From: Spongiibacter nanhainus
GTDB taxonomy: Bacteria; Pseudomonadota; Gammaproteobacteria; Pseudomonadales; Spongiibacteraceae
Reading direction: 5' to 3'
NCBI RefSeq assembly: GCF_016132545.1
Contig: NZ_CP066167.1
Coordinates: forward strand, 372,001 to 436,000
Length of the DNA stretch: 64,000 nucleotides
Shown: positions 1-64,000 of the stretch, in pieces
Layout of the letters: each line of letters opens with the position of its first letter
Numbering within the stretch: the first letter of the stretch is position 1
Notes under the pieces: model-generated
Seen by the model: only the letters and a program-made list of their open reading frames with translations
What the model was told of the DNA's origin: nothing
Database searches by the model: none
Made by a program: the position numbers and the translations under genes

Positions 1-345
1 GCCGCGGGGCTGCGCCTTGGTGTCAGCACCCACTGTTATTACGAGGTGGCCCGGGCCCACGGCCTGCGTCCCAGCTATATCGCCATCGGCCCGATATTCC
101 CCACCACCAGTAAAGATATGCCCTTTGGGCCCCAAGGGGTCAATCAACTGCGGCGCTGGGTCAATTTGTTGGGGCCTCACTACACGCTGACGGCGATTGG
201 TGGAATTGATGGCAAGCGTGCTCCCGAGGTCCTCAGCACCGGGGTGGGCAGCTGCGCGATGATTACGGCGATCACCCTGGCCGATGATCCCCGTCAGATA
301 GTGGAGCAATTGATGAGTCTGCACGCTGAGGCTGAGCTGGCATGA
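1..345 (+). CDS. thiE: Thiamine-phosphate synthase ThiE, C-terminal part
   Basis: This is the 3' part of a ThiE gene cut by the window start; frame 1 is open from the first base. ThiE joins hydroxymethylpyrimidine diphosphate and thiazole phosphate to make thiamine phosphate in the cytoplasm. The visible 114 residues include the LGVSTH strand, the YIAIGPIFPT-TSK segment and the TAIGGI phosphate-binding loop, all hallmarks of this TIM-barrel family. The stop codon overlaps the start of the next gene in an ATGA arrangement, so the two are probably co-transcribed. Only the N-terminal part is missing. Confidence 0.95.
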   Translation, partial: AAGLRLGVSTHCYYEVARAHGLRPSYIAIGPIFPTTSKDMPFGPQGVNQLRRWVNLLGPHYTLTAIGGIDGKRAPEVLSTGVGSCAMITAITLADDPRQIVEQLMSLHAEAELA

Positions 346-995
346 CAACCCGGACGCTGCTGGCCAGCCTGTTCATGGTGTGCGCTGCGATGGCGTGGTC
401 GGCGGCGTGGGCGGGAGAGAGTATCGTGGTTCGAGGCTTGTTTCAGGGCGCCGCCCTGTTAGAAATTAATGGCCTACGCAAACTGGTGCGGGAGGGGCAA
501 ACTCACCCCGGCGGCGCGCGTTTATTGTCCGCCACTGCCCGGGAGGCGGTGGTGGAGTGGCAGGGCGAGCGCCACACCCTGACCCTCAACCGTTCGGTGG
601 GCGCCAACTACCGGGATCAGACTGGCGAGCCGGTGGTGCTGCATCGCAATCGCAATAACGAATACCGCAGCAGTATCTATATTAACAACCGCTCAGTGGA
701 TGCAGTGGTGGACACTGGCGCCAATGTGGTGGCCCTCAGCAGCCTGGACGCCAAACGTCTGGGTATCGAGTATCGCCAGGGCCAGCCCACCCGAGTGGCG
801 ACGGCCTCAGGGACCGGCAGCGGCTACCGCATTACGCTGGATACCGTGCGCCTGGGCACCATTACCCATCGCCATGTGCCGGCGGTAGTCATCGACGGTG
901 ATTTTCCCCATTTGGTGTTGCTGGGCATGACCTTTCTGGAGCATGTGGATCTGGAAGAGCGCGGCAGTGTGCTGACCCTGACGCCCCAGTTTTAA
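342..995 (+). CDS. Secreted retropepsin-like aspartic protease (clan AA)
   Basis: A 217-residue protein with an N-terminal signal peptide (hydrophobic stretch ending AWAGE, about residue 25) followed by a retropepsin-like fold. The catalytic motif VDTGANVVALSS lies near residue 123, and the downstream hydrophobic VLLGMTFLEHVDL segment matches the second conserved region of the TIGR02281-type clan AA proteases found in many proteobacteria. It is probably periplasmic and active as a homodimer, since only one DTGA motif is present. Its start overlaps the thiE stop by four bases, which suggests translational coupling. The substrate is unknown. Confidence 0.85.
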   Translation: MTTRTLLASLFMVCAAMAWSAAWAGESIVVRGLFQGAALLEINGLRKLVREGQTHPGGARLLSATAREAVVEWQGERHTLTLNRSVGANYRDQTGEPVVLHRNRNNEYRSSIYINNRSVDAVVDTGANVVALSSLDAKRLGIEYRQGQPTRVATASGTGSGYRITLDTVRLGTITHRHVPAVVIDGDFPHLVLLGMTFLEHVDLEERGSVLTLTPQF

Positions 996-1067
996 TCGTC
1001 GGGCTGCTGCCAGCAGCGCCGCGGCGGTGGCGATAGTGGCAATTTCGATCACTTAAGCTCCTCTGGA

Positions 1068-1120
1068 TTCGCCTGATTCGGGCGGTGCTGCTAGAATGCG
1101 CGACCGGTTAGATTTGGAGA
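1068..1120 (+). promoter_or_regulatory. Possible ribA promoter and ribosome binding site
   Basis: A good -10 hexamer TAGAAT sits at 1092-1097 in the context GCTAGAATGCG. The -35 (around 1068-1073, TTCGCC) is poor. GGAGA at 1116-1120 lies just before the GTG at 1126. The -10 box overlaps an upstream ATG (1096) in the same frame, which argues that this ATG is not the true start of ribA. Confidence 0.4.
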
Positions 1121-1125
1121 CACCC

Positions 1126-1710
1126 GTGTCGGTGAAGTTTGTAGAATCCTCCCAGCTTCCCACCCCCTGGGGAGTGTTTGATATTCACGGATTTGAAGAC
1201 GCTGAGAGCGGCAAGGAGCACGTGGTATTGACCCTGGGCGATGTGAGTGACGGGCAGCCAGTTTTGGCTCGGGTGCACTCTGAGTGCCTGACGGGGGATG
1301 CCCTGTTCAGTATGCGTTGCGACTGCGGTGCTCAGCTGCAAGCGGCGCTGGAGAAAATTGCCGAAGAAGGCCGTGGGGTGTTGTTTTACCTGCGCCAGGA
1401 GGGGCGGGGCATCGGCTTGATGAACAAGATTCGCGCCTACAAATTGCAGGACGAAGGCGCAGACACCGTCGAAGCCAACGAAAAACTGGGTTTTGGTGCC
1501 GATATGCGGGATTACAGCCTGCTGAAGGTGATGTGCGAGCACCTTAATATTGGCAAGGTGCGCTTGATGACCAACAACCCCCGCAAGGTGAAGGCTCTCA
1601 CTGACCAGGGTGTCGACGTCGTGGAGCGTTTGCCGCTACAAACCGGCCAAAACCCCCACAATGCCAAGTATTTGGCCACCAAATCCGGCAAGTTAGGGCA
1701 TTTGTTCTAG
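1126..1710 (+). CDS. ribA: GTP cyclohydrolase II
   Basis: RibA opens GTP to 2,5-diamino-6-ribosylamino-pyrimidinone phosphate, the first committed step of riboflavin synthesis. The 194 residues match the family's usual length (about 196). Visible motifs are LPTPWG at the N-terminus, [11 protein letters not shown], the zinc-binding set C-x10-C-x-C ([17 protein letters not shown]), RQEGRGIGL, and TNNPRKV near the C-terminus. I chose GTG 1126 rather than the in-frame ATG at 1096 because GGAGA sits at proper distance upstream of the GTG, the ATG lies in a likely -10 box, and the protein then aligns with the normal N-terminus. This is a stand-alone RibA, not a RibBA fusion. Confidence 0.95.
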
Positions 1711-1722
1711 CGGGCTTTAGCC

Positions 1723-1743
1723 GCGCGCCGCAAAATTGGCGCG
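1723..1743. terminator. Possible hairpin between convergent ribA and dxs
   Basis: CGCGCC (1724-1729) and GGCGCG (1738-1743) can pair around an 8-base loop GCAAAATT. It lies between the ribA stop and the convergent dxs stop. The following sequence is only moderately T-rich, so this is a weak terminator call. Confidence 0.3.
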
Positions 1744-1773
1744 TGCTCTCTTTAGTATGCGCAGTACCAGCGC

Positions 1774-3687
1774 TTATTTTACCGAACTGATGACGGCCCG
1801 CGGGTCATGCAGGGCCGCCAGGCGTTGGCGTATCTGCTGCTCAATCCCTTCTGCCGACAAGCCCACCGATGCCAGTTGCTCGCCGTGATTGCCGTGATCG
1901 ACAAAGCGGTCGGGCAGCCCCAATTGCAGCACCGGCACTGAGCGGCCCTGCTGATTCAGGTACTCCACCACGGCGCTGCCGGCGCCGCCGGCAACAACGT
2001 TTTCTTCCAGTGTGACCAGCAGTTGGTGACCGTCGGCCAGTTGGTCGATCAGCGCGGTGTCCAGCGGCTTTACAAAGCGCATGTCGGCCACGCTGGCGTC
2101 GAGATTTTCTGCCGCGCTGAGCCCGACCGTCAGCAGGCTGCCGAAGTTGAGGATGGCCACTTCCCGGCCCTCCCGGCGCAGCAGGCCTTTGCCGATTTCC
2201 ATGGCGGTCAGGGTGTTGACCAGCTCGACGCCGGGGCCGGTGCCCCGGGGGTAGCGCACCGCCGCAGGCCCGGGGTATTGATAGCCGGTGTGCAGCATCT
2301 GCCGGGTTTCGTTTTCGTCGGAGGGCGCCATTACCACCATATTGGGGATGCAGCGCAGGTAGCTGAGGTCAAAGGCCCCGGAGTGGGTGGGGCCGTCTTC
2401 GCCCACCAGGCCGGCCCGGTCGATACCGAATACCACATCCAGGTTTTGCAGGGCGATATCGTGGATCAACTGGTCGTAGGCGCGCTGTAAAAAGGTGGAG
2501 TAGATGGCCACCACCGGTTTGAGGCCGTCGCAGGCCATGCCCGCTGCCAGGGTCAGGGCGTGTTGCTCAGCAATGGCGACATCGTAAAAACGCTCCGGGA
2601 ATTGCTTGGCAAAGGTGACCATGCCGGAGCCTTCACACATGGCGGGGGTAATCGCCACCAGTTTGTCGTCCCGGTCCGCTTCGTCGCACAGCCAGGCGCC
2701 GAAAATGTCCTGGTACTTGGGTTTCTTCGGCTTGGTCGAGGCCGGGCCCTTTTTGGGCTCGATCTTGGCAATGGCGTGAAAGCCCACCGGGTCGGCCTCG
2801 GCGGGGGCAAAGCCCTTGCCCTTCTGGGTCATGATATGCAGCATCTGCGGGCCTTCCAGCTCGCGGATATTGCGCAGGGTGGGCACCAACATATCCAGAT
2901 CGTGGCCGTCGATGGGACCGATATAGTTAAAGCCCAGCTCCTCAAACAAGGGCGCCGGCGATACCATCCCTTTCATGTACTCTTCCAGCCGGGCGACGAT
3001 TTCAGTGGCGGAGCGGGGCAGCTTGCTCAGTACCGACTTGCCGCCATCGCGGATCTGGTTGTAGGTTTTGGAGGCCCAGATTTTAGAGAAATAAGTGTTC
3101 AGACCGCCGGTATTCTTGGAGATCGACATCTGGTTGTCGTTAAGCACCACCAGCATATTGGCGCGGGTGTGGGCGGCGTGGTTGATGGCCTCAAAGGCCA
3201 TGCCCGCGGTCATCGCGCCATCGCCGATCACCGCGACGGTGTGGCGATCCAGTTGTTGCTGGCGGGCGGCGATGGCCATGCCCAGCGCCGCACTGATGCT
3301 GGTGCTGGAGTGGCCCACGCCAAAGGTGTCGTACTCGCTCTCGTCCCGCTTGGGAAAGCCGGCCAAGCCGTTGCCCTGGCGCATGCTGCCCATGCGCTCC
3401 CGCCGGCCCGTGAGAATCTTGTGGGGATAGCACTGGTGTCCCACATCCCATACCAGCCGGTCGTTGGGGGTGTTGTAGACGTAGTGCAGGGCCAGGGTGA
3501 GCTCAACGACGCCCAGGCCGGCGCCAAAGTGGCCGCCGGTTTGACCGACGGTATAAAGCAGGAACTCCCGCAGCTCGTGGGCCAGCTGTGGCAGGTCGTC
3601 GACATCCAGCTGGCGCAGGTCGGCCGGGCTGGCAACAGTGTCCAGCAGCGGCGTCGTTGGGCGGTGGAGCGGAATTTCTTTAAACAT
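1774..3687 (-). CDS. dxs: 1-deoxy-D-xylulose-5-phosphate synthase
   Basis: DXS condenses pyruvate and glyceraldehyde 3-phosphate with thiamine diphosphate, the entry step of the MEP isoprenoid pathway. At 637 residues it has the full family length. Visible features: [18 protein letters not shown] and the [13 protein letters not shown] region near the N-terminus, the ThDP/Mg binding [15 protein letters not shown] with the later NDN, the transketolase-type pyrimidine domain with [21 protein letters not shown], and a C-terminal transketolase domain. It lies downstream of xseB-ispA in the order also found in pseudomonads, although a 223-bp gap without a clear gene separates it from ispA. The ATG at 3687 has only a weak ribosome binding site. 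Confidence 0.97.
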
Positions 3688-3910
3688 CTATCGACGAGCT
3701 CGGAGTCGGTTCAAGGCGGCAATTGTAAACCAAAAGTCTGCGCTCGGCCCTATAGCCGGCAGTAATGCCACGGTAACGCCCTGCGGCGGTGGCGGGCAAT
3801 GCCAAACGCTGCCGCAGAGAGCGTGTTGCGAGGGTGCAAGTGTTTGAGGGATGCAGAGACCGAAGGTTCACCGGCTGTTGGCATTGCTATCGGCTCCAGT
3901 GCGGCAAGAC

Positions 3911-4846
3911 TCAATGCTGGCGGGCGATAATGTAGCGGGATAGCGCCCGTAGCGGCGCCGCACTCTCGCCGAAGCCGGCCAGGGCGCTCTGTGCTTGTTG
4001 ATCCAGCTCGCTGGCCAGTGCCTTGGCGCCAGCCATGCCCAGCAGCGAGGGGAAGGTGGGTTTATTGCGAGCCAGATCCGCCCCTTGGGTTTTACCCAGA
4101 GTCTCGGTGCTGCTCTCGACATCGAGAATATCGTCCTGCACCTGGAAGGCCAGTCCGATGGCGCGGCTGTAACGATCCAGCTGTTGCTGTTGGTCGGCAC
4201 TGGCACCTCCGGCCAGGGCGCCCAGGCCCACTGCGGCGCGGATCAACGCGCCGGTTTTGAGCTGGTGCATGGTCTGTAAGCCATTCAGGTCCAACTCGCG
4301 GTTGACGGCCTCCAGGTCGATGGCCTGGCCCCCCACCATACCCCGTGGACCCGAGGCGGCAGCCAGCAGGCGCACCATGGCCAGGCGGGTGTCGGCGGGG
4401 ATGCTCGGGCAGTCGCTGATTAGCTCAAAAGCACGGCTTTGCAGGCCGTCGCCCACCAAGATGGCGGTGGCCTCGTCAAAGGCAATATGGCAAGTGGCCT
4501 GGCCACGGCGAAGGTCATCATCGTCCATGGCAGGGAGGTCGTCGTGGACCAGTGAATAGGCGTGGATCATCTCCACCGCAGCGGCCAGGGTGTCCAGCGC
4601 CGCGTCTATGTTTTGGTTGACACCCAGGGCGTCGGCGGTGGCGTAGACCAGGCTGGCTCGGACCCGTTTGCCGCCTCCCAGCAGGGCGTAGCGGTGGGCA
4701 TCAAACAGCCGCGACAAGGCCTGCTGTGCATCGCCGTCGCAGAATTCACTGCCTGCCTGACCGAGCAGTGCCGGCAGGGCCGCTTCAATGCGTTGTTGGC
4801 AGCGAGTCAGGTAGTCGCTAAACGCCGCATTAATGGGCTCAGGCAT
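3911..4846 (-). CDS. ispA: Farnesyl diphosphate synthase (polyprenyl synthetase)
   Basis: IspA adds isopentenyl units to make geranyl and farnesyl diphosphate in the cytoplasm, using the product of the pathway begun by Dxs. The 311-residue protein has LLGGKRVR, the first aspartate-rich motif in [23 protein letters not shown], and the second aspartate motif QDDILDVE. A longer reading frame runs up to 4957 but enters xseB, so the start is likely ATG 4846 (MPEPINAAF) or ATG 4858 (MTATMPEP). Both lie within the last codons of xseB, so translation is probably coupled. Neither start has a strong ribosome binding site. Confidence 0.95.
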
Positions 4847-5066
4847 CGTCGCTGTCATGGCCGTCACGCTGATGTTTCTCCATAAGCACTGTGACTTTCT
4901 GCTCGGCGTCGGCCAGGGCCTGTTGGCAGTCCTGGCTAAGCTGCATGCCTTTTTCAAAGGCCTTGAGGGAGTCTTCCAGGCTCAGCTCGCCGGATTCCAT
5001 GTTTTGTACCAGTTTTTCCAGCTCGTCCAACGCGTGTTCAAAATCGACAGGTTTGGCTTTAGGCAT
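4839..5066 (-). CDS. xseB: Exodeoxyribonuclease VII small subunit
   Basis: XseB is the small subunit of exonuclease VII, a processive single-strand DNA exonuclease; several copies bind each XseA. The 75-residue sequence shows the family pattern [50 protein letters not shown] (here cited by its elements: ELE-x-LV, GEL-LE-SL, F-E-G). It is the first gene of the xseB-ispA-(dxs) set and its 3' end overlaps the ispA start by a few bases. The xseA gene is not in this window. The C-terminal acidic tail (DSDDA) is unremarkable. Confidence 0.95.
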
Positions 5067-5162
5067 AGGTGGGCTTGGCCGTGATGTTGAGGTTCGGGGT
5101 CATGGCGGGCATTTTAGCAGCCCGACACTGCGCCGTCGCGGAAAATGCCGGAGGGGGCGACT

Positions 5163-5432
5163 TAGGGCCTGTTCACACTTATTGCATTGGACCTGTTGTT
5201 GCTAAAAATTCGCCAATCGAGGCGTGAGGAGAGAGGTTTGGTCATTCCAAATGAACGACGAACAACGAAGAGTGGTGGATTTTTAGCCACAACCCGGAGG
5301 GCTGGGGCCATTTTTGCCCCCAGCGTTGTTGTCGGTCGCTTATTTGGAATGACCAAACTGCGCTTCCTCCGCCTAGCTGGAGGCAAAAATGACCTCCAGC
5401 AGGCACAAAGCAATAAGTGTGAACAGGCCCTA
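5163..5432. mobile_element. MITE-like palindromic element with 23-bp terminal inverted repeats
   Basis: The 270-bp stretch starts with TAGGGCCTGTTCACACTT... (5163-5185) and ends with its exact reverse complement (5410-5432), a perfect 23-bp pair. A second perfect 17-bp pair, GTTTGGTCATTCCAAAT (5236-5252) and its complement (5342-5358), is nested inside, and sequence between the pairs is partly self-complementary, so most of the element could fold into one long hairpin. Both outer ends are TA, which would fit a TA target duplication as made by IS630/Tc1-mariner type transposases. No transposase is encoded. It occupies most of the 436-bp gap between xseB and the DUF924 gene. A near-identical single end occurs at 33028-33051. 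Confidence 0.75.
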
Positions 5433-5502
5433 GGTCCAATAGTTAGTGAAAAGCTGTGGCAATAAGGTATTCTGCCGGGCTGACTAGGCAATTCGATTGA
5501 CG

Positions 5503-6042
5503 ATGCATTTTTCTACTGTTTTAGATTTCTGGTTTGACACCCTGTCCGCCAAGGACTGGTTTAGCAAAAGCGATGAGCTGGATGCCGCAATAGCCGAGCA
5601 CTTTGCCGATATCCACCGCGCCGCTGCGGCCGGTGAGCTCTATTCCTGGCGCCACAGCCACGAGGGAAGGCTGGCGGAGATTCTGGTGCTGGATCAGTTC
5701 TCCCGCAACCTGTTCAGGGACTCGCCCCGGGCCTTTGCCCAGGACGGGCAGGCACTGGTGTTGGCCCAGGAGGCCATTCGCCACGGTGCCGACCGGGCAC
5801 TGAGTGACGATCAGCGCGCCTTTCTCTACATGCCTTATATGCACAGCGAGTCGCTGGCGATTCAGCGGGCATCGCTGCTGCTATACCAGGCGCTGGGCCG
5901 GGAGAACAACCTCGATTTTGCCCGGCGTCACTATGCCATTATCGAGCGTTTTGGCCGTTACCCCCACCGCAATGCCATACTGGGTCGGGAGAGCAGTGAC
6001 GAGGAACTGGAGTTTCTTGCCCAACCGGGCTCGTCATTTTAA
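5503..6042 (+). CDS. DUF924 family protein
   Basis: A 179-residue cytoplasmic protein of the DUF924 family, which is conserved in proteobacteria and has no established function. Recognisable family features are VLDFWF near the N-terminus, LAEILVLDQFSRNLFRDSPRAFAQD in the middle, FLYMPYMHSE, and a C-terminal RHYAIIERFGRYPHRNAILGRES segment. The fold is expected to be all-helical, TPR-like. I chose ATG 5503 over the TTG at 5497 because the family usually begins close to the VLDFWF motif. It directly follows the palindromic element, so its promoter may lie in or next to that repeat. Confidence 0.9.
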   Translation: MHFSTVLDFWFDTLSAKDWFSKSDELDAAIAEHFADIHRAAAAGELYSWRHSHEGRLAEILVLDQFSRNLFRDSPRAFAQDGQALVLAQEAIRHGADRALSDDQRAFLYMPYMHSESLAIQRASLLLYQALGRENNLDFARRHYAIIERFGRYPHRNAILGRESSDEELEFLAQPGSSF

Positions 6043-6068
6043 CTACGGAGCACGACAGGACGCCAACT

Positions 6069-6626
6069 ATGTCATTGATTCAACTCGCCAAACGCGCCGC
6101 TGTGGTGTCATTATCCCGGGCTGCTGGTGCGGCGCTGCTGCTTGCCAGCCCCCTGGTTTTGGCCTGCCCCTTTCCCGATAGTGATCGCGGCGAGGCGCCG
6201 GCCTGGTTATGCGACGAGCCCCTGTTTGATGGCGCCCAGTACACGGCTGTTGGCGACAAGAGTCGGGTGCCCTCTATTTCATTGCAAAACCGGCTCGCTG
6301 GCAAAGCGGCGATGGTGGCGGTGACCGGAAAATTGCTGGAGGCGGGCCGGGATCAGTTGTTGAGCAAGCTGCCCCCGGCCACTCGGCTGACCTTGCCGGA
6401 GGCCGACAATTTGTCGGTGGTGGCGCGTTTTGATGGCATCCGGGTGCTGGAAAAAACCCAAAGTCCCCGGCGTCACCTCTATGTGCTGGCCGGCGTCCCC
6501 GATAGCGAGGCGGATGCGCAATTGGCTATTGCCTGCCGGGAAGTAGTCTCGGCCAACCGCAAACAATTGCGTAAGGCGATGCCCGAGACCGATTTGGCGG
6601 CCTTGTGCCTGACAGAGAAGAATTAG
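6069..6626 (+). CDS. Exported hypothetical protein, possible LPP20-like lipoprotein
   Basis: A 185-residue protein with an N-terminal signal sequence ending LVLAC, which could be a lipobox with cysteine at about residue 33. The mature part starts with [21 protein letters not shown], reminiscent of LPP20/LPP-like proteins in which a P-x-W segment precedes a G-x-G region, but the match is only suggestive. It lies 26 bp after the DUF924 gene on the same strand. Its stop codon TAG overlaps the stop of the convergent mscL. I cannot assign a function. Confidence 0.65.
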
Positions 6627-7093
6627 TCCAGCGCTGAGGTGCAGTGCGGGCAGCGTGTCGCAGCGATGGCGATGCTGGAGAAACAGTAAGCACAATCCTT
6701 GGTGGTAGGGGCAGCGGGAGCGGCTTCTTCCGCTTCTTTCTTTTCCAGTTCGCGGATTTTGTTGATGCTTTTAACCAGCATAAACACCGCAAAGGCGACG
6801 ATCACAAAACTGATCACCGAGTTAATAAACAGACCGTAGTTGACGGTTACAGCGCCGGCGGCCTTGGCGTCGGCAACGGTGAGGTAGGGGGCGGGTGTGG
6901 TGCCCTCGCTGATGACCCACATTAAATTGGCAAAGTCGACGCCGCCCAGGGCGAGACCGATCGGTGGCATGATCACATCGGCGACTAAACTTTTGACAAT
7001 GGTGCTGAAGGCACCGCCAATAATAATCCCCACCGCCATGTCGATGACATTGCCGCGGATGGCGAATTTTTTAAATTCCTCTAAGATGCCCAT
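6623..7093 (-). CDS. mscL: Large-conductance mechanosensitive channel with C-terminal zinc ribbon
   Basis: MscL opens under membrane tension to release solutes during hypo-osmotic shock. The N-terminal helix and TM1 ([40 protein letters not shown]) and TM2 ([23 protein letters not shown]) are canonical. At 156 residues it is longer than the E. coli protein (136) because after an acidic linker it carries a small ribbon with CAYC and CPHC pairs, a likely zinc knuckle. Such tails occur in some MscL homologues; the role is not known to me. The ATG at 7093 is the natural start. Confidence 0.95.
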
Positions 7094-7160
7094 CTTTACT
7101 CTCTCTGTACCGTTGCAGCCCGATTAAAGCTCAACCTCTGATAAAAGGCTATAAACCACC

Positions 7161-7913
7161 ATGAAAGACATTGCTCTGATCACCGGCGCGTCCTCTGGCA
7201 TAGGTCGTCAATACGCCCTGCAATTGGCGGCGCGCTGCAAGGGGATGATCTTGCTTGGCCAACGCGAGGAAGCGCTCACGTCACTGGCGGCGGAGCTTGG
7301 CGATCAGGGCGTGGAGGTGCACTGTCTGGTGGAGGACCTGGGCACCACGCTGGGTGTCGCTCGTACCCTGGAAGCGATACGCCAAAAGGGCCCAGTCTCG
7401 ATTCTTATCAACAACGCCGGCTTTGGCAATCGCGCTGTGCTGGCTGAATGTGACCTGCAGTTGCAGCAACAGATGATCGCCCTGCACTGCAGTGCCAGTG
7501 TGGCTTTGTGCCGCGGCGCGCTGCCCTTTATGCGGGAGGCCGGGCGCGGCACGGTGATCAATGTTGCCTCGGTAGGGGCGTTTCTAAGTACGCCGACGGC
7601 AGCGGTCTACAATGCCAGTAAGGCGTTTTTGGTGTCTTTGTCTCGCTCGCTGGCCGAAGAATTGGCGGCAGAGCCAATCGCGGTGCAGTGTTTGTGCCCG
7701 GGCTACACCCGCAGTGATTTCCATCATCGCCGCGATTACGGCGATGTCGATCTCATTGCTATCCCCGACAGTGATTGGATGAGTGCGGAGCAGGTGGTGA
7801 CCGAGAGCCTGGCCGCGCTAGCGGATGAGGCCGCGCCGGTGGTGGTGATTCCCGGTGAACACAATCGTCAGCGAGCGCGACAGCAATTGCAGGCGCAGCT
7901 GGATGCGCTCTAG
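7161..7913 (+). CDS. Short-chain dehydrogenase/reductase
   Basis: A 250-residue classical SDR. It shows the NAD(P)-binding TGASSGIGRQYA, the structural NNAGFG motif, the catalytic serine region INVASVGAF, and the YNASKAF active-site Tyr-Lys pair. The substrate cannot be read from sequence; homologues act on ketones, acyl chains or steroids. It stands alone on the plus strand and ends four bases before the convergent rnz stop. Confidence 0.9.
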   Translation: MKDIALITGASSGIGRQYALQLAARCKGMILLGQREEALTSLAAELGDQGVEVHCLVEDLGTTLGVARTLEAIRQKGPVSILINNAGFGNRAVLAECDLQLQQQMIALHCSASVALCRGALPFMREAGRGTVINVASVGAFLSTPTAAVYNASKAFLVSLSRSLAEELAAEPIAVQCLCPGYTRSDFHHRRDYGDVDLIAIPDSDWMSAEQVVTESLAALADEAAPVVVIPGEHNRQRARQQLQAQLDAL

Positions 7914-7916
7914 CCT

Positions 7917-8900
7917 TCAGGCCTCTTCCTTTCGGTAGACTTCCAAGGCCCGCTCCCGGGTAAGGTGGCAGCTGGTCAGGTCCTCGGCCATCACCAGATT
8001 ACCGGTGTAGTGAGCGGCGCCCTCGGCTGCCAGGTCGGCAATGGTGTGCTCCACGTGATCCCCGCCCTTAAGGCGGTAGCGTTGACTGAAATGGGTTAGC
8101 ACCACGTGCTTGATGTCGGCGTCGCTGGCGGCCTTGGTCACCATGGCCGCGGTGCTATGCATGTATTGGGGGCCGACTTTGGCCAGCACGTCTTCGGTAA
8201 AGGTCGCTTCGTGGATCAGTACGTCACTGTTGCGCATGGCCTCCGTCAGCAGTGCCGGTTGGTCATTGTCGCCACCGACAATCACGCTGCGGGGTAGCCA
8301 GGCTGTTTCGCTATAGTCGCCAGCGGCAAAGTGGCGACCATCGTCCAGGTCGATATCGTCGCCCTTTTGCAGCTGGTTCCACAGTGGCCCCCGGGGTACG
8401 CCGTCTCGCTCCAGTTTGTCTACCAGCAAGTGACGTGGGGTGGTTTCTTCGGCGCGGTAGGCAAAGCAGGGTACCCGGTGGGACAGGGCGGTGGAGCTGA
8501 CATTGAGGTGGCCGTCCTGGTAGCTGAAATCCGGCGCATCGCTGCGCACAAAATGCAGCGGAAAGCGCAGTTCGCGGATGTCGGTAAAGCGAAACGCCGC
8601 CTCGATAAACTGTTCGATGCCGTCCGGCGCACACACCGTTAGTGGCGCCTTGCGGCCACTCATGTTGGCGCTGGCGATCAGGCCGGGCAGGCCATAGCAG
8701 TGGTCGCCGTGAACATGGGTGATAAAGATGGCCCGCAGACGCGCCGCCGAGTAGCGGCACTTCATCAATTGGTGTTGGGTGCCCTCGCCGCAGTCAAACA
8801 GGTACCAGTCCCGGCTGTCGTCGATGGCCAGGGCCAGGCCGGTGACATTGCGGTGGGGGGTAGGGGCGCCGGCGCTGGTGCCCAGAAAGGTGAAACGCAT
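7917..8900 (-). CDS. rnz: Ribonuclease Z (ElaC-type metallo-beta-lactamase fold)
   Basis: RNase Z cleaves the 3' trailer of tRNA precursors. The 327-residue protein begins with FLGTSAGAPTPHRNV, then FDCGEGTQHQL, the zinc-binding THVHGDHCYGLPGL (HxHxDH), a later HEATF segment and a C-terminal LTHFSQRY motif, all standard for the long-known ElaC/RNase Z family. The TetR-type gene upstream on the same strand ends only seven bases before its start, so the two may share a transcript. Confidence 0.93.
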   Translation of the reverse strand: MRFTFLGTSAGAPTPHRNVTGLALAIDDSRDWYLFDCGEGTQHQLMKCRYSAARLRAIFITHVHGDHCYGLPGLIASANMSGRKAPLTVCAPDGIEQFIEAAFRFTDIRELRFPLHFVRSDAPDFSYQDGHLNVSSTALSHRVPCFAYRAEETTPRHLLVDKLERDGVPRGPLWNQLQKGDDIDLDDGRHFAAGDYSETAWLPRSVIVGGDNDQPALLTEAMRNSDVLIHEATFTEDVLAKVGPQYMHSTAAMVTKAASDADIKHVVLTHFSQRYRLKGGDHVEHTIADLAAEGAAHYTGNLVMAEDLTSCHLTRERALEVYRKEEA

Positions 8901-8907
8901 CGAAGGG

Positions 8908-9591
8908 TTACGAACCTCCCGCCAGTGATTGAGTGCGCGCCGACGGCGCGGTATCGAGAATGGCGGCGACGCTGTCGATCAGGTTGCTGGCCATAAATTC
9001 GGTATCGCGGCTGAGGGCGTCCAGGGCTGGGTTGTCTCTGAGCCGGGCGTGATCGGAAATGCCGTGAAAAGCCAGGATGTTGGCCAGCATGACGCGCTGT
9101 CGCAGCACTTCTGGCGTGAAGTGCCGCAGTTCCTCACACATCAGCGTCACCAGTTTGGTTTCTCTGGGCAACTGAAATACCGCCGACTCCGGCAGGGTGT
9201 AACTCAGGGTATTGCTGACTATCAGTTCGGCGCTGATATGCACATAGGCGGCGCCACCATCGTCGTCGTCCAGCTTTTCCACCAGCGGCAATACCAGAAT
9301 ACTGGCTATCCGTCGCGCCGGGCTCATGTCCACGCCTTGTAGTTCGTCCAGCAGTGCCTCCCGGCGCGCGGTCAAACCCGGACCGTGTTTATCGAAAATA
9401 GCCTGCAGCAGGCCGTGCTTGCTGCCAAAATGGTATTGCACCGCATTGCGGTTGTTCTGCCCAGCCGCCCGGGTGATGGTGTTGATGGAAACACCTTCGA
9501 TACCGCAGTCGGCGAATAGCGTTTCCGCCGCCCGAATCAGCGCGTCTCGAGTGCGAAAACTGCGGTTGTCTTTTATCGCGGTGGCGGTCAT
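8908..9591 (-). CDS. TetR family transcriptional regulator
   Basis: A 227-residue regulator with an N-terminal TetR helix-turn-helix (TRDALIRAAETLFADCGIEGVSINTITRAAGQNNRNAVQYHFGSKHGLLQAIF, cited by motif: GIEGVSI, AVQYHFGSK). The C-terminal ligand domain is not diagnostic. I chose ATG 9591 because AAGG lies five bases upstream; a TTG at 9606 would add five residues. It is divergent from the flavin monooxygenase gene at 9771, which it may control, and its 3' end runs closely into rnz. No clear operator palindrome was found in the 180-bp divergent gap. Confidence 0.85.
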   Translation of the reverse strand: MTATAIKDNRSFRTRDALIRAAETLFADCGIEGVSINTITRAAGQNNRNAVQYHFGSKHGLLQAIFDKHGPGLTARREALLDELQGVDMSPARRIASILVLPLVEKLDDDDGGAAYVHISAELIVSNTLSYTLPESAVFQLPRETKLVTLMCEELRHFTPEVLRQRVMLANILAFHGISDHARLRDNPALDALSRDTEFMASNLIDSVAAILDTAPSARTQSLAGGS

Positions 9592-9770
9592 ATCGGCCTT
9601 GTTCAACCCATTGAATTAGCAATACCGTCCAGATTACCAAAAAATGACAGCGCCTTCCCTGCTGCCCGCTTCTAGTCTGCGCCGAGCACTCGTCTATTTG
9701 GATGAACACCGATTATGGCCGCCAGCCGTATAGTGAAGCCCGTTTACACAACAATAAATTGGATGTCGCT

Positions 9771-10646
9771 ATGAGATTTGGCTATCACCACAGTATGTGT
9801 CCCCCGGAGCAGTATGCGCCGCTAGCGTTGGAGGCGGAGAAACTCGGTTTTGATACCGTGACTGTGCCCGACAGTATCTGTTATCCCAAAGAGGCCAGCT
9901 CAAAATACCCTTACAACAAGGATGGCAGTCGCGAGTTCCTCGATGGCCAGCCCTTTATCGAGCCTTTTGTGCTGATGGCCTACCTGGCGGGCAAGACCGA
10001 AAAGCTGCGCTTCAGCACCTCGGTGCACAAAACCGCCCTGCACCAACCGGCACTGCTGGCCAAGTCGCTGTCCAGCCTGCAGGTGATCACCAATAACCGG
10101 GTGGTGTACGGCGCCGGGATTAGCCCCTGGGCCGAGGATTTTGAGGTGACTAACGTGCCCTGGGAGGCCCGCGGCAAGCGCCTCAACGAAATCATTGAAA
10201 TCGTCAATGGGCTGATGAGTGGCGAGTACTTTGGCTACCAGGGCGAGATATTCCAATTGCCGGAAATTAAACTCTGCCCGGTACCGACCCAGCGCCCGCC
10301 GATTCTGGTGGGTGGGCATTCCAAGCCGGCACTGCGCCGCGCTGCTCGCCTGGGTGACGGTTGGATTGCCGCCGGCGGTGAGCTGGAGGACATCAAAGGG
10401 ATGATGGATCAGATCAATGAATTCCGGAAGGAATACGGTCGCGATCACCTGCCCTTCGAATTCCAGGCTATGACCGCAGAGGCCTACTCCCCCGACGGTA
10501 TCAAGCGTCTGCAGGATATTGGTATCGACGAGGTACTAGTGGCGTTCAGAGATGTCTATTCCGGTGAAATTGACGACAAGAGCGTGCCGGAAAAAGTGGG
10601 CATGATGGAATGGTATGCCAACGAGGTGATTGCCAAGGTTCGCTAA
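9771..10646 (+). CDS. Luciferase-like flavin monooxygenase (LLM class)
   Basis: A 291-residue TIM-barrel protein of the bacterial luciferase-like family. Features are the N-terminal MRFGYHH strand, EAEKLGFDTVTVPDS, the RFSTSVHKTALHQPALLAK segment, VVYGAGISPWAEDFE, and the RPPILVGGHSKPALRRAARLGDGW block typical of the C-terminal half. Such enzymes use reduced flavin (or F420 in actinobacteria) to oxygenate or reduce small substrates. FMN is more likely here since gammaproteobacteria usually lack F420. I chose ATG 9771 over the ATG at 9702 because the family starts at this strand. The substrate is unknown. Confidence 0.85.
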   Translation: MRFGYHHSMCPPEQYAPLALEAEKLGFDTVTVPDSICYPKEASSKYPYNKDGSREFLDGQPFIEPFVLMAYLAGKTEKLRFSTSVHKTALHQPALLAKSLSSLQVITNNRVVYGAGISPWAEDFEVTNVPWEARGKRLNEIIEIVNGLMSGEYFGYQGEIFQLPEIKLCPVPTQRPPILVGGHSKPALRRAARLGDGWIAAGGELEDIKGMMDQINEFRKEYGRDHLPFEFQAMTAEAYSPDGIKRLQDIGIDEVLVAFRDVYSGEIDDKSVPEKVGMMEWYANEVIAKVR

Positions 10647-10648
10647 CA

Positions 10649-10707
10649 GGCTGTTGATTTCCTATCTACGTTGCCACGGCGGCGTTGAAAACGGAAATCG
10701 ACAAGCC
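10649..10707. repeat. Inverted repeat between convergent genes
   Basis: GGCTGTTGATTTCC (10649-10662) faces GGAAATCGACAAGCC (10693-10707), which is its complement apart from one substitution and one extra base. It fills the gap between the convergent monooxygenase and TetR stops and could act as a bidirectional transcription end, but it has no T-tract. A fragment of a small repeat family is an alternative. Confidence 0.45.
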
Positions 10708-10708
10708 G

Positions 10709-11323
10709 CTAGGCAGACTTGGCAACATTTGAAGATAGAGGCCGCAGCAGCTCGATCAAGCCAAACAGGTATTCGGAGCGGGCCTCCCGCCCTGCCATTG
10801 GCGTTTTAACCAGGTTCTGGGCCATGCCAATGACCAGGTCAAAGGCAGTGTCGGTGACGATTTGAGCGTCGATATCGTCCCGCAGCCGACCTTTGCGCTG
10901 CATATCTGCAATCATCATCAGCATCAAATCGCGGAATTGCGCGTCTTTTTCCCGCACGGTTTTCAAGCTCTCGCCGTGGGTCAGGGCAAAGGTGTGTAAG
11001 TTGAGGCGAACCCGCCACTCCAGATCGGACTCTTCATTCAGCGGCAACCCGGCTTTGATTACGGGAAAGAAGTCGTCCAGGTGGGGGTCGTTGCCGGCAA
11101 TAGCCTCTTGCATTCGCGCATCGATGCGCTGGTCCGCCCACTGAAACGCAGCGATAACGATCTCTTCCTTGCTGTTGAAATAGTGGGACAACACGCCGAT
11201 AGAGCAGCCCAGTTCCTTGGCCAGAGCGCGGGTGGTCAGGGCCTCCAGGCCCTCGCGGCCAATCAGCCGGGCGGCGGCTTCTGCCACCTCCTGGCGGCGG
11301 CTGTCGTGGTCAACCTTTCTCAA
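10709..11323 (-). CDS. TetR family regulator, likely repressor of the divergent P450
   Basis: A 204-residue TetR protein with a clear HTH: RRQEVAEAAARLIGREGLEALTTRALAKELGCSIGVLSHYFNSKEEIV (motifs GLEALTTRALA and GVLSHYFNSKEE). The C-terminal half resembles BetI-like regulators. The start appears to be a TTG at 11323 (MRKVDHD), since no nearer ATG gives a complete HTH. It is divergent from the P450 gene; a 20-bp palindrome overlapping the P450 -35 box is a good candidate operator, so repression of the P450 relieved by a substrate-like ligand is the simplest model. Confidence 0.85.
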   Translation of the reverse strand: MRKVDHDSRRQEVAEAAARLIGREGLEALTTRALAKELGCSIGVLSHYFNSKEEIVIAAFQWADQRIDARMQEAIAGNDPHLDDFFPVIKAGLPLNEESDLEWRVRLNLHTFALTHGESLKTVREKDAQFRDLMLMMIADMQRKGRLRDDIDAQIVTDTAFDLVIGMAQNLVKTPMAGREARSEYLFGLIELLRPLSSNVAKSA

Positions 11324-11388
11324 GCTGTCGTTCTCTGCGGGTGATTAACGGTACGGGTTCACACTATACAGAAAAATGACCAATTATT

Positions 11389-11429
11389 CATATCGAACGA
11401 TTGATATGTATAAATTGGGAGGCTATGAT
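11389..11429 (+). promoter_or_regulatory. P450 promoter with overlapping palindromic operator
   Basis: TTGATA (11401-11406), a 17-bp spacer and TATGAT (11424-11429) form a near-consensus sigma-70 promoter. The palindrome CATATC-N8-GATATG (11389-11408) covers the -35 box, the position expected of a repressor site. The GGAGG at 11465-11469 serves as ribosome binding site for the ATG at 11476. Confidence 0.65.
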
Positions 11430-11475
11430 GTCCATCAAATAAGACGGCTAACTTAAATCCCACGGAGGCCCTTCC

Positions 11476-12843
11476 ATGGCAACCGCAACAAGCACTGATT
11501 ATCGCCAGCTCAAGAACAACCACGGCTTGAAGCACATTCCCGGCTCTTTTGGCGCGCCGGTTATTGGCCATACCTTTGCGCTGGTAAAAGATCTCTACGG
11601 CACCATCGACAAGCAGTACAAGAAGTACGGCAATGTGTCTCGCTTTGGTTTGGCGGGCTTCAAAGGTGTATTGCTGATCGGCCCAGACCTGTTTCAACAG
11701 GTATATCTGGACAAAGATCGCAATTTCTCCGCAGAGATGGGTTACATGGGCTCCCTGGGTCGCTACTACAAAGGGGCTTTGCTGCTGCGGGACCACGAAG
11801 AGCACCGCTTCCAGCGCCGCATGATGCAGTCGGCCTTTAAAAACGACGCCATGAAGGGCTACATCGACACCATGGGACCGATGATTGCCGATGCGGTGGA
11901 ACACTGGGATGACACGTCGAAAGAAATGCTGTTTTTCCCGGCCATCAAGCAAACCTTGTTGGACGTGGCCGCCAAAATCTTTGTTGGCCTGGATAAGGAC
12001 GACAAGCGCGCGGAAGAGATGAACCGGGACTTCAGCGATGTGGCCGACGGCTTGATGGGGATCATTACCAAAGAGATTCCCGGCACCAAGCACTACAAAG
12101 CCAAAAAAGCAGAGCGCCACATGAAGGCCTTCTTTGAGAACTTGATCGAAGAGCGTCGCGCCGGCGATGGCATCGATACCTTCAGTTACTTCACCCGTGA
12201 AAAAACTGAAGACGGCGAGTACTTCAGCAATGAAGACATCACCGCCCACATGAGCTTCCTGTTGTTTGCCGCCCACGACACTACTACCAGCGCTCTGAGC
12301 CACCTGCTGTATTACCTCGGCCAGGATATGGAGGCGCAACAGCGTCTGCGCGAGGAGGCGGAGGCCATTGGTAAGGACTTTCTCGAGTACGAGGACCTGG
12401 ACAAAATGCCGCTGGCGGAAGTGGCAGTGAAAGAGGCGCTGCGCCTGCACCCCTCAGTCATGATGATGCAGCGCCGCACCATCAATGACTGCGAGCTGGG
12501 CGGTTACCACATCCCTGCAAATACCATTTTGTTCCTGACGCCGATGCACACTCAGCGCATGGAAGAGTACTGGGATAACCCCCATAAGTTTGATATCGAC
12601 CGCTGGTTGGAGCCCCGCTTGGAGCACAAGCGTCACAGCTTCAGCTTTGTCGGCTTTGGCGGCGGTGCCCACAAATGTATTGGTATGCACTTTGCCCTGA
12701 TGCAGACTAAAAACTTCCTGCACCAGTTCCTGCGTCGCTACGAGTTTAAACTCGATCCCAAAGCCACCGACAATTTCCAGACTGTGCCGCTGCCCAAGCC
12801 CCTGGACGATCTGCCAATCGTACTTAAGCGCATCGACAAGTAA
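11476..12843 (+). CDS. Cytochrome P450
   Basis: A 455-residue soluble P450 monooxygenase. It shows the I-helix oxygen-activation motif AAHDTTTSA, the K-helix ExxR (EALR) followed by LHPSV, the DIDRW segment and the heme-thiolate loop FGGGAHKCIGMHFA. No membrane anchor is present. The I-helix and the heme loop are closer to CYP51-like and other eukaryote-like sequences than to P450cam-type CYP101. A ferredoxin partner is not encoded next to it. It has its own strong promoter, a probable TetR-type operator, and a strong terminator directly downstream, so it is a single-gene transcription unit. The substrate is unknown; sterols, terpenes or alkanes are reasonable guesses. Confidence 0.93.
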   Translation: MATATSTDYRQLKNNHGLKHIPGSFGAPVIGHTFALVKDLYGTIDKQYKKYGNVSRFGLAGFKGVLLIGPDLFQQVYLDKDRNFSAEMGYMGSLGRYYKGALLLRDHEEHRFQRRMMQSAFKNDAMKGYIDTMGPMIADAVEHWDDTSKEMLFFPAIKQTLLDVAAKIFVGLDKDDKRAEEMNRDFSDVADGLMGIITKEIPGTKHYKAKKAERHMKAFFENLIEERRAGDGIDTFSYFTREKTEDGEYFSNEDITAHMSFLLFAAHDTTTSALSHLLYYLGQDMEAQQRLREEAEAIGKDFLEYEDLDKMPLAEVAVKEALRLHPSVMMMQRRTINDCELGGYHIPANTILFLTPMHTQRMEEYWDNPHKFDIDRWLEPRLEHKRHSFSFVGFGGGAHKCIGMHFALMQTKNFLHQFLRRYEFKLDPKATDNFQTVPLPKPLDDLPIVLKRIDK

Positions 12844-12857
12844 GTTGCTCGGCAGTC

Positions 12858-12893
12858 AAAAGCCCCCTTCGCTTCGGCGGTGGGGGCTTTTTT
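12858..12893 (+). terminator. Rho-independent terminator after the P450 gene
   Basis: AAAAGCCCCC (12858-12867) pairs with GGGGGCTTTT (12882-12891) and is followed by further T residues. It lies 15 bp after the P450 stop. The A-run on the left arm would also give a T-tract for the convergent response regulator transcript. Confidence 0.85.
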
Positions 12894-12918
12894 ATTTCCC
12901 CCGCAATGAGGTGCAGCG

Positions 12919-13626
12919 CTATTTACCGCGACCCAAGCGATAGCCACTGCCGCGAACTGTCTCGATAAAGCTCTCGTTATGGCAGTCGAGCTGTTGTGCC
13001 TCGCTGGCTTCCGACAGTTTTTTTCTCACCCGGCGGATATAGACGTCGACGATATTGGTCAGTGGATCGGCCAGGCTGCCCCACACTTTGTTGAGTATGC
13101 GCTCCCGGGACAGCACCGAATCGGGGTTGGATAGGAAGCATTTCAATAGCTGGTATTCCAGGTGGGTCAGCTCCACTTCCCGTTGGTTTAGCCACACCCG
13201 GTGGCTGTCAGTGTTTAGTGCCAGGTGACCGCGGCTGAGTTGTTGGATGGGGCCGTGTTGGTGTCCGCCCCGTCGCAGCAAGGCGGTGACCCGAGCTAAC
13301 AGCTCGTCAAAGTCAAAAGGCTTGCCCAGGTAGTCATCGGCGCCGGCCTGTAAACCGATCACCTTTTGGTCAACATCTTGCAGAGCCGTCAGCATTAAGA
13401 TCATCGCCTTGGGTTGTTTTTTCTTGACCAACGGCAAGTAATCGAGGGTGTCGATATCTTGGACCAGCCTGTCCAGTAAGATTAACTCGTATTGCGGTGA
13501 ACCAATTTCCGATAAAAAGCGCTCAGAGCTATCGATCCAGTCACAATCGTAGCCCTCTGCGCCCAGACCGCGAAGTAAAAAGCTGGCCAACTTGTGCTCA
13601 TCCTCAACCAATAGAATAGTTGCCAC
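12919..13626 (-). CDS. OmpR-family response regulator
   Basis: A 235-residue response regulator. The receiver domain starts MATILLVEDE, has the phosphoacceptor in LILLDRLVQD and the conserved lysine in LGKPFDFDEL; the C-terminal part is a winged helix with LTHLEYQLLKCFLSNPDSVLSRERILNKVWG. A longer open frame reaches 13842 but lies inside the kinase gene. I chose GTG 13626 because GGAGG precedes it by five bases; ATG 13638 upstream has no such site. It overlaps the 3' end of the sensor kinase gene by 23 bases, so the pair is co-translated. Note the receiver has a slightly unusual R-L-V after the aspartate. Confidence 0.92.
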   Translation of the reverse strand: MATILLVEDEHKLASFLLRGLGAEGYDCDWIDSSERFLSEIGSPQYELILLDRLVQDIDTLDYLPLVKKKQPKAMILMLTALQDVDQKVIGLQAGADDYLGKPFDFDELLARVTALLRRGGHQHGPIQQLSRGHLALNTDSHRVWLNQREVELTHLEYQLLKCFLSNPDSVLSRERILNKVWGSLADPLTNIVDVYIRRVRKKLSEASEAQQLDCHNESFIETVRGSGYRLGRGK

Positions 13627-15190
13627 TGGCGCCTCCATTGGTAGGCAGTTCAATAGTGAAACGGGTGCCCTGTCCCGGCGCTGAGGTCGCGGTGATACTG
13701 CCTTTGTGGGCTTCCACAATGGCTTTGGCAATGGCCAGCCCCAGGCCGGAGCCTTGGCCTGTGCGGGCATCGGCAGCGCGGAAATAGCGATCAAAGATGA
13801 AGGGCAAAATATCGGCGTCAATACCGCGGCCGTTGTCCTCAACGGTGAGGTATAGCGCGTGCCCGCGCCGATTGCAACGGATCACGACGCTCACCCCCTT
13901 GCCAGCGTAATTGATGGCATTATCCAGCAAGATCATCACCACCTGCGCAATGCGGTCTGGGTCGCAACTGATCAAGGGCAGGTCATCGGCCAGTTCTGTT
14001 CTCAGCGCCAGGGGTTGGCTGTTGCTGAAGGATTGCACCTTGTCTATCGTCGAGCCGATCAGCTCGGCCATGTCGACAGTTTGCGGGACAATGCGCAACG
14101 CGCCGGATTCTGCCCGGGCGATCATCAGCAGATCGTCTACCAGGCGTGTAAGGTTCAGGACCTGCTCAAGGACTTCCTCCAGTGTATTTTTGTAGTCCTG
14201 CTCTGACACGTGTTTTTGCCGCAGGGTCACTTGTGCCTCGCCGCGAATAATAGACAGCGGTGTGCGCAACTCATGGCTGATATCGGCAAGGAACTCTTTG
14301 CGTGCGGTATCGTTGTTTTGTAGCAATTGGTTGGCCCGGGTCAGCTCTGCGGTGCGTTGGGAAACCTGATATTCCAGTTCCCGTGTAGAGTGCTGGGCCT
14401 TCTCCCGCTGCTCCGAGAGCTCTTCGGCCATACTGTTAAAGGCGGCGGCGATGGAGTCGAACTCGGCGTCAAAGCCCCGGGAAATCCGGTGATTCAAGTT
14501 GCCCTGGGCGATGGCTTCAGCGCCTTCTCGAATCGAGTTCAGTGGCTGATAGAGCACCCCCAACAACCAGTAGAAGCCGATAAAGACCAGGGGCACGGTA
14601 AAGAGCGCCAGCAAAATGGCGTACCACAGTATCGATTGGCTTAAGGTCTCAATACGGGCGTTCAATGAGGCCACGACTTTGCTTTGCCGGCTGACCGCAG
14701 CGTTGATGGCTTCCCGAAAGCGGTTGTCGATAGTGACTTCCAGCAAGCGCTGGATTCTCTCCCGCTGCTGGATTTGGGTTCGGTTTTGCTCGGCGATAAC
14801 GGCGCGAAATTCGGTGATTATTTCGTCCAGTAACTCTGCCAGCGCCCCGGTATCCTCCACACTGCCCTGGGTGGCCTCCTCGCCCAGCGCTTTCCGTTGC
14901 CGCTCCTCCAGCTGAATAATCTTGGCAATACTCTGGTCGATGATGGCGCTCTTGTTGCGCACTTCGGCCTGGTTGGCGTCTTTGCCAAATATCAATTCGT
15001 CGGTGAGCTGTTTAAACAGGCGATAAGAGGTGCCCGACACCAAGATATGCTCGTTGAGTAAGGCTTGAGCGATATTGTTCTGGGTCAGGTTGGTGCGGGT
15101 GATCTGCGTTGTCGCAATAACCAGCGCTGACGTCAGAATCACAATGACCGAAATCAGCGCGGCAAAGACGATGACTTTGCGTTTATACAT
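13604..15190 (-). CDS. Membrane sensor histidine kinase
   Basis: A 528-residue kinase. TM1 (VIVFAALISVIVILTSALVIA) is near the N-terminus and TM2 (ILWYAILLALFTVPLVFIGFYWLLGVLY) near residue 200, with a roughly 160-residue helical periplasmic sensor between. A HAMP domain follows (PLNSIREGAEAIAQGNLNHRI), then a coiled coil, the HisKA motif ISHELRTPLSIIRGEAQ and an HATPase with DNAINYAGKG, DNGRGID and GQGSGLGLAIAKAIV. I chose ATG 15190 (MYKRKVIV); a TTG at 15217 adds nine residues. It partners the overlapping OmpR-type regulator. The signal is unknown. Confidence 0.92.
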   Translation of the reverse strand: MYKRKVIVFAALISVIVILTSALVIATTQITRTNLTQNNIAQALLNEHILVSGTSYRLFKQLTDELIFGKDANQAEVRNKSAIIDQSIAKIIQLEERQRKALGEEATQGSVEDTGALAELLDEIITEFRAVIAEQNRTQIQQRERIQRLLEVTIDNRFREAINAAVSRQSKVVASLNARIETLSQSILWYAILLALFTVPLVFIGFYWLLGVLYQPLNSIREGAEAIAQGNLNHRISRGFDAEFDSIAAAFNSMAEELSEQREKAQHSTRELEYQVSQRTAELTRANQLLQNNDTARKEFLADISHELRTPLSIIRGEAQVTLRQKHVSEQDYKNTLEEVLEQVLNLTRLVDDLLMIARAESGALRIVPQTVDMAELIGSTIDKVQSFSNSQPLALRTELADDLPLISCDPDRIAQVVMILLDNAINYAGKGVSVVIRCNRRGHALYLTVEDNGRGIDADILPFIFDRYFRAADARTGQGSGLGLAIAKAIVEAHKGSITATSAPGQGTRFTIELPTNGGASGNYSIG

Positions 15191-15361
15191 GGTGGTTGCG
15201 GAATCCCTTGGCGACAACAGCCATTTATACGTTATCCCTTGCGTTCTAGTGCACGGTCATTTGCCGGTGCATCTAACGCGAGGCATAAATCCGGCGCCCT
15301 GTGATAGGCCGCCGGATTGCCTGGCTCGCCAGTCCCCTTATACCCGGAGACAATTCCGGTC

Positions 15362-15883
15362 CTACGAGTCGTAGGGCAGAGAGGAGTGGTGGAGTACGAT
15401 TTTTACATTGCCATTTTCGTCCAGGCGGTAGCCAAAAGTGTATTCCACTTTGACCTCTTGGTTGTCTGGCGTGGTGAAGAAGTAGTTGCCCATCGCCAGT
15501 GCAAAGTCGTCCTGGATCATAATGTCGTGATTGTCGAAGCGAACCTGCGTCCACGGGTTGATGGCAAAGCCCTGATCTTCCTCCACAACGCCCTTCACGA
15601 AGTAGGAATGGGCTTCCTCAAAGGTCTCGCGGAACTGGTCTTGTTTGGCTTTGGTAGGTTTAAACAAAACCTCACCCTTGTCGTAGCCGTAAAGGCTTTC
15701 CAGCAGCTTTTGCGCTTCGGCCCGGTAGTCAGCACCGGTCATTTTGGCCTCGCCAATTTGTACAATGCCTTGGGCCCACTTGTTTTGAGCTTCAATGATT
15801 TTGCTCTCGGTCAGTACGCTGGCGTTGGCGTTTAAGGAGTTGAGAGCCAGGGCGCTGGCTGCAGCAATCGCGATTTTTTTCAT
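15362..15883 (-). CDS. Exported NTF2-like protein (SnoaL/DUF4440 type)
   Basis: A 173-residue protein with a cleavable signal peptide (MKKIAIAAASALALNSLNANAS). The mature part looks like an NTF2/SnoaL fold: an initial helix IIEAQNKWAQGIVQIGEA, a middle DNHDIMIQDDFALAMGNYFF, and a last strand VKIVLHHSSLPY with a conserved HHSS end. Homologues of this type are common in marine gammaproteobacteria without a proven role. AGGAGA precedes the ATG by eight bases. It is upstream of the histidine kinase on the same strand, and the direct repeats at 15950-15967 may be the binding site of the OmpR-type regulator, so it may be a target of the two-component system. Confidence 0.75.
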   Translation of the reverse strand: MKKIAIAAASALALNSLNANASVLTESKIIEAQNKWAQGIVQIGEAKMTGADYRAEAQKLLESLYGYDKGEVLFKPTKAKQDQFRETFEEAHSYFVKGVVEEDQGFAINPWTQVRFDNHDIMIQDDFALAMGNYFFTTPDNQEVKVEYTFGYRLDENGNVKIVLHHSSLPYDS

Positions 15884-15949
15884 GTCGTGTCTCCTGTGTG
15901 TTTGACAGGCTCAGTATCCTCATCCTTGTTGAACAGGCATTGACTGCCA

Positions 15950-15967
15950 GATTAATAGAAGATTAAT
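15950..15967 (-). promoter_or_regulatory. Direct repeat, candidate OmpR-family binding site
   Basis: GATTAAT occurs at 15950-15956 and again at 15961-15967, an 11-bp period as used by OmpR/PhoB-type dimers. It lies about 70-85 bp upstream of the exported NTF2-like gene. On that strand a passable -10 (GATACT, 15918-15913) is preceded by a very poor -35, as expected of an activator-dependent promoter. Confidence 0.4.
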
Positions 15968-16142
15968 CCGCTGCGGCTCTGGTGGGACCTCTCAGGCTGT
16001 GTCCAGCTGAGCTATTTAGCCACCTCCCGCCCCTGGTGTGAGCAGTTTGGTCATGGTCCTTGCCGCCGGGTGCTTTCTATACTCGCAATCACTAATCTGG
16101 CCGACGAGCCATGGGACGACAAAAATACCGCGAGGTACGATC

Positions 16143-17165
16143 ATGAAACTGGGCTTACATCTGGGTTACTGGCAAAAGCACCCCACCGACCGCTTTATCG
16201 AGCTGGCGCAGCAAGCAGAGCGCTTGGGCTTTGATTCTGTTTACACCGCAGAAGCCTACGGCTCGGACTGCTTTACGCCACTGGCGGCCATTGCCACCCA
16301 GACCAGCAAGATTCGCGTGTGTACTGGGGTAATGCAGCTTTCCGCCCGGACCCCGGCCTGTGCCGCGACCACGGCTATTACATTAGACCATCTGTCCAAT
16401 GGTCGCTTGTGCCTGGGTGTGGGGGTGTCTGGACCGCAGGTAGTAGAGGGTTGGTACGGCCAGCAGTTTAAGCGGCCCCTAGAGCGTACCCGGGAGTGGC
16501 TGGATATCTTCCGTCAGGTCGTGGCCCGGGAAAAGCCGGTGGAGTTCAGCGGCAAGCAATACAATCTGCCTTACAACGGCCCCAACAGCCTGGGGCTGGG
16601 CAAGCCCCTCAAGAGCATTACCCATCCGCTGCGTAAGAAAATCCCGGTATTCCTGGGGGCGGAAGGTCCCAAGAATATCGCTCTGGCAGCAGAACGTTTC
16701 GATGGCTGGATGCCGATTTTTGTGTCGCCCTACCGCATGGGGATATTCGACGAGTCACTGGCTAATAAGCCGGATGACTTCGAAATTAATGCCATGGTGA
16801 ACGTCATCGTTAACGATAACCTGGAAGAGGCGATGTTTCCCGGCAAAATGACGATGGCGCTGTATCTCGGTGGTATGGGTGCGAAGGACGAGAACTTCCA
16901 CCAGAATTTGATGGGGCGGATGGGCTTTGGCGATGAAGCACAAAAAGTACAGGACCTGTGGTACGAGGGTAAGCACGAGGAGGCCATCAAGGCAGTGCCC
17001 GATGCACTCGTAGACGAAATCTCTCTGGTTGGTCCCAAAGAGCGGATCCGGGAGCGCCTGCAGGATTGGAAGAAGTCACCGGTCACCACCATTATGATGG
17101 GGCACCGGGACCACTACGAAACCTCAGTGGACACCATGGAGTTTATTGCCAGCGAGGTGCTGTAG
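16143..17165 (+). CDS. Luciferase-like flavin-dependent oxidoreductase, F420-class homologue
   Basis: A 340-residue luciferase-like TIM barrel. Features are MKLGLHLGYW, AERLGFDSVYTAEAYGSD, IRVCTGVMQLSARTPACAATTAITLDHLSNGR, LGVGVSGPQVVEGWYGQ, and VFLGAEGPKNIALAAERFDGW. This pattern is typical of the group often annotated as F420-dependent in actinobacteria; in a gammaproteobacterium the cofactor is uncertain and FMN is likely. The start ATG 16143 follows GAGGT at a proper distance; the open frame extends upstream to 16038 without support. It is a second, clearly different paralogue of the enzyme at 9771. The substrate is unknown. Confidence 0.85.
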   Translation: MKLGLHLGYWQKHPTDRFIELAQQAERLGFDSVYTAEAYGSDCFTPLAAIATQTSKIRVCTGVMQLSARTPACAATTAITLDHLSNGRLCLGVGVSGPQVVEGWYGQQFKRPLERTREWLDIFRQVVAREKPVEFSGKQYNLPYNGPNSLGLGKPLKSITHPLRKKIPVFLGAEGPKNIALAAERFDGWMPIFVSPYRMGIFDESLANKPDDFEINAMVNVIVNDNLEEAMFPGKMTMALYLGGMGAKDENFHQNLMGRMGFGDEAQKVQDLWYEGKHEEAIKAVPDALVDEISLVGPKERIRERLQDWKKSPVTTIMMGHRDHYETSVDTMEFIASEVL

Positions 17166-17175
17166 GCCAAGAACT

Positions 17176-18009
17176 TCAGTCCAACCGGGCATTGAGCTCA
17201 TACCTCCCCTGCCCACCTTCGCCGAGGCGCGCTGCCAGGGTCGGTAGCGCCTCGGTGAGTTGCCCCTCCAGCCCCCACGGCGGATTGATGACGAACATCG
17301 CACTGCCGAACATGCCGCGCTCCCCTGTTGGCTCCTTGACCTGCAACGACGCATAAAGATAGCGATTGGGAGACAGAGCGATCAGCTGATCTTTGAAGGC
17401 TTGCGACACGGCAGAGGGCAGTAGCGGATACCACAGTCCGTAAACCCCCGACGAGAAACGGCGCTGGCATACTTTTAAGCAGTCGATCGTCCGCAAATAG
17501 TCGTCCTTGTCTTCATACGGCGGATCAATCAACACCAATGCCCGCCGGGATTTGGGCGGTAGCAGCCCCGGCAGCCCGGTAAAACCGTCCGCCAGTTCGA
17601 TCCTGGCGCGACGATAAAACTGCTGGATCAGGCTGTCACAGTCCCGGGGGTGAAGTTCAAATAAGGTGGCGCGGTCCTGGGGCCTCAGTAGGCTCAGGGC
17701 AATCGCTGGAGAGCCCGGATAGCATTGCGGCGCGCTGGCCGTGCTTAACTCCACCACCGCCAGATAGCGTTTCAGTACCTCACCCAGCCCGCGCGGGTCT
17801 CGGCGCAGTTTGTCGATACCGCTGAGGTATTCCCGGTTCTTGCTGGCAAAGCCGCCGGCGAGGTCGTACATACCGGCGCCAGCGTGGGTGTCGATGTAGT
17901 GCACCGGCGCCGGTTTGATCTGCATATAGTCGAGAATCAATACCTGCACCAGGTGCTTGAGCACATCGGCGTGGTTACCGGCGTGAAAGCCGTGTCTGTA
18001 GCTGAGCAC
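17176..18009 (-). CDS. rlmJ: 23S rRNA (adenine(2030)-N6)-methyltransferase
   Basis: RlmJ methylates A2030 of 23S rRNA using S-adenosylmethionine. The 277-residue protein starts with the diagnostic MLSYRHGFHAGNHADVLKH segment, continues with IDTHAGAGMYDL (SAM-binding motif I) and has the catalytic LIDPPYE motif with PPY in the N6-adenine position. Length matches the E. coli protein (280). It is convergent with the upstream monooxygenase and shares its strand with fbp. Confidence 0.95.
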   Translation of the reverse strand: MLSYRHGFHAGNHADVLKHLVQVLILDYMQIKPAPVHYIDTHAGAGMYDLAGGFASKNREYLSGIDKLRRDPRGLGEVLKRYLAVVELSTASAPQCYPGSPAIALSLLRPQDRATLFELHPRDCDSLIQQFYRRARIELADGFTGLPGLLPPKSRRALVLIDPPYEDKDDYLRTIDCLKVCQRRFSSGVYGLWYPLLPSAVSQAFKDQLIALSPNRYLYASLQVKEPTGERGMFGSAMFVINPPWGLEGQLTEALPTLAARLGEGGQGRYELNARLD

Positions 18010-18047
18010 GATGTCAGCGTTGTCAGCGAACGAGTGCTACGCGCGTA

Positions 18048-19025
18048 TCAGCCCGCCTGGTGGTAATCGACGCAGCGCTGCACTTCATTGGCAGCGCCTA
18101 AAATCACCGGCACCCGCTGGTGAATCTGCTGAGGCTGGATATCCAGGATGGGGCCCTCCGGGGTCCATACTTTGCCGCCGGCCTGCTCCACCAAAAAACC
18201 CATGGGGTTGGCCTCGTACATCAGCCGCAATTTGCCCGCCTGTTCCGGTTTGCGATTGTCCCAGGGGTAGCTGAACAAGCCGCCGCGACACAGAATGCGG
18301 TGCACATCCGCCACCATGGCTGCCACCCAGCGCATGTTGAAGTTTTTGCCTCGGGGACCGTCCTTGCCAGCCAACAACTCGGCAATGTAGCGCTGCATGG
18401 GCTCTGCCCAAAAACGCTGGTTGGACATGTTGATGGCGAACTCGCCGGTATCGGCGGGGATACTGACCTCGTCATCGGTGAGCAGGTAGTCGCCGCTGTC
18501 GGGGTCTAAGGTAAACATCGCCACACCCTTGCCGGTGCTTAAAACCAGGATCACTGAGGGGCCGTACAGCACATAGCCGGCAGCGACCTGTTGCCGGCCC
18601 GCTTGCAGGAAGTCGGCTTCGACAGCATCTTCGCTGCCGGTATGGGCCAACACCGAGAAGATGGTGCCTACCATGGAATTGATATCGATATTGGAGGAGC
18701 CATCCAGGGGGTCGAAAGTGACCAGGTAGCGGCCGTCTTGGTGACAGGGCACCACATCGGGCTCCTCCTCTGAAGCGACACCTCGTACCGCCGGCTCTGC
18801 CGACAGCGTTGCTTTGAGAAGGTCGTTGGCAATGACGTCGAGCTTTTTTTGGTCTTCGCCTTGCACGTTTTCTGCGCCGGCGGCGCCTAGCACGCCGGCC
18901 AGTGCGCCCTTGGAAAGAGCGTGATTGATGTCGTTACTGGCGCGGCTGACAGCGTGAACGACTTGCTGCAAGGCGTCGTCAACCTGCTGTTGCTGGAGAT
19001 AGTCGCTGAGGCGAGTGTGGGTCAT
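18048..19025 (-). CDS. fbp: Fructose-1,6-bisphosphatase, class I
   Basis: Fbp hydrolyses fructose 1,6-bisphosphate in gluconeogenesis. The 325-residue protein has [18 protein letters not shown], the metal site in [46 protein letters not shown] and a C-terminal [15 protein letters not shown]. Length is normal (E. coli 332). The open frame extends to 19157, but the family begins at [13 protein letters not shown], so ATG 19025 is the start. It lies 38 bases before the rlmJ start on the same strand, so they could be co-transcribed. Confidence 0.95.
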
Positions 19026-19219
19026 AAAGGATGATCCGCTGCAAATAGGGAATAGCGCAATTATGCCAGTCCCGGCTGATACTAAACAGAGTAGAAGGCC
19101 CATGTTGGCCAGCGCTGGGGTATTGCCGCTTGGCTTTCTGTCGCCAGCTTGTAACATGGTAGGTGAACACTGATCAGCGTGTGCACCACTAACTGACTCA
19201 ACAATAAACGGAGATACAC

Positions 19220-19996
19220 ATGAGACTGCTAAGCCTGTTTACTTTGATATTGGCCTTGCTGCTGCCCGCCTCCGGGTTTGCTGGCGTGAAGGAAAAGGCG
19301 GTGACACTCCCCGATGGTCTGGGCAGTGCGGTGTTGTACAAGGCCTCAAAATCCGAGCGTAAAGGCCCGGCAGTAGTGGTGATTCACGAGTGGTGGGGCC
19401 TTAATGACTACGCCCGCAGTCGCGCAAAAATGCTGGCCAAAGAAGGTTACACCGCTATCGCAGTGGATATGTATGGCCACGGCAAGGTCGCCGATCACCC
19501 CAAGGATGCCACGGCATTTATGAACGCGGCATTAGAAGAGCCCGAGAAGATGGGTGCCCGTTTCAACGCGGCCATGAACATTCTCAAGGCTCAGAAGGGC
19601 GTAAAAGAGGACAAGATTTTTGCTATCGGTTATTGCTTTGGTGGCGCGGTGGTGCTGGAACAGGCCCGTGCCGGTGCTGATCTGGCCGGCGTTGCCAGCT
19701 TCCACGGCAGTCTGGGTACCAAGAATCCTGCCAAAGAGGGCGCGGTTAAAGCCAAGGTGATGGTAGCCCACGGCGGCGCCGATGCCATGGTCCCCCCCAA
19801 GCAACTGGCGGGCTTTGTGAAGGAGATGGCCTCCGCCGGTGTGGATTTGCAACTCCACAACTACCCCGGGGTGATGCACAGCTTCACTAACCCGGGCGCG
19901 ACGGCCAAAGGCAAAGAGTTTGATATGCCCTTGGCCTACGACGAGTATGCCGACAAGGATTCTTGGGCGGCGTTAATGCGCTTTTTGGACGAGTAA
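19220..19996 (+). CDS. Exported dienelactone hydrolase family protein
   Basis: A 258-residue alpha/beta hydrolase with a signal peptide ending SGFAG near residue 22. The family's features are present: [17 protein letters not shown], the nucleophile elbow GYCFGGAVV with cysteine as nucleophile, the acid in [10 protein letters not shown] and the histidine in [11 protein letters not shown]. Classical dienelactone hydrolases open a lactone in chloroaromatic breakdown; exported paralogues such as this one have no firm substrate. GGAG precedes the ATG. The SET-domain gene begins six bases after its stop, so the two probably form an operon. Confidence 0.9.
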
Positions 19997-20001
19997 GTTA
20001 G

Positions 20002-20331
20002 ATGGCGAAATCCCCAGCACGTAAAACGCGGGCGAAAAAGCCCTACAAGGTAGCCAGCAGCCCTATCCATGGCAAGGGGCTGTTTGCCGCCACCGACATT
20101 GAAGACGGGCAGGTATTGGGGGTGTGCAAAACCCGCCCGGCGACAGAGTCGGGGCTCCACACCCTGACTCTGGATGACGGCAGCCTTTTTGACGTGACCT
20201 GTAGCCTCAAGTACATCAACCACGGTCGTCCCTCAAACGTCAGCTACTACGACGACTTCAGCGTGGTGGCGCTGCGGGATATCGCCAAGGGTGAAGAATT
20301 ACTCCACGACTACGGCGAGGAGTGGGACTAA
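20002..20331 (+). CDS. Small SET-domain protein
   Basis: A 109-residue protein that matches the core of a SET domain: SSPIHGKGLFAATDIEDGQ at the front, LKYINHGRPSNVSYY in the middle and RDIAKGEELLHDYGEEW at the end. These are the GxG, NHxxxxN and ELxxDYG motifs of lysine methyltransferases that use S-adenosylmethionine. The protein is short, with a basic N-terminal tail (KSPARKTRAKKPYK). SET proteins in bacteria are uncommon but known in several marine lineages; the substrate is not known. It directly follows the dienelactone hydrolase gene. Confidence 0.8.
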   Translation: MAKSPARKTRAKKPYKVASSPIHGKGLFAATDIEDGQVLGVCKTRPATESGLHTLTLDDGSLFDVTCSLKYINHGRPSNVSYYDDFSVVALRDIAKGEELLHDYGEEWD

Positions 20332-20404
20332 GTGTCCCGCTCTTTTCAACACTTACCCCTCATCCGCTGCAGCGCCCTCGGCAAGACTCCTGTGGCAGGA
20401 TGGA

Positions 20405-21865
20405 TCAGTTAAACACCGCAAAGCTGCCCGCGTTTAACCACAGATGTACTAGAATACTGGCCACGTAGCCCAGCGCGATCACTGGTGCCCACTTCAGGTG
20501 GCCAAAGAAGGTATAGGAGCCCCGGGCCTGTCCCATCAGGGCAACGCCGGCTGCTGAACCAATCGACAACAAGCTACCGCCGGTACCCGCCGTTAAGGTA
20601 ATCAACAGCCACTGACCGTGGGCCATCTCCGGCTCCATGGTCAGTACCGCAAACATCACCGGAATGTTATCGATCAGCGCCGAGGCGACCCCCAGCGTGA
20701 TGTTGGCAAAGGTCGGTCCGGGGCCGTTGTAGAGCAGGTCGGACATCAGCGCCAGGTAGCCCATAAAGCCCAGACCGCCTACACACATCACCACGCCGTA
20801 AAAGAATAGCAGGGTATCCCACTCGGCCCGGGCGACCCGGTTGAAGACATCGAAGGGCACGACACTGCCGAGGCGCTGAAGGGCCTCTTCGTCACCGGTT
20901 TGTTCCGCCTTGGCGCGTTTGCGGGCCAGGGAGCCGGGCAGACTGCGGCGCAAAAAGTAGCCGAAAAATTGCAGATAACCCAGGCCCATCATCATGCCCG
21001 CCACCGGCGGCAGGTGCAGGAAGATATGGCAGCAGACGGCGGTGACAATGGTCAGCAGGAATAAGGCAAGGATACGAAAAGCACCGCGTTTGAGTTCGAT
21101 TTCCTCGTACACCGCCTCCGGCTTGCGGTTGCCGATAAAGAAACTCATGATCAGCGCCGGTACCCCGTAGTTGACCAGTGATGGAATAAACAGGCTGAAG
21201 AACTCCTGGAACTGCACGATGCCCGCCTGCCAGACCATCAGCGTGGTGATATCGCCAAAGGGACTGAAGGCGCCGCCGGCATTGGCGGCTATCACAATAT
21301 TGATGCAGCACAGATTGATAAAGCGGTTGTCATCCGGTGCCATCTTAATGACCACGGCGCACATCAACAGGGCGGTGGTGAGGTTGTCGGCAATGGGAGA
21401 GATAAAAAAGGCCAGTAGGCCGGTCAGCCAGAACAGGGTGCGGTAGTTAAAACCCTTCTGCACCATCCACGCCCGCAGCACATCAAACAAGCGGCGTTCC
21501 TCCAGGGCGTTGATGTAGGTCATCGCCACCAGCAGGAACAGCATCAACTCGGCAAACTCCAGCAGTGTATGGCGGAAGGCGTGCTCAGATTCACTGGACA
21601 TACCGCCCTGCACATAGACCCAGCCGATCATCATCCAGATCAGACCAGCGGCCACCAGCACGGGTTTGGACTTACGCAGATGCAGCTTTTCTTCGCCCAT
21701 CACCAGCAGGTAGGCAAAGACAAAGATAATCAGCGAAGCGTAACCCACGGTGGAGCTGGTGAGGTCGATATCGCCGGTGGCGGCGAAGGCAGAGGAGGGG
21801 AAGGCGAGTGCCAACAACAGGCCCAATAATCCTGTTGTTGATTTAGCGACAACATTCAGAGGCAT
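20405..21865 (-). CDS. nhaD: Na+/H+ antiporter NhaD
   Basis: NhaD exports sodium in exchange for protons and is typical of marine and halophilic proteobacteria. The 486-residue protein begins with a signal-like hydrophobic segment and has about twelve further membrane segments. Visible conserved parts are LLVAMTYINALEERRLFDVLRAWMVQKGF, FFISPIADNLTTALLMCAVV with the transport-linked SPIADN, NAGGAFSPFGDITTLMVWQ, SALIDNIPVMFAVL and GTGGSLLSIGSAAGVALMG. These fit the IT/NhaD superfamily well. It stands alone on its strand. Confidence 0.94.
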   Translation of the reverse strand: MPLNVVAKSTTGLLGLLLALAFPSSAFAATGDIDLTSSTVGYASLIIFVFAYLLVMGEEKLHLRKSKPVLVAAGLIWMMIGWVYVQGGMSSESEHAFRHTLLEFAELMLFLLVAMTYINALEERRLFDVLRAWMVQKGFNYRTLFWLTGLLAFFISPIADNLTTALLMCAVVIKMAPDDNRFINLCCINIVIAANAGGAFSPFGDITTLMVWQAGIVQFQEFFSLFIPSLVNYGVPALIMSFFIGNRKPEAVYEEIELKRGAFRILALFLLTIVTAVCCHIFLHLPPVAGMMMGLGYLQFFGYFLRRSLPGSLARKRAKAEQTGDEEALQRLGSVVPFDVFNRVARAEWDTLLFFYGVVMCVGGLGFMGYLALMSDLLYNGPGPTFANITLGVASALIDNIPVMFAVLTMEPEMAHGQWLLITLTAGTGGSLLSIGSAAGVALMGQARGSYTFFGHLKWAPVIALGYVASILVHLWLNAGSFAVFN

Positions 21866-22030
21866 GGCGGTGTCCGTCTATAAAAGTACGTGTAAAAAGG
21901 TAAGAGGTCCGGCGAAGTGGCGGCAAAATAGCACAAGCGTCACTGCCAAGGGCACTAGCCAATGGTATAAGGCGCTGCTGATATGCAACCGTTTGCGGCG
22001 GGCTATCCTGTCACGGGGTGGGCTGCGAGC

Positions 22031-23245
22031 CTACACCCATTTGAGTAGGGCGATCATCGCAAACAGTGCAATGGTGGCGACGATCAGCGCATTGCCCATC
22101 GCGCTATTGCGTTGGTCTTGGTGGATAAAACGATTGTTGAGGTAGAGCAGGGTCAGCCCCAAAAACGGCATAAACAGGGCGCCGGCCGCCGAGTACAAAA
22201 TCACCAGCCACACCGGTTTGCCAAGCAATAACAGGGCCATGGGTGGCAGTGCCAGAAACCACAAAAAGCCGCGGTAGCCGGGACTTTGGGTGGATACTGT
22301 GGTGTCGGCTGCGGCGGGGGCCCGCCAGTGGGCCAGGAAGTCGGCAAACAAGTAGGGGACGCCCTGCCATACTCCCAACATGGAGCTGAATACCGCCGCC
22401 CAGAAGCCCAGCAAAAATACCCAGCGGAACTCGGCGCCCAGCAGTGCGCCCAGCTTATCGGCCAGGGCTACCACCATCTTGCCGCCGCTGACGGTCTCCG
22501 GTGCCGCGCTGGCGGCCAGTAGCATGATGCCCACCGCAAATGCGGCGGTGACCGAGTAGGCGATTAGCAGGTCGAGCCGGGCCAGTGGTAAATATTCTGC
22601 GCCCCGCCAGCCTTTTTCCCGAATCCAGTAGGCATAGCACAGCAGGGTCACGCTGCCGCCGACGCCACCGATCACCGCCAGTACCATGGTTAGCTCGCCA
22701 TCTGGGATTCGGGGTGGCAATAGGGAGTCCGCAATCTGCAAGCCACTGAGGTCGATGCGCCACAGGGCGCTAATCACCACCACAAACATCAATCCGATCA
22801 GCACCTTCATGGCGTTTTCAAACAGCCGGTAACGACCTCGGGATACCAGCGCCAAGGCCAGCAGTGAGTGAATCGCCGCCCAGCTGTTGATCGACAACTG
22901 GGGCAGCAGGGCGTGGGCGGCGAGGCCGCAGGCGGCCATCAGCGCGGCGCCCACCAGCAAACCCCACAAGCATAGATAGATCAGGAAGTACCCACACACC
23001 CAGCGGGGCAGATGCTGCAGCCAAGCCTGAAGCAGAGTGCGGTCAGTACTCAGTTGCCAGCGGGCCAGCCCCTCGTTGAGCAGGAATTTAATGGCCGCAC
23101 CAACAATAACGGCCCACACCAATGTGGCGCCGAGGGTGGCCCCCGCAACACTGGCGGTGACTAGGTCTCCAGCACCCAAACCGGTGGCGGCAATCACTAG
23201 GCCTGGCCCGATCATGCCCAGGTTTTGAGTCCAGTTGCGTTTCAT
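22031..23245 (-). CDS. Nramp-related membrane transporter with non-canonical metal site
   Basis: A 404-residue protein with about eleven membrane helices that starts MKRNWTQNLGMIGPGLVIAATGLGAGDLVTASVAGATLG, which aligns with TM1 of Nramp metal transporters. The canonical DPGN metal-binding motif is replaced by GAGD, and no MPH motif is seen in TM6 (VIGGVGGSVTLLCYAYWI). This subfamily is common in bacteria under the Nramp name, but its substrate is unproven and classical Mn/Fe transport is doubtful. The open frame reaches 24061, but that extension lies antisense to the ABC1 kinase gene, so ATG 23245 is taken. It is divergent from that kinase with about 105 bp between. Confidence 0.85.
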   Translation of the reverse strand: MKRNWTQNLGMIGPGLVIAATGLGAGDLVTASVAGATLGATLVWAVIVGAAIKFLLNEGLARWQLSTDRTLLQAWLQHLPRWVCGYFLIYLCLWGLLVGAALMAACGLAAHALLPQLSINSWAAIHSLLALALVSRGRYRLFENAMKVLIGLMFVVVISALWRIDLSGLQIADSLLPPRIPDGELTMVLAVIGGVGGSVTLLCYAYWIREKGWRGAEYLPLARLDLLIAYSVTAAFAVGIMLLAASAAPETVSGGKMVVALADKLGALLGAEFRWVFLLGFWAAVFSSMLGVWQGVPYLFADFLAHWRAPAAADTTVSTQSPGYRGFLWFLALPPMALLLLGKPVWLVILYSAAGALFMPFLGLTLLYLNNRFIHQDQRNSAMGNALIVATIALFAMIALLKWV

Positions 23246-23350
23246 GGCCGTAAACCCCAGTGTGAAAAGGCCGATGCTAGCGCGATTGTGCCCCCGGAGC
23301 GATGTGTCTATAGTGGCCGGTCCCAGGAAAACCCCAAAGCCAAGCGGCCT

Positions 23351-24715
23351 ATGAGTGACGACAAACCCCTTCATCGATTGAAAACCGGCGCCCTGTCCCG
23401 ACGCTTTGAGCTGTCTAAAGTGGGCCTTCGCTACGGCAGTCGGGCGGTGCGCCAGCAGGTCTGGCAGCGTCTCACCGGCGACAGCGACAAGGCCCAACAG
23501 CAGCGCCGGGACAATATCGATTTCTTTATCGGCGAACTGGGTAAGCTGAAGGGCAGCGTGGTAAAGATTGGCCAGATGATGGCGACCTATGGTGATTACC
23601 TGATGCCGCCGGAGCTGGCCGAGGCCCTCCACAAACTGGAGGACGACACGCCGCCGATGTCCTGGCGTTCCATCGAAAAAGCCCTGCGCCGCGAGCTGGG
23701 CGAGGCGCGTTTCGCCGAGTTGGAGATCACGCCAGAGGCTTTTGCTGCAGCGTCTTTGGGGCAGGTCCACCGGGCAAACCGGCGTGGCGACGACGAGTCG
23801 CTGTGCATCAAGGTGCAATACCCCGGGGTGGACCAGACTATCGATGCCGATTTCTCCGCGGTGATGGGCTTGCTGCGCTTGTCCCGCTTGATGGACTCCA
23901 CCCGCAACCTCGATGAGTGGTTTGGCGATATCCGTCAGCTGCTCCACAAAGAGGTCGATTACGAGCAAGAGCGACGGGACCTGGAGTTTGTTGCCAAAGC
24001 CTTGGCAGATGACCCCCGTTACATCGTGCCCCGCAGTTACCCAGACTACTGCACCCGCCATGTGCTCACTATGAGCTACGAGCCGGCGGAACCGGTCAGT
24101 TCGCCGGCGGTGGCGGCGCTATCCCAGGCCCGGCGCAACCGCCTTGGCGCAGCAATCCTGGAGCAGTTTTTGATGGAGCTGTTCAGCTGGCAGCGTATGC
24201 AGACCGATCCCAACTTCGGTAATTACCGGGTGCGCATCGACCAGCAGGGTGACAATGATCAAGTATTGTTGCTGGACTTTGGTGCCATGCGGATGCTGCC
24301 GGCCTCCTTTGCCACGCCCTTTTGCGAGATGCTGCTGGCGGGCTACCGTCGGGACCGGGAAGTCTTTTTAGACAAGGCGATTGAGCTGGGCTTTATGAAG
24401 TCCCACTTTCCCGAGGATGTGCTGGAGAACTTTACCGACATCGGTATCGATATCGCCGAACCGCTACGCAAAGTCGATGACAGCGTGCCTGTTGAGGCCC
24501 GCACCGAGCAGGGCGAATACATCTGGCGGGCGAGCAATTTGCCCAAGCGCATCGCCAAGCGTGCCGTGGCGGCGTCGATCAGCCGCTACTTTGCGCTGCC
24601 GCCCAAGGATTTTCTCTACGTGATGCGCAAGCTGATGGGAGTTTACGCCTTGATTGCTCAGTTAGATGCCCGATTTGACGGCGAGCAAGTGCTGCTGAAG
24701 TTTGTCGACCGGTAG
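23351..24715 (+). CDS. ABC1/AarF (UbiB-like) atypical kinase
   Basis: A 454-residue ABC1 family protein. It has the family-specific KxGQ segment (LKGSVVKIGQMMATYGDYLMPPELAEALHKLED), the alanine-rich nucleotide loop AAASLGQVHRA, the conserved lysine in CIKVQYPGVDQTI and the catalytic-loop and metal region (MQTDPNFGNYRV and LLLDFGAMR). Such proteins act in ubiquinone biology or lipid homeostasis as ATPases. Unlike UbiB it lacks a C-terminal pair of membrane helices, so it is a paralogue, not the canonical UbiB. ATG 23351 (MSDDKPLHR) is chosen; the open frame begins at 23225 inside the divergent transporter gene. Confidence 0.88.
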   Translation: MSDDKPLHRLKTGALSRRFELSKVGLRYGSRAVRQQVWQRLTGDSDKAQQQRRDNIDFFIGELGKLKGSVVKIGQMMATYGDYLMPPELAEALHKLEDDTPPMSWRSIEKALRRELGEARFAELEITPEAFAAASLGQVHRANRRGDDESLCIKVQYPGVDQTIDADFSAVMGLLRLSRLMDSTRNLDEWFGDIRQLLHKEVDYEQERRDLEFVAKALADDPRYIVPRSYPDYCTRHVLTMSYEPAEPVSSPAVAALSQARRNRLGAAILEQFLMELFSWQRMQTDPNFGNYRVRIDQQGDNDQVLLLDFGAMRMLPASFATPFCEMLLAGYRRDREVFLDKAIELGFMKSHFPEDVLENFTDIGIDIAEPLRKVDDSVPVEARTEQGEYIWRASNLPKRIAKRAVAASISRYFALPPKDFLYVMRKLMGVYALIAQLDARFDGEQVLLKFVDR

Positions 24716-24718
24716 GTG

Positions 24719-25375
24719 CTAAGTCTTGCCGGACTTCTTGTTGAATTTCTTATCCAGGGTTTCCAACGCGGTCAGTGTCTCTACAAATACCACCAGTCGT
24801 TCCAGGTAGTCGGGGGAGCTCTGCTGAATTTCGCTGAGCAGCTTTACCGCCAACATCTGCGGGTTTAACGGGCCGGGGTTTTTGGGACGTTTGCTGAGCG
24901 CCAGTTCCACCTTGCGACGCTTTACCTGAACGCCCTGTCGCTGTTGTAGCCGCTGGGCGGCGCGCAATCCCTGTGACGATTCACTTTCTGGAGAAGCGGT
25001 GGGCTCCGGTGCCGCGACCTCTCCCAAGTAGCGGGCGTTTTGTGCGCGGATCTTTTCCTCCAGCGGTGAGCTTGGGATGACGTCCTGCTGTTGTATCGTC
25101 TGCTGCCATTGTTGAACAAAGTCAGCCAAAGGTGAGGGTTTAACGGTGGTTGATCTGGGTGCCATTGGCTCTGCTTGGCACTGGGCGATCAGTGCGGGTA
25201 GTGTCTCACTGACCCGTCGATACAGCTGTTCGGCCACCGCCGGGCGCTGGGTTTGCGCTTTGGCTAACAGGGTGTCGATCACCGCCAAACGCAGCGGCGC
25301 AGCGTGGGTCGCCTGCTGCCGCCAATCCTCCAGCTCGCGCCGGAGTTGCGCCGGGTCCAGCTCAGGATTGCCCAT
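24719..25375 (-). CDS. DUF2894 family protein
   Basis: A 218-residue cytoplasmic protein (MGNPELDPAQLRRELEDW...) of the DUF2894 family. It is rich in Gln, Arg and Pro in the middle, has the conserved block VELALSKRPKNPGPLNPQMLAVKLLSEIQQSSPDYLERLVVFVETLTALETLD near the C-terminus (cited by NPGPLNP and MLAVKLL), and no membrane segment. It is the last gene of the DUF3348-DUF802-OmpA-DUF2894 operon; its start overlaps the end of the OmpA-like gene by 14 bases. The open frame reaches 25585, but that part lies inside the upstream gene. The function is unknown; it presumably works with the stator-like pair. Confidence 0.8.
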   Translation of the reverse strand: MGNPELDPAQLRRELEDWRQQATHAAPLRLAVIDTLLAKAQTQRPAVAEQLYRRVSETLPALIAQCQAEPMAPRSTTVKPSPLADFVQQWQQTIQQQDVIPSSPLEEKIRAQNARYLGEVAAPEPTASPESESSQGLRAAQRLQQRQGVQVKRRKVELALSKRPKNPGPLNPQMLAVKLLSEIQQSSPDYLERLVVFVETLTALETLDKKFNKKSGKT

Positions 25376-26099
25376 AATCGCCGCTGACCTGTGGCCCGGT
25401 GGAGCGGTTTGCTGAGGTATTACTCTCCCCTGAATCAGGTCCTTCTGAGTTGGCCCCCTCTGCTCTGCCTTCAGAAAATGACGGCGCTCGGGGTACCGGC
25501 GCCATCTCCACCCGGCGATTTTGCGCCCGGCTGCCGGCGTCGGTATTGGGGGCCACTGGCTGTTGGTCGCCAAAAGCGGCGGCAAATACCAGCTCTGCCG
25601 GCATGCCGGCGTCGATCAGTGCCCGGGTCACAGTCAAAGCCCGCTGGGCTGACAGCTCCCAGTTGTCACTGAAGTTGAGGTTGCCTTGCTGTATCGGCAG
25701 GTCGTCGGTAAAACCGCTGACCATCAACAACTGCCGGTGATCGCTGAGGTAGAGCTTCAAGGGATCGATCAGGCTTTCCAGTAGCGCCCGGCCCTCTGCC
25801 TGCAACTCGGCAGAGTTTAACGCGAACAGCACGCTGCCGCTGATGCCAATGCGGCCGCCCTCAAAGGTGATGCGGCCCTGGGCCAATGGCGCTGCCAGCG
25901 CCTGCTCCAGTTGCTGGCGGCGGCTTTGCTCGGCCTCGCGTTTGGCCACCTCCTTTTGCAGAGACTGGGACAGCTCCAGTTGAAAGCCCAGCGCCCACAC
26001 CAGCAGCAGTACAAAGACCCCCACCAGCCCGGTCATCAGGTCGCCGAATACAGCCCAGATCGGCGGCTCCGGATTCAGGCCATCGTCCAACTCTGCCAT
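25362..26099 (-). CDS. MotB/ZorB-like membrane protein with OmpA domain
   Basis: A 245-residue protein with one N-terminal membrane helix (AVFGDLMTGLVGVFVLLLVWALGFQLEL), which carries an aspartate near its start (FGDLMT) in the place of the proton-binding Asp of MotB and ZorB. A short coiled coil follows and then an OmpA-like peptidoglycan-binding domain (GSVLFALNSAELQAEGRALLESL, GFTDDLPIQ, NWELSAQRALTVTRALIDAG, NRRVEM). The Ser/Glu-rich C-terminal tail is variable. It starts two bases after the stop of the DUF802 gene, so the pair is a stator-like unit: five MotA-like and two MotB-like chains are typical in this superfamily. Confidence 0.88.
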   Translation of the reverse strand: MAELDDGLNPEPPIWAVFGDLMTGLVGVFVLLLVWALGFQLELSQSLQKEVAKREAEQSRRQQLEQALAAPLAQGRITFEGGRIGISGSVLFALNSAELQAEGRALLESLIDPLKLYLSDHRQLLMVSGFTDDLPIQQGNLNFSDNWELSAQRALTVTRALIDAGMPAELVFAAAFGDQQPVAPNTDAGSRAQNRRVEMAPVPRAPSFSEGRAEGANSEGPDSGESNTSANRSTGPQVSGDYGQS

Positions 26100-26101
26100 C
26101 C

Positions 26102-28192
26102 CTAGCGGCCTCCCGCTTGGGCGGCGTTGACGCCGCCGAGTTTATCCAGCAATTCCTGGTGGCTGAGCAGGTTGTGGTCGATGATTTCCCGGGCTTGAGT
26201 GAGGAAGTATTCCATCTGCTCTTCACTGCGTTGCCCGGAGTTCTGCAGGGCCGACTCGATGCTTTCCAGTCGCGCCATAAGCTGGGTGTTGGCGTCGCCA
26301 AACTGGGTCACCGCGGCGGTGAATACCTCGCCCAGGGCCGACAGCTCGGCGGCGCTGGCGGAAAAATGGGCCATCTGCTCCTGCAGGCTGGCGCTCTCCT
26401 CGCTGACTTTGTCGGCAAACTGCTGCTCCACAGACTTCAGGCTCTCCGCAGAGCGGTCCAGCAGCGCCTGCACGGCTTCCTGCTGCATGCGGGTGTTTTC
26501 TTCCAGGCTGGCCGACAGGGTATTGAGCTGGGCCATGGTCTGCTGGCGTTCTGCCAGCAGCTCGTTGTCCCTGGCGACGTTGTTGCTGATCTCGGCGCGG
26601 AGCTTTGCGATCACTTCGGCGGCGGCCCGCGGGGTCTCTGAAGCCGTTTCGATGAGGCGGGACATCGGCGCCTCCAGGGTCGCGCCCAGCTCGGCCAGTT
26701 GGCGGGCGCTGGTCTCTTGCAGGCGTTCCAGTCCCGCGATGGCAGCGTCGCTGCGCTGGGTTTCGCTCTGATTCAATGCCTCCAGGCGCTCGCCGATGGT
26801 GGCGGTAAGCTTATCGATCTGAGCCTCAAGGGTGGTGTGCCATTGGGCCTCCTGGTCTTGGCGCTGGGCAATAAGGGATTCGCCCTGTTTGGCCAGCTCG
26901 GTGAGTTTAGCCTGGGCGTCGGTCAGTTGCTGCTGCCCCTGCTGGGCCAGTGCTGTGCTGGCGTCACTCAGCCGCTCGGCGCTGTGTTGCAGGCTCTGCT
27001 GCCACTGATTGAGGCGCTCCTGCTCAGCGGATTGCTGCTGGCTAAGCCACTCGCGGTTGCTGGAGGCAATCTGTTCGCCCAAGGACTGGAGTCGTTCGGC
27101 GAAACTGGCGTGGCCGGCCTCAACCTGCTGCTCAACAGAAGTAAGCAATTTTTGCTGACGCTGTTGTTGGGCCTCGCTTTCAGCCTGCCAGCGCTGTTGG
27201 AGTGTTTCGCTGAGGGTGTCGACTTTGGTTGTCAGCGATTGCAGGTGGTTTTCTACCACATCGCCAAGGCGTTGCTGGGTGTCCAGCGAGGCTGAATTCA
27301 GGCCTTTCAGCACTTCGCTGACCGCTGGCTCGATGCTTTCCGCCGCCGCCTTGGCGCCGTCGCGCAGGCTGGTTTGCAGTGCGGCTTCCACCGAGTCGCT
27401 CAAATGCTGATAGCGGCTCAGCAGGTCATCCTGCAAGCGTTGCTGATTGCTTGTGAGTTGCTCGCTGAGTTGGCCGATATGCTGGTTTAAGTGTTCAGCC
27501 AGCTCGCCCAGTTGCCCGGTGACCTGGGGCAGCACTTCTGCCTGGCTGCGCATAACGGCATAGGTCTCGCGGCGCTGGTGGCTCAGGGAGTGGGCCTGAA
27601 AAAGGCCGGTCATTTCGCCGTCCAGGCGGCGCGAACTCTCCAGGCGCTGGCGACGGCTGAGGGTAGAAATCAGTCCCAGCATGGCCGAGGCGGTGATGCC
27701 GGCTACGGAGGTGGCAAAGGCCATGCCCAGGCCCTGGATCGGCGCGGCGAGGCCTTCCCGCACCGCTTCCAGCTCGGTGCTGCCCTGCAGGGCGCCGACT
27801 GCCCCTTGCAGGGTTTCCACCATGCCGATAAAGGTGCCCAGCAGACCCAGCATCACCAGCAATCCCACCAAATAGGGCGTAATCACTGGTGCCGGCAGAC
27901 CGATGGCTTCGCCGGCAATGCGCTGGCGAACCGCGAAGCGCAGTGAGGGGTGGATGTTGGCGAGCCAGTTGCTCAGGTCGTCAACGGGCTGACTGCTATT
28001 ATCCAGCGCCGCGTCCAGCGAGGCAGTGGCCTGCTGGTAGCGCAGCAGCTCTGCGAAACCGGCGATATAAGCGGCCGCGATTAACAGCGTGACCAGCAGT
28101 GCCAATGGGCTGCTTTGGATAAAGCCGGCCCCCATCCACAGCACCACAATGGCGCCCAGGGCAAAGGCAATAAAGGAGGTAATTCGGGTCAT
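26102..28192 (-). CDS. DUF802 protein: MotA/TolQ-like membrane domain with long coiled coil
   Basis: A 696-residue protein. Two N-terminal helices (ITSFIAFALGAIVVLWMGAGF and ALLVTLLIAAAYIAGFAELL) are followed by a MotA/TolQ/ExbB-like pair near residues 105-185 (PYLVGLLVMLGLLGTFIGMVETLQGAVGALQG and APIQGLGMAFATSVAGITASAMLGLIS). The remaining 500 residues are almost all Gln/Glu/Ala/Leu-rich coiled coil. This layout, a short stator domain with a very long cytoplasmic tail, is that of ZorA in Zorya defence systems, though the family is named DUF802. Its start overlaps the DUF3348 stop by four bases and its stop is two bases from the MotB-like gene. Confidence 0.85.
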   Translation of the reverse strand: MTRITSFIAFALGAIVVLWMGAGFIQSSPLALLVTLLIAAAYIAGFAELLRYQQATASLDAALDNSSQPVDDLSNWLANIHPSLRFAVRQRIAGEAIGLPAPVITPYLVGLLVMLGLLGTFIGMVETLQGAVGALQGSTELEAVREGLAAPIQGLGMAFATSVAGITASAMLGLISTLSRRQRLESSRRLDGEMTGLFQAHSLSHQRRETYAVMRSQAEVLPQVTGQLGELAEHLNQHIGQLSEQLTSNQQRLQDDLLSRYQHLSDSVEAALQTSLRDGAKAAAESIEPAVSEVLKGLNSASLDTQQRLGDVVENHLQSLTTKVDTLSETLQQRWQAESEAQQQRQQKLLTSVEQQVEAGHASFAERLQSLGEQIASSNREWLSQQQSAEQERLNQWQQSLQHSAERLSDASTALAQQGQQQLTDAQAKLTELAKQGESLIAQRQDQEAQWHTTLEAQIDKLTATIGERLEALNQSETQRSDAAIAGLERLQETSARQLAELGATLEAPMSRLIETASETPRAAAEVIAKLRAEISNNVARDNELLAERQQTMAQLNTLSASLEENTRMQQEAVQALLDRSAESLKSVEQQFADKVSEESASLQEQMAHFSASAAELSALGEVFTAAVTQFGDANTQLMARLESIESALQNSGQRSEEQMEYFLTQAREIIDHNLLSHQELLDKLGGVNAAQAGGR

Positions 28193-28944
28193 AGAAGTCG
28201 GTCTTCCTGAGTGTCGAGGGCGTCCAGTAAGCCTCGAAGGGGGAGCAGCCTAAAATCCAGCTCGGTAACGAGCAGGTGGCGCATATCCTGGTTAAAGCGA
28301 TCCAGCCATTCACCGGGCTGGGTCCAGCTGTCGGGGTCGCTGTCTATGGCATCGTCGCGGCTGCTAACAAAATCCTGCCGCAGCGTTTTAAAGTGCTGGC
28401 CCAGCAGCTGGGGTAGGGTGGCCAGTATCCGCCGGCTGTGGTCGCCGATGGTGTCGTTAAGAATCTGATCCAGGGCGGCCAGTCGGGCGCCGGCCAGGTT
28501 ATGGCCACTTAAGACCTTGCGCAGAGCACCTCGCAGTTTGCCAATGCGGAAGTCCATCTCGCTTTGGTGGAGGGAGTAGAAGCGCTGATAAGGCTGCATC
28601 CCCTCGCTGGCGCTGGTCAGCGTCTCCGCTGTGGCGGCGGGCAGCAGAAAGGGCGCGCCGGCGTCGCCGGGCTCGAAGCTCTCCTGGATAAAGCGCAGGA
28701 TGCCGGCCCGGGTGTTGAGGAACTCACTTTCTGCACTGCGGCGGTCACCGGCGCCAAACTCGGTTTTGACCCGGGCCAGCTTGGCCAGGGACTTGGTCAG
28801 AGTGATGGAGTCCGAAAGGTCGATCAGGTCTGCCAGGGTATCCGCCAGAGTCGCTTTGGACTGGCGCTCGGCGGCAAAGCCCAACTGCGCCAGCTGGGAC
28901 AAAAGCGGTGCACCACCGGATGTGTTTGTGGGGGCCAGAGCCAT
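28189..28944 (-). CDS. DUF3348 family protein
   Basis: A 251-residue cytoplasmic protein of the DUF3348 family and first gene of the four-gene operon. Visible parts are LAQLGFAAERQSKATLADTLADLIDLSDSITLTKSLAKL near the N-terminus (cited by LADLIDLSDSI), FYSLHQSEMDFRIGKLRGALRKVLSG, and the C-terminal LLVTELDFRLLPLRGLLDAL. The start MALAPTN at 28944 has AGGA six bases upstream; the open frame extends to 29001 without support. The family always seems to accompany DUF802 and an OmpA-like protein, from what I know. No enzymatic motif is visible. Confidence 0.82.
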   Translation of the reverse strand: MALAPTNTSGGAPLLSQLAQLGFAAERQSKATLADTLADLIDLSDSITLTKSLAKLARVKTEFGAGDRRSAESEFLNTRAGILRFIQESFEPGDAGAPFLLPAATAETLTSASEGMQPYQRFYSLHQSEMDFRIGKLRGALRKVLSGHNLAGARLAALDQILNDTIGDHSRRILATLPQLLGQHFKTLRQDFVSSRDDAIDSDPDSWTQPGEWLDRFNQDMRHLLVTELDFRLLPLRGLLDALDTQEDRLL

Positions 28945-29064
28945 AGGGTTCCTGAATATTCGGAGGGTAAGCGAAACAGCCTTGCAATGGGCCGCCTGCA
29001 AAGTCGAGCCTGTTATTGTGGCGGGTCATTATCGCTAATTTGGGCGCCGCTTCAAGATTGACAT

Positions 29065-29760
29065 TCAGCGCCCGGCCCTCTGGGCATCCCGCAGCGCTGA
29101 GAGGTCGCAAAGCCACAGCTTGCCGTAGGCCAGGCGGATCAGTCCCTCCGCTTCCAGCTTTTTCAGTTCACGGCTGACTGCCTGCCGGGATACCGCCAGC
29201 ATTTTGGCCAGGTCTTCCTGGGGGAGGTGGAGGTCAATGAGAGTGCCGTTATCGCCGTCGGCCTGGCCGTAGAACTCGCCCAGCTCCAGCAGCCGCTGGC
29301 GCAAGCGCTCGGGAAGGGAATAGAGGGACACCCCTTCAACGTAGGACAGTGCCAGCCGCAGCTTGCGGCACAGCATGGGAATAAAGTGGCGATACAGCCC
29401 GGGCTCGGCGTCCAAGAGTGCCTGGAGCGGCTTGCCGTCCAGCACCAGAATCTCGCAGTGGCCCAAAGCGCGGGCAGTTTGGCTGCGGGGCAGCCCGTCG
29501 AACAGTGAGACCTCGCCAATCCAGTCTCCCCGCTCTACCTGCATCACCAACAGCTCCCGGCCGTCACTGGTGTGGTTGCTGAGCCGCACACTGCCGGAGA
29601 GAATGCCGTACATGGCGTCGCCCTCGTCGCCTTGGGCGTACAGCAGCTCGCCGTCGCCAAGGCGCTGGGTGCGGGCAATGGTCAGCAGTTCTTCAACCGC
29701 TTCGGGGGGCAGGCCAGCCAGTAATGGGCTACCGTTAAGAATGTCCCGTTTGTCACTCAA
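29065..29760 (-). CDS. Crp/Fnr family transcriptional regulator
   Basis: A 231-residue regulator with an N-terminal cyclic-nucleotide-binding fold (LLYAQGDEGDAMYGILSGSVRLSN, GRELLVMQVERGDWIGEVSLFDGLPRSQTARAL) and a C-terminal Crp-type HTH (LPQEDLAKMLAVSRQAVSRELKKLEAEGLI). The N-terminus lacks the cysteine cluster of Fnr, so it is not an iron-sulfur oxygen sensor; the SRxA motif GLPRSQTARA resembles the cAMP-binding region of Crp (R-S-x-T-A). It is divergent from the aldolase gene with a CRP-like palindrome in between, which suggests autoregulation and control of that neighbour. Confidence 0.9.
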   Translation of the reverse strand: MSDKRDILNGSPLLAGLPPEAVEELLTIARTQRLGDGELLYAQGDEGDAMYGILSGSVRLSNHTSDGRELLVMQVERGDWIGEVSLFDGLPRSQTARALGHCEILVLDGKPLQALLDAEPGLYRHFIPMLCRKLRLALSYVEGVSLYSLPERLRQRLLELGEFYGQADGDNGTLIDLHLPQEDLAKMLAVSRQAVSRELKKLEAEGLIRLAYGKLWLCDLSALRDAQRAGR

Positions 29761-29789
29761 GTCGGCTGCTCGCAGAATGTTGAGATAAT

Positions 29790-29805
29790 TGTCACCTTGT
29801 TGACA
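29790..29805. promoter_or_regulatory. CRP-like palindrome in the divergent promoter region
   Basis: TGTCA-N6-TGACA (29790-29805) has the spacing of CRP sites (TGTGA-N6-TCACA) with the inner base of each half-site changed. It sits 30 bp before the start of the Crp-family gene and 75 bp before the aldolase gene. It is a likely site for this regulator. Confidence 0.5.
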
Positions 29806-29879
29806 GATTAATGAGTGGCAGAGGTGCAGGATGATGCCGTCTTGAATGAACTATATCGATAACAAGAGGGAAGGCAACC

Positions 29880-30635
29880 ATGAGCAACAGTGTGAGAGAG
29901 CAGGTTTCCGAGGCCGAATGGCAACTGCGGGTGGATCTGGCCGCGGCCTACCGCCTGGTGGCGCTCTATGGCTGGGACGATCTGGTGTTTACCCATATTT
30001 CGGCCCGGGTGCCGGATACCGAGAATCAGTTTTTGATCAACCCCTATGGCATGACTTTTGATGAAGTCACTGCTTCATCCCTGGTTAAGGTAGATCAGGA
30101 CTGCAACAAAATTCTGGACTCCCCTTACCCGGTTAATCCGGCGGGCTTTACTATCCACAGTGCCGTACATGCCGCTCGGGAAGATGCCCACTGCGTGCTC
30201 CACACCCACTCCCTCAATGGCGTGGCCATCTCCGCCCAGCAAGAGGGCTTGCTGCCCCTCTCCCAGCAGGCTAGTTTGGTGTTGGCCTCATTGGGCTACC
30301 ACGACTATGAAGGTATTGCCTTGAACGAAGATGAAAAGCCACGCCTGGTCAACGACTTGGGTGACAACACCTTTCTCATGCTGCGCAACCACGGTTTGCT
30401 GACCGTAGGCCAAAACCCCGCTGACGCCTTCCTGGCGATGTATGTCTTTGAGGCGGCCTGTACCGTGCAGGTGCGTGCCTTGGCCGGTGGGCGTGAGTTG
30501 TCACCCATCGCTCCAGACATTGTTGAGGGCACCAAAGAGGCCGCGATGGTGGTCACCAAGGGGCTGTTCGGTGGCATTGCCTGGCCGGGGCTGTTGCGTA
30601 AACTAGACCGTCAGAACCCCGGTTACGATTTGTAA
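29880..30635 (+). CDS. Class II aldolase/adducin family protein
   Basis: A 251-residue zinc-dependent class II aldolase relative. It has the ISARVPDTENQFLINPYGMTFDEVTASSLVKVD segment, the zinc-binding HTHSLNGVAIS, and a RNHGLLTVGQNPADAFL block with the third histidine. This subgroup is close to the eukaryotic adducin head and to bacterial proteins annotated only as class II aldolase/adducin; the sugar-phosphate specificity of fuculose-type enzymes should not be assumed. The ATG follows GAGGGAAGG. It is likely controlled by the divergent Crp-family gene. The DUF962 gene follows 35 bp downstream. Confidence 0.9.
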   Translation: MSNSVREQVSEAEWQLRVDLAAAYRLVALYGWDDLVFTHISARVPDTENQFLINPYGMTFDEVTASSLVKVDQDCNKILDSPYPVNPAGFTIHSAVHAAREDAHCVLHTHSLNGVAISAQQEGLLPLSQQASLVLASLGYHDYEGIALNEDEKPRLVNDLGDNTFLMLRNHGLLTVGQNPADAFLAMYVFEAACTVQVRALAGGRELSPIAPDIVEGTKEAAMVVTKGLFGGIAWPGLLRKLDRQNPGYDL

Positions 30636-30670
30636 GGGCTATTCCAATAACGAGCACCGAGGAGGGCATC

Positions 30671-30988
30671 ATGGACAAAGTCAGTATGCCAACGCAATTT
30701 AACAGTTTTTCTGAGTTCTACCCCTACTATCTTGCCGAGCATTCGAATCGCACCTGCCGGCGACTCCACCTCACCGGCTCGCTGTTGGTGGTGGCGTTAT
30801 TGGCGTACACCGTCGTCACCAGACAGTGGGCGCTGTTATGGTTGTTGCCGGTTGTAGGCTATGGCTTTGCCTGGGTGGGGCACTTCTTTTTTGAAAAGAA
30901 CAAACCGGCGACCTTCTCCCATCCCCTGTACAGTTTTATTGGTGATTGGGTGATGGCGTGGCAGATGGTGACGGGAAAGATTCGCTAA
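30671..30988 (+). CDS. DUF962 (Mpo1-like) membrane protein
   Basis: A 105-residue protein of the Mpo1/DUF962 family, with FNSFSEFYPYYLAEHSNRTCRRLHLTGSLLVV (the conserved H-x-N-x3-R-x2-H pattern), two membrane helices and a WVGHFFFEKNKPATFSHPLYSFIGDW block with GHF-x-E-x-N-x-P. Yeast Mpo1 is an iron-dependent dioxygenase that acts on 2-hydroxy fatty acids, and the conserved histidines are retained here, so a similar lipid oxygenase role is possible. It follows the aldolase gene and probably shares its transcript. Confidence 0.88.
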   Translation: MDKVSMPTQFNSFSEFYPYYLAEHSNRTCRRLHLTGSLLVVALLAYTVVTRQWALLWLLPVVGYGFAWVGHFFFEKNKPATFSHPLYSFIGDWVMAWQMVTGKIR

Positions 30989-31066
30989 CCGTTATATGAG
31001 CAGGCAGGGCGCAGTCACTCGAATAATTAGTACGCTTTAATGTGTGGCCGGCCTGCTCCACTAGGC

Positions 31067-31119
31067 AACCTCTGCACAACCTGGCAAAGCCTGAGGTATC
31101 ACCAGGTTGTGCAGAGGTT
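31067..31119. repeat. Perfect 18-bp inverted repeat
   Basis: AACCTCTGCACAACCTGG (31067-31084) and its exact complement (31102-31119) flank a 17-base loop. It lies in the 352-bp gap between the DUF962 gene and the caspase-like gene. It could be a terminator stem without T-tract or a small mobile repeat, since the ends resemble an insertion-sequence terminus. The rest of the gap shows nothing I can name, apart from the promoter region expected for the next gene. Confidence 0.6.
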
Positions 31120-31340
31120 CCCCAGTCACTCACTCCCCCTGCAACTCAGTTGACCTGTAATTAGTGCCAGCGCGCTGGCGGTAATGCCCCGCGTTTGCTA
31201 GCCTCAAAGGTAATAATAGCCCGTACCTTGATACCGAGGGAGCATTGCTGCTCCCATTATTCCAGTCTATCTATTATCTCGGTTGTCTGGTCTTGCTACC
31301 GCACTGGCTAAGGTAAAATTGCTGTTATATAGGGGGCAAC

Positions 31341-33008
31341 ATGGAATGTCGATCTGCGGTACTCACGCGCGCCACTGGATTGGTTTTTTTGTCGCTGGGG
31401 GCGTTTTTGTCCGCCTGTGCATCGAGTGGCGTAGCGGATCGAGGGGGTACCACACCCAGTGAAGAAGAATTGGTAGCGGGAATGCAAATAGTGGATTGCT
31501 TGCTTCCCGGCCAACTCAGAAAGCTCGGCAACTCCACTTACCTTACCCCTCGTCGCCCTATCAAGACGACCGCTTCTGATTGCAATATTCGCGGTGGCGA
31601 ATATGTGGCCTATGATCGGGCCAACTACAAAACGGCTCTGAGCGTTTGGTTGCCGGCAGCAGAGGCTGGCGACGCCGAAGCCCAGGTTGCAGTGGGCGAA
31701 ATTTTCGAGCGAGGCCTGGGTACAGAGCCCAATTATCAAGCGGCGGCAATTTGGTATGAGAAAGCCGCCGAGCAAAACAATCGCCGTGGCCAGTTTAATC
31801 TTGGAACCCTATACGAGCAGGGTCTGGGTGTAGAAAAGGACAAGGCGCGAGCGCTAAATCTGTATCGGCAGGCTTGGGGCTTACCCGCGGATAGTCTAAT
31901 CCTTAAAGAAGCTGCTCAGCAGCAACAGCAAGCACTGCGTGAGTCCCTGCAGAAAAAACTGGATGCTCGCGATGCCCAGTTGCGGGCTTTGGAACGTCAG
32001 ATCAAGGCTTTGAATCAAAGTTTGAATGCTGCCGAAATAGAAAAAGGCAGCGAACCGGCTAAACGTCAGCCCAAGCTGGAGATAGAGCGTGAGTCGCTAA
32101 CCGAACTGGCGAGCGCCCTGCGGCGCGATCGCAGTGAAATAAAGAAAGAACTTAGCACTATTCCCAAGCTTAGAACGCCTGCCGTTAACTCGGCAAAGGG
32201 GGACGTTGCCAGTAAACCAGACGGGAACGCTGAACTGTCTTCAAAGGACCTGAAGTTTGGGCGGTACTACGCCTTGATTATCGGCAATCGCAATTATTCT
32301 GCGTTGGAAGACCTGGAAACCCCCATCAATGACGCACGGCAGTTGGCTGACATTTTAGAGAAACAGTACGGCTTTAATGTGCAGTTATTGCTCGATGCCG
32401 ATCGCGTGACGGTAATGCAGGCCATCAATGAGCTTCATGAAATTCTGGGGGAAAACGACAATCTGCTGCTGTATTACGCCGGTCACGGCAGCCTGGTTGA
32501 GGTGGGTGAAAGAGATGCCGGCTATTGGTTGCCGGTTAATGCTGACCCGCCGCCCAATGATGCGTTTTGGGTGTCCAATGAGTTTGTGACTAATCACCTG
32601 GGAAGAATTAAGGCCAAGAGGGTGCTGGTAGTTGCGGACTCGTGTTATGGCGGTTTGTTGTCGTCATCCCCCGGCCATCTATTTTTGGGCACGGGGCGAT
32701 CAGGTGCCAGCCAAGATCCGGAGTATATCCGTTATAAACTGCCACGGCGCTCGCGTCTTCTCCTCTCCTCGGGTGGCGATAAACCCGTTATCGATACCGG
32801 GGGTGACGGACATTCGGTATTCGCCCGGGAGCTTATAGAGGCACTAAAAAGCAATAAGGCTATTTTGTCGGCGCCCGATTTATTCTTAAAAGTGAGCGAG
32901 CCTGTGAAGGCTCGTGCGGCAGCAAGCGATTTTGTGCAGGTGCCGGTGTACAAAAGTATCAAAGGTGCGGGGCATGAAGTCGGGGACTTTTTCTTCGTTC
33001 CCCAGTAG
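31341..33008 (+). CDS. Lipoprotein with Sel1 repeats, coiled coil and caspase-like domain
   Basis: A 555-residue predicted lipoprotein (signal ending LSAC, cysteine near residue 28). Residues about 95-175 carry two Sel1-like repeats (AEAGDAEAQVAVGEIFERGLGTEPNYQAAAIWYEKAAEQNNRRGQFNLGTLYEQGLGVEKDKARAL). A coiled coil of roughly 90 residues follows. The C-terminal half is a caspase-like (peptidase C14) domain with YYALIIGNRNYSALEDLETPINDARQLADIL, the catalytic histidine in LLYYAGHGS and the catalytic cysteine in VVADSCYGG. It probably faces the periplasm at the outer membrane (residue +2 is Ala). It leads the forward cluster that ends with a Ser/Thr kinase. Confidence 0.9.
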   Translation: MECRSAVLTRATGLVFLSLGAFLSACASSGVADRGGTTPSEEELVAGMQIVDCLLPGQLRKLGNSTYLTPRRPIKTTASDCNIRGGEYVAYDRANYKTALSVWLPAAEAGDAEAQVAVGEIFERGLGTEPNYQAAAIWYEKAAEQNNRRGQFNLGTLYEQGLGVEKDKARALNLYRQAWGLPADSLILKEAAQQQQQALRESLQKKLDARDAQLRALERQIKALNQSLNAAEIEKGSEPAKRQPKLEIERESLTELASALRRDRSEIKKELSTIPKLRTPAVNSAKGDVASKPDGNAELSSKDLKFGRYYALIIGNRNYSALEDLETPINDARQLADILEKQYGFNVQLLLDADRVTVMQAINELHEILGENDNLLLYYAGHGSLVEVGERDAGYWLPVNADPPPNDAFWVSNEFVTNHLGRIKAKRVLVVADSCYGGLLSSSPGHLFLGTGRSGASQDPEYIRYKLPRRSRLLLSSGGDKPVIDTGGDGHSVFARELIEALKSNKAILSAPDLFLKVSEPVKARAAASDFVQVPVYKSIKGAGHEVGDFFFVPQ

Positions 33009-33027
33009 GCGGCTCGTCGAGCGCTGT

Positions 33028-33051
33028 GCAATTAGTGTGAACAGGCCCTAG
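33028..33051. repeat. Solitary end of the 5163-5432 palindromic element
   Basis: The 24 bases match the right terminal repeat of the element at 5410-5432 with one mismatch (GCAATTAGTGTG for GCAATAAGTGTG), including the final CCCTA. No partner end is found nearby, so this is a remnant or a chance-kept promoter/terminator fragment. It lies between the caspase-like gene and the barrel gene. Confidence 0.6.
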
Positions 33052-33069
33052 TACAAAGGAGCAAGAGCG

Positions 33070-34233
33070 ATGATCGTTAACAGGCAATGGAGTTATACGG
33101 CTGGCGCGGCGGCAATAGCGTTTTTGAGTATGCTCACTGTAGCGCCGTTGGCAAGGGCTCAGGATTGTCGGTCATCAGTGGAAAGCGACCGGCAGGGTGA
33201 GTCATGTGTCTCGCCGACTTCGGACGCGGTTAATGCCGAACTGACCCATATACTGGGCGGCTTGAGTCGCAAGATTAATGGATTACGGAGGCAAAAACTG
33301 TGTTCCGCCGAGGGCGGCTTCGGCGCCTGTGGCAGTGTGCAGGGCGGCGCTGCCAGTGCTGACCAAGAGGAGGATATGCTGCTCAGTAGTGGGCGACTGT
33401 CATTGCTGGCTTTGCATGACTACAGTGCCCAAGAACGGGATCGCACGTCACTTGGGGAGGGCTTTGAGCAGTCGGCTAATGCATTGACGGTTGGGGTTGA
33501 CTACCGCTTTAGCGACGCACTATTTGCTGGAGCCACATTAAGTGCGTCCCAAAGCGACACTGATCTCGATAACAATGCCGGTGATCAGGAAAGCGACTCG
33601 CTGATTTTTGCGACTCACCTGTCACGTTATTTTAGCCGGTTTTTTATTGATGCTTTGCTCGGCTACGGCAGTGGCGATCTTGATATTAAGCGCGATGATG
33701 GGATAAGTGGCTATTCGGCGTCTACCGACAGCGACTACTGGTCAGGTGATGTCGCCTTGGGGTATGGCTACAGCAATCAACGCTGGCGAGTTACGCCAAT
33801 GATCCGGGCGCAGTTTCTTCGCGGCAGTATCGATGGCTATCGAGAGCGAAGTGAGGAGGCATCGGGCATTCTCAAAGACTTTGATGATCAGGATATTGAG
33901 TCCACCCGTTTAGAACTCTCACTTCAGGCCGACTATGTAGTTTTAACAAGTTGGGGAGTGCTTATTCCCACCTCAAAACTGGAGCTTGTGCAGGAATTTG
34001 CAGACGCGACCAGTGTAAGAGGCCGCGCCCTCAATGCCTTTGATAATTCACTGAATAGTACCTTTGACGAAACATCCGACGACCCCGATGACACCACCGG
34101 TGTTGTTGGGGTGGGTGTGTCTGCCCAGTTTCAGCGTGGCTGGTCTGCCTATGCCAATAGCGATGTACTTATTGGACATAGTTACCTGGATAAATACAGT
34201 CTTGTGGCGGGTCTACGATACGAGTGGCCGTGA
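33070..34233 (+). CDS. Outer-membrane beta-barrel (autotransporter-type barrel domain)
   Basis: A 387-residue protein with a signal peptide ending ARAQ (about residue 31). After a short Cys-containing linker the rest (from about residue 95) alternates polar and aromatic residues as in an autotransporter barrel: LSLLALHDYSAQERDR, ALTVGVDYRFSDALFAGATLSASQS, SRYFSRFFIDALLGYGSG, SDYWSGDVALGYGYSNQRWRVTPMIRAQF, and a last strand SLVAGLRYEWP. A large passenger is lacking, so it is a barrel-only protein. Its stop overlaps the next gene (GTGA). It is part of the forward cluster with the caspase-like lipoprotein. Confidence 0.82.
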   Translation: MIVNRQWSYTAGAAAIAFLSMLTVAPLARAQDCRSSVESDRQGESCVSPTSDAVNAELTHILGGLSRKINGLRRQKLCSAEGGFGACGSVQGGAASADQEEDMLLSSGRLSLLALHDYSAQERDRTSLGEGFEQSANALTVGVDYRFSDALFAGATLSASQSDTDLDNNAGDQESDSLIFATHLSRYFSRFFIDALLGYGSGDLDIKRDDGISGYSASTDSDYWSGDVALGYGYSNQRWRVTPMIRAQFLRGSIDGYRERSEEASGILKDFDDQDIESTRLELSLQADYVVLTSWGVLIPTSKLELVQEFADATSVRGRALNAFDNSLNSTFDETSDDPDDTTGVVGVGVSAQFQRGWSAYANSDVLIGHSYLDKYSLVAGLRYEWP

Positions 34234-35039
34234 TCGTTAGGTCGCTGGCCTGGTGCTTTCTCCTGGTATTGGTTGGCTGTGCCAGCCCGACAACAAAGCT
34301 GGATCGTCGCGCACAGACATTGGGGTTTTCCATAGCGGTAGTAAAAGGGGATGGCTTCCTCCACCGTGCCTATATGTCGGGAGATATCGACAGCGCCAAG
34401 CGCGTACATGTCTACCTGGATGGTGATGGTCGTCCATGGCTGTGGCATAGGCAGGTTGCCGAAGATCCCACTCCATCCAGCACGCTGGTGCTGGAGTTGA
34501 TGAGCCAAGACAGTACGGCATCGATTTATCTGGGGCGCCCCTGTTATTTTGTGCTGGAACGCTGCGATGATCGCCTTTGGACAACGGCCCGTTACTCTCC
34601 CCAAGTGGTAAAAAGTATGACTGCTGCCGTACAGCAGCTATTGCGCTATAACGAACAGGCATCAATAAGTCTCGTGGGATACAGTGGGGGTGGCGCGCTG
34701 GCGACATTGATGGTGGCCGACTTGCCCGCCGTGGATGAAGTCGTCACAGTGGCCGCCAATCTCGATATTGACTATTGGGTAGCATTACACGGCTATGCGC
34801 CCCTGGATGACTCTTTTAACCCCATAGAGTCGGCAGACTTGGCAGGCGTTCGACACTGGCATTGGGTGGGGGGCAGAGACGAAGAAGTCAGGCCGGAGAT
34901 GGCGCGCCGATTTGTGGAGCGCCATGGTGGTACGCTGCGTGAGATTAACGATTTTGATCACCGCTGCTGCTGGGCCGATCAGTGGGCGGAGCTGTTGGCC
35001 GTTTCTCTAGGCGCGGTGTCAGGGCCGTCTGCAAGATAG
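34230..35039 (+). CDS. Lipoprotein alpha/beta hydrolase
   Basis: A 269-residue predicted lipoprotein: short signal MIVRSLAWCFLLVLVGC with lipobox LVGC. The body has an alpha/beta hydrolase pattern with VHVYLDGDGRPWLW near the oxyanion region, the nucleophile elbow VGYSGGGALA and a late acid/histidine pair (VGGRDEEVRPE and NDFDHRCCWADQW). Homologues occur in marine gammaproteobacteria as hypothetical lipoproteins. I take GTG 34230, which overlaps the stop of the barrel gene as GTGA; GTG 34224 is the other option. The substrate is unknown. Confidence 0.75.
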   Translation: MIVRSLAWCFLLVLVGCASPTTKLDRRAQTLGFSIAVVKGDGFLHRAYMSGDIDSAKRVHVYLDGDGRPWLWHRQVAEDPTPSSTLVLELMSQDSTASIYLGRPCYFVLERCDDRLWTTARYSPQVVKSMTAAVQQLLRYNEQASISLVGYSGGGALATLMVADLPAVDEVVTVAANLDIDYWVALHGYAPLDDSFNPIESADLAGVRHWHWVGGRDEEVRPEMARRFVERHGGTLREINDFDHRCCWADQWAELLAVSLGAVSGPSAR

Positions 35040-35049
35040 GAGGTAGACT

Positions 35050-36450
35050 GTGGCCGACAAGGAGCCGGCGGACAAGCAAGACCAGGAACAGGCGCACAAC
35101 GCCGACGCCACCCGAATGATCTCGGAGGATGATCAGGGCCAGACACGGCCCATTAATGCAGACAATGCCACTCAGTCGTCCCCCGGCAATCAGGCTGGCG
35201 TTTTTCATTTGCGCCCCGGCGATGTCTTAAAAGAGCGCTTTAGGCTGGAGCAAAAGCTTGGCGAAGGCGGGATGGGAGCCGTCTACCTCGCCATTGATCA
35301 GCGCAAAGTCGAAGCCAGACACGACAAGCCTCAGGTGGCTATCAAACTGATCAGCGGTGGTTTTGCTAGAGACTCCAGGGCATTTATTGCCCTGCAGCGC
35401 GAGACAGATAAATCCCAGACTCTGGCCCACCCCAATATCATCACGGTGTACGATTTCGACCGCGACGGCGATGTCTTCTTTATGACCATGGAGGCATTGA
35501 GTGGCAGTACCCTGGACAAGGTGATCGGCAACTCGGGTTATACCTTCCCGGAGCGTTTGCGCTTTGTCGAGCGCCTCGCTGAAGGCATCGCTTACGCCCA
35601 CCAGCGGCACATCGTCCATTCCGATATTAAACCCGCCAATATTTTTGTCACTGATGATGGTGAGCTCAAGGTTCTCGATTTTGGTATTGCACGGGCACTG
35701 GCCGATGTGGATGGCAAATCGGTAGACCGGCTTGGGGAGGTGGCGGGGCTTACGCCGGCCTATGCCAGCTGTGACATGCTGGAGCGCCGCGAGCCCCACG
35801 CGGCGGATGATGTGTATGCCATCGGATTGATTGCCTATGAATTGTTATCTGGCGAGCACCCCTTTGCCAGAAAAAAAGCGACCGAGGCCCGGGCGGCGGG
35901 AATGCGCCCCAAAAAGATTAAGGGCCTAGCGAACTACCAGTGGCGGGCGATCGCCAAGGCCCTGGAGTTTGAACGCGCTAAACGCTGGCAAGATGCGGGG
36001 CAGTTTTTACGACACTATCGAGGTGCCGGGCGCCGGGTGCGGCAGCTGTCCGTGGCGCTGTTATTGGCTGTGGTGGCCTTTGGCGCCTACCTGTTGTTGT
36101 ATCAGCCTGAGGCCGGGCCGGATATTCCCTTTGCTGAGTTAGAGCCGGCCAAACAGCAGAACGTTCGTCAGGCCCTGAATGAGGCCAGGCAGGCGAAGTC
36201 CTTCGGTGATGTGAACGGTGCGCTGTTCTATCTGGATAAGGCCTACGCTTTTCATCCCCGCAATCGCGAGGTGATGGCAGAGTTGGAAACGGTCATCGAA
36301 CCGATGCTGAATGAGATGGAGGGGGTACAATCTGGGCAGCAGGCAGCCGAATACCTCAATCAAGTGGAGCAGTTATTGCGGTATGAGTCACTGGCCCAGA
36401 ACCCCGACCTGGTAAAAATGCAGCGGCAGCTACAGGCACTGACTCACTAG
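35050..36450 (+). CDS. Membrane-bound Ser/Thr protein kinase
   Basis: A 466-residue Hanks-type kinase. After an acidic N-terminal tail the catalytic domain (about residues 60-330) has the P-loop LGEGGMGAVYLA, the lysine in VAIKLI, the catalytic loop HSDIKPANIFV and DFGIARAL, followed by a single membrane helix (LSVALLLAVVAFGAYLLLY) and a C-terminal helical periplasmic domain. The usual HRD is HSD, so this is a non-RD kinase and may not need activation-loop phosphorylation. AGGAGGT precedes the GTG start. It ends 28 bases before the convergent FHA gene, and likely works with the FHA proteins and the PP2C phosphatase of that cluster. Confidence 0.93.
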   Translation: MADKEPADKQDQEQAHNADATRMISEDDQGQTRPINADNATQSSPGNQAGVFHLRPGDVLKERFRLEQKLGEGGMGAVYLAIDQRKVEARHDKPQVAIKLISGGFARDSRAFIALQRETDKSQTLAHPNIITVYDFDRDGDVFFMTMEALSGSTLDKVIGNSGYTFPERLRFVERLAEGIAYAHQRHIVHSDIKPANIFVTDDGELKVLDFGIARALADVDGKSVDRLGEVAGLTPAYASCDMLERREPHAADDVYAIGLIAYELLSGEHPFARKKATEARAAGMRPKKIKGLANYQWRAIAKALEFERAKRWQDAGQFLRHYRGAGRRVRQLSVALLLAVVAFGAYLLLYQPEAGPDIPFAELEPAKQQNVRQALNEARQAKSFGDVNGALFYLDKAYAFHPRNREVMAELETVIEPMLNEMEGVQSGQQAAEYLNQVEQLLRYESLAQNPDLVKMQRQLQALTH

Positions 36451-36478
36451 CTTGGATTTGTTGGCGATCACACTGCCC

Positions 36479-37420
36479 TCAGCGTTTAATCAGCGCTATT
36501 AGCCTCGCCCATAATCCCGGTTTTTGAGGGGGATTCGGTGTAGGTGGTGACTCGGCTTGTGGCGCATTGGCGGGCAATTCAAACGCCAGCTCAAGGCTGC
36601 CGATGCTAATGATATCCCCCTGTTTCAAGTAGTTAGACAGGGCACGCTGACCGTTGACAAAGGTGCCGTTGGTGGACATCCAGTTGACGATTTTCCAGCG
36701 ATTCCCGTCATTGATGATCTGTGCGTGCATGCCGGAGATACTGCTGTCATCGAAGGCAATATCCACGGCGGAAGCATCGCGACCGATTTTCCATAAAGGC
36801 CGCCCCTTGTCGTCGCGCGGGCTGTTATCCGGATTGAGTTCGATGATATTGCCCTCGATACTCGAATTGAGCCCCAGTAATCGCGGCCATGACCCGATGG
36901 GCGCTGCGGCAATGCGCCCGGCCCGGTATTTGCTGGCAGCATCGTCGTCACTGTCTTCGCTGAAAAACTCGGTGCCGGAGGCTTTTTCCAGTCCTGCTTG
37001 TTCCGACCACATTGCTGGAATATCGGCCTGTGGTTTGGGTGCCGTACCGCTCGGTGGTGCCGGGTTTATCTGGGTGGCACTATCGCCAACCAGTTGAGTG
37101 GCATCCTCGTCTAACTCCTCGCTGTGCTTGGCATCTTCATCAAAAATCTTAAAAACAAAGTCGCCCAACATAAGCTGATCGCCATCGCCTAGTGTCACCT
37201 CGCTTGTTACTGCAGTGCCGTTTACAAAAGAGCCGTTGCTGGAACCCAAGTCTTTATAGCGTAAATTCTGACCATCGTAGTCGAAGCTGCCGTGCAGTCG
37301 AGATACGCTGGAGCTGAGCACGCGGATTGTACAGTCTGCACCTCGGCCTATATGGGTTTCGCCGGGCTCTAAGCGGTACTCGATACCGTTGCTCTCATCA
37401 AACAATATGAGCGCTGTCAT
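36479..37420 (-). CDS. Protein with two FHA domains
   Basis: A 313-residue cytoplasmic protein. The first FHA domain (about 1-95) has THIGRGADCTIRVLSSSVSRLHGSFDYDGQNLRYKDLGSSNGSFVNG; the second (about 195-290) has KIGRDASAVDIAFDDSSISGMHAQIINDGNRWKIVNWMSTNGTFVNG (both cited by GR, S-x-x-H and NG-FVNG). FHA domains bind phosphothreonine, so it is a plausible reader of the kinase encoded convergently. The 100-residue linker is acidic and Thr/Ser-rich and could itself be a substrate. It is the last gene of the nine-gene reverse cluster. Confidence 0.93.
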   Translation of the reverse strand: MTALILFDESNGIEYRLEPGETHIGRGADCTIRVLSSSVSRLHGSFDYDGQNLRYKDLGSSNGSFVNGTAVTSEVTLGDGDQLMLGDFVFKIFDEDAKHSEELDEDATQLVGDSATQINPAPPSGTAPKPQADIPAMWSEQAGLEKASGTEFFSEDSDDDAASKYRAGRIAAAPIGSWPRLLGLNSSIEGNIIELNPDNSPRDDKGRPLWKIGRDASAVDIAFDDSSISGMHAQIINDGNRWKIVNWMSTNGTFVNGQRALSNYLKQGDIISIGSLELAFELPANAPQAESPPTPNPPQKPGLWARLIALIKR

Positions 37421-37458
37421 GCGTATTCCTCTCCCTTAGCGTGCCGTGCTGTTTGCCT

Positions 37459-38259
37459 TTAAGGTTTAAAGTAATCGTGTCTGCCGTCCTGGTTGGCGAT
37501 GGAAACTGCCGGAGGAAGGGCGATGTCTCCTCGACAGGGTGCATCGTCGTCTGCTCGCGCGATAACCACAGTGATATTGTCTTTGCCGCCATTGGTCAAG
37601 GCTCGTTCTATCAGCGTGTCCACCAATGCGGTCAGTGCTGCGCTGTCCCTGGCCGGTGTGGCGTCAGCAATGATGGTGGCGATCTCAGGGCCACTAACGG
37701 CGTCGATCAGGCCGTCGCTACACAGCACCAGCATTTCATCGCGGAATATTCTGGTATTCAATAATGGTACGTTGGCAGCCTTGAGTTCGCTTAAGCCCAG
37801 GGCGCGGCTGATCAGGTTGCGCTCGGGGTGAGTCGCGGCTTCACTCATGGTGATATCTCCCTTGGCTAGCAGCGCTTCGACCTTGGAGTGATCCCGGCTG
37901 AGCTGATGGAGTTCCCCGTTCCAAAGGTAGGCACGGCTGTCACCAATCCAGGCCAGGTCGAAGTCGTAATCGTGAAAGTCCGCCACGACTATCGTGGTGC
38001 CCATCCCCTTCTTGCCACGGCCATCGGCCGCGGCCTTAATGATTTCCTGGTTGGCGTCGACAATGGCGTCGATAAGGGGTTCGCCCATATCGACCTTGTC
38101 GGTGATTACGGTGGTAGCGATGTCTGCCGCAACTTCTCCGGCCGCCGGCCCCCCCATGCCGTCGGCGACGATGGCGAGCCCCCAGTGGCTGTCAGCGACA
38201 AAACGGTCTTCATTCCCGCTGCGTCGGCCAATATGGCTTTTGCCGGTGATGGTGACCAT
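37459..38259 (-). CDS. PP2C-type Ser/Thr phosphatase
   Basis: A 266-residue phosphatase of the Stp1/PrpC type that reverses Hanks-kinase phosphorylation using two metal ions. Motifs: RRSGNEDRF, IVADGMGGPAAGEVAA, WIGDSRAYLW, ALGLSE, LVLCSDGLIDAV and GGKDNITVVIA. AGGAG lies before ATG 38259 (MVTITGK); the GTG at 38265 is too close to that site. It follows the small multiheme cytochrome with almost no gap, so it is part of the same transcript as the electron-transfer genes. Confidence 0.94.
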   Translation of the reverse strand: MVTITGKSHIGRRSGNEDRFVADSHWGLAIVADGMGGPAAGEVAADIATTVITDKVDMGEPLIDAIVDANQEIIKAAADGRGKKGMGTTIVVADFHDYDFDLAWIGDSRAYLWNGELHQLSRDHSKVEALLAKGDITMSEAATHPERNLISRALGLSELKAANVPLLNTRIFRDEMLVLCSDGLIDAVSGPEIATIIADATPARDSAALTALVDTLIERALTNGGKDNITVVIARADDDAPCRGDIALPPAVSIANQDGRHDYFKP

Positions 38260-38261
38260 AT

Positions 38262-39533
38262 TCACTCCTTTGGTTTGGTATCCATAAGTCGCCGGGCCTC
38301 TTGGCGAATGCGTGCGGCACTGTAGTTGTCTTCGTTGTCCAGTAATGAAAACAGGCCTTGATAAGTTTGTGTCTGGTCGAGTTCTTCGGCCAGTAACTGC
38401 AAACCGAGAAATAACTGCTCCGCATCGGCGTAGTCGCGGAAGTCACCCCGGGCGGCAGCGGCCAATAGCGAGCCCTGTAAGCGGCCTTTTTCCTGACGGC
38501 TATAGGGGTTCGCCGACAGCGTCTGCTCCAGGCGATTGAGGGTGCTTTCTAGAGTCTGACAGGACTGGCGTAGTTCCTTAAAGCCCTTCCCAGCAGCTTG
38601 ATGCAGGGACGCTATTTGGGCTTCCAGTGTGTTAGCCAGCTTGCCATCTCGAACGCTTATAGCGCTTTCCAATAAGCGCAGGTCGGCGTCCTGAATGCGC
38701 AGGCTGCCGGGTGCCAGTGCAATACCGGCAGCGGGGTCGTCGCTGCTTTGCATGGGGCGGTGGCAGGAGTGGCAGTCAAACACCGCGAGCTCGGGGAGCA
38801 GTGACTCAGTCTGGCTGTGGTGGTTAAGTATGTTCAGGTACTGCTTCGCCGTTACCAGCTTGCCCTTTAACCAGCGGTCTATGGCGTCTACCTCGCCTTT
38901 GCGCTCACGGTAATCGGCATCGACCACGTGGTGATAGGGCATCAGAGTCAGCCAGGTGTCCAGTTCAAAACGCAGGCGGGGGTGACCGGCTGCCATCATT
39001 TGGTGGGTGGCCAGCTGATTGTTGCTGCCCAAATGGCAGTTGGCGCAGATCTGTGCCGCCACCATTGGGTCTTCGGTTTTATTCAGGCCGCGGCGCAGAT
39101 TGGCGCTGTGGCTGGCCTGTTCGCCGTAGTGATTATCCAGCCAGTGCTCGGCGCCGCCGTGGCAGGCTTCGCAGCCGACCCCGTCCTCCAAATAGAATCG
39201 CTCGCCACGTTTCTCAGTGGCTTGGTAGTCGCTGTGGCACCTCAGGCACTCCGGTGCCTGGCTGGCATCGGGTATGCCCATTTTGCGGGCTATCGTTTGG
39301 GACTGGGCGCTCTTCAATGTTTGATAGGCCCGGGCATGGCGGTCGTACTTGGCCCAAATACGATACTCGTTTTGCGCCACAATCGAATCGTCTTTTTCAC
39401 CGGCGCGACCATGGCAGACACTGGATGCACAGGTGGCGACGCCGACATGGATTGCGTCGTCGCCAGCAAACGCGGCGCTGCTCAGTATCAATAGTGCCGA
39501 AACTGCGCGCAAAATCGCTTTGCAGATGCTCAT
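38262..39533 (-). CDS. Exported multiheme cytochrome c (five heme motifs)
   Basis: A 423-residue protein with a signal peptide (ICKAILRAVSALLILSSAAFAG). It has four CXXCH motifs (CLRCH, CEACH, CANCH, CHSCH) and one CX4CH (CASSVCH) at the N-terminus, the latter in the HVGVATCASSVCHG context known from cytochrome c554-like proteins. The C-terminal 180 residues are helical and heme-free. The ATG 39533 is chosen; a longer frame reaches 39587 into the upstream gene, whose stop (39530) overlaps by four bases. It is periplasmic and presumably passes electrons within the cluster. Confidence 0.9.
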   Translation of the reverse strand: MSICKAILRAVSALLILSSAAFAGDDAIHVGVATCASSVCHGRAGEKDDSIVAQNEYRIWAKYDRHARAYQTLKSAQSQTIARKMGIPDASQAPECLRCHSDYQATEKRGERFYLEDGVGCEACHGGAEHWLDNHYGEQASHSANLRRGLNKTEDPMVAAQICANCHLGSNNQLATHQMMAAGHPRLRFELDTWLTLMPYHHVVDADYRERKGEVDAIDRWLKGKLVTAKQYLNILNHHSQTESLLPELAVFDCHSCHRPMQSSDDPAAGIALAPGSLRIQDADLRLLESAISVRDGKLANTLEAQIASLHQAAGKGFKELRQSCQTLESTLNRLEQTLSANPYSRQEKGRLQGSLLAAAARGDFRDYADAEQLFLGLQLLAEELDQTQTYQGLFSLLDNEDNYSAARIRQEARRLMDTKPKE

Positions 39534-42500
39534 GGTCTTTTCGCCTCCCGGGGTGCGCGGGTTTTGATGTCGTCCTCGACAAACCACGGTTTGCCGTCGT
39601 CGTCTAGCATCAGTTGGCGCATCTCTGTCAGGTTCAGTGGCCGCGATCCTCGGCGACCAAAGACGGCTATTTGGCCGCCGCTCTCATCCACCGCCCGGTC
39701 ACGCTCCAGGCCCCGGGACAGGCTCAGCGCCGGGTGTTTACTCGCGCGGCCGGCTATCCACTGGGGCTTGGGCTCTGGGCTAAAGCCATAGAACTTGGGC
39801 TGGGTGTCCGGGGCGGTGAGGTGTATGACATGCAAACCGGTTTTGGCATCGGCCACGTAGGCAAACAGCGAGGCGTTGGTCGTGGCAACCACCACATCGC
39901 GGACATCCTGCAAACGCCCCTCTGCTTTATAAGTTTGCTGTAGTTGCATCCGCTCGGGACGGGTGATGTCGACAATGGCCAGACCCTGGTCACCGGCAGC
40001 CACGTAGGCATAGGTCCTGGACAGGAAGATATTACTGGCCTGGCTGATTGGCAGTTGCACATCCAGTAAGCGAGCTTGTTCCGGTAGCGTGACGTCCACC
40101 AGTTTGAGCCCCTCCGCATCGCTGACAAAGAGGTAGCGCAGTTGCAGTGCGGAGGCACGGCCCTCTTTAAGGGGGAGGGTTTTCAATAGTCGGGGCTTTC
40201 GCGGCTGGGAGATGTCGACAACCACCAGGCCGGCGTCGGCGATGATATACGCGGTGTTGCCGCCCAGAGTAATATGCCTGGCCCCCGCCAGTACCTGCTG
40301 GGGGTTCCAGGTTAAGGCTCGCTCCAGCTGGTTGTTGCGGGGTTCGCCGTCGGCAAAGGTGTTGATGTCGACAACGATGAGCCCCTCCTCGGTGTCGGTG
40401 ATAAAGGCGTAGTTGTACACCGGATGGAAGGGCTGCTCTTTATTGTCGATGCGCATCAATTCACCTTGATTGCGCTGGGGCGCCACCGGCTGGGTGGTGG
40501 GCAGTGCCATGCAGCTGGCGTTGCTGGTGGCGAGCTGGGCATCCTGCCCCAGTGGGCTGAAGGGGGCGCTGATAATACGTTGGGAAAAGCCCTTGTTATC
40601 GATCGAGGCGACATCGAATACCCGGAAACCGTCCTTGCCCGCGGCGCTAAACAGGTACTCGCCCCGCAGTTGCAAGCAGCCTACCTGTCCAGTGTTGTGG
40701 CTGTATGCCACCTGTAACTGTCGCTGTTGATCGAGGTGTTGTTGATAGTAGTCCGGGTAGGCGTAGCGTTGTAAATAGCTGCCAATGACGGCCTGGGGTT
40801 CGTCCCACTCGGTGACCCGGACCGCTTCTACGGCGCCCGCTTCGCCAACCCAAGCGTGACGACCGATAAAGTTGATGAAGTTGGTCCCCAGTGCCAGGGT
40901 CTGGGTGATGATGGCATTGTTGTCACCCTCTTTGGAAAGGTGGCAGTCGCTGCAGGTTTTGGTTTCTGTTTTGCGCACGGTGTGGGGGAAGTGGGGGTTG
41001 AAGGCTTGTGAGCTAAAGCCACTGGCGGCGATGGGCGGTTGTTGGATATAAATCCGCTCGCGGTTGGCGTTGGTGGAGGAAAGCACCAGGGCCGAGCTGG
41101 AGCGAATGGGCGCCACTTTGCCGCCTTTATAGGGCGCCCGTTTGCCCAGCATAAAGATCTGATCCCGGCTGACCTGGGGGTTGTAGGTGGCGTAATTGCG
41201 GCTCTCGCCCCCTTCAAAATGATGGCGCTCGGTTTTTTCATTGGCCTGTATGGGGAGGTGGCAGCCGCCGCAGCTGGTCGTCCACGAGGTGTGGCAGGCA
41301 TAGCATTCCATTTCCTCGTAGTTATGTGCTGCCATGCTGGGATCGACGTCGCTGCCCCAATATTGGCTGTGGGGATCTTTGACCATGGTTTTGGCTCGCG
41401 CGGCCTTGGGGTTATATTCCGGGCGAGTCGGGTTCACGGCGTCTTTGACCAGCGAGAGGGTCCATTCCAGCTCCGGGTTTAACATGGAGCGCTGGATCAG
41501 TTTGCCGTCAATCCATTCAAAGCGGCGGCGGCCATCGGGATTGCGCAGCACGCTCAGATCTGTGGTGCTGGCGCTGCTGGCTGGACCTGAAGTGCCCATG
41601 TTGGGGTAGCTGGCGGCGGTGCCGTGGCAATCTACACAGCTGATTTCCACTGCGGCTGCCACTTCGCCGTAGAGGTGGCCATTGCCGTGGTTGTCCTGAC
41701 TAAAGTGGCAGTCTACGCAGTGCATCCCCACTTCGGCGTGAATGGACTTCATATGCACGGCTTTATCGAATTTGTGCGGGTCGTCGTCGCTGACGAGGTT
41801 GTTCTCATCGTCCAGCAAATTGCCCTGGCGGTCGCGCTTAAAGACCGCACGAAAGTTCCAGCCGTGACCGTGGTAATCGGCAAACTGGGTGTCCTTCAAA
41901 CCCGGATTGAGGCTGGCGACCTCTTTTAAAAATTCCTCGTCGGCCCACTTGCCCCTGGGTGCGGCACCCTCTGGGTTGCGGTCCAGTACCTCACGGCGGC
42001 GAGCCTGATCCGGGTACTGTTGTTGCTTGGGCCACATGCTGGGGGCGTCGGATTCATAGTCCCACATGGTGTAGCCCAGAAAACTATTGAGAAACATATT
42101 GGGCTGGTGCATGTGGCAGACCATGCATTGGCTGGTGGGGATGGCCCGGGTAAATCGGTGGGCAATGGGGTGGCCGGGCTCGGATTTGTCGATGGTGGGG
42201 TCCACACTTTGGCTCTTGCCGCCGTTGCCGCTGTCGGCGTAGCCCGCGGAATGCACCGGGTCGCGATCATTGGCATAGACCACATGGCAGCCGCTGCAAC
42301 CGGAGCTGCGGTAGTCACCGGGTTGATCGTTGGTGCCCAGAAACCACAGCAGCGGGTCGTTGAGCCGGGTTTTGGTAAGGTTAATCAGCGGTACTGCGAT
42401 GCGGGCGCCAGTGCCAGGGCCGCGATTGGACTGGCGTATATCCGGTCGCCCGGGTTCTTCCAAGCGTTGAATCTGTCCCAGGGCATTGGGGATACCGGTT

Positions 42501-43378
42501 TCCGGAAACAGACTGAGGATATTACGCCCGCCGCGCTCAAAGACCCTGAAGATGTCCCCGGGTTTGACGGTTTCCCAGGCCGGCAGTGGCAGAACCTGGT
42601 CGAGAATCCCCATGTCCGCCATGTAGGAATCGGGTTTGATCGGTGCCACCAGGGCGGCGGGTTCGCCGTCGCGGGTATAGGCCTCGCCGAGGATGGAGCG
42701 TTTATAGGGAAGAATGCCGTTGTTGTAGGCCGCCGCCGCCCAGAACATCGCGCCGGTGCCGTGCAGGCTGTGAATGGCGGACTTCAAGGTGTCGGCATGG
42801 CAGGCGCCACAAGCCAGATCGGCAACCCGGAAGTCGCCCGGGTTCACAAAGCGAATGTACTCCGGTGCCTCCCGGTTGAGCAGGGTATAACTGCGCTCGG
42901 GGTTGGCGGCGCTGGGCCAGTGCCAGCTTTTGGGGTAGCGGGGCAGTACGTGGGCTTGATTGATCAGCTCGCGATCAAAGTGTCCGGCCGCCGTTTGCTC
43001 GCGGGGCTGGAAGACCGTGGCGTCGCCGCCGTGGCAGTCAACGCAGCCCAGTTGTATGGCGGGGTTGGCGTGCATGTTGTGGCTGTCGGACTGGGCGTGG
43101 CAGCTGACGCAACCGGCACTTTTTAGTTCGACGTCGGCGGCGCTTTGGGAGGCGGGTGCCGCTACCATCGGCGCATAGTCACGAGGGATCGGTTTTTCTT
43201 TTTCGGCAGCCAGTAAGGTGTTGGGTATTACTGCACACAGCATGAGGCCACAAATGCTGAGCAGCGCCGGTAGCCATTTTTGCGGGGCGCCACAATGGGC
43301 TACCCGCCGCTGGGCTCGGCGTTCACCTGACCGGTATCGGCGCGCTGCGGCAACGGCGTGTCTCGCTCCGTGTCTCAT
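39530..43378 (-). CDS. Decaheme cytochrome c fused to LVIVD-repeat propeller
   Basis: A 1282-residue exported protein. A basic N-terminal tail with MRHGARHAVAAARRYR leads into a signal segment (PALLSICGLMLCAVIPNTLLAA). Ten CXXCH sites follow over about 800 residues: CVSCH, CVDCH, CGACH, CSGCH, CMVCH, CVDCH, CVDCH, CYACH, CGGCH and CSDCH. The last 350 residues hold LVIVD-type blades (GFRVFDVAS, GLIVVDINT, GLVVVDISQ, GLKLVDVTL, GLAIVDITR), probably a beta-propeller. The start ATG 43378 has AAGG eight bases upstream and lies 13 bases after the barrel gene. Large periplasmic or surface electron-carrier; partner of the outer-membrane protein. Confidence 0.92.
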   Translation of the reverse strand: MRHGARHAVAAARRYRSGERRAQRRVAHCGAPQKWLPALLSICGLMLCAVIPNTLLAAEKEKPIPRDYAPMVAAPASQSAADVELKSAGCVSCHAQSDSHNMHANPAIQLGCVDCHGGDATVFQPREQTAAGHFDRELINQAHVLPRYPKSWHWPSAANPERSYTLLNREAPEYIRFVNPGDFRVADLACGACHADTLKSAIHSLHGTGAMFWAAAAYNNGILPYKRSILGEAYTRDGEPAALVAPIKPDSYMADMGILDQVLPLPAWETVKPGDIFRVFERGGRNILSLFPETGIPNALGQIQRLEEPGRPDIRQSNRGPGTGARIAVPLINLTKTRLNDPLLWFLGTNDQPGDYRSSGCSGCHVVYANDRDPVHSAGYADSGNGGKSQSVDPTIDKSEPGHPIAHRFTRAIPTSQCMVCHMHQPNMFLNSFLGYTMWDYESDAPSMWPKQQQYPDQARRREVLDRNPEGAAPRGKWADEEFLKEVASLNPGLKDTQFADYHGHGWNFRAVFKRDRQGNLLDDENNLVSDDDPHKFDKAVHMKSIHAEVGMHCVDCHFSQDNHGNGHLYGEVAAAVEISCVDCHGTAASYPNMGTSGPASSASTTDLSVLRNPDGRRRFEWIDGKLIQRSMLNPELEWTLSLVKDAVNPTRPEYNPKAARAKTMVKDPHSQYWGSDVDPSMAAHNYEEMECYACHTSWTTSCGGCHLPIQANEKTERHHFEGGESRNYATYNPQVSRDQIFMLGKRAPYKGGKVAPIRSSSALVLSSTNANRERIYIQQPPIAASGFSSQAFNPHFPHTVRKTETKTCSDCHLSKEGDNNAIITQTLALGTNFINFIGRHAWVGEAGAVEAVRVTEWDEPQAVIGSYLQRYAYPDYYQQHLDQQRQLQVAYSHNTGQVGCLQLRGEYLFSAAGKDGFRVFDVASIDNKGFSQRIISAPFSPLGQDAQLATSNASCMALPTTQPVAPQRNQGELMRIDNKEQPFHPVYNYAFITDTEEGLIVVDINTFADGEPRNNQLERALTWNPQQVLAGARHITLGGNTAYIIADAGLVVVDISQPRKPRLLKTLPLKEGRASALQLRYLFVSDAEGLKLVDVTLPEQARLLDVQLPISQASNIFLSRTYAYVAAGDQGLAIVDITRPERMQLQQTYKAEGRLQDVRDVVVATTNASLFAYVADAKTGLHVIHLTAPDTQPKFYGFSPEPKPQWIAGRASKHPALSLSRGLERDRAVDESGGQIAVFGRRGSRPLNLTEMRQLMLDDDGKPWFVEDDIKTRAPREAKRP

Positions 43379-43391
43379 GCTGCAGACCTTG

Positions 43392-45221
43392 TTAGTAAGT
43401 AAGTATGACATTCAGCAGTACCGATCGCTGGCGCTCGTCGCCAAACAGATTTTTATAGCCCTCACCCGGCAGTAGCTCGGCATAGGACAGGCGCATCACG
43501 ATGTTCTGGCTCATCAAGGGGCGATAGATCAGCGCCAGTGACAGGTCTTGGCCAATGTCTTTGTCGATGTTGGCCTGCTGCCGGGCGACCTCCAATACTT
43601 CGGTGGTCTGAAACCAGAGCTGATTGGCGTTCAGGCTCAATCTAAGCTCCGGCAGCAGGTCAAAGTCGGCACCGACACCGGCCAGCATCACGCCGGGATT
43701 GGTAAAGTTGGATTGGCCGTGTTCCCGGGAGGCCCGCAGGGAATTGAGCACCCCACTGCGCGACGACAGTGCCACCTTGCCACCGCCGACAAGGGGCACC
43801 GCCTGGCGAATCCAGTAGCTGGTGTCAGCGCCGGCAAACAGGGGGTTTTCCACCACCGCGTCAAAGCCGGTTTCCCGGTCGTCAAAGGGATCGTCGTCGC
43901 CGGAACCGTAGAGCAAGGACGCCCGCCAGCGTATCCAGCTTTGATCAATGGAGAGTTCCAGGGCGGCGAAGAAGGCGCTGATGTCGCTGTCTCTGCCGGT
44001 AAAGGGGGCACTGTCCTGCCGGCCAATGGCGTAGTAACTGGCGCTGCTGATATTCAGGCGGCCAAAATGCCCATCGCTGTTGTAACCGAGATACAGCACG
44101 TCGTACTGCCGGGGCCGTTCGACCCCCAGGGATGCCGGGCGTTGAATCAAACCGTTGTGGTCGAAAAAGAACGCGTCTTCGCGGTTGCGGTTGTAGAGCA
44201 GGGTGAACTGGCTGGTATGGCCCAGGGCCAGCAGGTCCTGCCAGTATAGGTTGGCGACAAATACATCGTCGTTGCGGGGGGATTCGCCGAGATCGTTGAG
44301 GCCACTGTTAGTGTCTTTTTCCAGGCGGCGAAACCAGGCCAGGTTGTACTGAAAAATATTGTTATTGCGGGTGCCAAACAACCTCACCCCCAGCTGATTT
44401 TCCTGAAACAAAAAGCCCCGGAAGTCGGCGGTAAAGGGTTGGATACCAACGCGGAGGCTGTCGAAATCGTAGTGCTCAGAGACGTTGCGCAAGTGCACGT
44501 CGACGAAGGCGGCCTGCAGGCCGACAAAATCCTGATAGCGGCTGTCTCCATCGTTGGGGTTGACGTCTACGGTGAGGATTTCCTCGACGTCGGTATCGTT
44601 GTAGTTAAATACCGGGGTGAGGCGAAACTCGTAGTCGGGTGGCCGGAACACCGTGTCGCCCTTAAGGTAGATCAACTCCAGAGCGAGGTTCTGCAGCAAT
44701 TGGGTTTGCCGCCGGCCGCCCAACAGGTCCAGGTCAGCGCTGCTGCCACTGCTCTGAATGCCGACCGGGGTGGGGACGTCGCGGTATTCAAAAACGCTGT
44801 CTGAAATCGCCGTTAGACTGAAAAACCAGTCGTCGTAGAGCGGAGTGTCACCTTTGAGGATATTGCGGTTGTAGGGATCGTACCAGCGCTGCTGGTAGCC
44901 GAGGCTGTCGACGATGCGCCAGCGATCGGGCAAGGCCTGTGCCGGCGAAAAATCGGTCGCTGCTGGGCGAGGGATAGGGCGGAAGGTTCCGGTCTCGCCG
45001 TCCCGGCCGCAGGCGGGATCGATCCCCGGTACTCGCCGTCCAGGTCGGGGGTGCTCCGGCGGAAGAGGTCGGCAATTTTCCTGCTCGATGTCTTTGTGGT
45101 TGTCGCGGTTCGACTCGGCGATAGCGTTAGATAGTGGAAGTGTAAGCAAGCAGGCCGCCAGCAGTGACAGCGCTGCGGGTCGCCACGGTGTTTTATTTTC
45201 CGGCGCAGGCATCTTGTTCAT
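43392..45221 (-). CDS. Outer-membrane beta-barrel protein of the multiheme cluster
   Basis: A 609-residue protein with a signal peptide (WRPAALSLLAACLLTLPLSNAIAE) and a long region of alternating beta strands, many with aromatic belts (DDWFFSLTAISDSVFEYRD, YEFRLTPVFNYND, DVLYLGYNSDGHFGRLNISSASYY), ending SVLLNVILTY with a terminal aromatic as expected for outer-membrane barrels. No heme motif. Its place between cytochrome genes suggests a porin that holds or passes the multiheme protein, comparable in role to MtrB, but I see no MtrB-specific CXXC motif. The start is ATG 45221 or 45212, both inside the upstream gene's 3' end. Confidence 0.8.
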   Translation of the reverse strand: MNKMPAPENKTPWRPAALSLLAACLLTLPLSNAIAESNRDNHKDIEQENCRPLPPEHPRPGRRVPGIDPACGRDGETGTFRPIPRPAATDFSPAQALPDRWRIVDSLGYQQRWYDPYNRNILKGDTPLYDDWFFSLTAISDSVFEYRDVPTPVGIQSSGSSADLDLLGGRRQTQLLQNLALELIYLKGDTVFRPPDYEFRLTPVFNYNDTDVEEILTVDVNPNDGDSRYQDFVGLQAAFVDVHLRNVSEHYDFDSLRVGIQPFTADFRGFLFQENQLGVRLFGTRNNNIFQYNLAWFRRLEKDTNSGLNDLGESPRNDDVFVANLYWQDLLALGHTSQFTLLYNRNREDAFFFDHNGLIQRPASLGVERPRQYDVLYLGYNSDGHFGRLNISSASYYAIGRQDSAPFTGRDSDISAFFAALELSIDQSWIRWRASLLYGSGDDDPFDDRETGFDAVVENPLFAGADTSYWIRQAVPLVGGGKVALSSRSGVLNSLRASREHGQSNFTNPGVMLAGVGADFDLLPELRLSLNANQLWFQTTEVLEVARQQANIDKDIGQDLSLALIYRPLMSQNIVMRLSYAELLPGEGYKNLFGDERQRSVLLNVILTY

Positions 45222-47199
45222 CGCTGTCGAGAAAGGGAGATTGTGGGCAGTTGATGTAGCGCAGGCGTTGGCCACCGGGTGTCAGGGTGTCGGCGCGGAT
45301 AGCCTGTGGGGCATTGTTAACCGTGCCCAGTAGCTCGCCGGCGTTGTGTACCCCCAGAAAGGCGATCATGTCGTCCTGGTCGACGCCATCACCCGAGACC
45401 CCAATACCGCCCACCAGCTGGTTGCCCCGGTAAATCGGTACGCTACCGGGGAAAATTTGTATGCCGTTGGCAACCCGGGGGGCGGCGTTGCTACTCGTGC
45501 CGCCAAAGGGGACGCCAACACAGTTTTTGGCCACATCCGTGGCGTTCACCCCCAACAAGTAGAGCAAGTGGCTGACCAGCGCATTCATGCTGAGGTCCAA
45601 TTGCAGCCCGGTGGAAAAGGGGCTCCATTCCCCGGCGGGTTTACTCAGCGGTCCGGGGCCACTGGCGTCCCGACCATCGGGAAAAAACGGCCGGGACAGA
45701 TTGCCGCCAGAGCGGTCGGCAAAGGCGATGCCGTTGCGCAGGGCGTTGGCGTCGCCGGTGAGCTGAATAACACTGTTGACGTAGTCGGCCAGTACCACCT
45801 GACTACTGGGCATTAGCGAGGCGGTCAGGTATTGGGTATTGGGCTGATTGTCGATGAAGTCGGCGGCATCGGTAGAGGAAAACAACACCGCAGTGCGGGC
45901 TTTTTGCAGCGACACATCGGCGCCAAATACCGGTGCATCCCGGGTGCGAGCGATGCCCAAAATGCTGCCGTCGGTATCCACAACGCTGATGGTGACCCGG
46001 GCCTGGGAACCCAGCGGGCGCCTTATCTGGGCCCGGGCGCGGTTGGCGATGGCCAGGGCCTGGTCGAGAAGGGTTTGCACCTCGCTGGCGCTTAGGGCGC
46101 TGCCGGCCTGGGGCGGAAAACGCAACTGATCGTTCTGATCGACAAACACAAAGGCATCCCGCCCTGGAAAATGCTGGCCCGCATCCGGGCGAATCCCAGA
46201 CCCGGGCTGACCAAAGGCCTGGCCGCTGCGGAAGCCGTCGGCGGCATTGTAGTAGTCAGTGACGCTGAGCAGGTTGCCATCGACCCCAAGCATCAGGGCC
46301 GGCGGATTCTGTGCGCTGGGGCTGATGGCGTTGTAGCGGGCATCGCTGTAGCGCAGGGTTTTGCCGTCAATGGTAATGCGGTCTGCCTGACGCTGAGCCG
46401 GTGGCGCAAAACCAAAACTGCCGGCCAGTGCGATCAGTTCATCGCTGTCGCGATCCGTGTCGGTGATCGTGCGATCCAGGCCGTAGACGAAGTCATCGGC
46501 AATGACGCCAATGCCGCCGACTGGCGTACCGTTTTTATAAAGAGGGAAGCCGCCGGGATCAGCGGATAGGCCTAGTGGCGAGCGCTTGGGGCCGATCTCC
46601 AGCAATGGATTGCTGGCGTCCAGCATAAAGTCGGAGCAGGGTAGTTGGCTAAACTGCACGCCGAACAGCGGGCCGGATGGCTGGTTGCGCTCGCCGGGGT
46701 TAAAGTGATCCTGCACGATCTGACCGGCGACCCGGGTACTGAAGGCGTTGCCCTCACTGGAGAGGTAGGCGCCGGTTATGGCTTTGGCGATGGCGGCCAG
46801 AGCGTCCGAGCCCAGAGTGGCGGTCACTGGTAATTGCAGTTGTTCCAGGCCGCCAGTGATAGGGCCATTGGCAGCCTGAGAATCGATGGTGACCACGCGG
46901 TCGCCGTTGGCCAGCACATTGGCCATGCGAAATACTGCCAGCACATTCCCCACGCGGTCGACAACCGCTATGGTCGCTGAGGTGTTGAGTGCCTGCGCCT
47001 GAGCAACGGCTTGGCTCACCACCTGCTCCACCTCGCTGCTGCTGAGAAAGCTGTTGGCGTCGGCGCAGCTGCCGCTGCAGTTGGTATTGGCATTGCTGCC
47101 CCGGGCGGCCGTAAAACGGTCGCTGCTGCCTCCGCCGCAGGCAACCAGCAATAGCGCGTGGGCGATGACCATTAACACTGCTGCCCTGCGCCGCCTCAT
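45193..47199 (-). CDS. Lipoprotein with two GlcG/HbpS-type domains
   Basis: A 668-residue lipoprotein (lipobox LLVAC, followed by Gly-rich residues). It has two copies of a GlcG/HbpS-like domain: the first near residues 50-350 (VEQVVSQAVAQAQALNTSATIAVVDRVGNVLAVFRMAN ... GGIGVIADDFVYG) and the second near residues 380-640 (VQTLLDQALAIANRARA ... ARVTISVVDTDGSILGIARTRDAP ... GGIGVSGDGVDQDDMIA), each cited by its VVD-x-x-G-x-x-L core. HbpS binds heme and senses redox stress, so a heme-related or redox role would fit the operon. Start ATG 47199 overlaps the FHA-cytochrome stop as ATGA. Confidence 0.85.
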   Translation of the reverse strand: MRRRRAAVLMVIAHALLLVACGGGSSDRFTAARGSNANTNCSGSCADANSFLSSSEVEQVVSQAVAQAQALNTSATIAVVDRVGNVLAVFRMANVLANGDRVVTIDSQAANGPITGGLEQLQLPVTATLGSDALAAIAKAITGAYLSSEGNAFSTRVAGQIVQDHFNPGERNQPSGPLFGVQFSQLPCSDFMLDASNPLLEIGPKRSPLGLSADPGGFPLYKNGTPVGGIGVIADDFVYGLDRTITDTDRDSDELIALAGSFGFAPPAQRQADRITIDGKTLRYSDARYNAISPSAQNPPALMLGVDGNLLSVTDYYNAADGFRSGQAFGQPGSGIRPDAGQHFPGRDAFVFVDQNDQLRFPPQAGSALSASEVQTLLDQALAIANRARAQIRRPLGSQARVTISVVDTDGSILGIARTRDAPVFGADVSLQKARTAVLFSSTDAADFIDNQPNTQYLTASLMPSSQVVLADYVNSVIQLTGDANALRNGIAFADRSGGNLSRPFFPDGRDASGPGPLSKPAGEWSPFSTGLQLDLSMNALVSHLLYLLGVNATDVAKNCVGVPFGGTSSNAAPRVANGIQIFPGSVPIYRGNQLVGGIGVSGDGVDQDDMIAFLGVHNAGELLGTVNNAPQAIRADTLTPGGQRLRYINCPQSPFLDSDEQDACAGK

Positions 47200-48950
47200 G
47201 GTGCGCCCTCCCCCGGCGTCAGTGGAGGGTGGGATTGCGGCAGGCCGCTTGCCATCGCCGGCATACCATCGCGGTGAAAGGCGTGACAGTCCACGCACTG
47301 CAGACTGCGCTGACTGTGTTGCTCGCTGCCGTGGCAACTGACGCAGGTATCAAGCTTGGGCATAAGGATATCGCTGGCGTGTTCCGATGTGTCGGCCTGG
47401 TGGCATGACAGACAGGCTCCATCGGTGCCCTCCGGGCCCAACACGTGGGGGCGGTGGTCGAAGCGTGAACTGATAAACCAGTCTTGCACCAATCGCACCG
47501 GTTTCACCTGCCAGCGCCTTGGCGTCTGCCCGTCGACTTTGGACACCTGGTGGCAGTTGATGCAGCCGGTTTTGTTAAACAACTGTTCCGCCTCCCAGTC
47601 GGCCAGGCGTTGACCACACTCCAAGGTGTTTAAACCCTCGCAGCGCTGTTTCATCTCCCAGTTGGGGACCCAGCGCTCGGCGGGTTCTGAATCGCTGTTG
47701 CGCATCTTTACGGCGGCGCTTATGAAAAATTCTTCCAGGTAGTAGTAGAGCTCATCGCCATCGGTATGGGGCAGCTCCCGACGCGGTTGCTGATCGTTAA
47801 AGTCCAGGCTGTGGCAGCGTTGGCAGCTGGACTCCATGGTGATCGGCTGAAAATGTTCGCCGTCGGGAGCCAGGGTGTGGCAATCGGCGCATTGTAAATT
47901 ACGCTCGCCGCCGCCTGCGCCGCTAACCTTGATTTCGTTTCCCGCCAAATGCAGCTGGTGTGAAAATTTGAGGTTGGAGTGTTCCCGGGTTTCGGGCCGA
48001 TCCAGGCTTTTTGCTACTCGCTGCCATACAAGCTCATCGCCGCCTTGTTGCAGTTGCAGCAGGGCCACTTTAAAACCTGGGTGAGTTTTTTCGCTGAAGG
48101 CGGTGGCAGCGGCGATGGTGTCAGATTGGCCGATATTGCCGGCGGAGCGCTGCAGCGATTGGGCGTGGCAGTTGATGCACAGGGCGTTGTCACTGACGAT
48201 CAGCATCGACGGCTCGTTGTGTTCCTTGTGGCAATTTGTGCACTGCTCGGCGTTGTCAGTTACGCCCGGGTGTGGAGCAATGAAGTGAGCAGTGGTGTGT
48301 TGGTGGCAGGCACTGCACTCGGCGTTGCCGACCTGCTTGAAGGGCGTGCTGTGGCAGCTCTGACAGTTGTCCGCCACACCAGGCACATGGTGTGGGTCCG
48401 ACAGGGGGCCGGATAACCACAAGTGATCGCTGGGAGTCGGCAAGGATTGTGTTTTGGCAGCAAACTCCGGCTGGAAATAGCCCGCCAGTGGAATTGCCAG
48501 TCCCGCCACAATGATCAGCAGGGCGCTGATATAACTCAGTGCCCGGCCAGAGGGAAGCTTTAAACGCAGTGCCTCGGCATAGCGGTGGCGGATGTCGGGT
48601 TTGGCATCGTCGTCTACACGCAACTCCAAAGCGGCGTCAAAACCCGGTGGTACCTCGATTAGTTCGATGCGGTGGGGACCCAGGCGCACGGAATCGCCGG
48701 GCTCCAACTCTATATTGTCTAGCCGGCCCGCGTCCGTCTCCAGAGCATGCTCGCCCAGCGCCCTCAGTGTTATATGGCCAGAGGGCTCGAGCTGCAATGT
48801 AGCGTGCCGGGGGGCAACATCGTCGCCGAATAGCTGCAGATCGCTGTGACTGTCGCTACCCAGCGTCAGGGTGTCGCTGTGAAATTCACTGTCGCGCTGG
48901 TCGAGGATCGCACCGTTTTTAAGCCGGGTTTTTCTAATCAGTATCGCCAT
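47196..48950 (-). CDS. FHA domain - membrane helix - decaheme cytochrome fusion
   Basis: A 584-residue protein with three parts. Residues 1-105 form an FHA domain (LTLGSDSHSDLQLFGDDVAPRHATLQLE), without a signal peptide, so in the cytoplasm. Residues 138-158 are a single membrane helix (LSYISALLIIVAGLAIPLAGY). Residues from about 196 hold ten CXXCH motifs: CQSCH, CSACH, CTNCH, CINCH, CADCH, CQRCH, CINCH, CLSCH, CVSCH, CVDCH, all necessarily periplasmic since heme is attached there. The protein thus joins phosphothreonine reading inside to electron transfer outside. The FHA domain keeps the R-H of the ligand site but departs from the consensus after it. I know no named family of this layout. 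Confidence 0.9.
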   Translation of the reverse strand: MAILIRKTRLKNGAILDQRDSEFHSDTLTLGSDSHSDLQLFGDDVAPRHATLQLEPSGHITLRALGEHALETDAGRLDNIELEPGDSVRLGPHRIELIEVPPGFDAALELRVDDDAKPDIRHRYAEALRLKLPSGRALSYISALLIIVAGLAIPLAGYFQPEFAAKTQSLPTPSDHLWLSGPLSDPHHVPGVADNCQSCHSTPFKQVGNAECSACHQHTTAHFIAPHPGVTDNAEQCTNCHKEHNEPSMLIVSDNALCINCHAQSLQRSAGNIGQSDTIAAATAFSEKTHPGFKVALLQLQQGGDELVWQRVAKSLDRPETREHSNLKFSHQLHLAGNEIKVSGAGGGERNLQCADCHTLAPDGEHFQPITMESSCQRCHSLDFNDQQPRRELPHTDGDELYYYLEEFFISAAVKMRNSDSEPAERWVPNWEMKQRCEGLNTLECGQRLADWEAEQLFNKTGCINCHQVSKVDGQTPRRWQVKPVRLVQDWFISSRFDHRPHVLGPEGTDGACLSCHQADTSEHASDILMPKLDTCVSCHGSEQHSQRSLQCVDCHAFHRDGMPAMASGLPQSHPPLTPGEGAP

Positions 48951-48954
48951 GCGC

Positions 48955-49833
48955 TCACCAGTAGAAAAACACGGTAAAGATATGTACCAGCAGTGCTGCT
49001 AACAGTGCCACTGTGGCGGGAATGTGAATGCTTAGCCAGAGTTTGAGGCGCAATTGCAGACTGATCTCGCGGCGTAGACGGCACAGCAACTCGCGACGGC
49101 GGACCACGATAGCCAGCAGTTGCTGCAGGCGTTGGGCTTCGCCCGCTTTACTGCTGCGGGTGAGGCTATCGGCGATATAATTGGCAACGGCATCTTGATT
49201 GCGGTTATCCGACATGCGCTCGCCCCGGTCTGTGGGTAGCAAAACGGTGGATCTGTCCCGCTGGAGCAACTGATCCCAAAAGCCCCCGCCCAGGGCGCTG
49301 CGCTCAATGCAACTGGTGATTACGGCGTCGACACCCGGGTCGCACTGGGCGCCCAGTGCAAGTGCTTTCTCATCGGCGGCGGCGAGATCGGCAAGCCGCT
49401 CATCGAAAGATTGATTGGCGCGGTTTTCGACCATTGCGCGGGGGTGGCGCAGGTAAGCATATAGGCCGTAAAAACCGCTGAGTACCACCAGGCACATCAG
49501 TGCCCAAGCCAGGGTATGTACGTTGACACCAAACTGAAAGGCGCCGTGCAGTGTTGCGATCAGTGGTACCACGATGCCCAAATAAATGTGCGCCGACGTC
49601 CAGCCCTGTAGCGAGCCCAAGTTGCTTTGGTAGCGGCGTTTACGAATGCCCAGCCAGCTTAGCCATAGAATCATCGTCAGTGCGATGCTACCCAATACAT
49701 AGCCCTGCCAGCTGCCACCATTGGGCGGAAGCGTGGGGCGCTGGCTGAGGTAAAGCAAAACAGAAACCAGTAGCAGCCCCAGCGCCAGCCAGAGATAACG
49801 CTTGCCGCGATAATTGAGGACGTTGCTATACAT
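48955..49833 (-). CDS. Membrane cytochrome b-like protein
   Basis: A 292-residue protein with about five membrane helices: WLALGLLLVSVLLYLS, YVLGSIALTMILWLSWLGI, HIYLGIVVPLIATLHGAF, TLAWALMCLVVLSGFYGLYAYL, and at the C-terminus IHIPATVALLAALLVHIFTVFFYW. Histidines occur in the right places in helices (SAHIYLG, ATLHGA, SIHIPA, LVHIFT), as in diheme cytochrome b. A 100-residue cytoplasmic insert lies before the last helix. It probably takes electrons from the adjacent flavo-iron-sulfur protein and hands them to periplasmic hemes, a quinone-linked step being likely. Gaps to neighbours are 4 and 12 bases. Confidence 0.75.
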   Translation of the reverse strand: MYSNVLNYRGKRYLWLALGLLLVSVLLYLSQRPTLPPNGGSWQGYVLGSIALTMILWLSWLGIRKRRYQSNLGSLQGWTSAHIYLGIVVPLIATLHGAFQFGVNVHTLAWALMCLVVLSGFYGLYAYLRHPRAMVENRANQSFDERLADLAAADEKALALGAQCDPGVDAVITSCIERSALGGGFWDQLLQRDRSTVLLPTDRGERMSDNRNQDAVANYIADSLTRSSKAGEAQRLQQLLAIVVRRRELLCRLRREISLQLRLKLWLSIHIPATVALLAALLVHIFTVFFYW

Positions 49834-49845
49834 GCGCCATGGCCC

Positions 49846-52452
49846 TCAGTCGTGTCCCAGCAATTCGACAAATTGCGGCGGTGCAATGCGTTGTGCCGCG
49901 CCGGTCGGGCAGGATTGCACGCAGGCCGGACCACTGGTTCGCCCGGCACAGGCATCGCACTTGACCGCTTTTTTCATCGCGTCGCCATCGCTTGCCTTTG
50001 CACCACTGCCATCGTCACCGGGCCCAGGGCCCCGGCCAGTGAATAACCAGGACAACAAGCTCGGCTTCGGATCAGCTGGATAACTCATCTTGATGACGTC
50101 GTAGGGGCAGTTAGTCTCGCAGTTACCGCAGCCGATGCAGCTGTCGTCGATCGTCACCTCGCCGCTGTTCTGGCGGTGTATGGCGTTGGGCGGACACTCC
50201 TTCATGCAATGCGGTTGCTCACAGTGACGGCAAGCGATAGGAAGGTTGATATTGGCGAAGCGGGCGCCAGATTTGCGATTCAGGCGGGACAGGCCACCGT
50301 GGGTTTCGGCGCAGGCGATCTCGCAGTTGTCGCAGCCAATACAGAGATTCTCGTCGATGACCAGAACATTGGTTGCCTCCCCGGCGCCGCGGTCCAGCAA
50401 AAACGAGATCACTGAGGCGTTTTCCGGCATGGCGGCCAGGTCGTGGGTTGCGCGAAGCTGGCTGGCGGTGAGGGCTTGTAGCCGGGTAACCGCGCTGGGA
50501 GATTTTTGCAACAGCGCGAGAAATGTCGCCTGGTGAATCTCGATTAGCTCGGTGCGCGCCGCGGCGACGGCAGATTCATGGCGCAGGCGATCTCCCATCA
50601 GTGCCATCTGTCCGACGATCTGCCCGGAGTGATACTGCCCCACCGCAAGCTGCCTACCATTACTGCTACGGGTGAGGGCGACCGTGCCACTGCGAATCAG
50701 GAACAATCGGTCATCGTGCTCGCCCTCGCGGTAGATGGTGTCGCCGCGGTTGTAGTTAGAGTTTTTGACCGACATCGCGATTTCCCGAAGCTCGCTGTAG
50801 CTGACTTCAGGAGCAAAGCACTGTTGCAGGGCTCGCTGCACAAATACCGCTTCGATGCCTTCGCTGACCTCCGCATTGCTGGCCATCAATTTAAGCATGG
50901 TGCGGCGGGGCGTCTCGATCAGCACCGTATCGGGGTCGAGACTGGCGTGGCCGCTTCGCGGCCGTCCGGAAAGCAGGCTAAGCTCACCAAAAAATTGTCC
51001 GGGGCCGAGGGTGGTGCTTGGGCCGTCCTCGCTAGTGAGGGTAACGCTGCCCTCCACAATGGTATAAAAGCTGTTGCTGTAGTCGCCGTCCCGATACAGG
51101 GCATCGCCATCGCGCCGGAGTTGGGTGACGACCGGCGGGCTCAAGGGGGGGAGCTCCTGGGACGCCTGTCCAGCATCCCGGCGTTGTTGTTGTAGCCTCT
51201 CCCGCGCTGCCTCGATGTCGGCAATACGCTGGGCGCGCAATGTGTCGGCTTCCCGCTCTAGGGCCTGATAGTCCGACACATCGCCGACGCCATAAATAAT
51301 CTCGCTTTCCATAATCAGCTCGCGAAAGGCCAGAGCGTTAAGGCGGGCAAACATGGGAATGCGCTGCTGGTAAAGGGTGAGAATATCATCGACGTCGGCA
51401 CTGTAAGGCAGCAGAGCAAATTTCAGTGCCAGCAGAGGATGATCAACCGGTTTGACATCCTCGCCATGGATAAAATGGATGACGTCCCGCCCCTGATTCA
51501 TGTCCTGCTTGATCAGCGGGTAGCCCGCCAGCGCACCAACGACATACAGCCCGGGAATATTGGACTGATACTGGCGGTCCAGCTCGGGGAGGGCGTCGGG
51601 CTTATCGTTGGGTAATTGGATCTTGCAAGTGTCGAGAAAGCCGCGCGGCGGAATCGAGCCGAGCCGGGCAATTACCCGATCACAGCAGAGGGTCTCATCA
51701 CCGTGGGGCGTGCTCAGGGTGATACTGCCTCGCTGGCCATCGCGGGGCAGAGACAGGGTTTTCACTTCCGACTCATAGCGGCATGAAAATGCGATACGAC
51801 GATCGTTGATTGCCGCCAGGACCGCGTCGAGGTTACCGGGTTTGGCCCGGGAGAATTCCTTTTTGCGGTTAACGATGGTGACCCGGTTGTACTGGGCCAG
51901 GGCGAGTGCATTCTCAATGGCGGCATCGCCAGCCCCAACAACGACGATATCCTCGTCGCGAAATGCCTCCGGGTCGTCTAGCTGGTACTGGACAAAGTCC
52001 GAGTTGTCACCGTCGACCCCGAGGCGGCGGGGGTTGCCCTGGGTGCCTATAGCCAACACAACAAAATCTGCAGAAATTGTGCTGCCATCACCACAGCTAA
52101 GTTGAAAATCGCCCTGCTCGCCACTAATGCTGGTGACTTCTGTGTTGTAACGGATATTGATACCGATATCGTCGATGCCCTTGGCCCAGGTTTCCAGCAC
52201 CGACTCGCGTTTGCCCGCCGCAAATTGCAGAGGGCTGCGCAGATCCAGATAGCCCGGCTCGTCCATGACGTGCTTGCCTTTCTGGTAGCGCTGGATGGTG
52301 TTGGCGTGGGCGGGGGACGCCTCGAGAAGGATGTGCCCGGGTTTCACTGACGTAGCTGTAGCGTCGGCGCGCTCTTTAAGCGCTGCCTCGGCAGCCGCGC
52401 TCAGCCCCGCTGGGCCAGCGCCAATGATGGCAATACGATAGTGCTCCTTCAC
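49846..52452 (-). CDS. FAD/NAD oxidoreductase fused to two cNMP domains and a polyferredoxin
   Basis: An 868-residue cytoplasmic protein. Residues 1-330 form a thioredoxin-reductase-like fold with FAD loop IIGAGPAGLSAA, a second loop VVVGAGDAAIENA and IPGLYVVGALAGYPLI; no redox-active CXXC is seen. Two cyclic-nucleotide-binding domains follow (GPGQFFGELSLLSGRPRSGHASL; GQIVGQMALMGDRLRHESAVA). The last 180 residues have four cysteine clusters for 4Fe-4S centres (CIGCDNCEIAC, CRHCEQPHCMKECP, CIGCGNCETNCP, CDACAGRTSGPACVQSCP). The start is GTG 52452 with GGGAG upstream. It leads the reverse operon and is the likely electron input, gated by a nucleotide signal. Confidence 0.92.
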   Translation of the reverse strand: MKEHYRIAIIGAGPAGLSAAAEAALKERADATATSVKPGHILLEASPAHANTIQRYQKGKHVMDEPGYLDLRSPLQFAAGKRESVLETWAKGIDDIGINIRYNTEVTSISGEQGDFQLSCGDGSTISADFVVLAIGTQGNPRRLGVDGDNSDFVQYQLDDPEAFRDEDIVVVGAGDAAIENALALAQYNRVTIVNRKKEFSRAKPGNLDAVLAAINDRRIAFSCRYESEVKTLSLPRDGQRGSITLSTPHGDETLCCDRVIARLGSIPPRGFLDTCKIQLPNDKPDALPELDRQYQSNIPGLYVVGALAGYPLIKQDMNQGRDVIHFIHGEDVKPVDHPLLALKFALLPYSADVDDILTLYQQRIPMFARLNALAFRELIMESEIIYGVGDVSDYQALEREADTLRAQRIADIEAARERLQQQRRDAGQASQELPPLSPPVVTQLRRDGDALYRDGDYSNSFYTIVEGSVTLTSEDGPSTTLGPGQFFGELSLLSGRPRSGHASLDPDTVLIETPRRTMLKLMASNAEVSEGIEAVFVQRALQQCFAPEVSYSELREIAMSVKNSNYNRGDTIYREGEHDDRLFLIRSGTVALTRSSNGRQLAVGQYHSGQIVGQMALMGDRLRHESAVAAARTELIEIHQATFLALLQKSPSAVTRLQALTASQLRATHDLAAMPENASVISFLLDRGAGEATNVLVIDENLCIGCDNCEIACAETHGGLSRLNRKSGARFANINLPIACRHCEQPHCMKECPPNAIHRQNSGEVTIDDSCIGCGNCETNCPYDVIKMSYPADPKPSLLSWLFTGRGPGPGDDGSGAKASDGDAMKKAVKCDACAGRTSGPACVQSCPTGAAQRIAPPQFVELLGHD

Positions 52453-52589
52453 GCCAGCTCCCTGTTCAGCTTGTGGACGATGCTGTTGGGGTTTCGTTAT
52501 GTCGTTCTATATGTGCTGTCGCGCAAATTTGTTCTGTTGTGCTCTGTTCGAATCGCGCGAAAAGCGAACCCTCGACCTTGCAAAGTAGA

Positions 52590-52617
52590 ACAGGCTATAG
52601 CATAGCACTTAGCCTGT
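52590..52617. repeat. Short inverted repeat near the island boundary
   Basis: ACAGGCTA (52590-52597) and TAGCCTGT (52610-52617) are exact complements around a 12-base loop. It is about 140 bp upstream of the FAD oxidoreductase start and could be an operator or a small stem. Confidence 0.35.
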
Positions 52618-52903
52618 GAATGTTCTGGTGTCAATTTAGAGAGTGGTTAAGTTCAGTTTGTAGTGTGCAGGTGCGAAGAAGAGTAGGCCAGAGATTTAAA
52701 GCATAAAGTGGCACAGCTGCCGAGGATACGGATGGCACGGTGTGATAAATAGGGTTTAGTGAGTGCCATCCCCCGTTAATGGGGTAGAGCCCCTCGCTAC
52801 GGTTAATTGAACACGTAGACTCTGGCGTAGACTTTGAAACTCGATTTCTGGCAATTCTGGCGGTTTGGGAAACCCTGTGATTATAGGGGAAAGCCGCAAG
52901 GAG

Positions 52904-52949
52904 TGGTGCCCAGAGGCGGAATCGAACCACCGACACGAGGATTTTCAAT
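52904..52949 (-). pseudogene. 3' fragment of tRNA-Phe, probable attachment site
   Basis: Read on the minus strand the 46 bases run from the anticodon loop (ATTGAAAAT, anticodon GAA) through the variable loop, the T-arm with GGTTCGATTCC and the 3' acceptor strand to CCA. The 5' half of the tRNA is absent; upstream bases do not form the anticodon stem. A 3' tRNA piece of this kind is what an integrase leaves at the far end of an island inserted in an intact tRNA gene. The higher-coordinate side (defence genes, low GC) would be the inserted DNA. Confidence 0.8.
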
Positions 52950-53280
52950 TAAAGAAGTAGCTGCTGAAAATTCTTAACTATTTGATATTTAAAACTTTTA
53001 AAAACTCCGATAACACCCTAAACCACTGTATAAACTCGTTGATTTGTCCAAGATTGGTCCAGTGTTTACCTGTACTAGTTTAGCGGCTTTTGGGTGTTCA
53101 TCCAATTCCTGATCTCCGTTTTGCCGTTGTAAATTGGTGCTTGGCCTCTTCGATGCATAGTGCCATGCAAATTTGCTACGCGTTCTCGTACTCTACTAGG
53201 CTGTTTAGAAAATTTGGATAGGATTTTGGCGTAAACTGCTTTAAAATAAAAACAGATTTGTCTAGGGAAAGAATCAGAAA

Positions 53281-53739
53281 ATGGCTTTGTCACACAAGTT
53301 TACCGCTAAAGATGTCTGCGCGGCCCTTGGAGGGCTAAGCCGCTCTAGGCTTCATTCTTGGGCTCAGTTGCCCCCATTTTCGGAAAGGCCTTCGAGGGAG
53401 CGTAGTGCGCGTCGTTACAGTAAGGCAGATTTGCTTACCTTTGCGGTATTGCAAACGCTAGAGAATGATTTTGGCGCGAAAGGGGGGCAGTTGATGGCGG
53501 CCTCTGCGGCGATTAACCAATACCTACTGACGCCGCGCCAAGCTTCGGTTGAAGAGTGGGTCTTTGTTCCGTTGGCTAAAGGAGGCGCCCAAGCAGCAGA
53601 GTTACAATGTATACCTGTACTAGGAGCGGGCTGGATTATCGATGTGGCTAAAGAGCGTCAACGAATTGATGTTTATTTGGGTGTTATACCTCCGCAGCAG
53701 GAATTACCTCTCATTAGTGATGCGAAGTCGAGTCGCTAA
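53281..53739 (+). CDS. MerR-type DNA-binding protein
   Basis: A 152-residue protein whose N-terminus is a MerR-like winged helix (FTAKDVCAALGGLSRSRLHSWAQLPPFSERPSRERSARRYSKADLLTFAVLQTLE). The C-terminal half has no recognised domain and includes strand-rich LQCIPVLGAGWIIDVAKERQRIDVYLGVIPP. Its stop codon touches the ATG of the methylase gene, so it is a co-transcribed regulator or specificity helper of that module. Codon use and GC are lower than in the chromosome to the left. Confidence 0.75.
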   Translation: MALSHKFTAKDVCAALGGLSRSRLHSWAQLPPFSERPSRERSARRYSKADLLTFAVLQTLENDFGAKGGQLMAASAAINQYLLTPRQASVEEWVFVPLAKGGAQAAELQCIPVLGAGWIIDVAKERQRIDVYLGVIPPQQELPLISDAKSSR

Positions 53740-56727
53740 ATGAACCCATTGATCGAGCAATTGGAGGCATTTGGCGCGTTGCCATTTAGCTGCATTGATC
53801 TGCATGATAGTGCGGACGTGCGTAGCCTGCGGTATACCGACCTAGTTCGCAATCGGCGAACTCCGCTGGTTGATGTTGTTGTTGAGCAGCAGTCTCAAGC
53901 CCTGCTGTACTTGATTGACCACACGAAGATGCAGCGCCACCATGGTAGCGTTGAGGAGCTGCAGCGGTTATTGGCAATGCGGGGCGAGGCAGCTTGGCTG
54001 GGTGTGTTGCAACCTGGGCGGCTGGATATTTACGCCACCAAGCTGAAGCCGGATCCAGACGCAGTGCCTGTGTGTTTTTTTAGCGATGGAGGTGACGCTG
54101 CGAGTGTACTGCCGCGTTTGGCTCAGGGGGAGGAGCTTGCGCCGGTTGACAGTTTGAGTCTGCGTGATGAATTGCTGCGCCTAATGACGGATGCAAGTGA
54201 AGAGCTGCGCGACGCTGGTATTTCCACTCAGGAAATTATCGCGCTGACTGGGCGGGCATTGTTCTTTCGTTACCTTATTGGGCGAGGGATTGTTCGTCCG
54301 GAGCACTTGGCGGTTATATCCCCAAGCTCTTCTTCTTTGAAGGCCTGCTTTGACAATGCTCAGGCCTTGTCGGAAACCAATACTTGGTTGGATAAGACCT
54401 TTAATGGTGACTTGCTTGCTTTGCCAGCGGAAGACTATGGCTATTATTTTGCGCATCTAACACAGCGTTTTGGGCAGGGTATTTCTCGCCCGCTAAGTGC
54501 GATCATGGCGCTGGATACAGCACTTGCTCCCGGCATTTCCCAGAGAAAGCTGGATTGGGACGAGTTGAATTTTGATCATCTTCCTATCGGCCTTCTGAGC
54601 GAAACCTATGAAGAGCTGATGCTCCAGCTCAACAAGTCAGCGCGCCATGCCACCAGTGTGTATTACACGCCTTACCATATCGCGGAGTATATGGTGGAGG
54701 AGGCATTCTACCAGCAAGAAGCGGGCTCTGAGGCGAGAGTATTGGACCCTGCTTGTGGCGCAGGAGTATTTCTGGTGGCCAGTTTACGAAAACTGGTGGA
54801 GATGCGGTTTAGGGAAACCGGCAAGCGGCCAAGCCGCCTGCAAATACGTCGCATACTGGAGAATCAACTCAGCGGCTTTGATACTAATGCCCATGCTCGT
54901 ACATTGGCAGCCTTGGCTTTGTATCTGACTGCATTAGAGCTTGATCCAAATCCCACGCCAGTTGAGGCGTTGCGGTTCAATAAGCTGGAAGGGCGAGTAC
55001 TGATTGACGTTGCCGACCCGGGTTGTAACAAGGACGAGATTGTCCCCATGGTTGGCAGCCTAGGCGAGCATGTGTCAGAAAAATACCAGCACGCGTTTGA
55101 CCTGGTTATTGGCAATCCTCCTTGGACTGCCTTGAAAAAGCCATATGAAAAAATTGACGCTCAATTTACCCAGCGTTGCAGAGCAATTGCTGCTGAACGT
55201 GGGCTTAAAGAGATTGCCACTGCTTATCACAATCCCGATCGCGTACCGGACCTGCCTTTTGTATGGGGTGCCATGGAGTGGGCCAAGCCCGGTGGGCGTA
55301 TTGCCCTGGCGGTGGCGGGACGCTGGCTGTTTAAACAATCCCCTAAAGGTATCGCCGCCCGGCGTGCCTTATTCAGCGCGTTGGCGGTCACCGGTATTCT
55401 CAATGGTGCGGCTCTTCGGCAAAGCCGCGTATGGCCCAATGTAGACCAGCCTTTTTGCTTGCTGTTTGCCGACAACCGGCTACCGGAGAGCGATGATGAG
55501 TTTGTCTTTGTCAGCCCGCATTTTGAGCCAGCACTAAATGGAAAAGGTATTATGCGAATAGATGCCAGTGATGCTCGCCCGGTGTCTTTTGAGCTGGTGA
55601 TGAACAATCCGGTTGCCCTGAAAGCCTTGTACCGTGGAACCATACTAGACGTGTCCGTAGTTGGTAGGATAAGGCAGCAGACGGACATGACTATAGGCGA
55701 GTTTTGGGAAAAGTCTGAGGGGCTGCTCAAAAGCCAAGGTTATCAGATCGCGAGTCGAGCACTGGATGATAGCTTTTTGGCTGGAATGCCAACGCTACTA
55801 GCCGATTACCAATTACATCCATTTTGTATACTCGGTGAGGAACTGACGCCATATCAACCTGAAGGCTTACATCGTCCACGCGACCCTGCCGTTTACCGTG
55901 CGCCTCTTCTATTGGTGAGGAAATCTCTACGGGCTAATCGAAACCGAGGGCGCGCACTAATCAGTTCACAAGATATTGCCTATTCGGAGTCATACTATGG
56001 GTATTCAGCCGCAGAATACCCTCTGGGAGAGCTTTTAGTTCGTTATTTGTTAGTGATAGTCCACAGCCAACTATTTGAGTACACCGCGTTAATGACTAGT
56101 GGTGAATTTGGTGTTGAGCGGGAGGCACAGCAAATAATTGATGTTGACCAGTTCCCTTTCATTCCTCCAGAGCAACTCTCAGAGAGGCAGCGACAGGGAA
56201 TCGAGTTCTGCGCAAACCAGCTCATTAATAATCAGCCGAACTGGTCAAGGCTCGATGAGACAGTAGCGGGCTTGTACCAGCTTTCTGCCGCCGATCAGCA
56301 AGTCATTGCCGATACCCTCGCTACCAGTGCGCCGTTCCCCGCTATTCGAAATCAGGCACTCGCTCCAGTAACAGAACAGCAATGCACACAATTTCTGGCA
56401 CAACTAACAGAGTCGTTATCAGATGTTTTTGCGGCTGGTGGTCATGCGGTGCAGGTATTGCCGTGTTCGGCTGGCAGCAGCCGGCTGCCGTGGAAGTTTT
56501 TTACGGTCAGTCTGAACTGCGATGCTTCATCTCAGCCACTACCTCAGAAGTGGCTGGGTCATATTCATGACCTCGGCACCAGCCGGATTACAATTCTGGA
56601 TCAGCAGCAGTCCAGCTTAACGGTGGGATTGTTGAATCACTATCGTTATTGGACACCGACGCAGGCGCGTCTATTAGCCTCCGATATCATTTGGCAGTTT
56701 GGTGCCAGCTTGGAGGAAAGCGCCTGA
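53740..56727 (+). CDS. Eco57I-like N6-adenine DNA methylase / type IIG-like enzyme
   Basis: A 995-residue protein. The N-terminal 280 residues are not recognised (possible nuclease-like or adaptor region). From about residue 305 the N6-adenine methylase core starts with YYTPYHIAEYMVEEAF, then the SAM-binding VLDPACGAGVFLVASLRKL and the catalytic NPPW in DLVIGNPPWTAL. The C-terminal 400 residues look like a target-recognition part. This is the Eco57I/N6_Mtase type used in type IIG and in BREX-like systems; it lacks obvious PglX extras. It is translationally coupled to the MerR-type gene, and a PD-(D/E)XK candidate follows two bases later. Confidence 0.85.
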   Translation: MNPLIEQLEAFGALPFSCIDLHDSADVRSLRYTDLVRNRRTPLVDVVVEQQSQALLYLIDHTKMQRHHGSVEELQRLLAMRGEAAWLGVLQPGRLDIYATKLKPDPDAVPVCFFSDGGDAASVLPRLAQGEELAPVDSLSLRDELLRLMTDASEELRDAGISTQEIIALTGRALFFRYLIGRGIVRPEHLAVISPSSSSLKACFDNAQALSETNTWLDKTFNGDLLALPAEDYGYYFAHLTQRFGQGISRPLSAIMALDTALAPGISQRKLDWDELNFDHLPIGLLSETYEELMLQLNKSARHATSVYYTPYHIAEYMVEEAFYQQEAGSEARVLDPACGAGVFLVASLRKLVEMRFRETGKRPSRLQIRRILENQLSGFDTNAHARTLAALALYLTALELDPNPTPVEALRFNKLEGRVLIDVADPGCNKDEIVPMVGSLGEHVSEKYQHAFDLVIGNPPWTALKKPYEKIDAQFTQRCRAIAAERGLKEIATAYHNPDRVPDLPFVWGAMEWAKPGGRIALAVAGRWLFKQSPKGIAARRALFSALAVTGILNGAALRQSRVWPNVDQPFCLLFADNRLPESDDEFVFVSPHFEPALNGKGIMRIDASDARPVSFELVMNNPVALKALYRGTILDVSVVGRIRQQTDMTIGEFWEKSEGLLKSQGYQIASRALDDSFLAGMPTLLADYQLHPFCILGEELTPYQPEGLHRPRDPAVYRAPLLLVRKSLRANRNRGRALISSQDIAYSESYYGYSAAEYPLGELLVRYLLVIVHSQLFEYTALMTSGEFGVEREAQQIIDVDQFPFIPPEQLSERQRQGIEFCANQLINNQPNWSRLDETVAGLYQLSAADQQVIADTLATSAPFPAIRNQALAPVTEQQCTQFLAQLTESLSDVFAAGGHAVQVLPCSAGSSRLPWKFFTVSLNCDASSQPLPQKWLGHIHDLGTSRITILDQQQSSLTVGLLNHYRYWTPTQARLLASDIIWQFGASLEESA

Positions 56728-56729
56728 CA

Positions 56730-57470
56730 ATGAATGGACTGATGACAGGGCACAAGGATAAGGCTCAGGGGAAAATTGCATTCTCGTTGATGGTTGTGGT
56801 ACAGAATGCGCTGAGTCACGCATGGCAAATACTGCTGCAAGAGGTTGAAAAAGGTCAGTTCTCTATTTGTGAATCGCATGAGGACGAGATCACTGAAAAA
56901 CTCTACATGATTCTGTGTGAGGTGCAGGCGCGTGACCCGGAAGTTGTCAAAGGGCTTTCCGGGTTTGAAACTCCGGCGCGTGAAGCGAATCTGCGCAATT
57001 ACAGAGGAGATAAGCTGGATTGTCAGCCCGACCTGACGTTTCGCCCACCGAGAGCCAGAATAACCACTAGCAATACGGCTATTACTGGCATATTTGTTGA
57101 GTGCAAACCAATAGATTCCCGGCACCCCATTGGCAGTACTTATTGCAAGGCAGGGATTAGTCGTTTCATTTGCGGTGATTATGCTTGGGCAGTGGATCGG
57201 GCAATGATGCTGGGCTATGTCCGCAATATATGTCACCTCCCCAATGGGTTGAGTTTTGTATTGAGCCAGCACAAGGCCAAAACGGATTATCAGGTAAAGG
57301 CATTACCGACAATGGCGGGAAGAGCCTCAGCACGTGAGGAAGTGTACTGTTCCCAGCATGGGCGCAGCATGCCGGGAATGTATCTGGCCGGTAAGGCGCC
57401 ATCGATTACCCTGCATCATTTATGGCTTTATCCAGAGAAACCATGTGAAAACAGCAAATGTAAAGTGTAA
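56730..57470 (+). CDS. Putative PD-(D/E)XK nuclease of the methylase module
   Basis: A 246-residue protein with a nuclease-like core: CQPDLTF near residue 95 and, about 30 residues on, IFVECKPID, which together give the PD...ECK pattern of restriction-type nucleases, followed by YCKAGISRFICGDYAWAVDRAMMLGYV. The start ATG 56730 has GGAGGAAAG upstream; a longer frame begins at 56649 inside the methylase gene. As it sits directly after the methylase it is the likely cleavage subunit of a restriction-modification module, though the pairing is inferred. Confidence 0.7.
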   Translation: MNGLMTGHKDKAQGKIAFSLMVVVQNALSHAWQILLQEVEKGQFSICESHEDEITEKLYMILCEVQARDPEVVKGLSGFETPAREANLRNYRGDKLDCQPDLTFRPPRARITTSNTAITGIFVECKPIDSRHPIGSTYCKAGISRFICGDYAWAVDRAMMLGYVRNICHLPNGLSFVLSQHKAKTDYQVKALPTMAGRASAREEVYCSQHGRSMPGMYLAGKAPSITLHHLWLYPEKPCENSKCKV

Positions 57471-57474
57471 GTCG

Positions 57475-57523
57475 ATTAGTCGCGGACTAATAAAATTTTG
57501 GATTGCCCAGAGTACCTTGGGCA
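57475..57523. terminator. Two hairpins between the convergent modules
   Basis: ATTAGTC (57475-57481) pairs with GACTAAT (57485-57491), followed by AAAATTTT; a second stem TGCCCA (57504-57509) pairs with TGGGCA (57518-57523). They lie just after the nuclease gene and before the stop of jetD, where both transcripts must end. Confidence 0.6.
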
Positions 57524-57550
57524 GACATTTATGAGTAGGTGATGTGCAAT

Positions 57551-58702
57551 TTATACGGTGTGGTTCAGCCACAGCTGTAGATCACGGTGAACTACAGCTT
57601 CAGGAAGATATTCCTGCTCCAGTCGCCCACGCTCTAGCTGTGAGATGTAGCGATAGAATTCGCTTTCACTTGGCGAGAGGCCTTCGGGTGTCGCCTCTTG
57701 CGCAACAGACGGTTCAGGCACCGCACAGCCGGAAGAGTAGTGGTCGAAATGTCGGCGCGACATAAGTACGGGATATAGCTCGGGGCAGTTTAGTCTAGCC
57801 CTTCCGAGCATGAGCAGGCCCCAGGTATCCATGTCACCCCAATAGGCAAGCTGCTTATCGTCGAATGTTGCCGCTTTAAGCCACTGCAAATTTAGGCCTG
57901 CGCCGAGGATTGCTATCGTTCCCGGCAGACGCGGTAGTAAGTGAAGGCATTGCTCGTTTTCAATGACAAGGACATGACTTCCGGGAAGCCTGGTTTGGCT
58001 AAGCTCTTCCGCAGTGACGCGCTGTTGTTTGAAGGGAAGAAGTTTATCTCCCAGTGGAGCGACTAGAAGCCAGTGGTTTTTGTCATCGTGGGCATCAAGA
58101 AAGTTGTTGAGCCCTTGCTCGCTAGCCTCTCCGTCAAAGCGTTGGTCAAGTAAACGGGAGAGAAGTGCGTAATGGCGTTCAAAGAATTTGGTGTCAACGC
58201 CTAAGCCGTTGAGTAGGCGGAGCGGTTTGCCTTCGGCAAAGCCCGGATACAATCGGTCGGCTAACTGACTTGCGGTGACGACCTCCTGATAGTTTTTATT
58301 GCGCCATAATGAGCGCTCACGAATCAGTACATCGCGATAGATTGGGTTTATTTTTTCGGCCAATTGCTCCAAGGCTGAAAATTCCGCTTTTACTGTTTCA
58401 TCTGCAGTAGCGGCAACCCATTCTGAAGGTGAGCGCAAGCACCACTGAAGTGGGACTAATACGGGCCTAGCACTCGCCTGGTAGTTCACGCTATCCCAAA
58501 TAACCTGACCCACGTTGACCGCGCGCCACCGCTGGACGTGTGCCTGGACTTCTGTAATCCGGCTGGCAAATTGTGCGCCGCTGGGTTTACCGATGGGCAT
58601 CTGCAGTGGCCAGCTCGAACCTGAAAGCAAGCGATCCACGCGGATGGGGGTGCGGTGCCATTGTTTGGTCAGTTGCAACGAAATGTCAGTTGGGGATTTC
58701 AT
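57551..58702 (-). CDS. jetD: Wadjet JetD (DUF3322/DUF2220, Toprim-like nuclease subunit)
   Basis: JetD is the nuclease of Wadjet, which cuts small closed circular DNA after loop extrusion by JetABC. The 383-residue protein has an N-terminal DUF3322-like part (PIRVDRLLSGSSWPLQMPIGKP, RHYALLSRLLDQRFDGEA later) and a C-terminal DUF2220/Toprim-like part with YWGDMDTWGLLMLGRARLNCPELYPVLMSRRHFDHY. The D-x-D of the metal site (GDMD) is intact. ATG 58702 overlaps the jetC stop by 17 bases; the open frame extends to 58729 without a better start. It is the last gene of the operon. Confidence 0.9.
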   Translation of the reverse strand: MKSPTDISLQLTKQWHRTPIRVDRLLSGSSWPLQMPIGKPSGAQFASRITEVQAHVQRWRAVNVGQVIWDSVNYQASARPVLVPLQWCLRSPSEWVAATADETVKAEFSALEQLAEKINPIYRDVLIRERSLWRNKNYQEVVTASQLADRLYPGFAEGKPLRLLNGLGVDTKFFERHYALLSRLLDQRFDGEASEQGLNNFLDAHDDKNHWLLVAPLGDKLLPFKQQRVTAEELSQTRLPGSHVLVIENEQCLHLLPRLPGTIAILGAGLNLQWLKAATFDDKQLAYWGDMDTWGLLMLGRARLNCPELYPVLMSRRHFDHYSSGCAVPEPSVAQEATPEGLSPSESEFYRYISQLERGRLEQEYLPEAVVHRDLQLWLNHTV

Positions 58703-61700
58703 GATTACGTCGTTGCTCGCGTGCCGCATCCAGCGCCTGCCAGCTAATTGGGGTCAGATTTGATTCATTGCCGCGCCGGTGCACAATAACCGCTGAGCGG
58801 GTATGTTTGCGCAGTAAGCGCATCTCCTTATTAGGCGTAATAAACAGTGCGTGGAGATGGAACTCCTTTAATGCAGCGATAATGCGTCCGGCAACGGCAT
58901 TAGAACTGCGGGAAAATGCCTCGTCCAGGACGATGGTGCCGAACAGTGGCCGACTGCTACCATCGGGGCACAGGGCATAACTCAGTGACGCAGTCAGCAC
59001 GTAAGAGGCGATAATCTCCTTTTCGCCGCCACTGCCTCCCTGGGAGCCAGTGCGAGTCGCAATTACGTTTCCGGTACTACGGTCCATAATGGCGACCTTG
59101 AATTCCAAGCGGAAACGGGGGTCGAGCAATGCTCTGGCACCGAGAGTACGGTGGCGTTCACAGGCATCGTGCAGCAAACTAATGATGTATTGGAGTGCTT
59201 TGTATTGGCTTTCACCGCCGTCGTCGGTCAAGCGGGATGAATTCAGTGCGTTTCTGGCTTTGGTAAAGGTGCGTAGGCTTTCATGGACGACCTTGTTTGC
59301 GACAAGCTGCAAATAACGACCGCGTTCAAAATCGACCAGTCGAAGAGTGTGGTTGAGGTCATCTAGCCGTTCTTCTATGCGCTCGACTTCGCCGTCGATG
59401 GTGGAGAGGAGTTGCGACACGCCATCGTCGGATGAGCGGGTGAGATAGTCTTTGAAACGTTGCTGCTTTTCCGGTAAGGCTTCTTCGGTGAGTACGGTTA
59501 GGCGTTGTAGGTATTTGGGAATATCCTCCAGGTCTCGACCCACTTCGGCAAGTGCGCCGCGATCTTCCCGTTGAGCATCTGACATGGCCCCGACAAGTTG
59601 CTTTTCCATATTGGTGCGGACCGAGTTCAATTGATTCAACTGGACTTGAAGTTCGTCGGCTGTTTTGCGCTCCAGTTCATGGCTTTCATGAACCTGATCA
59701 AGGGAAAGCATAGGCAATTGGCTTTCCGCCAACTTTCGATCGTCGTCTTTCATTCCGAGCTCAGCCCGTTTGTAGGCTGAAGTCTTTGCTTTTTCTGCTT
59801 GGTTCAGCTCGGATTCGATGCGGGTACAAATGCTGACATGTTTCGTTTTGGCTGTGTCGAGGTTTGTCAGTGTTACATTTGCTGCATCCAGTTTGGCTTT
59901 GGCGGCAGAGGCATCTGAGCCCGGTTCTATTAAAGCCTGAAGTTTGCTTTTTTGTTCCTCCAGCTCCTGCTTGGCCTGGGGGGTGTTGATCTCGTTGTAA
60001 TCCAGGCTTGCAAGGGTGTGCAAAGCGCTTATCTGCTGATGCAAAACCGCGACACGGCCTTTTGCTTTTTCCTCTTCCGCCGCCAGTTTGGTGAGTTGCT
60101 CTTTGGTTTCCGCTATTTGTTGTGTCAGCGAGGCGAGTCGATCCCGGTTATTGAAGCCGGTTTGCCAGTCGTCCTGAAGGCGTTTTTGATCCTGTTTATC
60201 GAAAAAGCGCGCTCTACCGGAAAGCAGACCCTCTACGGTCATGGCATGTGGGGTATGGCGTAGCGCGGTGGGTGAATCAACGCAGTGCCTGTCGAGGCCT
60301 GCAAGCAGGTCTTTGACAGCCTCACGATAAGGGTGATCTTTGTATTGCAACTTGCGGGTAAAGCCGTCCTCGAAAAAGTGGACAGACTTCTCTGGCAGTG
60401 CAACTTCCAAAATCCGCACATGTAAGGCATTGTGCCGACTATTCACCCATCTCAAAGCGCCGTCTACAGCCTGTTTAGGCACCAGAATGCGCAGTCTATG
60501 GCTGCCGATTGCGCGCTCTATGGCGCCTCGCCAGTGTTGGTCTTCCGGTTTAACCTGAATCAATTCGCCAACAAAGGGGAGTTCGCTTTCAGAAATCGCT
60601 AGCTCTTCTGCTAAGAGGGAGCGGAAAAGCTGGTAGTCCCTGCGAATGTTAGAGGAGGGGCGCGTTTCGATATCTGCCAGCTCCTCCTTGAGCGCTTGCA
60701 GGTCTTTGTTTGCCTGAAAGCGTTGGCTGCCATGCTCAAAAGCCGTTTGCTTTGCGTCTTCATGATCTTGCTCGATTTGTTCTAAACGTGTGGAGGCCTC
60801 GGTCTGATTGGCCGCGACGGTCTCGCGGTGGATTTCCTCCGGCAAATCAAGCTGCCGAACCAGCTGCTGATATTGGGTAGCGTGTTTGTTGCATCTATCT
60901 AACTTGGATTGCTTCTCTCTGATCAAATTTTCCAGTGTTTGAATGTCCGATCCGCCCAGCCTCAGGTAAGCCTCATTCAGTTGGTCGCGGATTCTAAGCT
61001 GATTGTCATAATCTTCTTGCGCGGTGTTGCGTGCTGCTTCGGCTTGAGAGTGCTCATCGGCTAGGCGGGCAGCTTCAGCCTTCCATATGCGGTAACCCTG
61101 CTCGCCAAGCCAGATGGGGAGTATCTGCTGTAGACGCACTTTTTCGGCGATGACAAGCTCGTTCTCTTGGTATTTCTGCCAGGTGGTCTTAATGGGTTCC
61201 AGAGAACGTTGCTGACGCCGGGCAATTTCAAGTTCATCGTGGATGGCAGTCAGGTCGTTGAAGCTATCTGCTACCTCACGTGCGCGAGCGAACTGGGACT
61301 TATCGTCTAGAACAAGCTCCCGAAAAATTTCGTCGATGCTATTAAGCTGTTTCAGGCCCGCTGCGCGATTAAGTAGATTGAAGGCGTTGTCTCGAACTTC
61401 AAAAAAATCCCGAACGCGCGCTAGGAATGCCTTTTTGCTAGGATAAGTCCAGATGGCTGTTTCGGTTTTGTCCAATTGTCGAAGGGCCCGCATGCCGCCT
61501 TCGTGGTGGAGCGTCAACCATCGTTGTAGGGTATGGTCGGCTGAGGTGGAGAACAGCCAGAGCTTTTTCATATCGGAGGGTGAGGTGCTAGTACCATCGA
61601 ACCAAAGCATCGCGCCAAGACGCACTACGTTTTCGCCATTACTCAATGTGGCTGACAAGGCTGTGACAGTTTTTCCAGTACGGGCAATATGGGACTGGGC

Positions 61701-62012
61701 GTCTCCTCCTGTGCCAGGGCCAGAGACGCCGCGAACGTAGGAGGCAAGGTCCCTATCGCTTTCATGACCTCCGGTCGACGCAAGATTGTACTTGGGGTTT
61801 GCGGTGATCAAAGTCATAAGCGCATCGACTAGCGTCGTTTTGCCGCTTCCAGTGGGGCCGATAATGGCAGTGCCGCTGGCATCAATGTCGGCTTGATGAA
61901 GCCCGTTAAAGCCACCCCAATTGAAGAGCTCAATGGTTTGCAGAATATACGTTGGGGCGAGCTGCCAGGTCATCTGCTCGCTAGAGCCATTCTGCATAGA
62001 ATCGAGGTGCAT
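58686..62012 (-). CDS. jetC: Wadjet JetC (SMC-like ATPase)
   Basis: JetC is the MukB/SMC-like motor of Wadjet. The 1108-residue protein has the Walker A GPTGSGKTTLVDALM near residue 52, two long coiled coils around a central hinge (roughly residues 480-620), and the ABC signature and Walker B near the C-terminus (GSGGEKEIIASYVL and GTIVLDEAFSRSS). The length matches JetC proteins. Its start codon shares one base with the jetB stop (TAATG). Sequences here have lower GC than the chromosome, as for the rest of the island. Confidence 0.92.
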   Translation of the reverse strand: MHLDSMQNGSSEQMTWQLAPTYILQTIELFNWGGFNGLHQADIDASGTAIIGPTGSGKTTLVDALMTLITANPKYNLASTGGHESDRDLASYVRGVSGPGTGGDAQSHIARTGKTVTALSATLSNGENVVRLGAMLWFDGTSTSPSDMKKLWLFSTSADHTLQRWLTLHHEGGMRALRQLDKTETAIWTYPSKKAFLARVRDFFEVRDNAFNLLNRAAGLKQLNSIDEIFRELVLDDKSQFARAREVADSFNDLTAIHDELEIARRQQRSLEPIKTTWQKYQENELVIAEKVRLQQILPIWLGEQGYRIWKAEAARLADEHSQAEAARNTAQEDYDNQLRIRDQLNEAYLRLGGSDIQTLENLIREKQSKLDRCNKHATQYQQLVRQLDLPEEIHRETVAANQTEASTRLEQIEQDHEDAKQTAFEHGSQRFQANKDLQALKEELADIETRPSSNIRRDYQLFRSLLAEELAISESELPFVGELIQVKPEDQHWRGAIERAIGSHRLRILVPKQAVDGALRWVNSRHNALHVRILEVALPEKSVHFFEDGFTRKLQYKDHPYREAVKDLLAGLDRHCVDSPTALRHTPHAMTVEGLLSGRARFFDKQDQKRLQDDWQTGFNNRDRLASLTQQIAETKEQLTKLAAEEEKAKGRVAVLHQQISALHTLASLDYNEINTPQAKQELEEQKSKLQALIEPGSDASAAKAKLDAANVTLTNLDTAKTKHVSICTRIESELNQAEKAKTSAYKRAELGMKDDDRKLAESQLPMLSLDQVHESHELERKTADELQVQLNQLNSVRTNMEKQLVGAMSDAQREDRGALAEVGRDLEDIPKYLQRLTVLTEEALPEKQQRFKDYLTRSSDDGVSQLLSTIDGEVERIEERLDDLNHTLRLVDFERGRYLQLVANKVVHESLRTFTKARNALNSSRLTDDGGESQYKALQYIISLLHDACERHRTLGARALLDPRFRLEFKVAIMDRSTGNVIATRTGSQGGSGGEKEIIASYVLTASLSYALCPDGSSRPLFGTIVLDEAFSRSSNAVAGRIIAALKEFHLHALFITPNKEMRLLRKHTRSAVIVHRRGNESNLTPISWQALDAAREQRRNHEIPN

Positions 62013-62746
62013 TAGGATTCCCCTTCGTCTCGTAGGGAGGCTGCATGTGACTTTAACGTGTGGAGTAAGGCAGTGAGGTTCTCCGGGTTGGCCAGGTGGG
62101 TGATAATAGGTCTTATACTAATCCGCTCGTGGCTGTCGGGCGCAGATACTAATCCGTGACCTTTCAGCTGATCAAGAAGTTGTAGTGCCCGAGTACGTTC
62201 CCGCGCCTCGCTGCCGCTATCACCCAAGTAAACTTGCAGCTGCGGTATCAGCTCATCAACGGTTACCACTGCTTCTGCGGAGCCAGTGCCGGCTTCCTGC
62301 TCATGGGCAATAAAGTACTGCCTTAGAATAGCTACGAGTAAGGTCTGCTCCAGGTTCAGGCGCTGTTTACGCACTAGTGGATGAGTCCATTCGTCATTTG
62401 GCGTTGCCGAGTCGATGCTGCGAACGGTTAGAAACACCAGGCCGCGTATGTCATCGGCCCTGGCGGCCAAGTCAAGCGGCTCTAAAATCACGTTGATTTT
62501 GTCCATCGATACGATGGCGGCTCTGTAGAGATTGGGTCGCAGGCTTTGTTCTAGGAGGCCGACACGCAACAGCTCCTGGGTGGCTTCCCTGAGGGTTTGA
62601 TCTGTACGTGCTTGCTGCAGGGGTGAGGCGCCATCTTGTTCCAGGGCAGAGAAATTTTGCTCAGCCTCGCCGCCAGTGGTTTGATGTTCTGCGGGCTGTG
62701 GATCGGCATTGGTTTGCCCGGTAATCTGATCGAAAATCCCCGCCAT
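62012..62746 (-). CDS. jetB: Wadjet JetB (DUF4194)
   Basis: JetB is the MukE-like accessory subunit (DUF4194) that binds JetA and JetC. The 244-residue protein begins MAGIFDQITGQ, has an acidic Gln-rich stretch, and a winged-helix region with TLREATQELLRVGLLEQSLRPNLY and a later VTVDELIPQLQVYLGDSGSEARERTRALQLLDQLKGHGLV. The ATG 62746 lies two bases after the jetA stop with GGGAG upstream; the frame runs to 62773 without reason. Gene order jetA-jetB-jetC-jetD is standard. Confidence 0.88.
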   Translation of the reverse strand: MAGIFDQITGQTNADPQPAEHQTTGGEAEQNFSALEQDGASPLQQARTDQTLREATQELLRVGLLEQSLRPNLYRAAIVSMDKINVILEPLDLAARADDIRGLVFLTVRSIDSATPNDEWTHPLVRKQRLNLEQTLLVAILRQYFIAHEQEAGTGSAEAVVTVDELIPQLQVYLGDSGSEARERTRALQLLDQLKGHGLVSAPDSHERISIRPIITHLANPENLTALLHTLKSHAASLRDEGES

Positions 62747-62748
62747 GC

Positions 62749-64000
62749 TTACAACTCCCATTCCAGATCGCATAGATCTTCGTTGGTCAGTGAGGCTACT
62801 GGCACCGTAAATAGCCAGTGCTCTTGATCCTCATCTATAAGTTGCACCTCCTCCGTGAGGGTTGGTTCAATTTCGATGCCGGCTTCTCGCGCCATGCCTA
62901 GCCATAAAGCCAATGTTTCCAAGTCGTGGGTGGGCGGGAGACGCTGGGCGAGTTCTGATAGGGTGAGAGCTCGTCCTTCCTTGGAGAGTAGCGCTAATGT
63001 GTTCTGAACTAGTGCTTCTCGGTCAAGGCCGTCTAAAGCATCCCAAAACTCATCCTCAAGCCCCTCCAGATTTGTTTCCTGCGGGGATAGGTCCAACTCA
63101 GCATTGGCGTCACTGTCCAGTGACTTAAACCGTAAGCGCTCGGCGAGAGGCAAGTTACCGAGTGTGAACCCCAGTGGTGGCAGTGGTGAAGCTGTACGAC
63201 GAGTAGATTGGTGCTGCCAGTCAAGTTCTTGGGCGATCTGAAATACCTCATTTAAAAGCTGGCCTACACGATGGTGCTCTGCCGCCAACCCAGTTTTAAT
63301 AAAGCCTTTAACATCTTTTTCGCTGCGCGCCCTTGCTTGGAGAACGGCCTGACTTTCTAACACGAGACGCATACGCAATAGTTTCAAGTCAGACAGCTGG
63401 ATTCGGTTAAGGGCTTTTTCTGCTGAGGGATGCGCTAGAATGCTACGCAGTTGCTCGCGCATATTGTCAAGCTCGATACTTCGCTTCAGTTGTTGCTGAA
63501 AACTGTCAAAAACCCGTCCCTCAGAGGTGTCTAGCAGCGCTTCCTGTCCATTCAGGAGTCTATCGAGAATATCACCCCTATCAAATTGCTCCGACATAAT
63601 TGACTGACGCAATTCGCGGTCTGCTGCCCGCCAGGAGTCCTCTACTCGCCGGAAATCGGCGCGGAGCCCGGTGGCCAGAGTATAAATCTCCCGGATTCGT
63701 TCGATAGCTTCGGAGCTGGATAGGACGGGAGTATGTCCCGCCTCAACAGCGGCTAATTCATCTTCCAGTACCTTGATTTTGCGCTGGATAGCAGCTTTGC
63801 GGCTTGCTGGGTTGGGATTGAGTCCTACTTCCAGGTTCTCAATTTCACGTTGGACCACCGCCAGCCGAGAGGCCGTGGAGGTCATAAAGCGATTATCCAG
63901 AGACTCTACAAAGCGTATAGCTGAAGATAGTGCGTCAGTGGCATAGACCCGTTGCCCGCGTTCAAGTATTAGCCCGCGTTTTAACCACTGCCTAAGCTCC
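62749..64000 (-). CDS. jetA: Wadjet JetA (DUF3375), 5' end beyond the window
   Basis: JetA is the MukF-like kleisin subunit of Wadjet (DUF3375). The open frame continues without stop from 62749 to the window edge. The upstream residues (ELRQWLKRGLILERGQRVYATDALSSAIRFVESLDNRF, cited by LRQWL and FVESLDNRF) continue into TSTASRLAVVQREIENLEVGLNPNPASRKAAIQRKIKVLEDEL, as in the family, so ATG 63885 is internal and the real start lies to the right of the window. The C-terminal part has a winged-helix-like LSELAQRLP and ends EDLCDLEWEL. Roughly the N-terminal 80 residues are missing. Confidence 0.9.
   Translation of the reverse strand, partial: ELRQWLKRGLILERGQRVYATDALSSAIRFVESLDNRFMTSTASRLAVVQREIENLEVGLNPNPASRKAAIQRKIKVLEDELAAVEAGHTPVLSSSEAIERIREIYTLATGLRADFRRVEDSWRAADRELRQSIMSEQFDRGDILDRLLNGQEALLDTSEGRVFDSFQQQLKRSIELDNMREQLRSILAHPSAEKALNRIQLSDLKLLRMRLVLESQAVLQARARSEKDVKGFIKTGLAAEHHRVGQLLNEVFQIAQELDWQHQSTRRTASPLPPLGFTLGNLPLAERLRFKSLDSDANAELDLSPQETNLEGLEDEFWDALDGLDREALVQNTLALLSKEGRALTLSELAQRLPPTHDLETLALWLGMAREAGIEIEPTLTEEVQLIDEDQEHWLFTVPVASLTNEDLCDLEWEL

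Follow-up and report, generated by a model that had tools for sequence, protein, structure and literature searches.

The stretch of DNA analysed here (the window) is 64,000 nucleotides of Spongiibacter nanhainus, whose 4.08 Mb genome, G000, is a single contig. Nine tightly packed reverse open reading frames, P0001 to P0009, occupy positions 36479 to 52452 and face, in convergent orientation, a forward cluster at 31341 to 36450. The genes, with the basis for their assignment in brackets, are as follows.

49846..52452, reverse: P0001, flavo-ferredoxin with two cyclic-nucleotide-binding (CNB) domains, 868 aa (Pfam, 82-row alignment, hydropathy)
48955..49833, reverse: P0002, putative diheme cytochrome b, b561-like, 292 aa, the hemes being deduced from invariant His (alignment, PF01292, model)
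47196..48950, reverse: P0003, inner-membrane anchored decaheme cytochrome with an N-terminal cytoplasmic FHA domain, degenerate here, 584 aa (Pfam, CXXCH motifs, transmembrane segment)
45193..47199, reverse: P0004, lipoprotein with repeated GlcG/HbpS domains (PF03928, 86 bits, 3 stretches; LVAC lipobox)
43392..45221, reverse: P0005, predicted outer-membrane beta-barrel, 18 strands, AlgE fold; long N-terminal extension, low model confidence
39530..43411, reverse: P0006, decaheme-LVIVD protein (beta-propeller-like), 1293 aa, the most conserved member (10 CXXCH; LVIVD 72.9 bits)
38262..39533, reverse: P0007, pentaheme cytochrome, CX4CH plus 4 CXXCH, c554-like (Pfam, alignment)
37459..38265, reverse: P0008, PP2C-type phosphatase, clade-specific member (PF13672, 52.7 bits; Stp1, 193.8 bits)
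36479..37420, reverse: P0009, double-FHA protein with canonical phospho-Thr residues, clade-specific (PF00498, 124 bits, 2 stretches)
35050..36450, forward: P0010, transmembrane Ser/Thr kinase of a separable kinase cluster (PF00069, 135.7 bits; transmembrane segment 333-351)
34224..35039, forward: alpha/beta-hydrolase-like protein of the kinase cluster (weak Lipase_3/FSH1 matches; present in the cluster of congeners too)
33070..34233, forward: autotransporter-type barrel of the kinase cluster (PF03797, 141.5 bits)
31341..33008, forward: caspase-domain (C14) protein with Sel1 repeats, kinase cluster (PF00656, 87.1 bits)

The initial annotation had described a nine-gene reverse operon with tiny gaps or overlaps, on which a forward cluster ending in a Ser/Thr kinase converges. 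Both are present, and no gap in the operon exceeds 38 nt. With likely ATG starts chosen for the GlcG (47199), barrel (45221) and pentaheme (39533) genes, the distances from P0001 to P0009 are 12, 4, −4, −29, −20, −4, −4 and 38 nt, which fits a single transcript for the nine genes. (The ATG of P0004, whose product has an LVAC lipobox, overlaps the P0003 stop by 4 nt.) The domain calls also hold. Pfam finds two cNMP domains, a Pyr_redox flavin domain and 4Fe-4S domains in P0001, FHA and cytochrome c7/c3 in P0003, an HbpS-like domain in P0004, LVIVD in P0006, cytochrome c554 in P0007, PP2C in P0008, two FHA domains in P0009 and Pkinase in P0010, while P0002 and P0005, which have no Pfam match at E≤0.01, are assigned through their homologues. 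CXXCH motifs number 10 in P0003, 10 in P0006 and 4 in P0007; the corresponding means for residue-shuffled sequences are 0.05, 0.014 and 0.014.

Other features lie on both sides. Four reverse genes at 57551-63885 match JetD, an AAA_29/SbcC-type ATPase, DUF4194 and DUF3375 and look like a Wadjet (JetABCD) defence set, in which the three other than JetD are presumably JetA-C. A DNA methyltransferase gene of the N6_Mtase/Eco57I type (53740-56727) is between this set and the cytochrome operon. The reverse cluster at 24719-29760 encodes DUF3348, OmpA and DUF2894 proteins and one of 696 aa whose Apolipoprotein match is below cut-off. Next to it, 1.6 kb from the kinase cluster, is the gene of a CRP/FNR-type regulator (29065-29760) that has a cNMP domain.

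The spread of the operon was followed with two of its proteins. The FHA-decaheme, searched against 390 genomes of the order, gave 31 at E≤0.001 including the window's own, and neighbourhoods were read for 24 of these (23 regions and the window), 7 weak ones being left out. The LVIVD alignment, searched against 84,980 species genomes, gave at least 594 matching stretches and at least 584 confirmed relatives. The best 80 loci were kept, and these span Halieaceae, Cellvibrionaceae, Alcanivoracaceae, Steroidobacteraceae, Woeseiaceae, Lysobacterales, Betaproteobacteria, Alphaproteobacteria and one Vicinamibacteria MAG. (A phylum sample of 398 genomes had 19 matches at E≤0.001: 11 long ones, among them that of the window, and 8 that are short or partial.) The best 80 of the at least 584 relatives, with 17 others, make up 97 LVIVD rows, 56 of which have enough flank on both sides. 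Among these 56 fully covered loci, a set biased to close relatives because one of two proteins (LVIVD or FHA-decaheme) was used to find each member and the 80 are the closest, a P0001 homologue is present in 55, the cytochrome b in 55, the FHA-decaheme in 55, GlcG in 54, the barrel in 56 and the pentaheme in 49 (it is absent from 7), with LVIVD in all 56 by construction of the search. This seven-gene core, P0001 to P0007, is found in gamma-, beta- and alphaproteobacteria among the best 80 and the 17 other rows. It is real, widely conserved and apparently undescribed: open-licence PMC text yielded no description of the operon, and the remark of the initial annotation that no named system has this make-up stands for that body of text.

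Most loci share one gene order in the core; many betaproteobacterial ones have the P0001 gene after the pentaheme gene. On the one Sphingobium megaplasmid examined, the core is in two convergent groups, pentaheme/GlcG/barrel/LVIVD and flavo-ferredoxin/cytochrome b/FHA-decaheme, and the FHA-decaheme gene is followed by a gene annotated cpdA that Pfam places with calcineurin-like phosphoesterases. Among plasmid records, 13 matched the LVIVD protein (12 from Sphingobium and 1 from Sphingopyxis) and 12 matched the P0001 protein. The pentaheme gene of the megaplasmid is directly preceded (L161:533-8736) by genes for a ShlB/FhaC-type transporter and a 2138 aa product that has no Pfam match; no TpsB-like match is near the other loci. 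[MAG records L120, L131 and L147, titled Klebsiella pneumoniae and Bordetella parapertussis, also carry the operon. They group with environmental MAGs on the LVIVD tree, and their organism names are probably wrong.]

The protein at which electrons would enter, P0001, has no transmembrane segment by hydropathy. Its flavin part is a thioredoxin-reductase/FNR-type FAD/NAD(P)H module, and four [4Fe-4S] clusters accompany the two CNB domains. All 16 ferredoxin cysteines are 100% conserved in the 82-row alignment (conservation percentages here and below exclude gaps). The FAD and NAD(P) glycine motifs are conserved, as is a basic motif that follows Rossmann strand 2, and the reductase part has no conserved CXXC pair in the same alignment; the combination fits a ferredoxin-NAD(P) reductase-like role. 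The CNB domains (PF00027, 128.9 bits, 2 stretches) are placed between the flavin and ferredoxin modules. The phosphate-binding cassette of CNB domains has Glu and Arg as its key residues. These ligand residues are kept in CNB1 (E490 97%, R499 98%, 82 rows), and in CNB2 Arg is at 98% and Glu at 66% of the same rows, the window copy having Gln for Glu. The domains may bind another ligand instead of a cyclic nucleotide.

A distant sister system in G298 (L069:12514-19926) consists of an FAD/NAD/2Fe-2S reductase, a c554-like tetraheme, a CNB-ferredoxin, a 269 aa membrane protein whose family membership is unassigned, and a decaheme with a Cys-rich N-terminus in place of FHA. The membrane protein gene sits between those for the CNB-ferredoxin and the decaheme. 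That this relative keeps the CNB-ferredoxin, with the reductase encoded apart in a gene upstream, points to the ferredoxin as the partner of the CNB domain.

A source of cyclic nucleotide is encoded near the core in a few cases. Class III cyclase genes are beside it or within three genes of it in six of the 97 rows (L150, L121 and G305, the last two with CHASE2, and L114/L133/L138); the cyclase was Pfam-checked in L150, G305, L121 and L114, and a seventh locus, L097, gives a weak match. Because the rows are so few, and a class III cyclase is present somewhere in 65 of 65 genomes checked, this neighbourhood may be due to chance. The L114 cyclase (15084-15974), encoded between pentaheme and PP2C, carries a fused FHA domain, which brings cyclic-nucleotide and FHA signalling together in one protein.

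P0002 has five histidines, H82, H96, H106, H270 and H284, each 100% conserved in 76 rows. Two pairs of them, H82/H96 and H270/H284, are in helices of the predicted structure (pLDDT 91) and would suit two hemes. PF01292 matches 44 of 44 family members at E≤1 (best 2.9e-7), with the window's member scoring 11 bits against a cut-off of 30.1. PDB fold matches are no better than the helical-bundle background; it is the homologues that make P0002 a putative cytochrome b561-like protein. Next in line would be P0003, with 10 CXXCH, a single transmembrane segment (137-155) and an FHA match of 26.4 bits. Against TIGR03508, the MtrA/DmsE family, it scores 27.8 bits, below the cut-off of 192.2 (P0007 scores 19.8 bits).

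On the envelope side, P0006 and P0007 have N-terminal hydrophobic segments by hydropathy. The fifth heme motif of P0007, CX4CH, is at residue 53; in a 79-row alignment its Cys and its His are both 100% conserved. P0006 is 61-73% identical to 16 homologues. P0005 is predicted to be an 18-strand barrel of AlgE fold, AlgE/Occ-type barrels being the top fold matches of its model, and a barrel of this predicted fold is more likely to be a channel or scaffold than a wire sheath like MtrB. Like the core, MtrCAB/Pcc systems combine decaheme cytochromes with an outer-membrane barrel; they differ in the predicted barrel type, in that P0003 falls outside the DmsE/MtrA family, and probably in the source of electrons. 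In Mtr conduits entry is from quinol, whereas in the core it would be from NAD(P)H. An MtrB-type outer-membrane conduit finds no support, since P0005 is predicted to be AlgE-like, and given that fold no claim is made here that electrons leave the cell. The electron path from cytoplasm to outer membrane, as first proposed, is thus plausible for the seven-gene core as far as the envelope, and is weakened by the predicted barrel type beyond that.

The same wire could carry electrons inward, from extracellular donors such as Fe(II) or a cathode. This is improbable. The cytoplasmic end would be a NAD(P)H-flavin-ferredoxin chain, to which inward transfer from such donors would be uphill without a coupling device, and the modelled barrel is AlgE-like, not of MtrB type. 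On the other side, locus L079 is from a MAG titled 'Biocath', and the available part of a Gallionellaceae pangenome study (PMC10734462, Table 1) places under 'Other' a cluster 403, 'Forkhead-associated protein', that has 10 hemes and occurs in 27 of the 87 iron oxidisers, with no operon or function given there. By name it resembles P0003, forkhead-associated with 10 heme motifs.

Nearest in components, together with the Mtr/Pcc conduits, is extHIJKLMNOPQS of Geobacter sulfurreducens, which, as the core does, joins a porin, several multiheme cytochromes and a cytochrome b (PMC5877670, from the portion of the text available). P0006 has local similarity to ExtM, ExtN and ExtO, its best NCBIfam matches, and in Geobacter deficiency of ExtI affects selenite/tellurite conversion (same portion of PMC5877670). 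By analogy, the AlgE/Occ-like barrel might admit an oxyanion or other small substrate that the LVIVD decaheme would reduce in the periplasm. This would be a special case of the reading preferred below, and is rather unlikely. The ExtM score of P0006 (equivalog NF040943) is 63.3 bits, far under the cut-off of 800, and local. P0001 to P0010 have no rhodanese or Rieske match; the consulted portion of the ext paper has both in ext, together with a selenocysteine cytochrome, and names for it no flavo-ferredoxin, CNB, FHA, GlcG or LVIVD component. The inner-membrane part of ext is, according to the same portion, homologous to bc-complex cores rather than to a NAD(P)H-flavo-ferredoxin.

The signalling genes behave differently from the core. 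In the initial annotation they were its partners, and one reading has the kinase, PP2C and FHA proteins, the FHA of the cytochrome included, reading and controlling the electron route by phospho-Thr. That these genes would always be near the cytochromes is contradicted by the 56 fully covered loci, where PP2C is found in 29, double-FHA in 29, and kinase and caspase in 8 each. Over all 97 rows, 42 loci have PP2C and/or double-FHA genes just downstream, 40 of the 82 scorable ones do not, and 15 are undeterminable; on a quick-method tree of the 97 LVIVD rows, four changes explain the pattern. A single clade of 38 rows (support 98) has 37 of the 42, the contig of its remaining row, L089, being too short. 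The other five are G264, L114, L133, L138 and L141. PP2C and double-FHA are mainly one clade's addition, and the window is in that clade.

The key residues of both added proteins are conserved. P0008 has D20, D35, D109, D184 and D229 at 100% in 41 rows, and scores 193.8 bits against the Stp1 model (cut-off 230). A phospho-Thr-binding FHA motif has Arg, Ser, His and Asn-Gly. The first FHA domain of P0009 keeps the canonical residues (R26, S40, H43 and N62, 100% of 36 rows), and the second has R214 at 71%, S229 at 100%, H232 at 97% and N251 at 100%. All three FHA domains of the window's genome, one of its two kinases and one of its two PP2C genes are in this locus. The kept double-FHA residues, this clustering and the 37 of 38 rows favour phospho-Thr control of the route. 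The FHA domain of the cytochrome itself argues the other way. The window copy of P0003 has Ser32, Ala46 and Asp73-Ala74 where Arg, Ser and Asn-Gly are expected, with His49 kept, and in the 80-row alignment Arg is at 53%, Ser at 7% and His at 69%; judged by these residues, it lacks a conserved phospho-Thr motif and is degenerate in the window. Arg is missing in 33 of 37 loci with PP2C/double-FHA and kept in 25 of 25 without (62 loci scored both ways). Because there are three independent pairs only, two opposite and one with no difference (sign test p 0.5), this is a pattern, not proof. Some decahemes, by alignment, have no FHA domain and a short N-terminus before the transmembrane segment: L125 and L139 (Duganella), L121 (Limnobacter) and L095 (a gammaproteobacterial MAG). 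On their sequences these are natural domain-loss variants; the decaheme of L105 is cut by a contig end.

The kinase cluster is separable from the core. P0010 has, by eye in translation, the catalytic Lys, HxDxKxxN and DFG, and its score against the PASTA kinase equivalog is 188.7 bits (cut-off 450). Compared with PknB/Stp1/FHA sets, the locus likewise has a kinase, a PP2C and a double-FHA protein, with key residues conserved in P0008 and P0009; it differs in the sub-cut-off scores of P0010 and P0008 and in that its kinase is in a caspase/autotransporter cluster that is found without cytochromes. In G001, G010 and G015, of the same genus, the double-FHA/caspase/autotransporter/hydrolase/kinase cluster stands alone and FHA-decaheme was not found. 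G005 has both cluster and core, at 2.49 Mb and 0.06 Mb of one 3.5 Mb contig and so more than 1 Mb apart, and G004 has them on different contigs. [A PP2C 48% identical to the window's lies convergent beside the kinase in G001 (L155/L156), where it is possibly a remnant.] A scan of fetched flanks (roughly 8-20 kb each side) with one profile from eight kinases found a kinase at 13 of 57 scorable loci and none at 44. Genomes, with or without the core, have kinases (20 of 20 checked) and FHA domains (19 of 20).

Proximity does recur. FHA-decaheme is present at 200 bits or more in 19 genomes, and 14 of these also have the caspase at 140 bits or more. By hand count the two are within 20 kb in six of the 14 (G000, G059, G116, G288, G323 and G380), and were the chance 2% in each genome, the binomial probability of this would be 2e-7, with shared ancestry ignored; two of the other eight, G066 and G149, have contigs too short to judge. 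The six are from five families. A functional link between kinase cluster and core is plausible, but it is not obligatory. The proposed joining of phosphorylation genes to the core therefore survives in part, in the recurrent proximity and the kept double-FHA residues, and is undercut by genus-mates with the cluster far from the core or without it. Control by phosphorylation and cyclic nucleotides, also proposed, similarly keeps its second half, with CNB domains in the electron-entry protein, and loses much of its first through the patchy signalling genes and the degenerate cytochrome FHA. Phospho-Thr control as the purpose of the whole locus is on balance unlikely, somewhat more so than the oxyanion reading, and less so than electron uptake.

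The best explanation, with a probability of roughly 0.55, is that the seven-gene core would be a NAD(P)H-driven, nucleotide-gated electron-export system to which PP2C and double-FHA were added in one clade. NAD(P)H would be oxidised by the flavin module of P0001. The four [4Fe-4S] clusters of the same protein would hand the electrons to P0002, the diheme cytochrome b, which would take them over the inner membrane to P0003, the anchored decaheme. The pentaheme P0007 would then pass them to the decaheme-LVIVD protein P0006, which, presumably acting in the envelope together with P0004 (GlcG lipoprotein) and P0005 (AlgE-fold barrel), would reduce an extracytoplasmic acceptor; the gene set includes no recognised terminal reductase. 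Cyclic nucleotide on the CNB domains would gate entry of electrons. In the clade with the window, PP2C, double-FHA and a near or distant Ser/Thr kinase might tune the system or share its signal.

A broader proposal is made tentatively, and is appreciably less secure than export itself. The core may represent an unnamed class of transmembrane electron-export enzyme in Proteobacteria, whose multiheme complex in the envelope would receive electrons from NAD(P)H by way of CNB-flavo-ferredoxin and diheme cytochrome b, with cyclic nucleotide as the direct gate, phospho-signalling having come later in one clade. The phosphorylation genes, as an optional and clade-specific layer, correct the first reading of the locus. 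A decaheme protein of 1,250 residues that stays about 57-73% identical across classes means that the core probably does something specific, not named in the papers found. If the gating is true, an electron-transfer protein would contain a second-messenger switch, and the core genes would be a handle on the use that these bacteria make of outward electron transfer.
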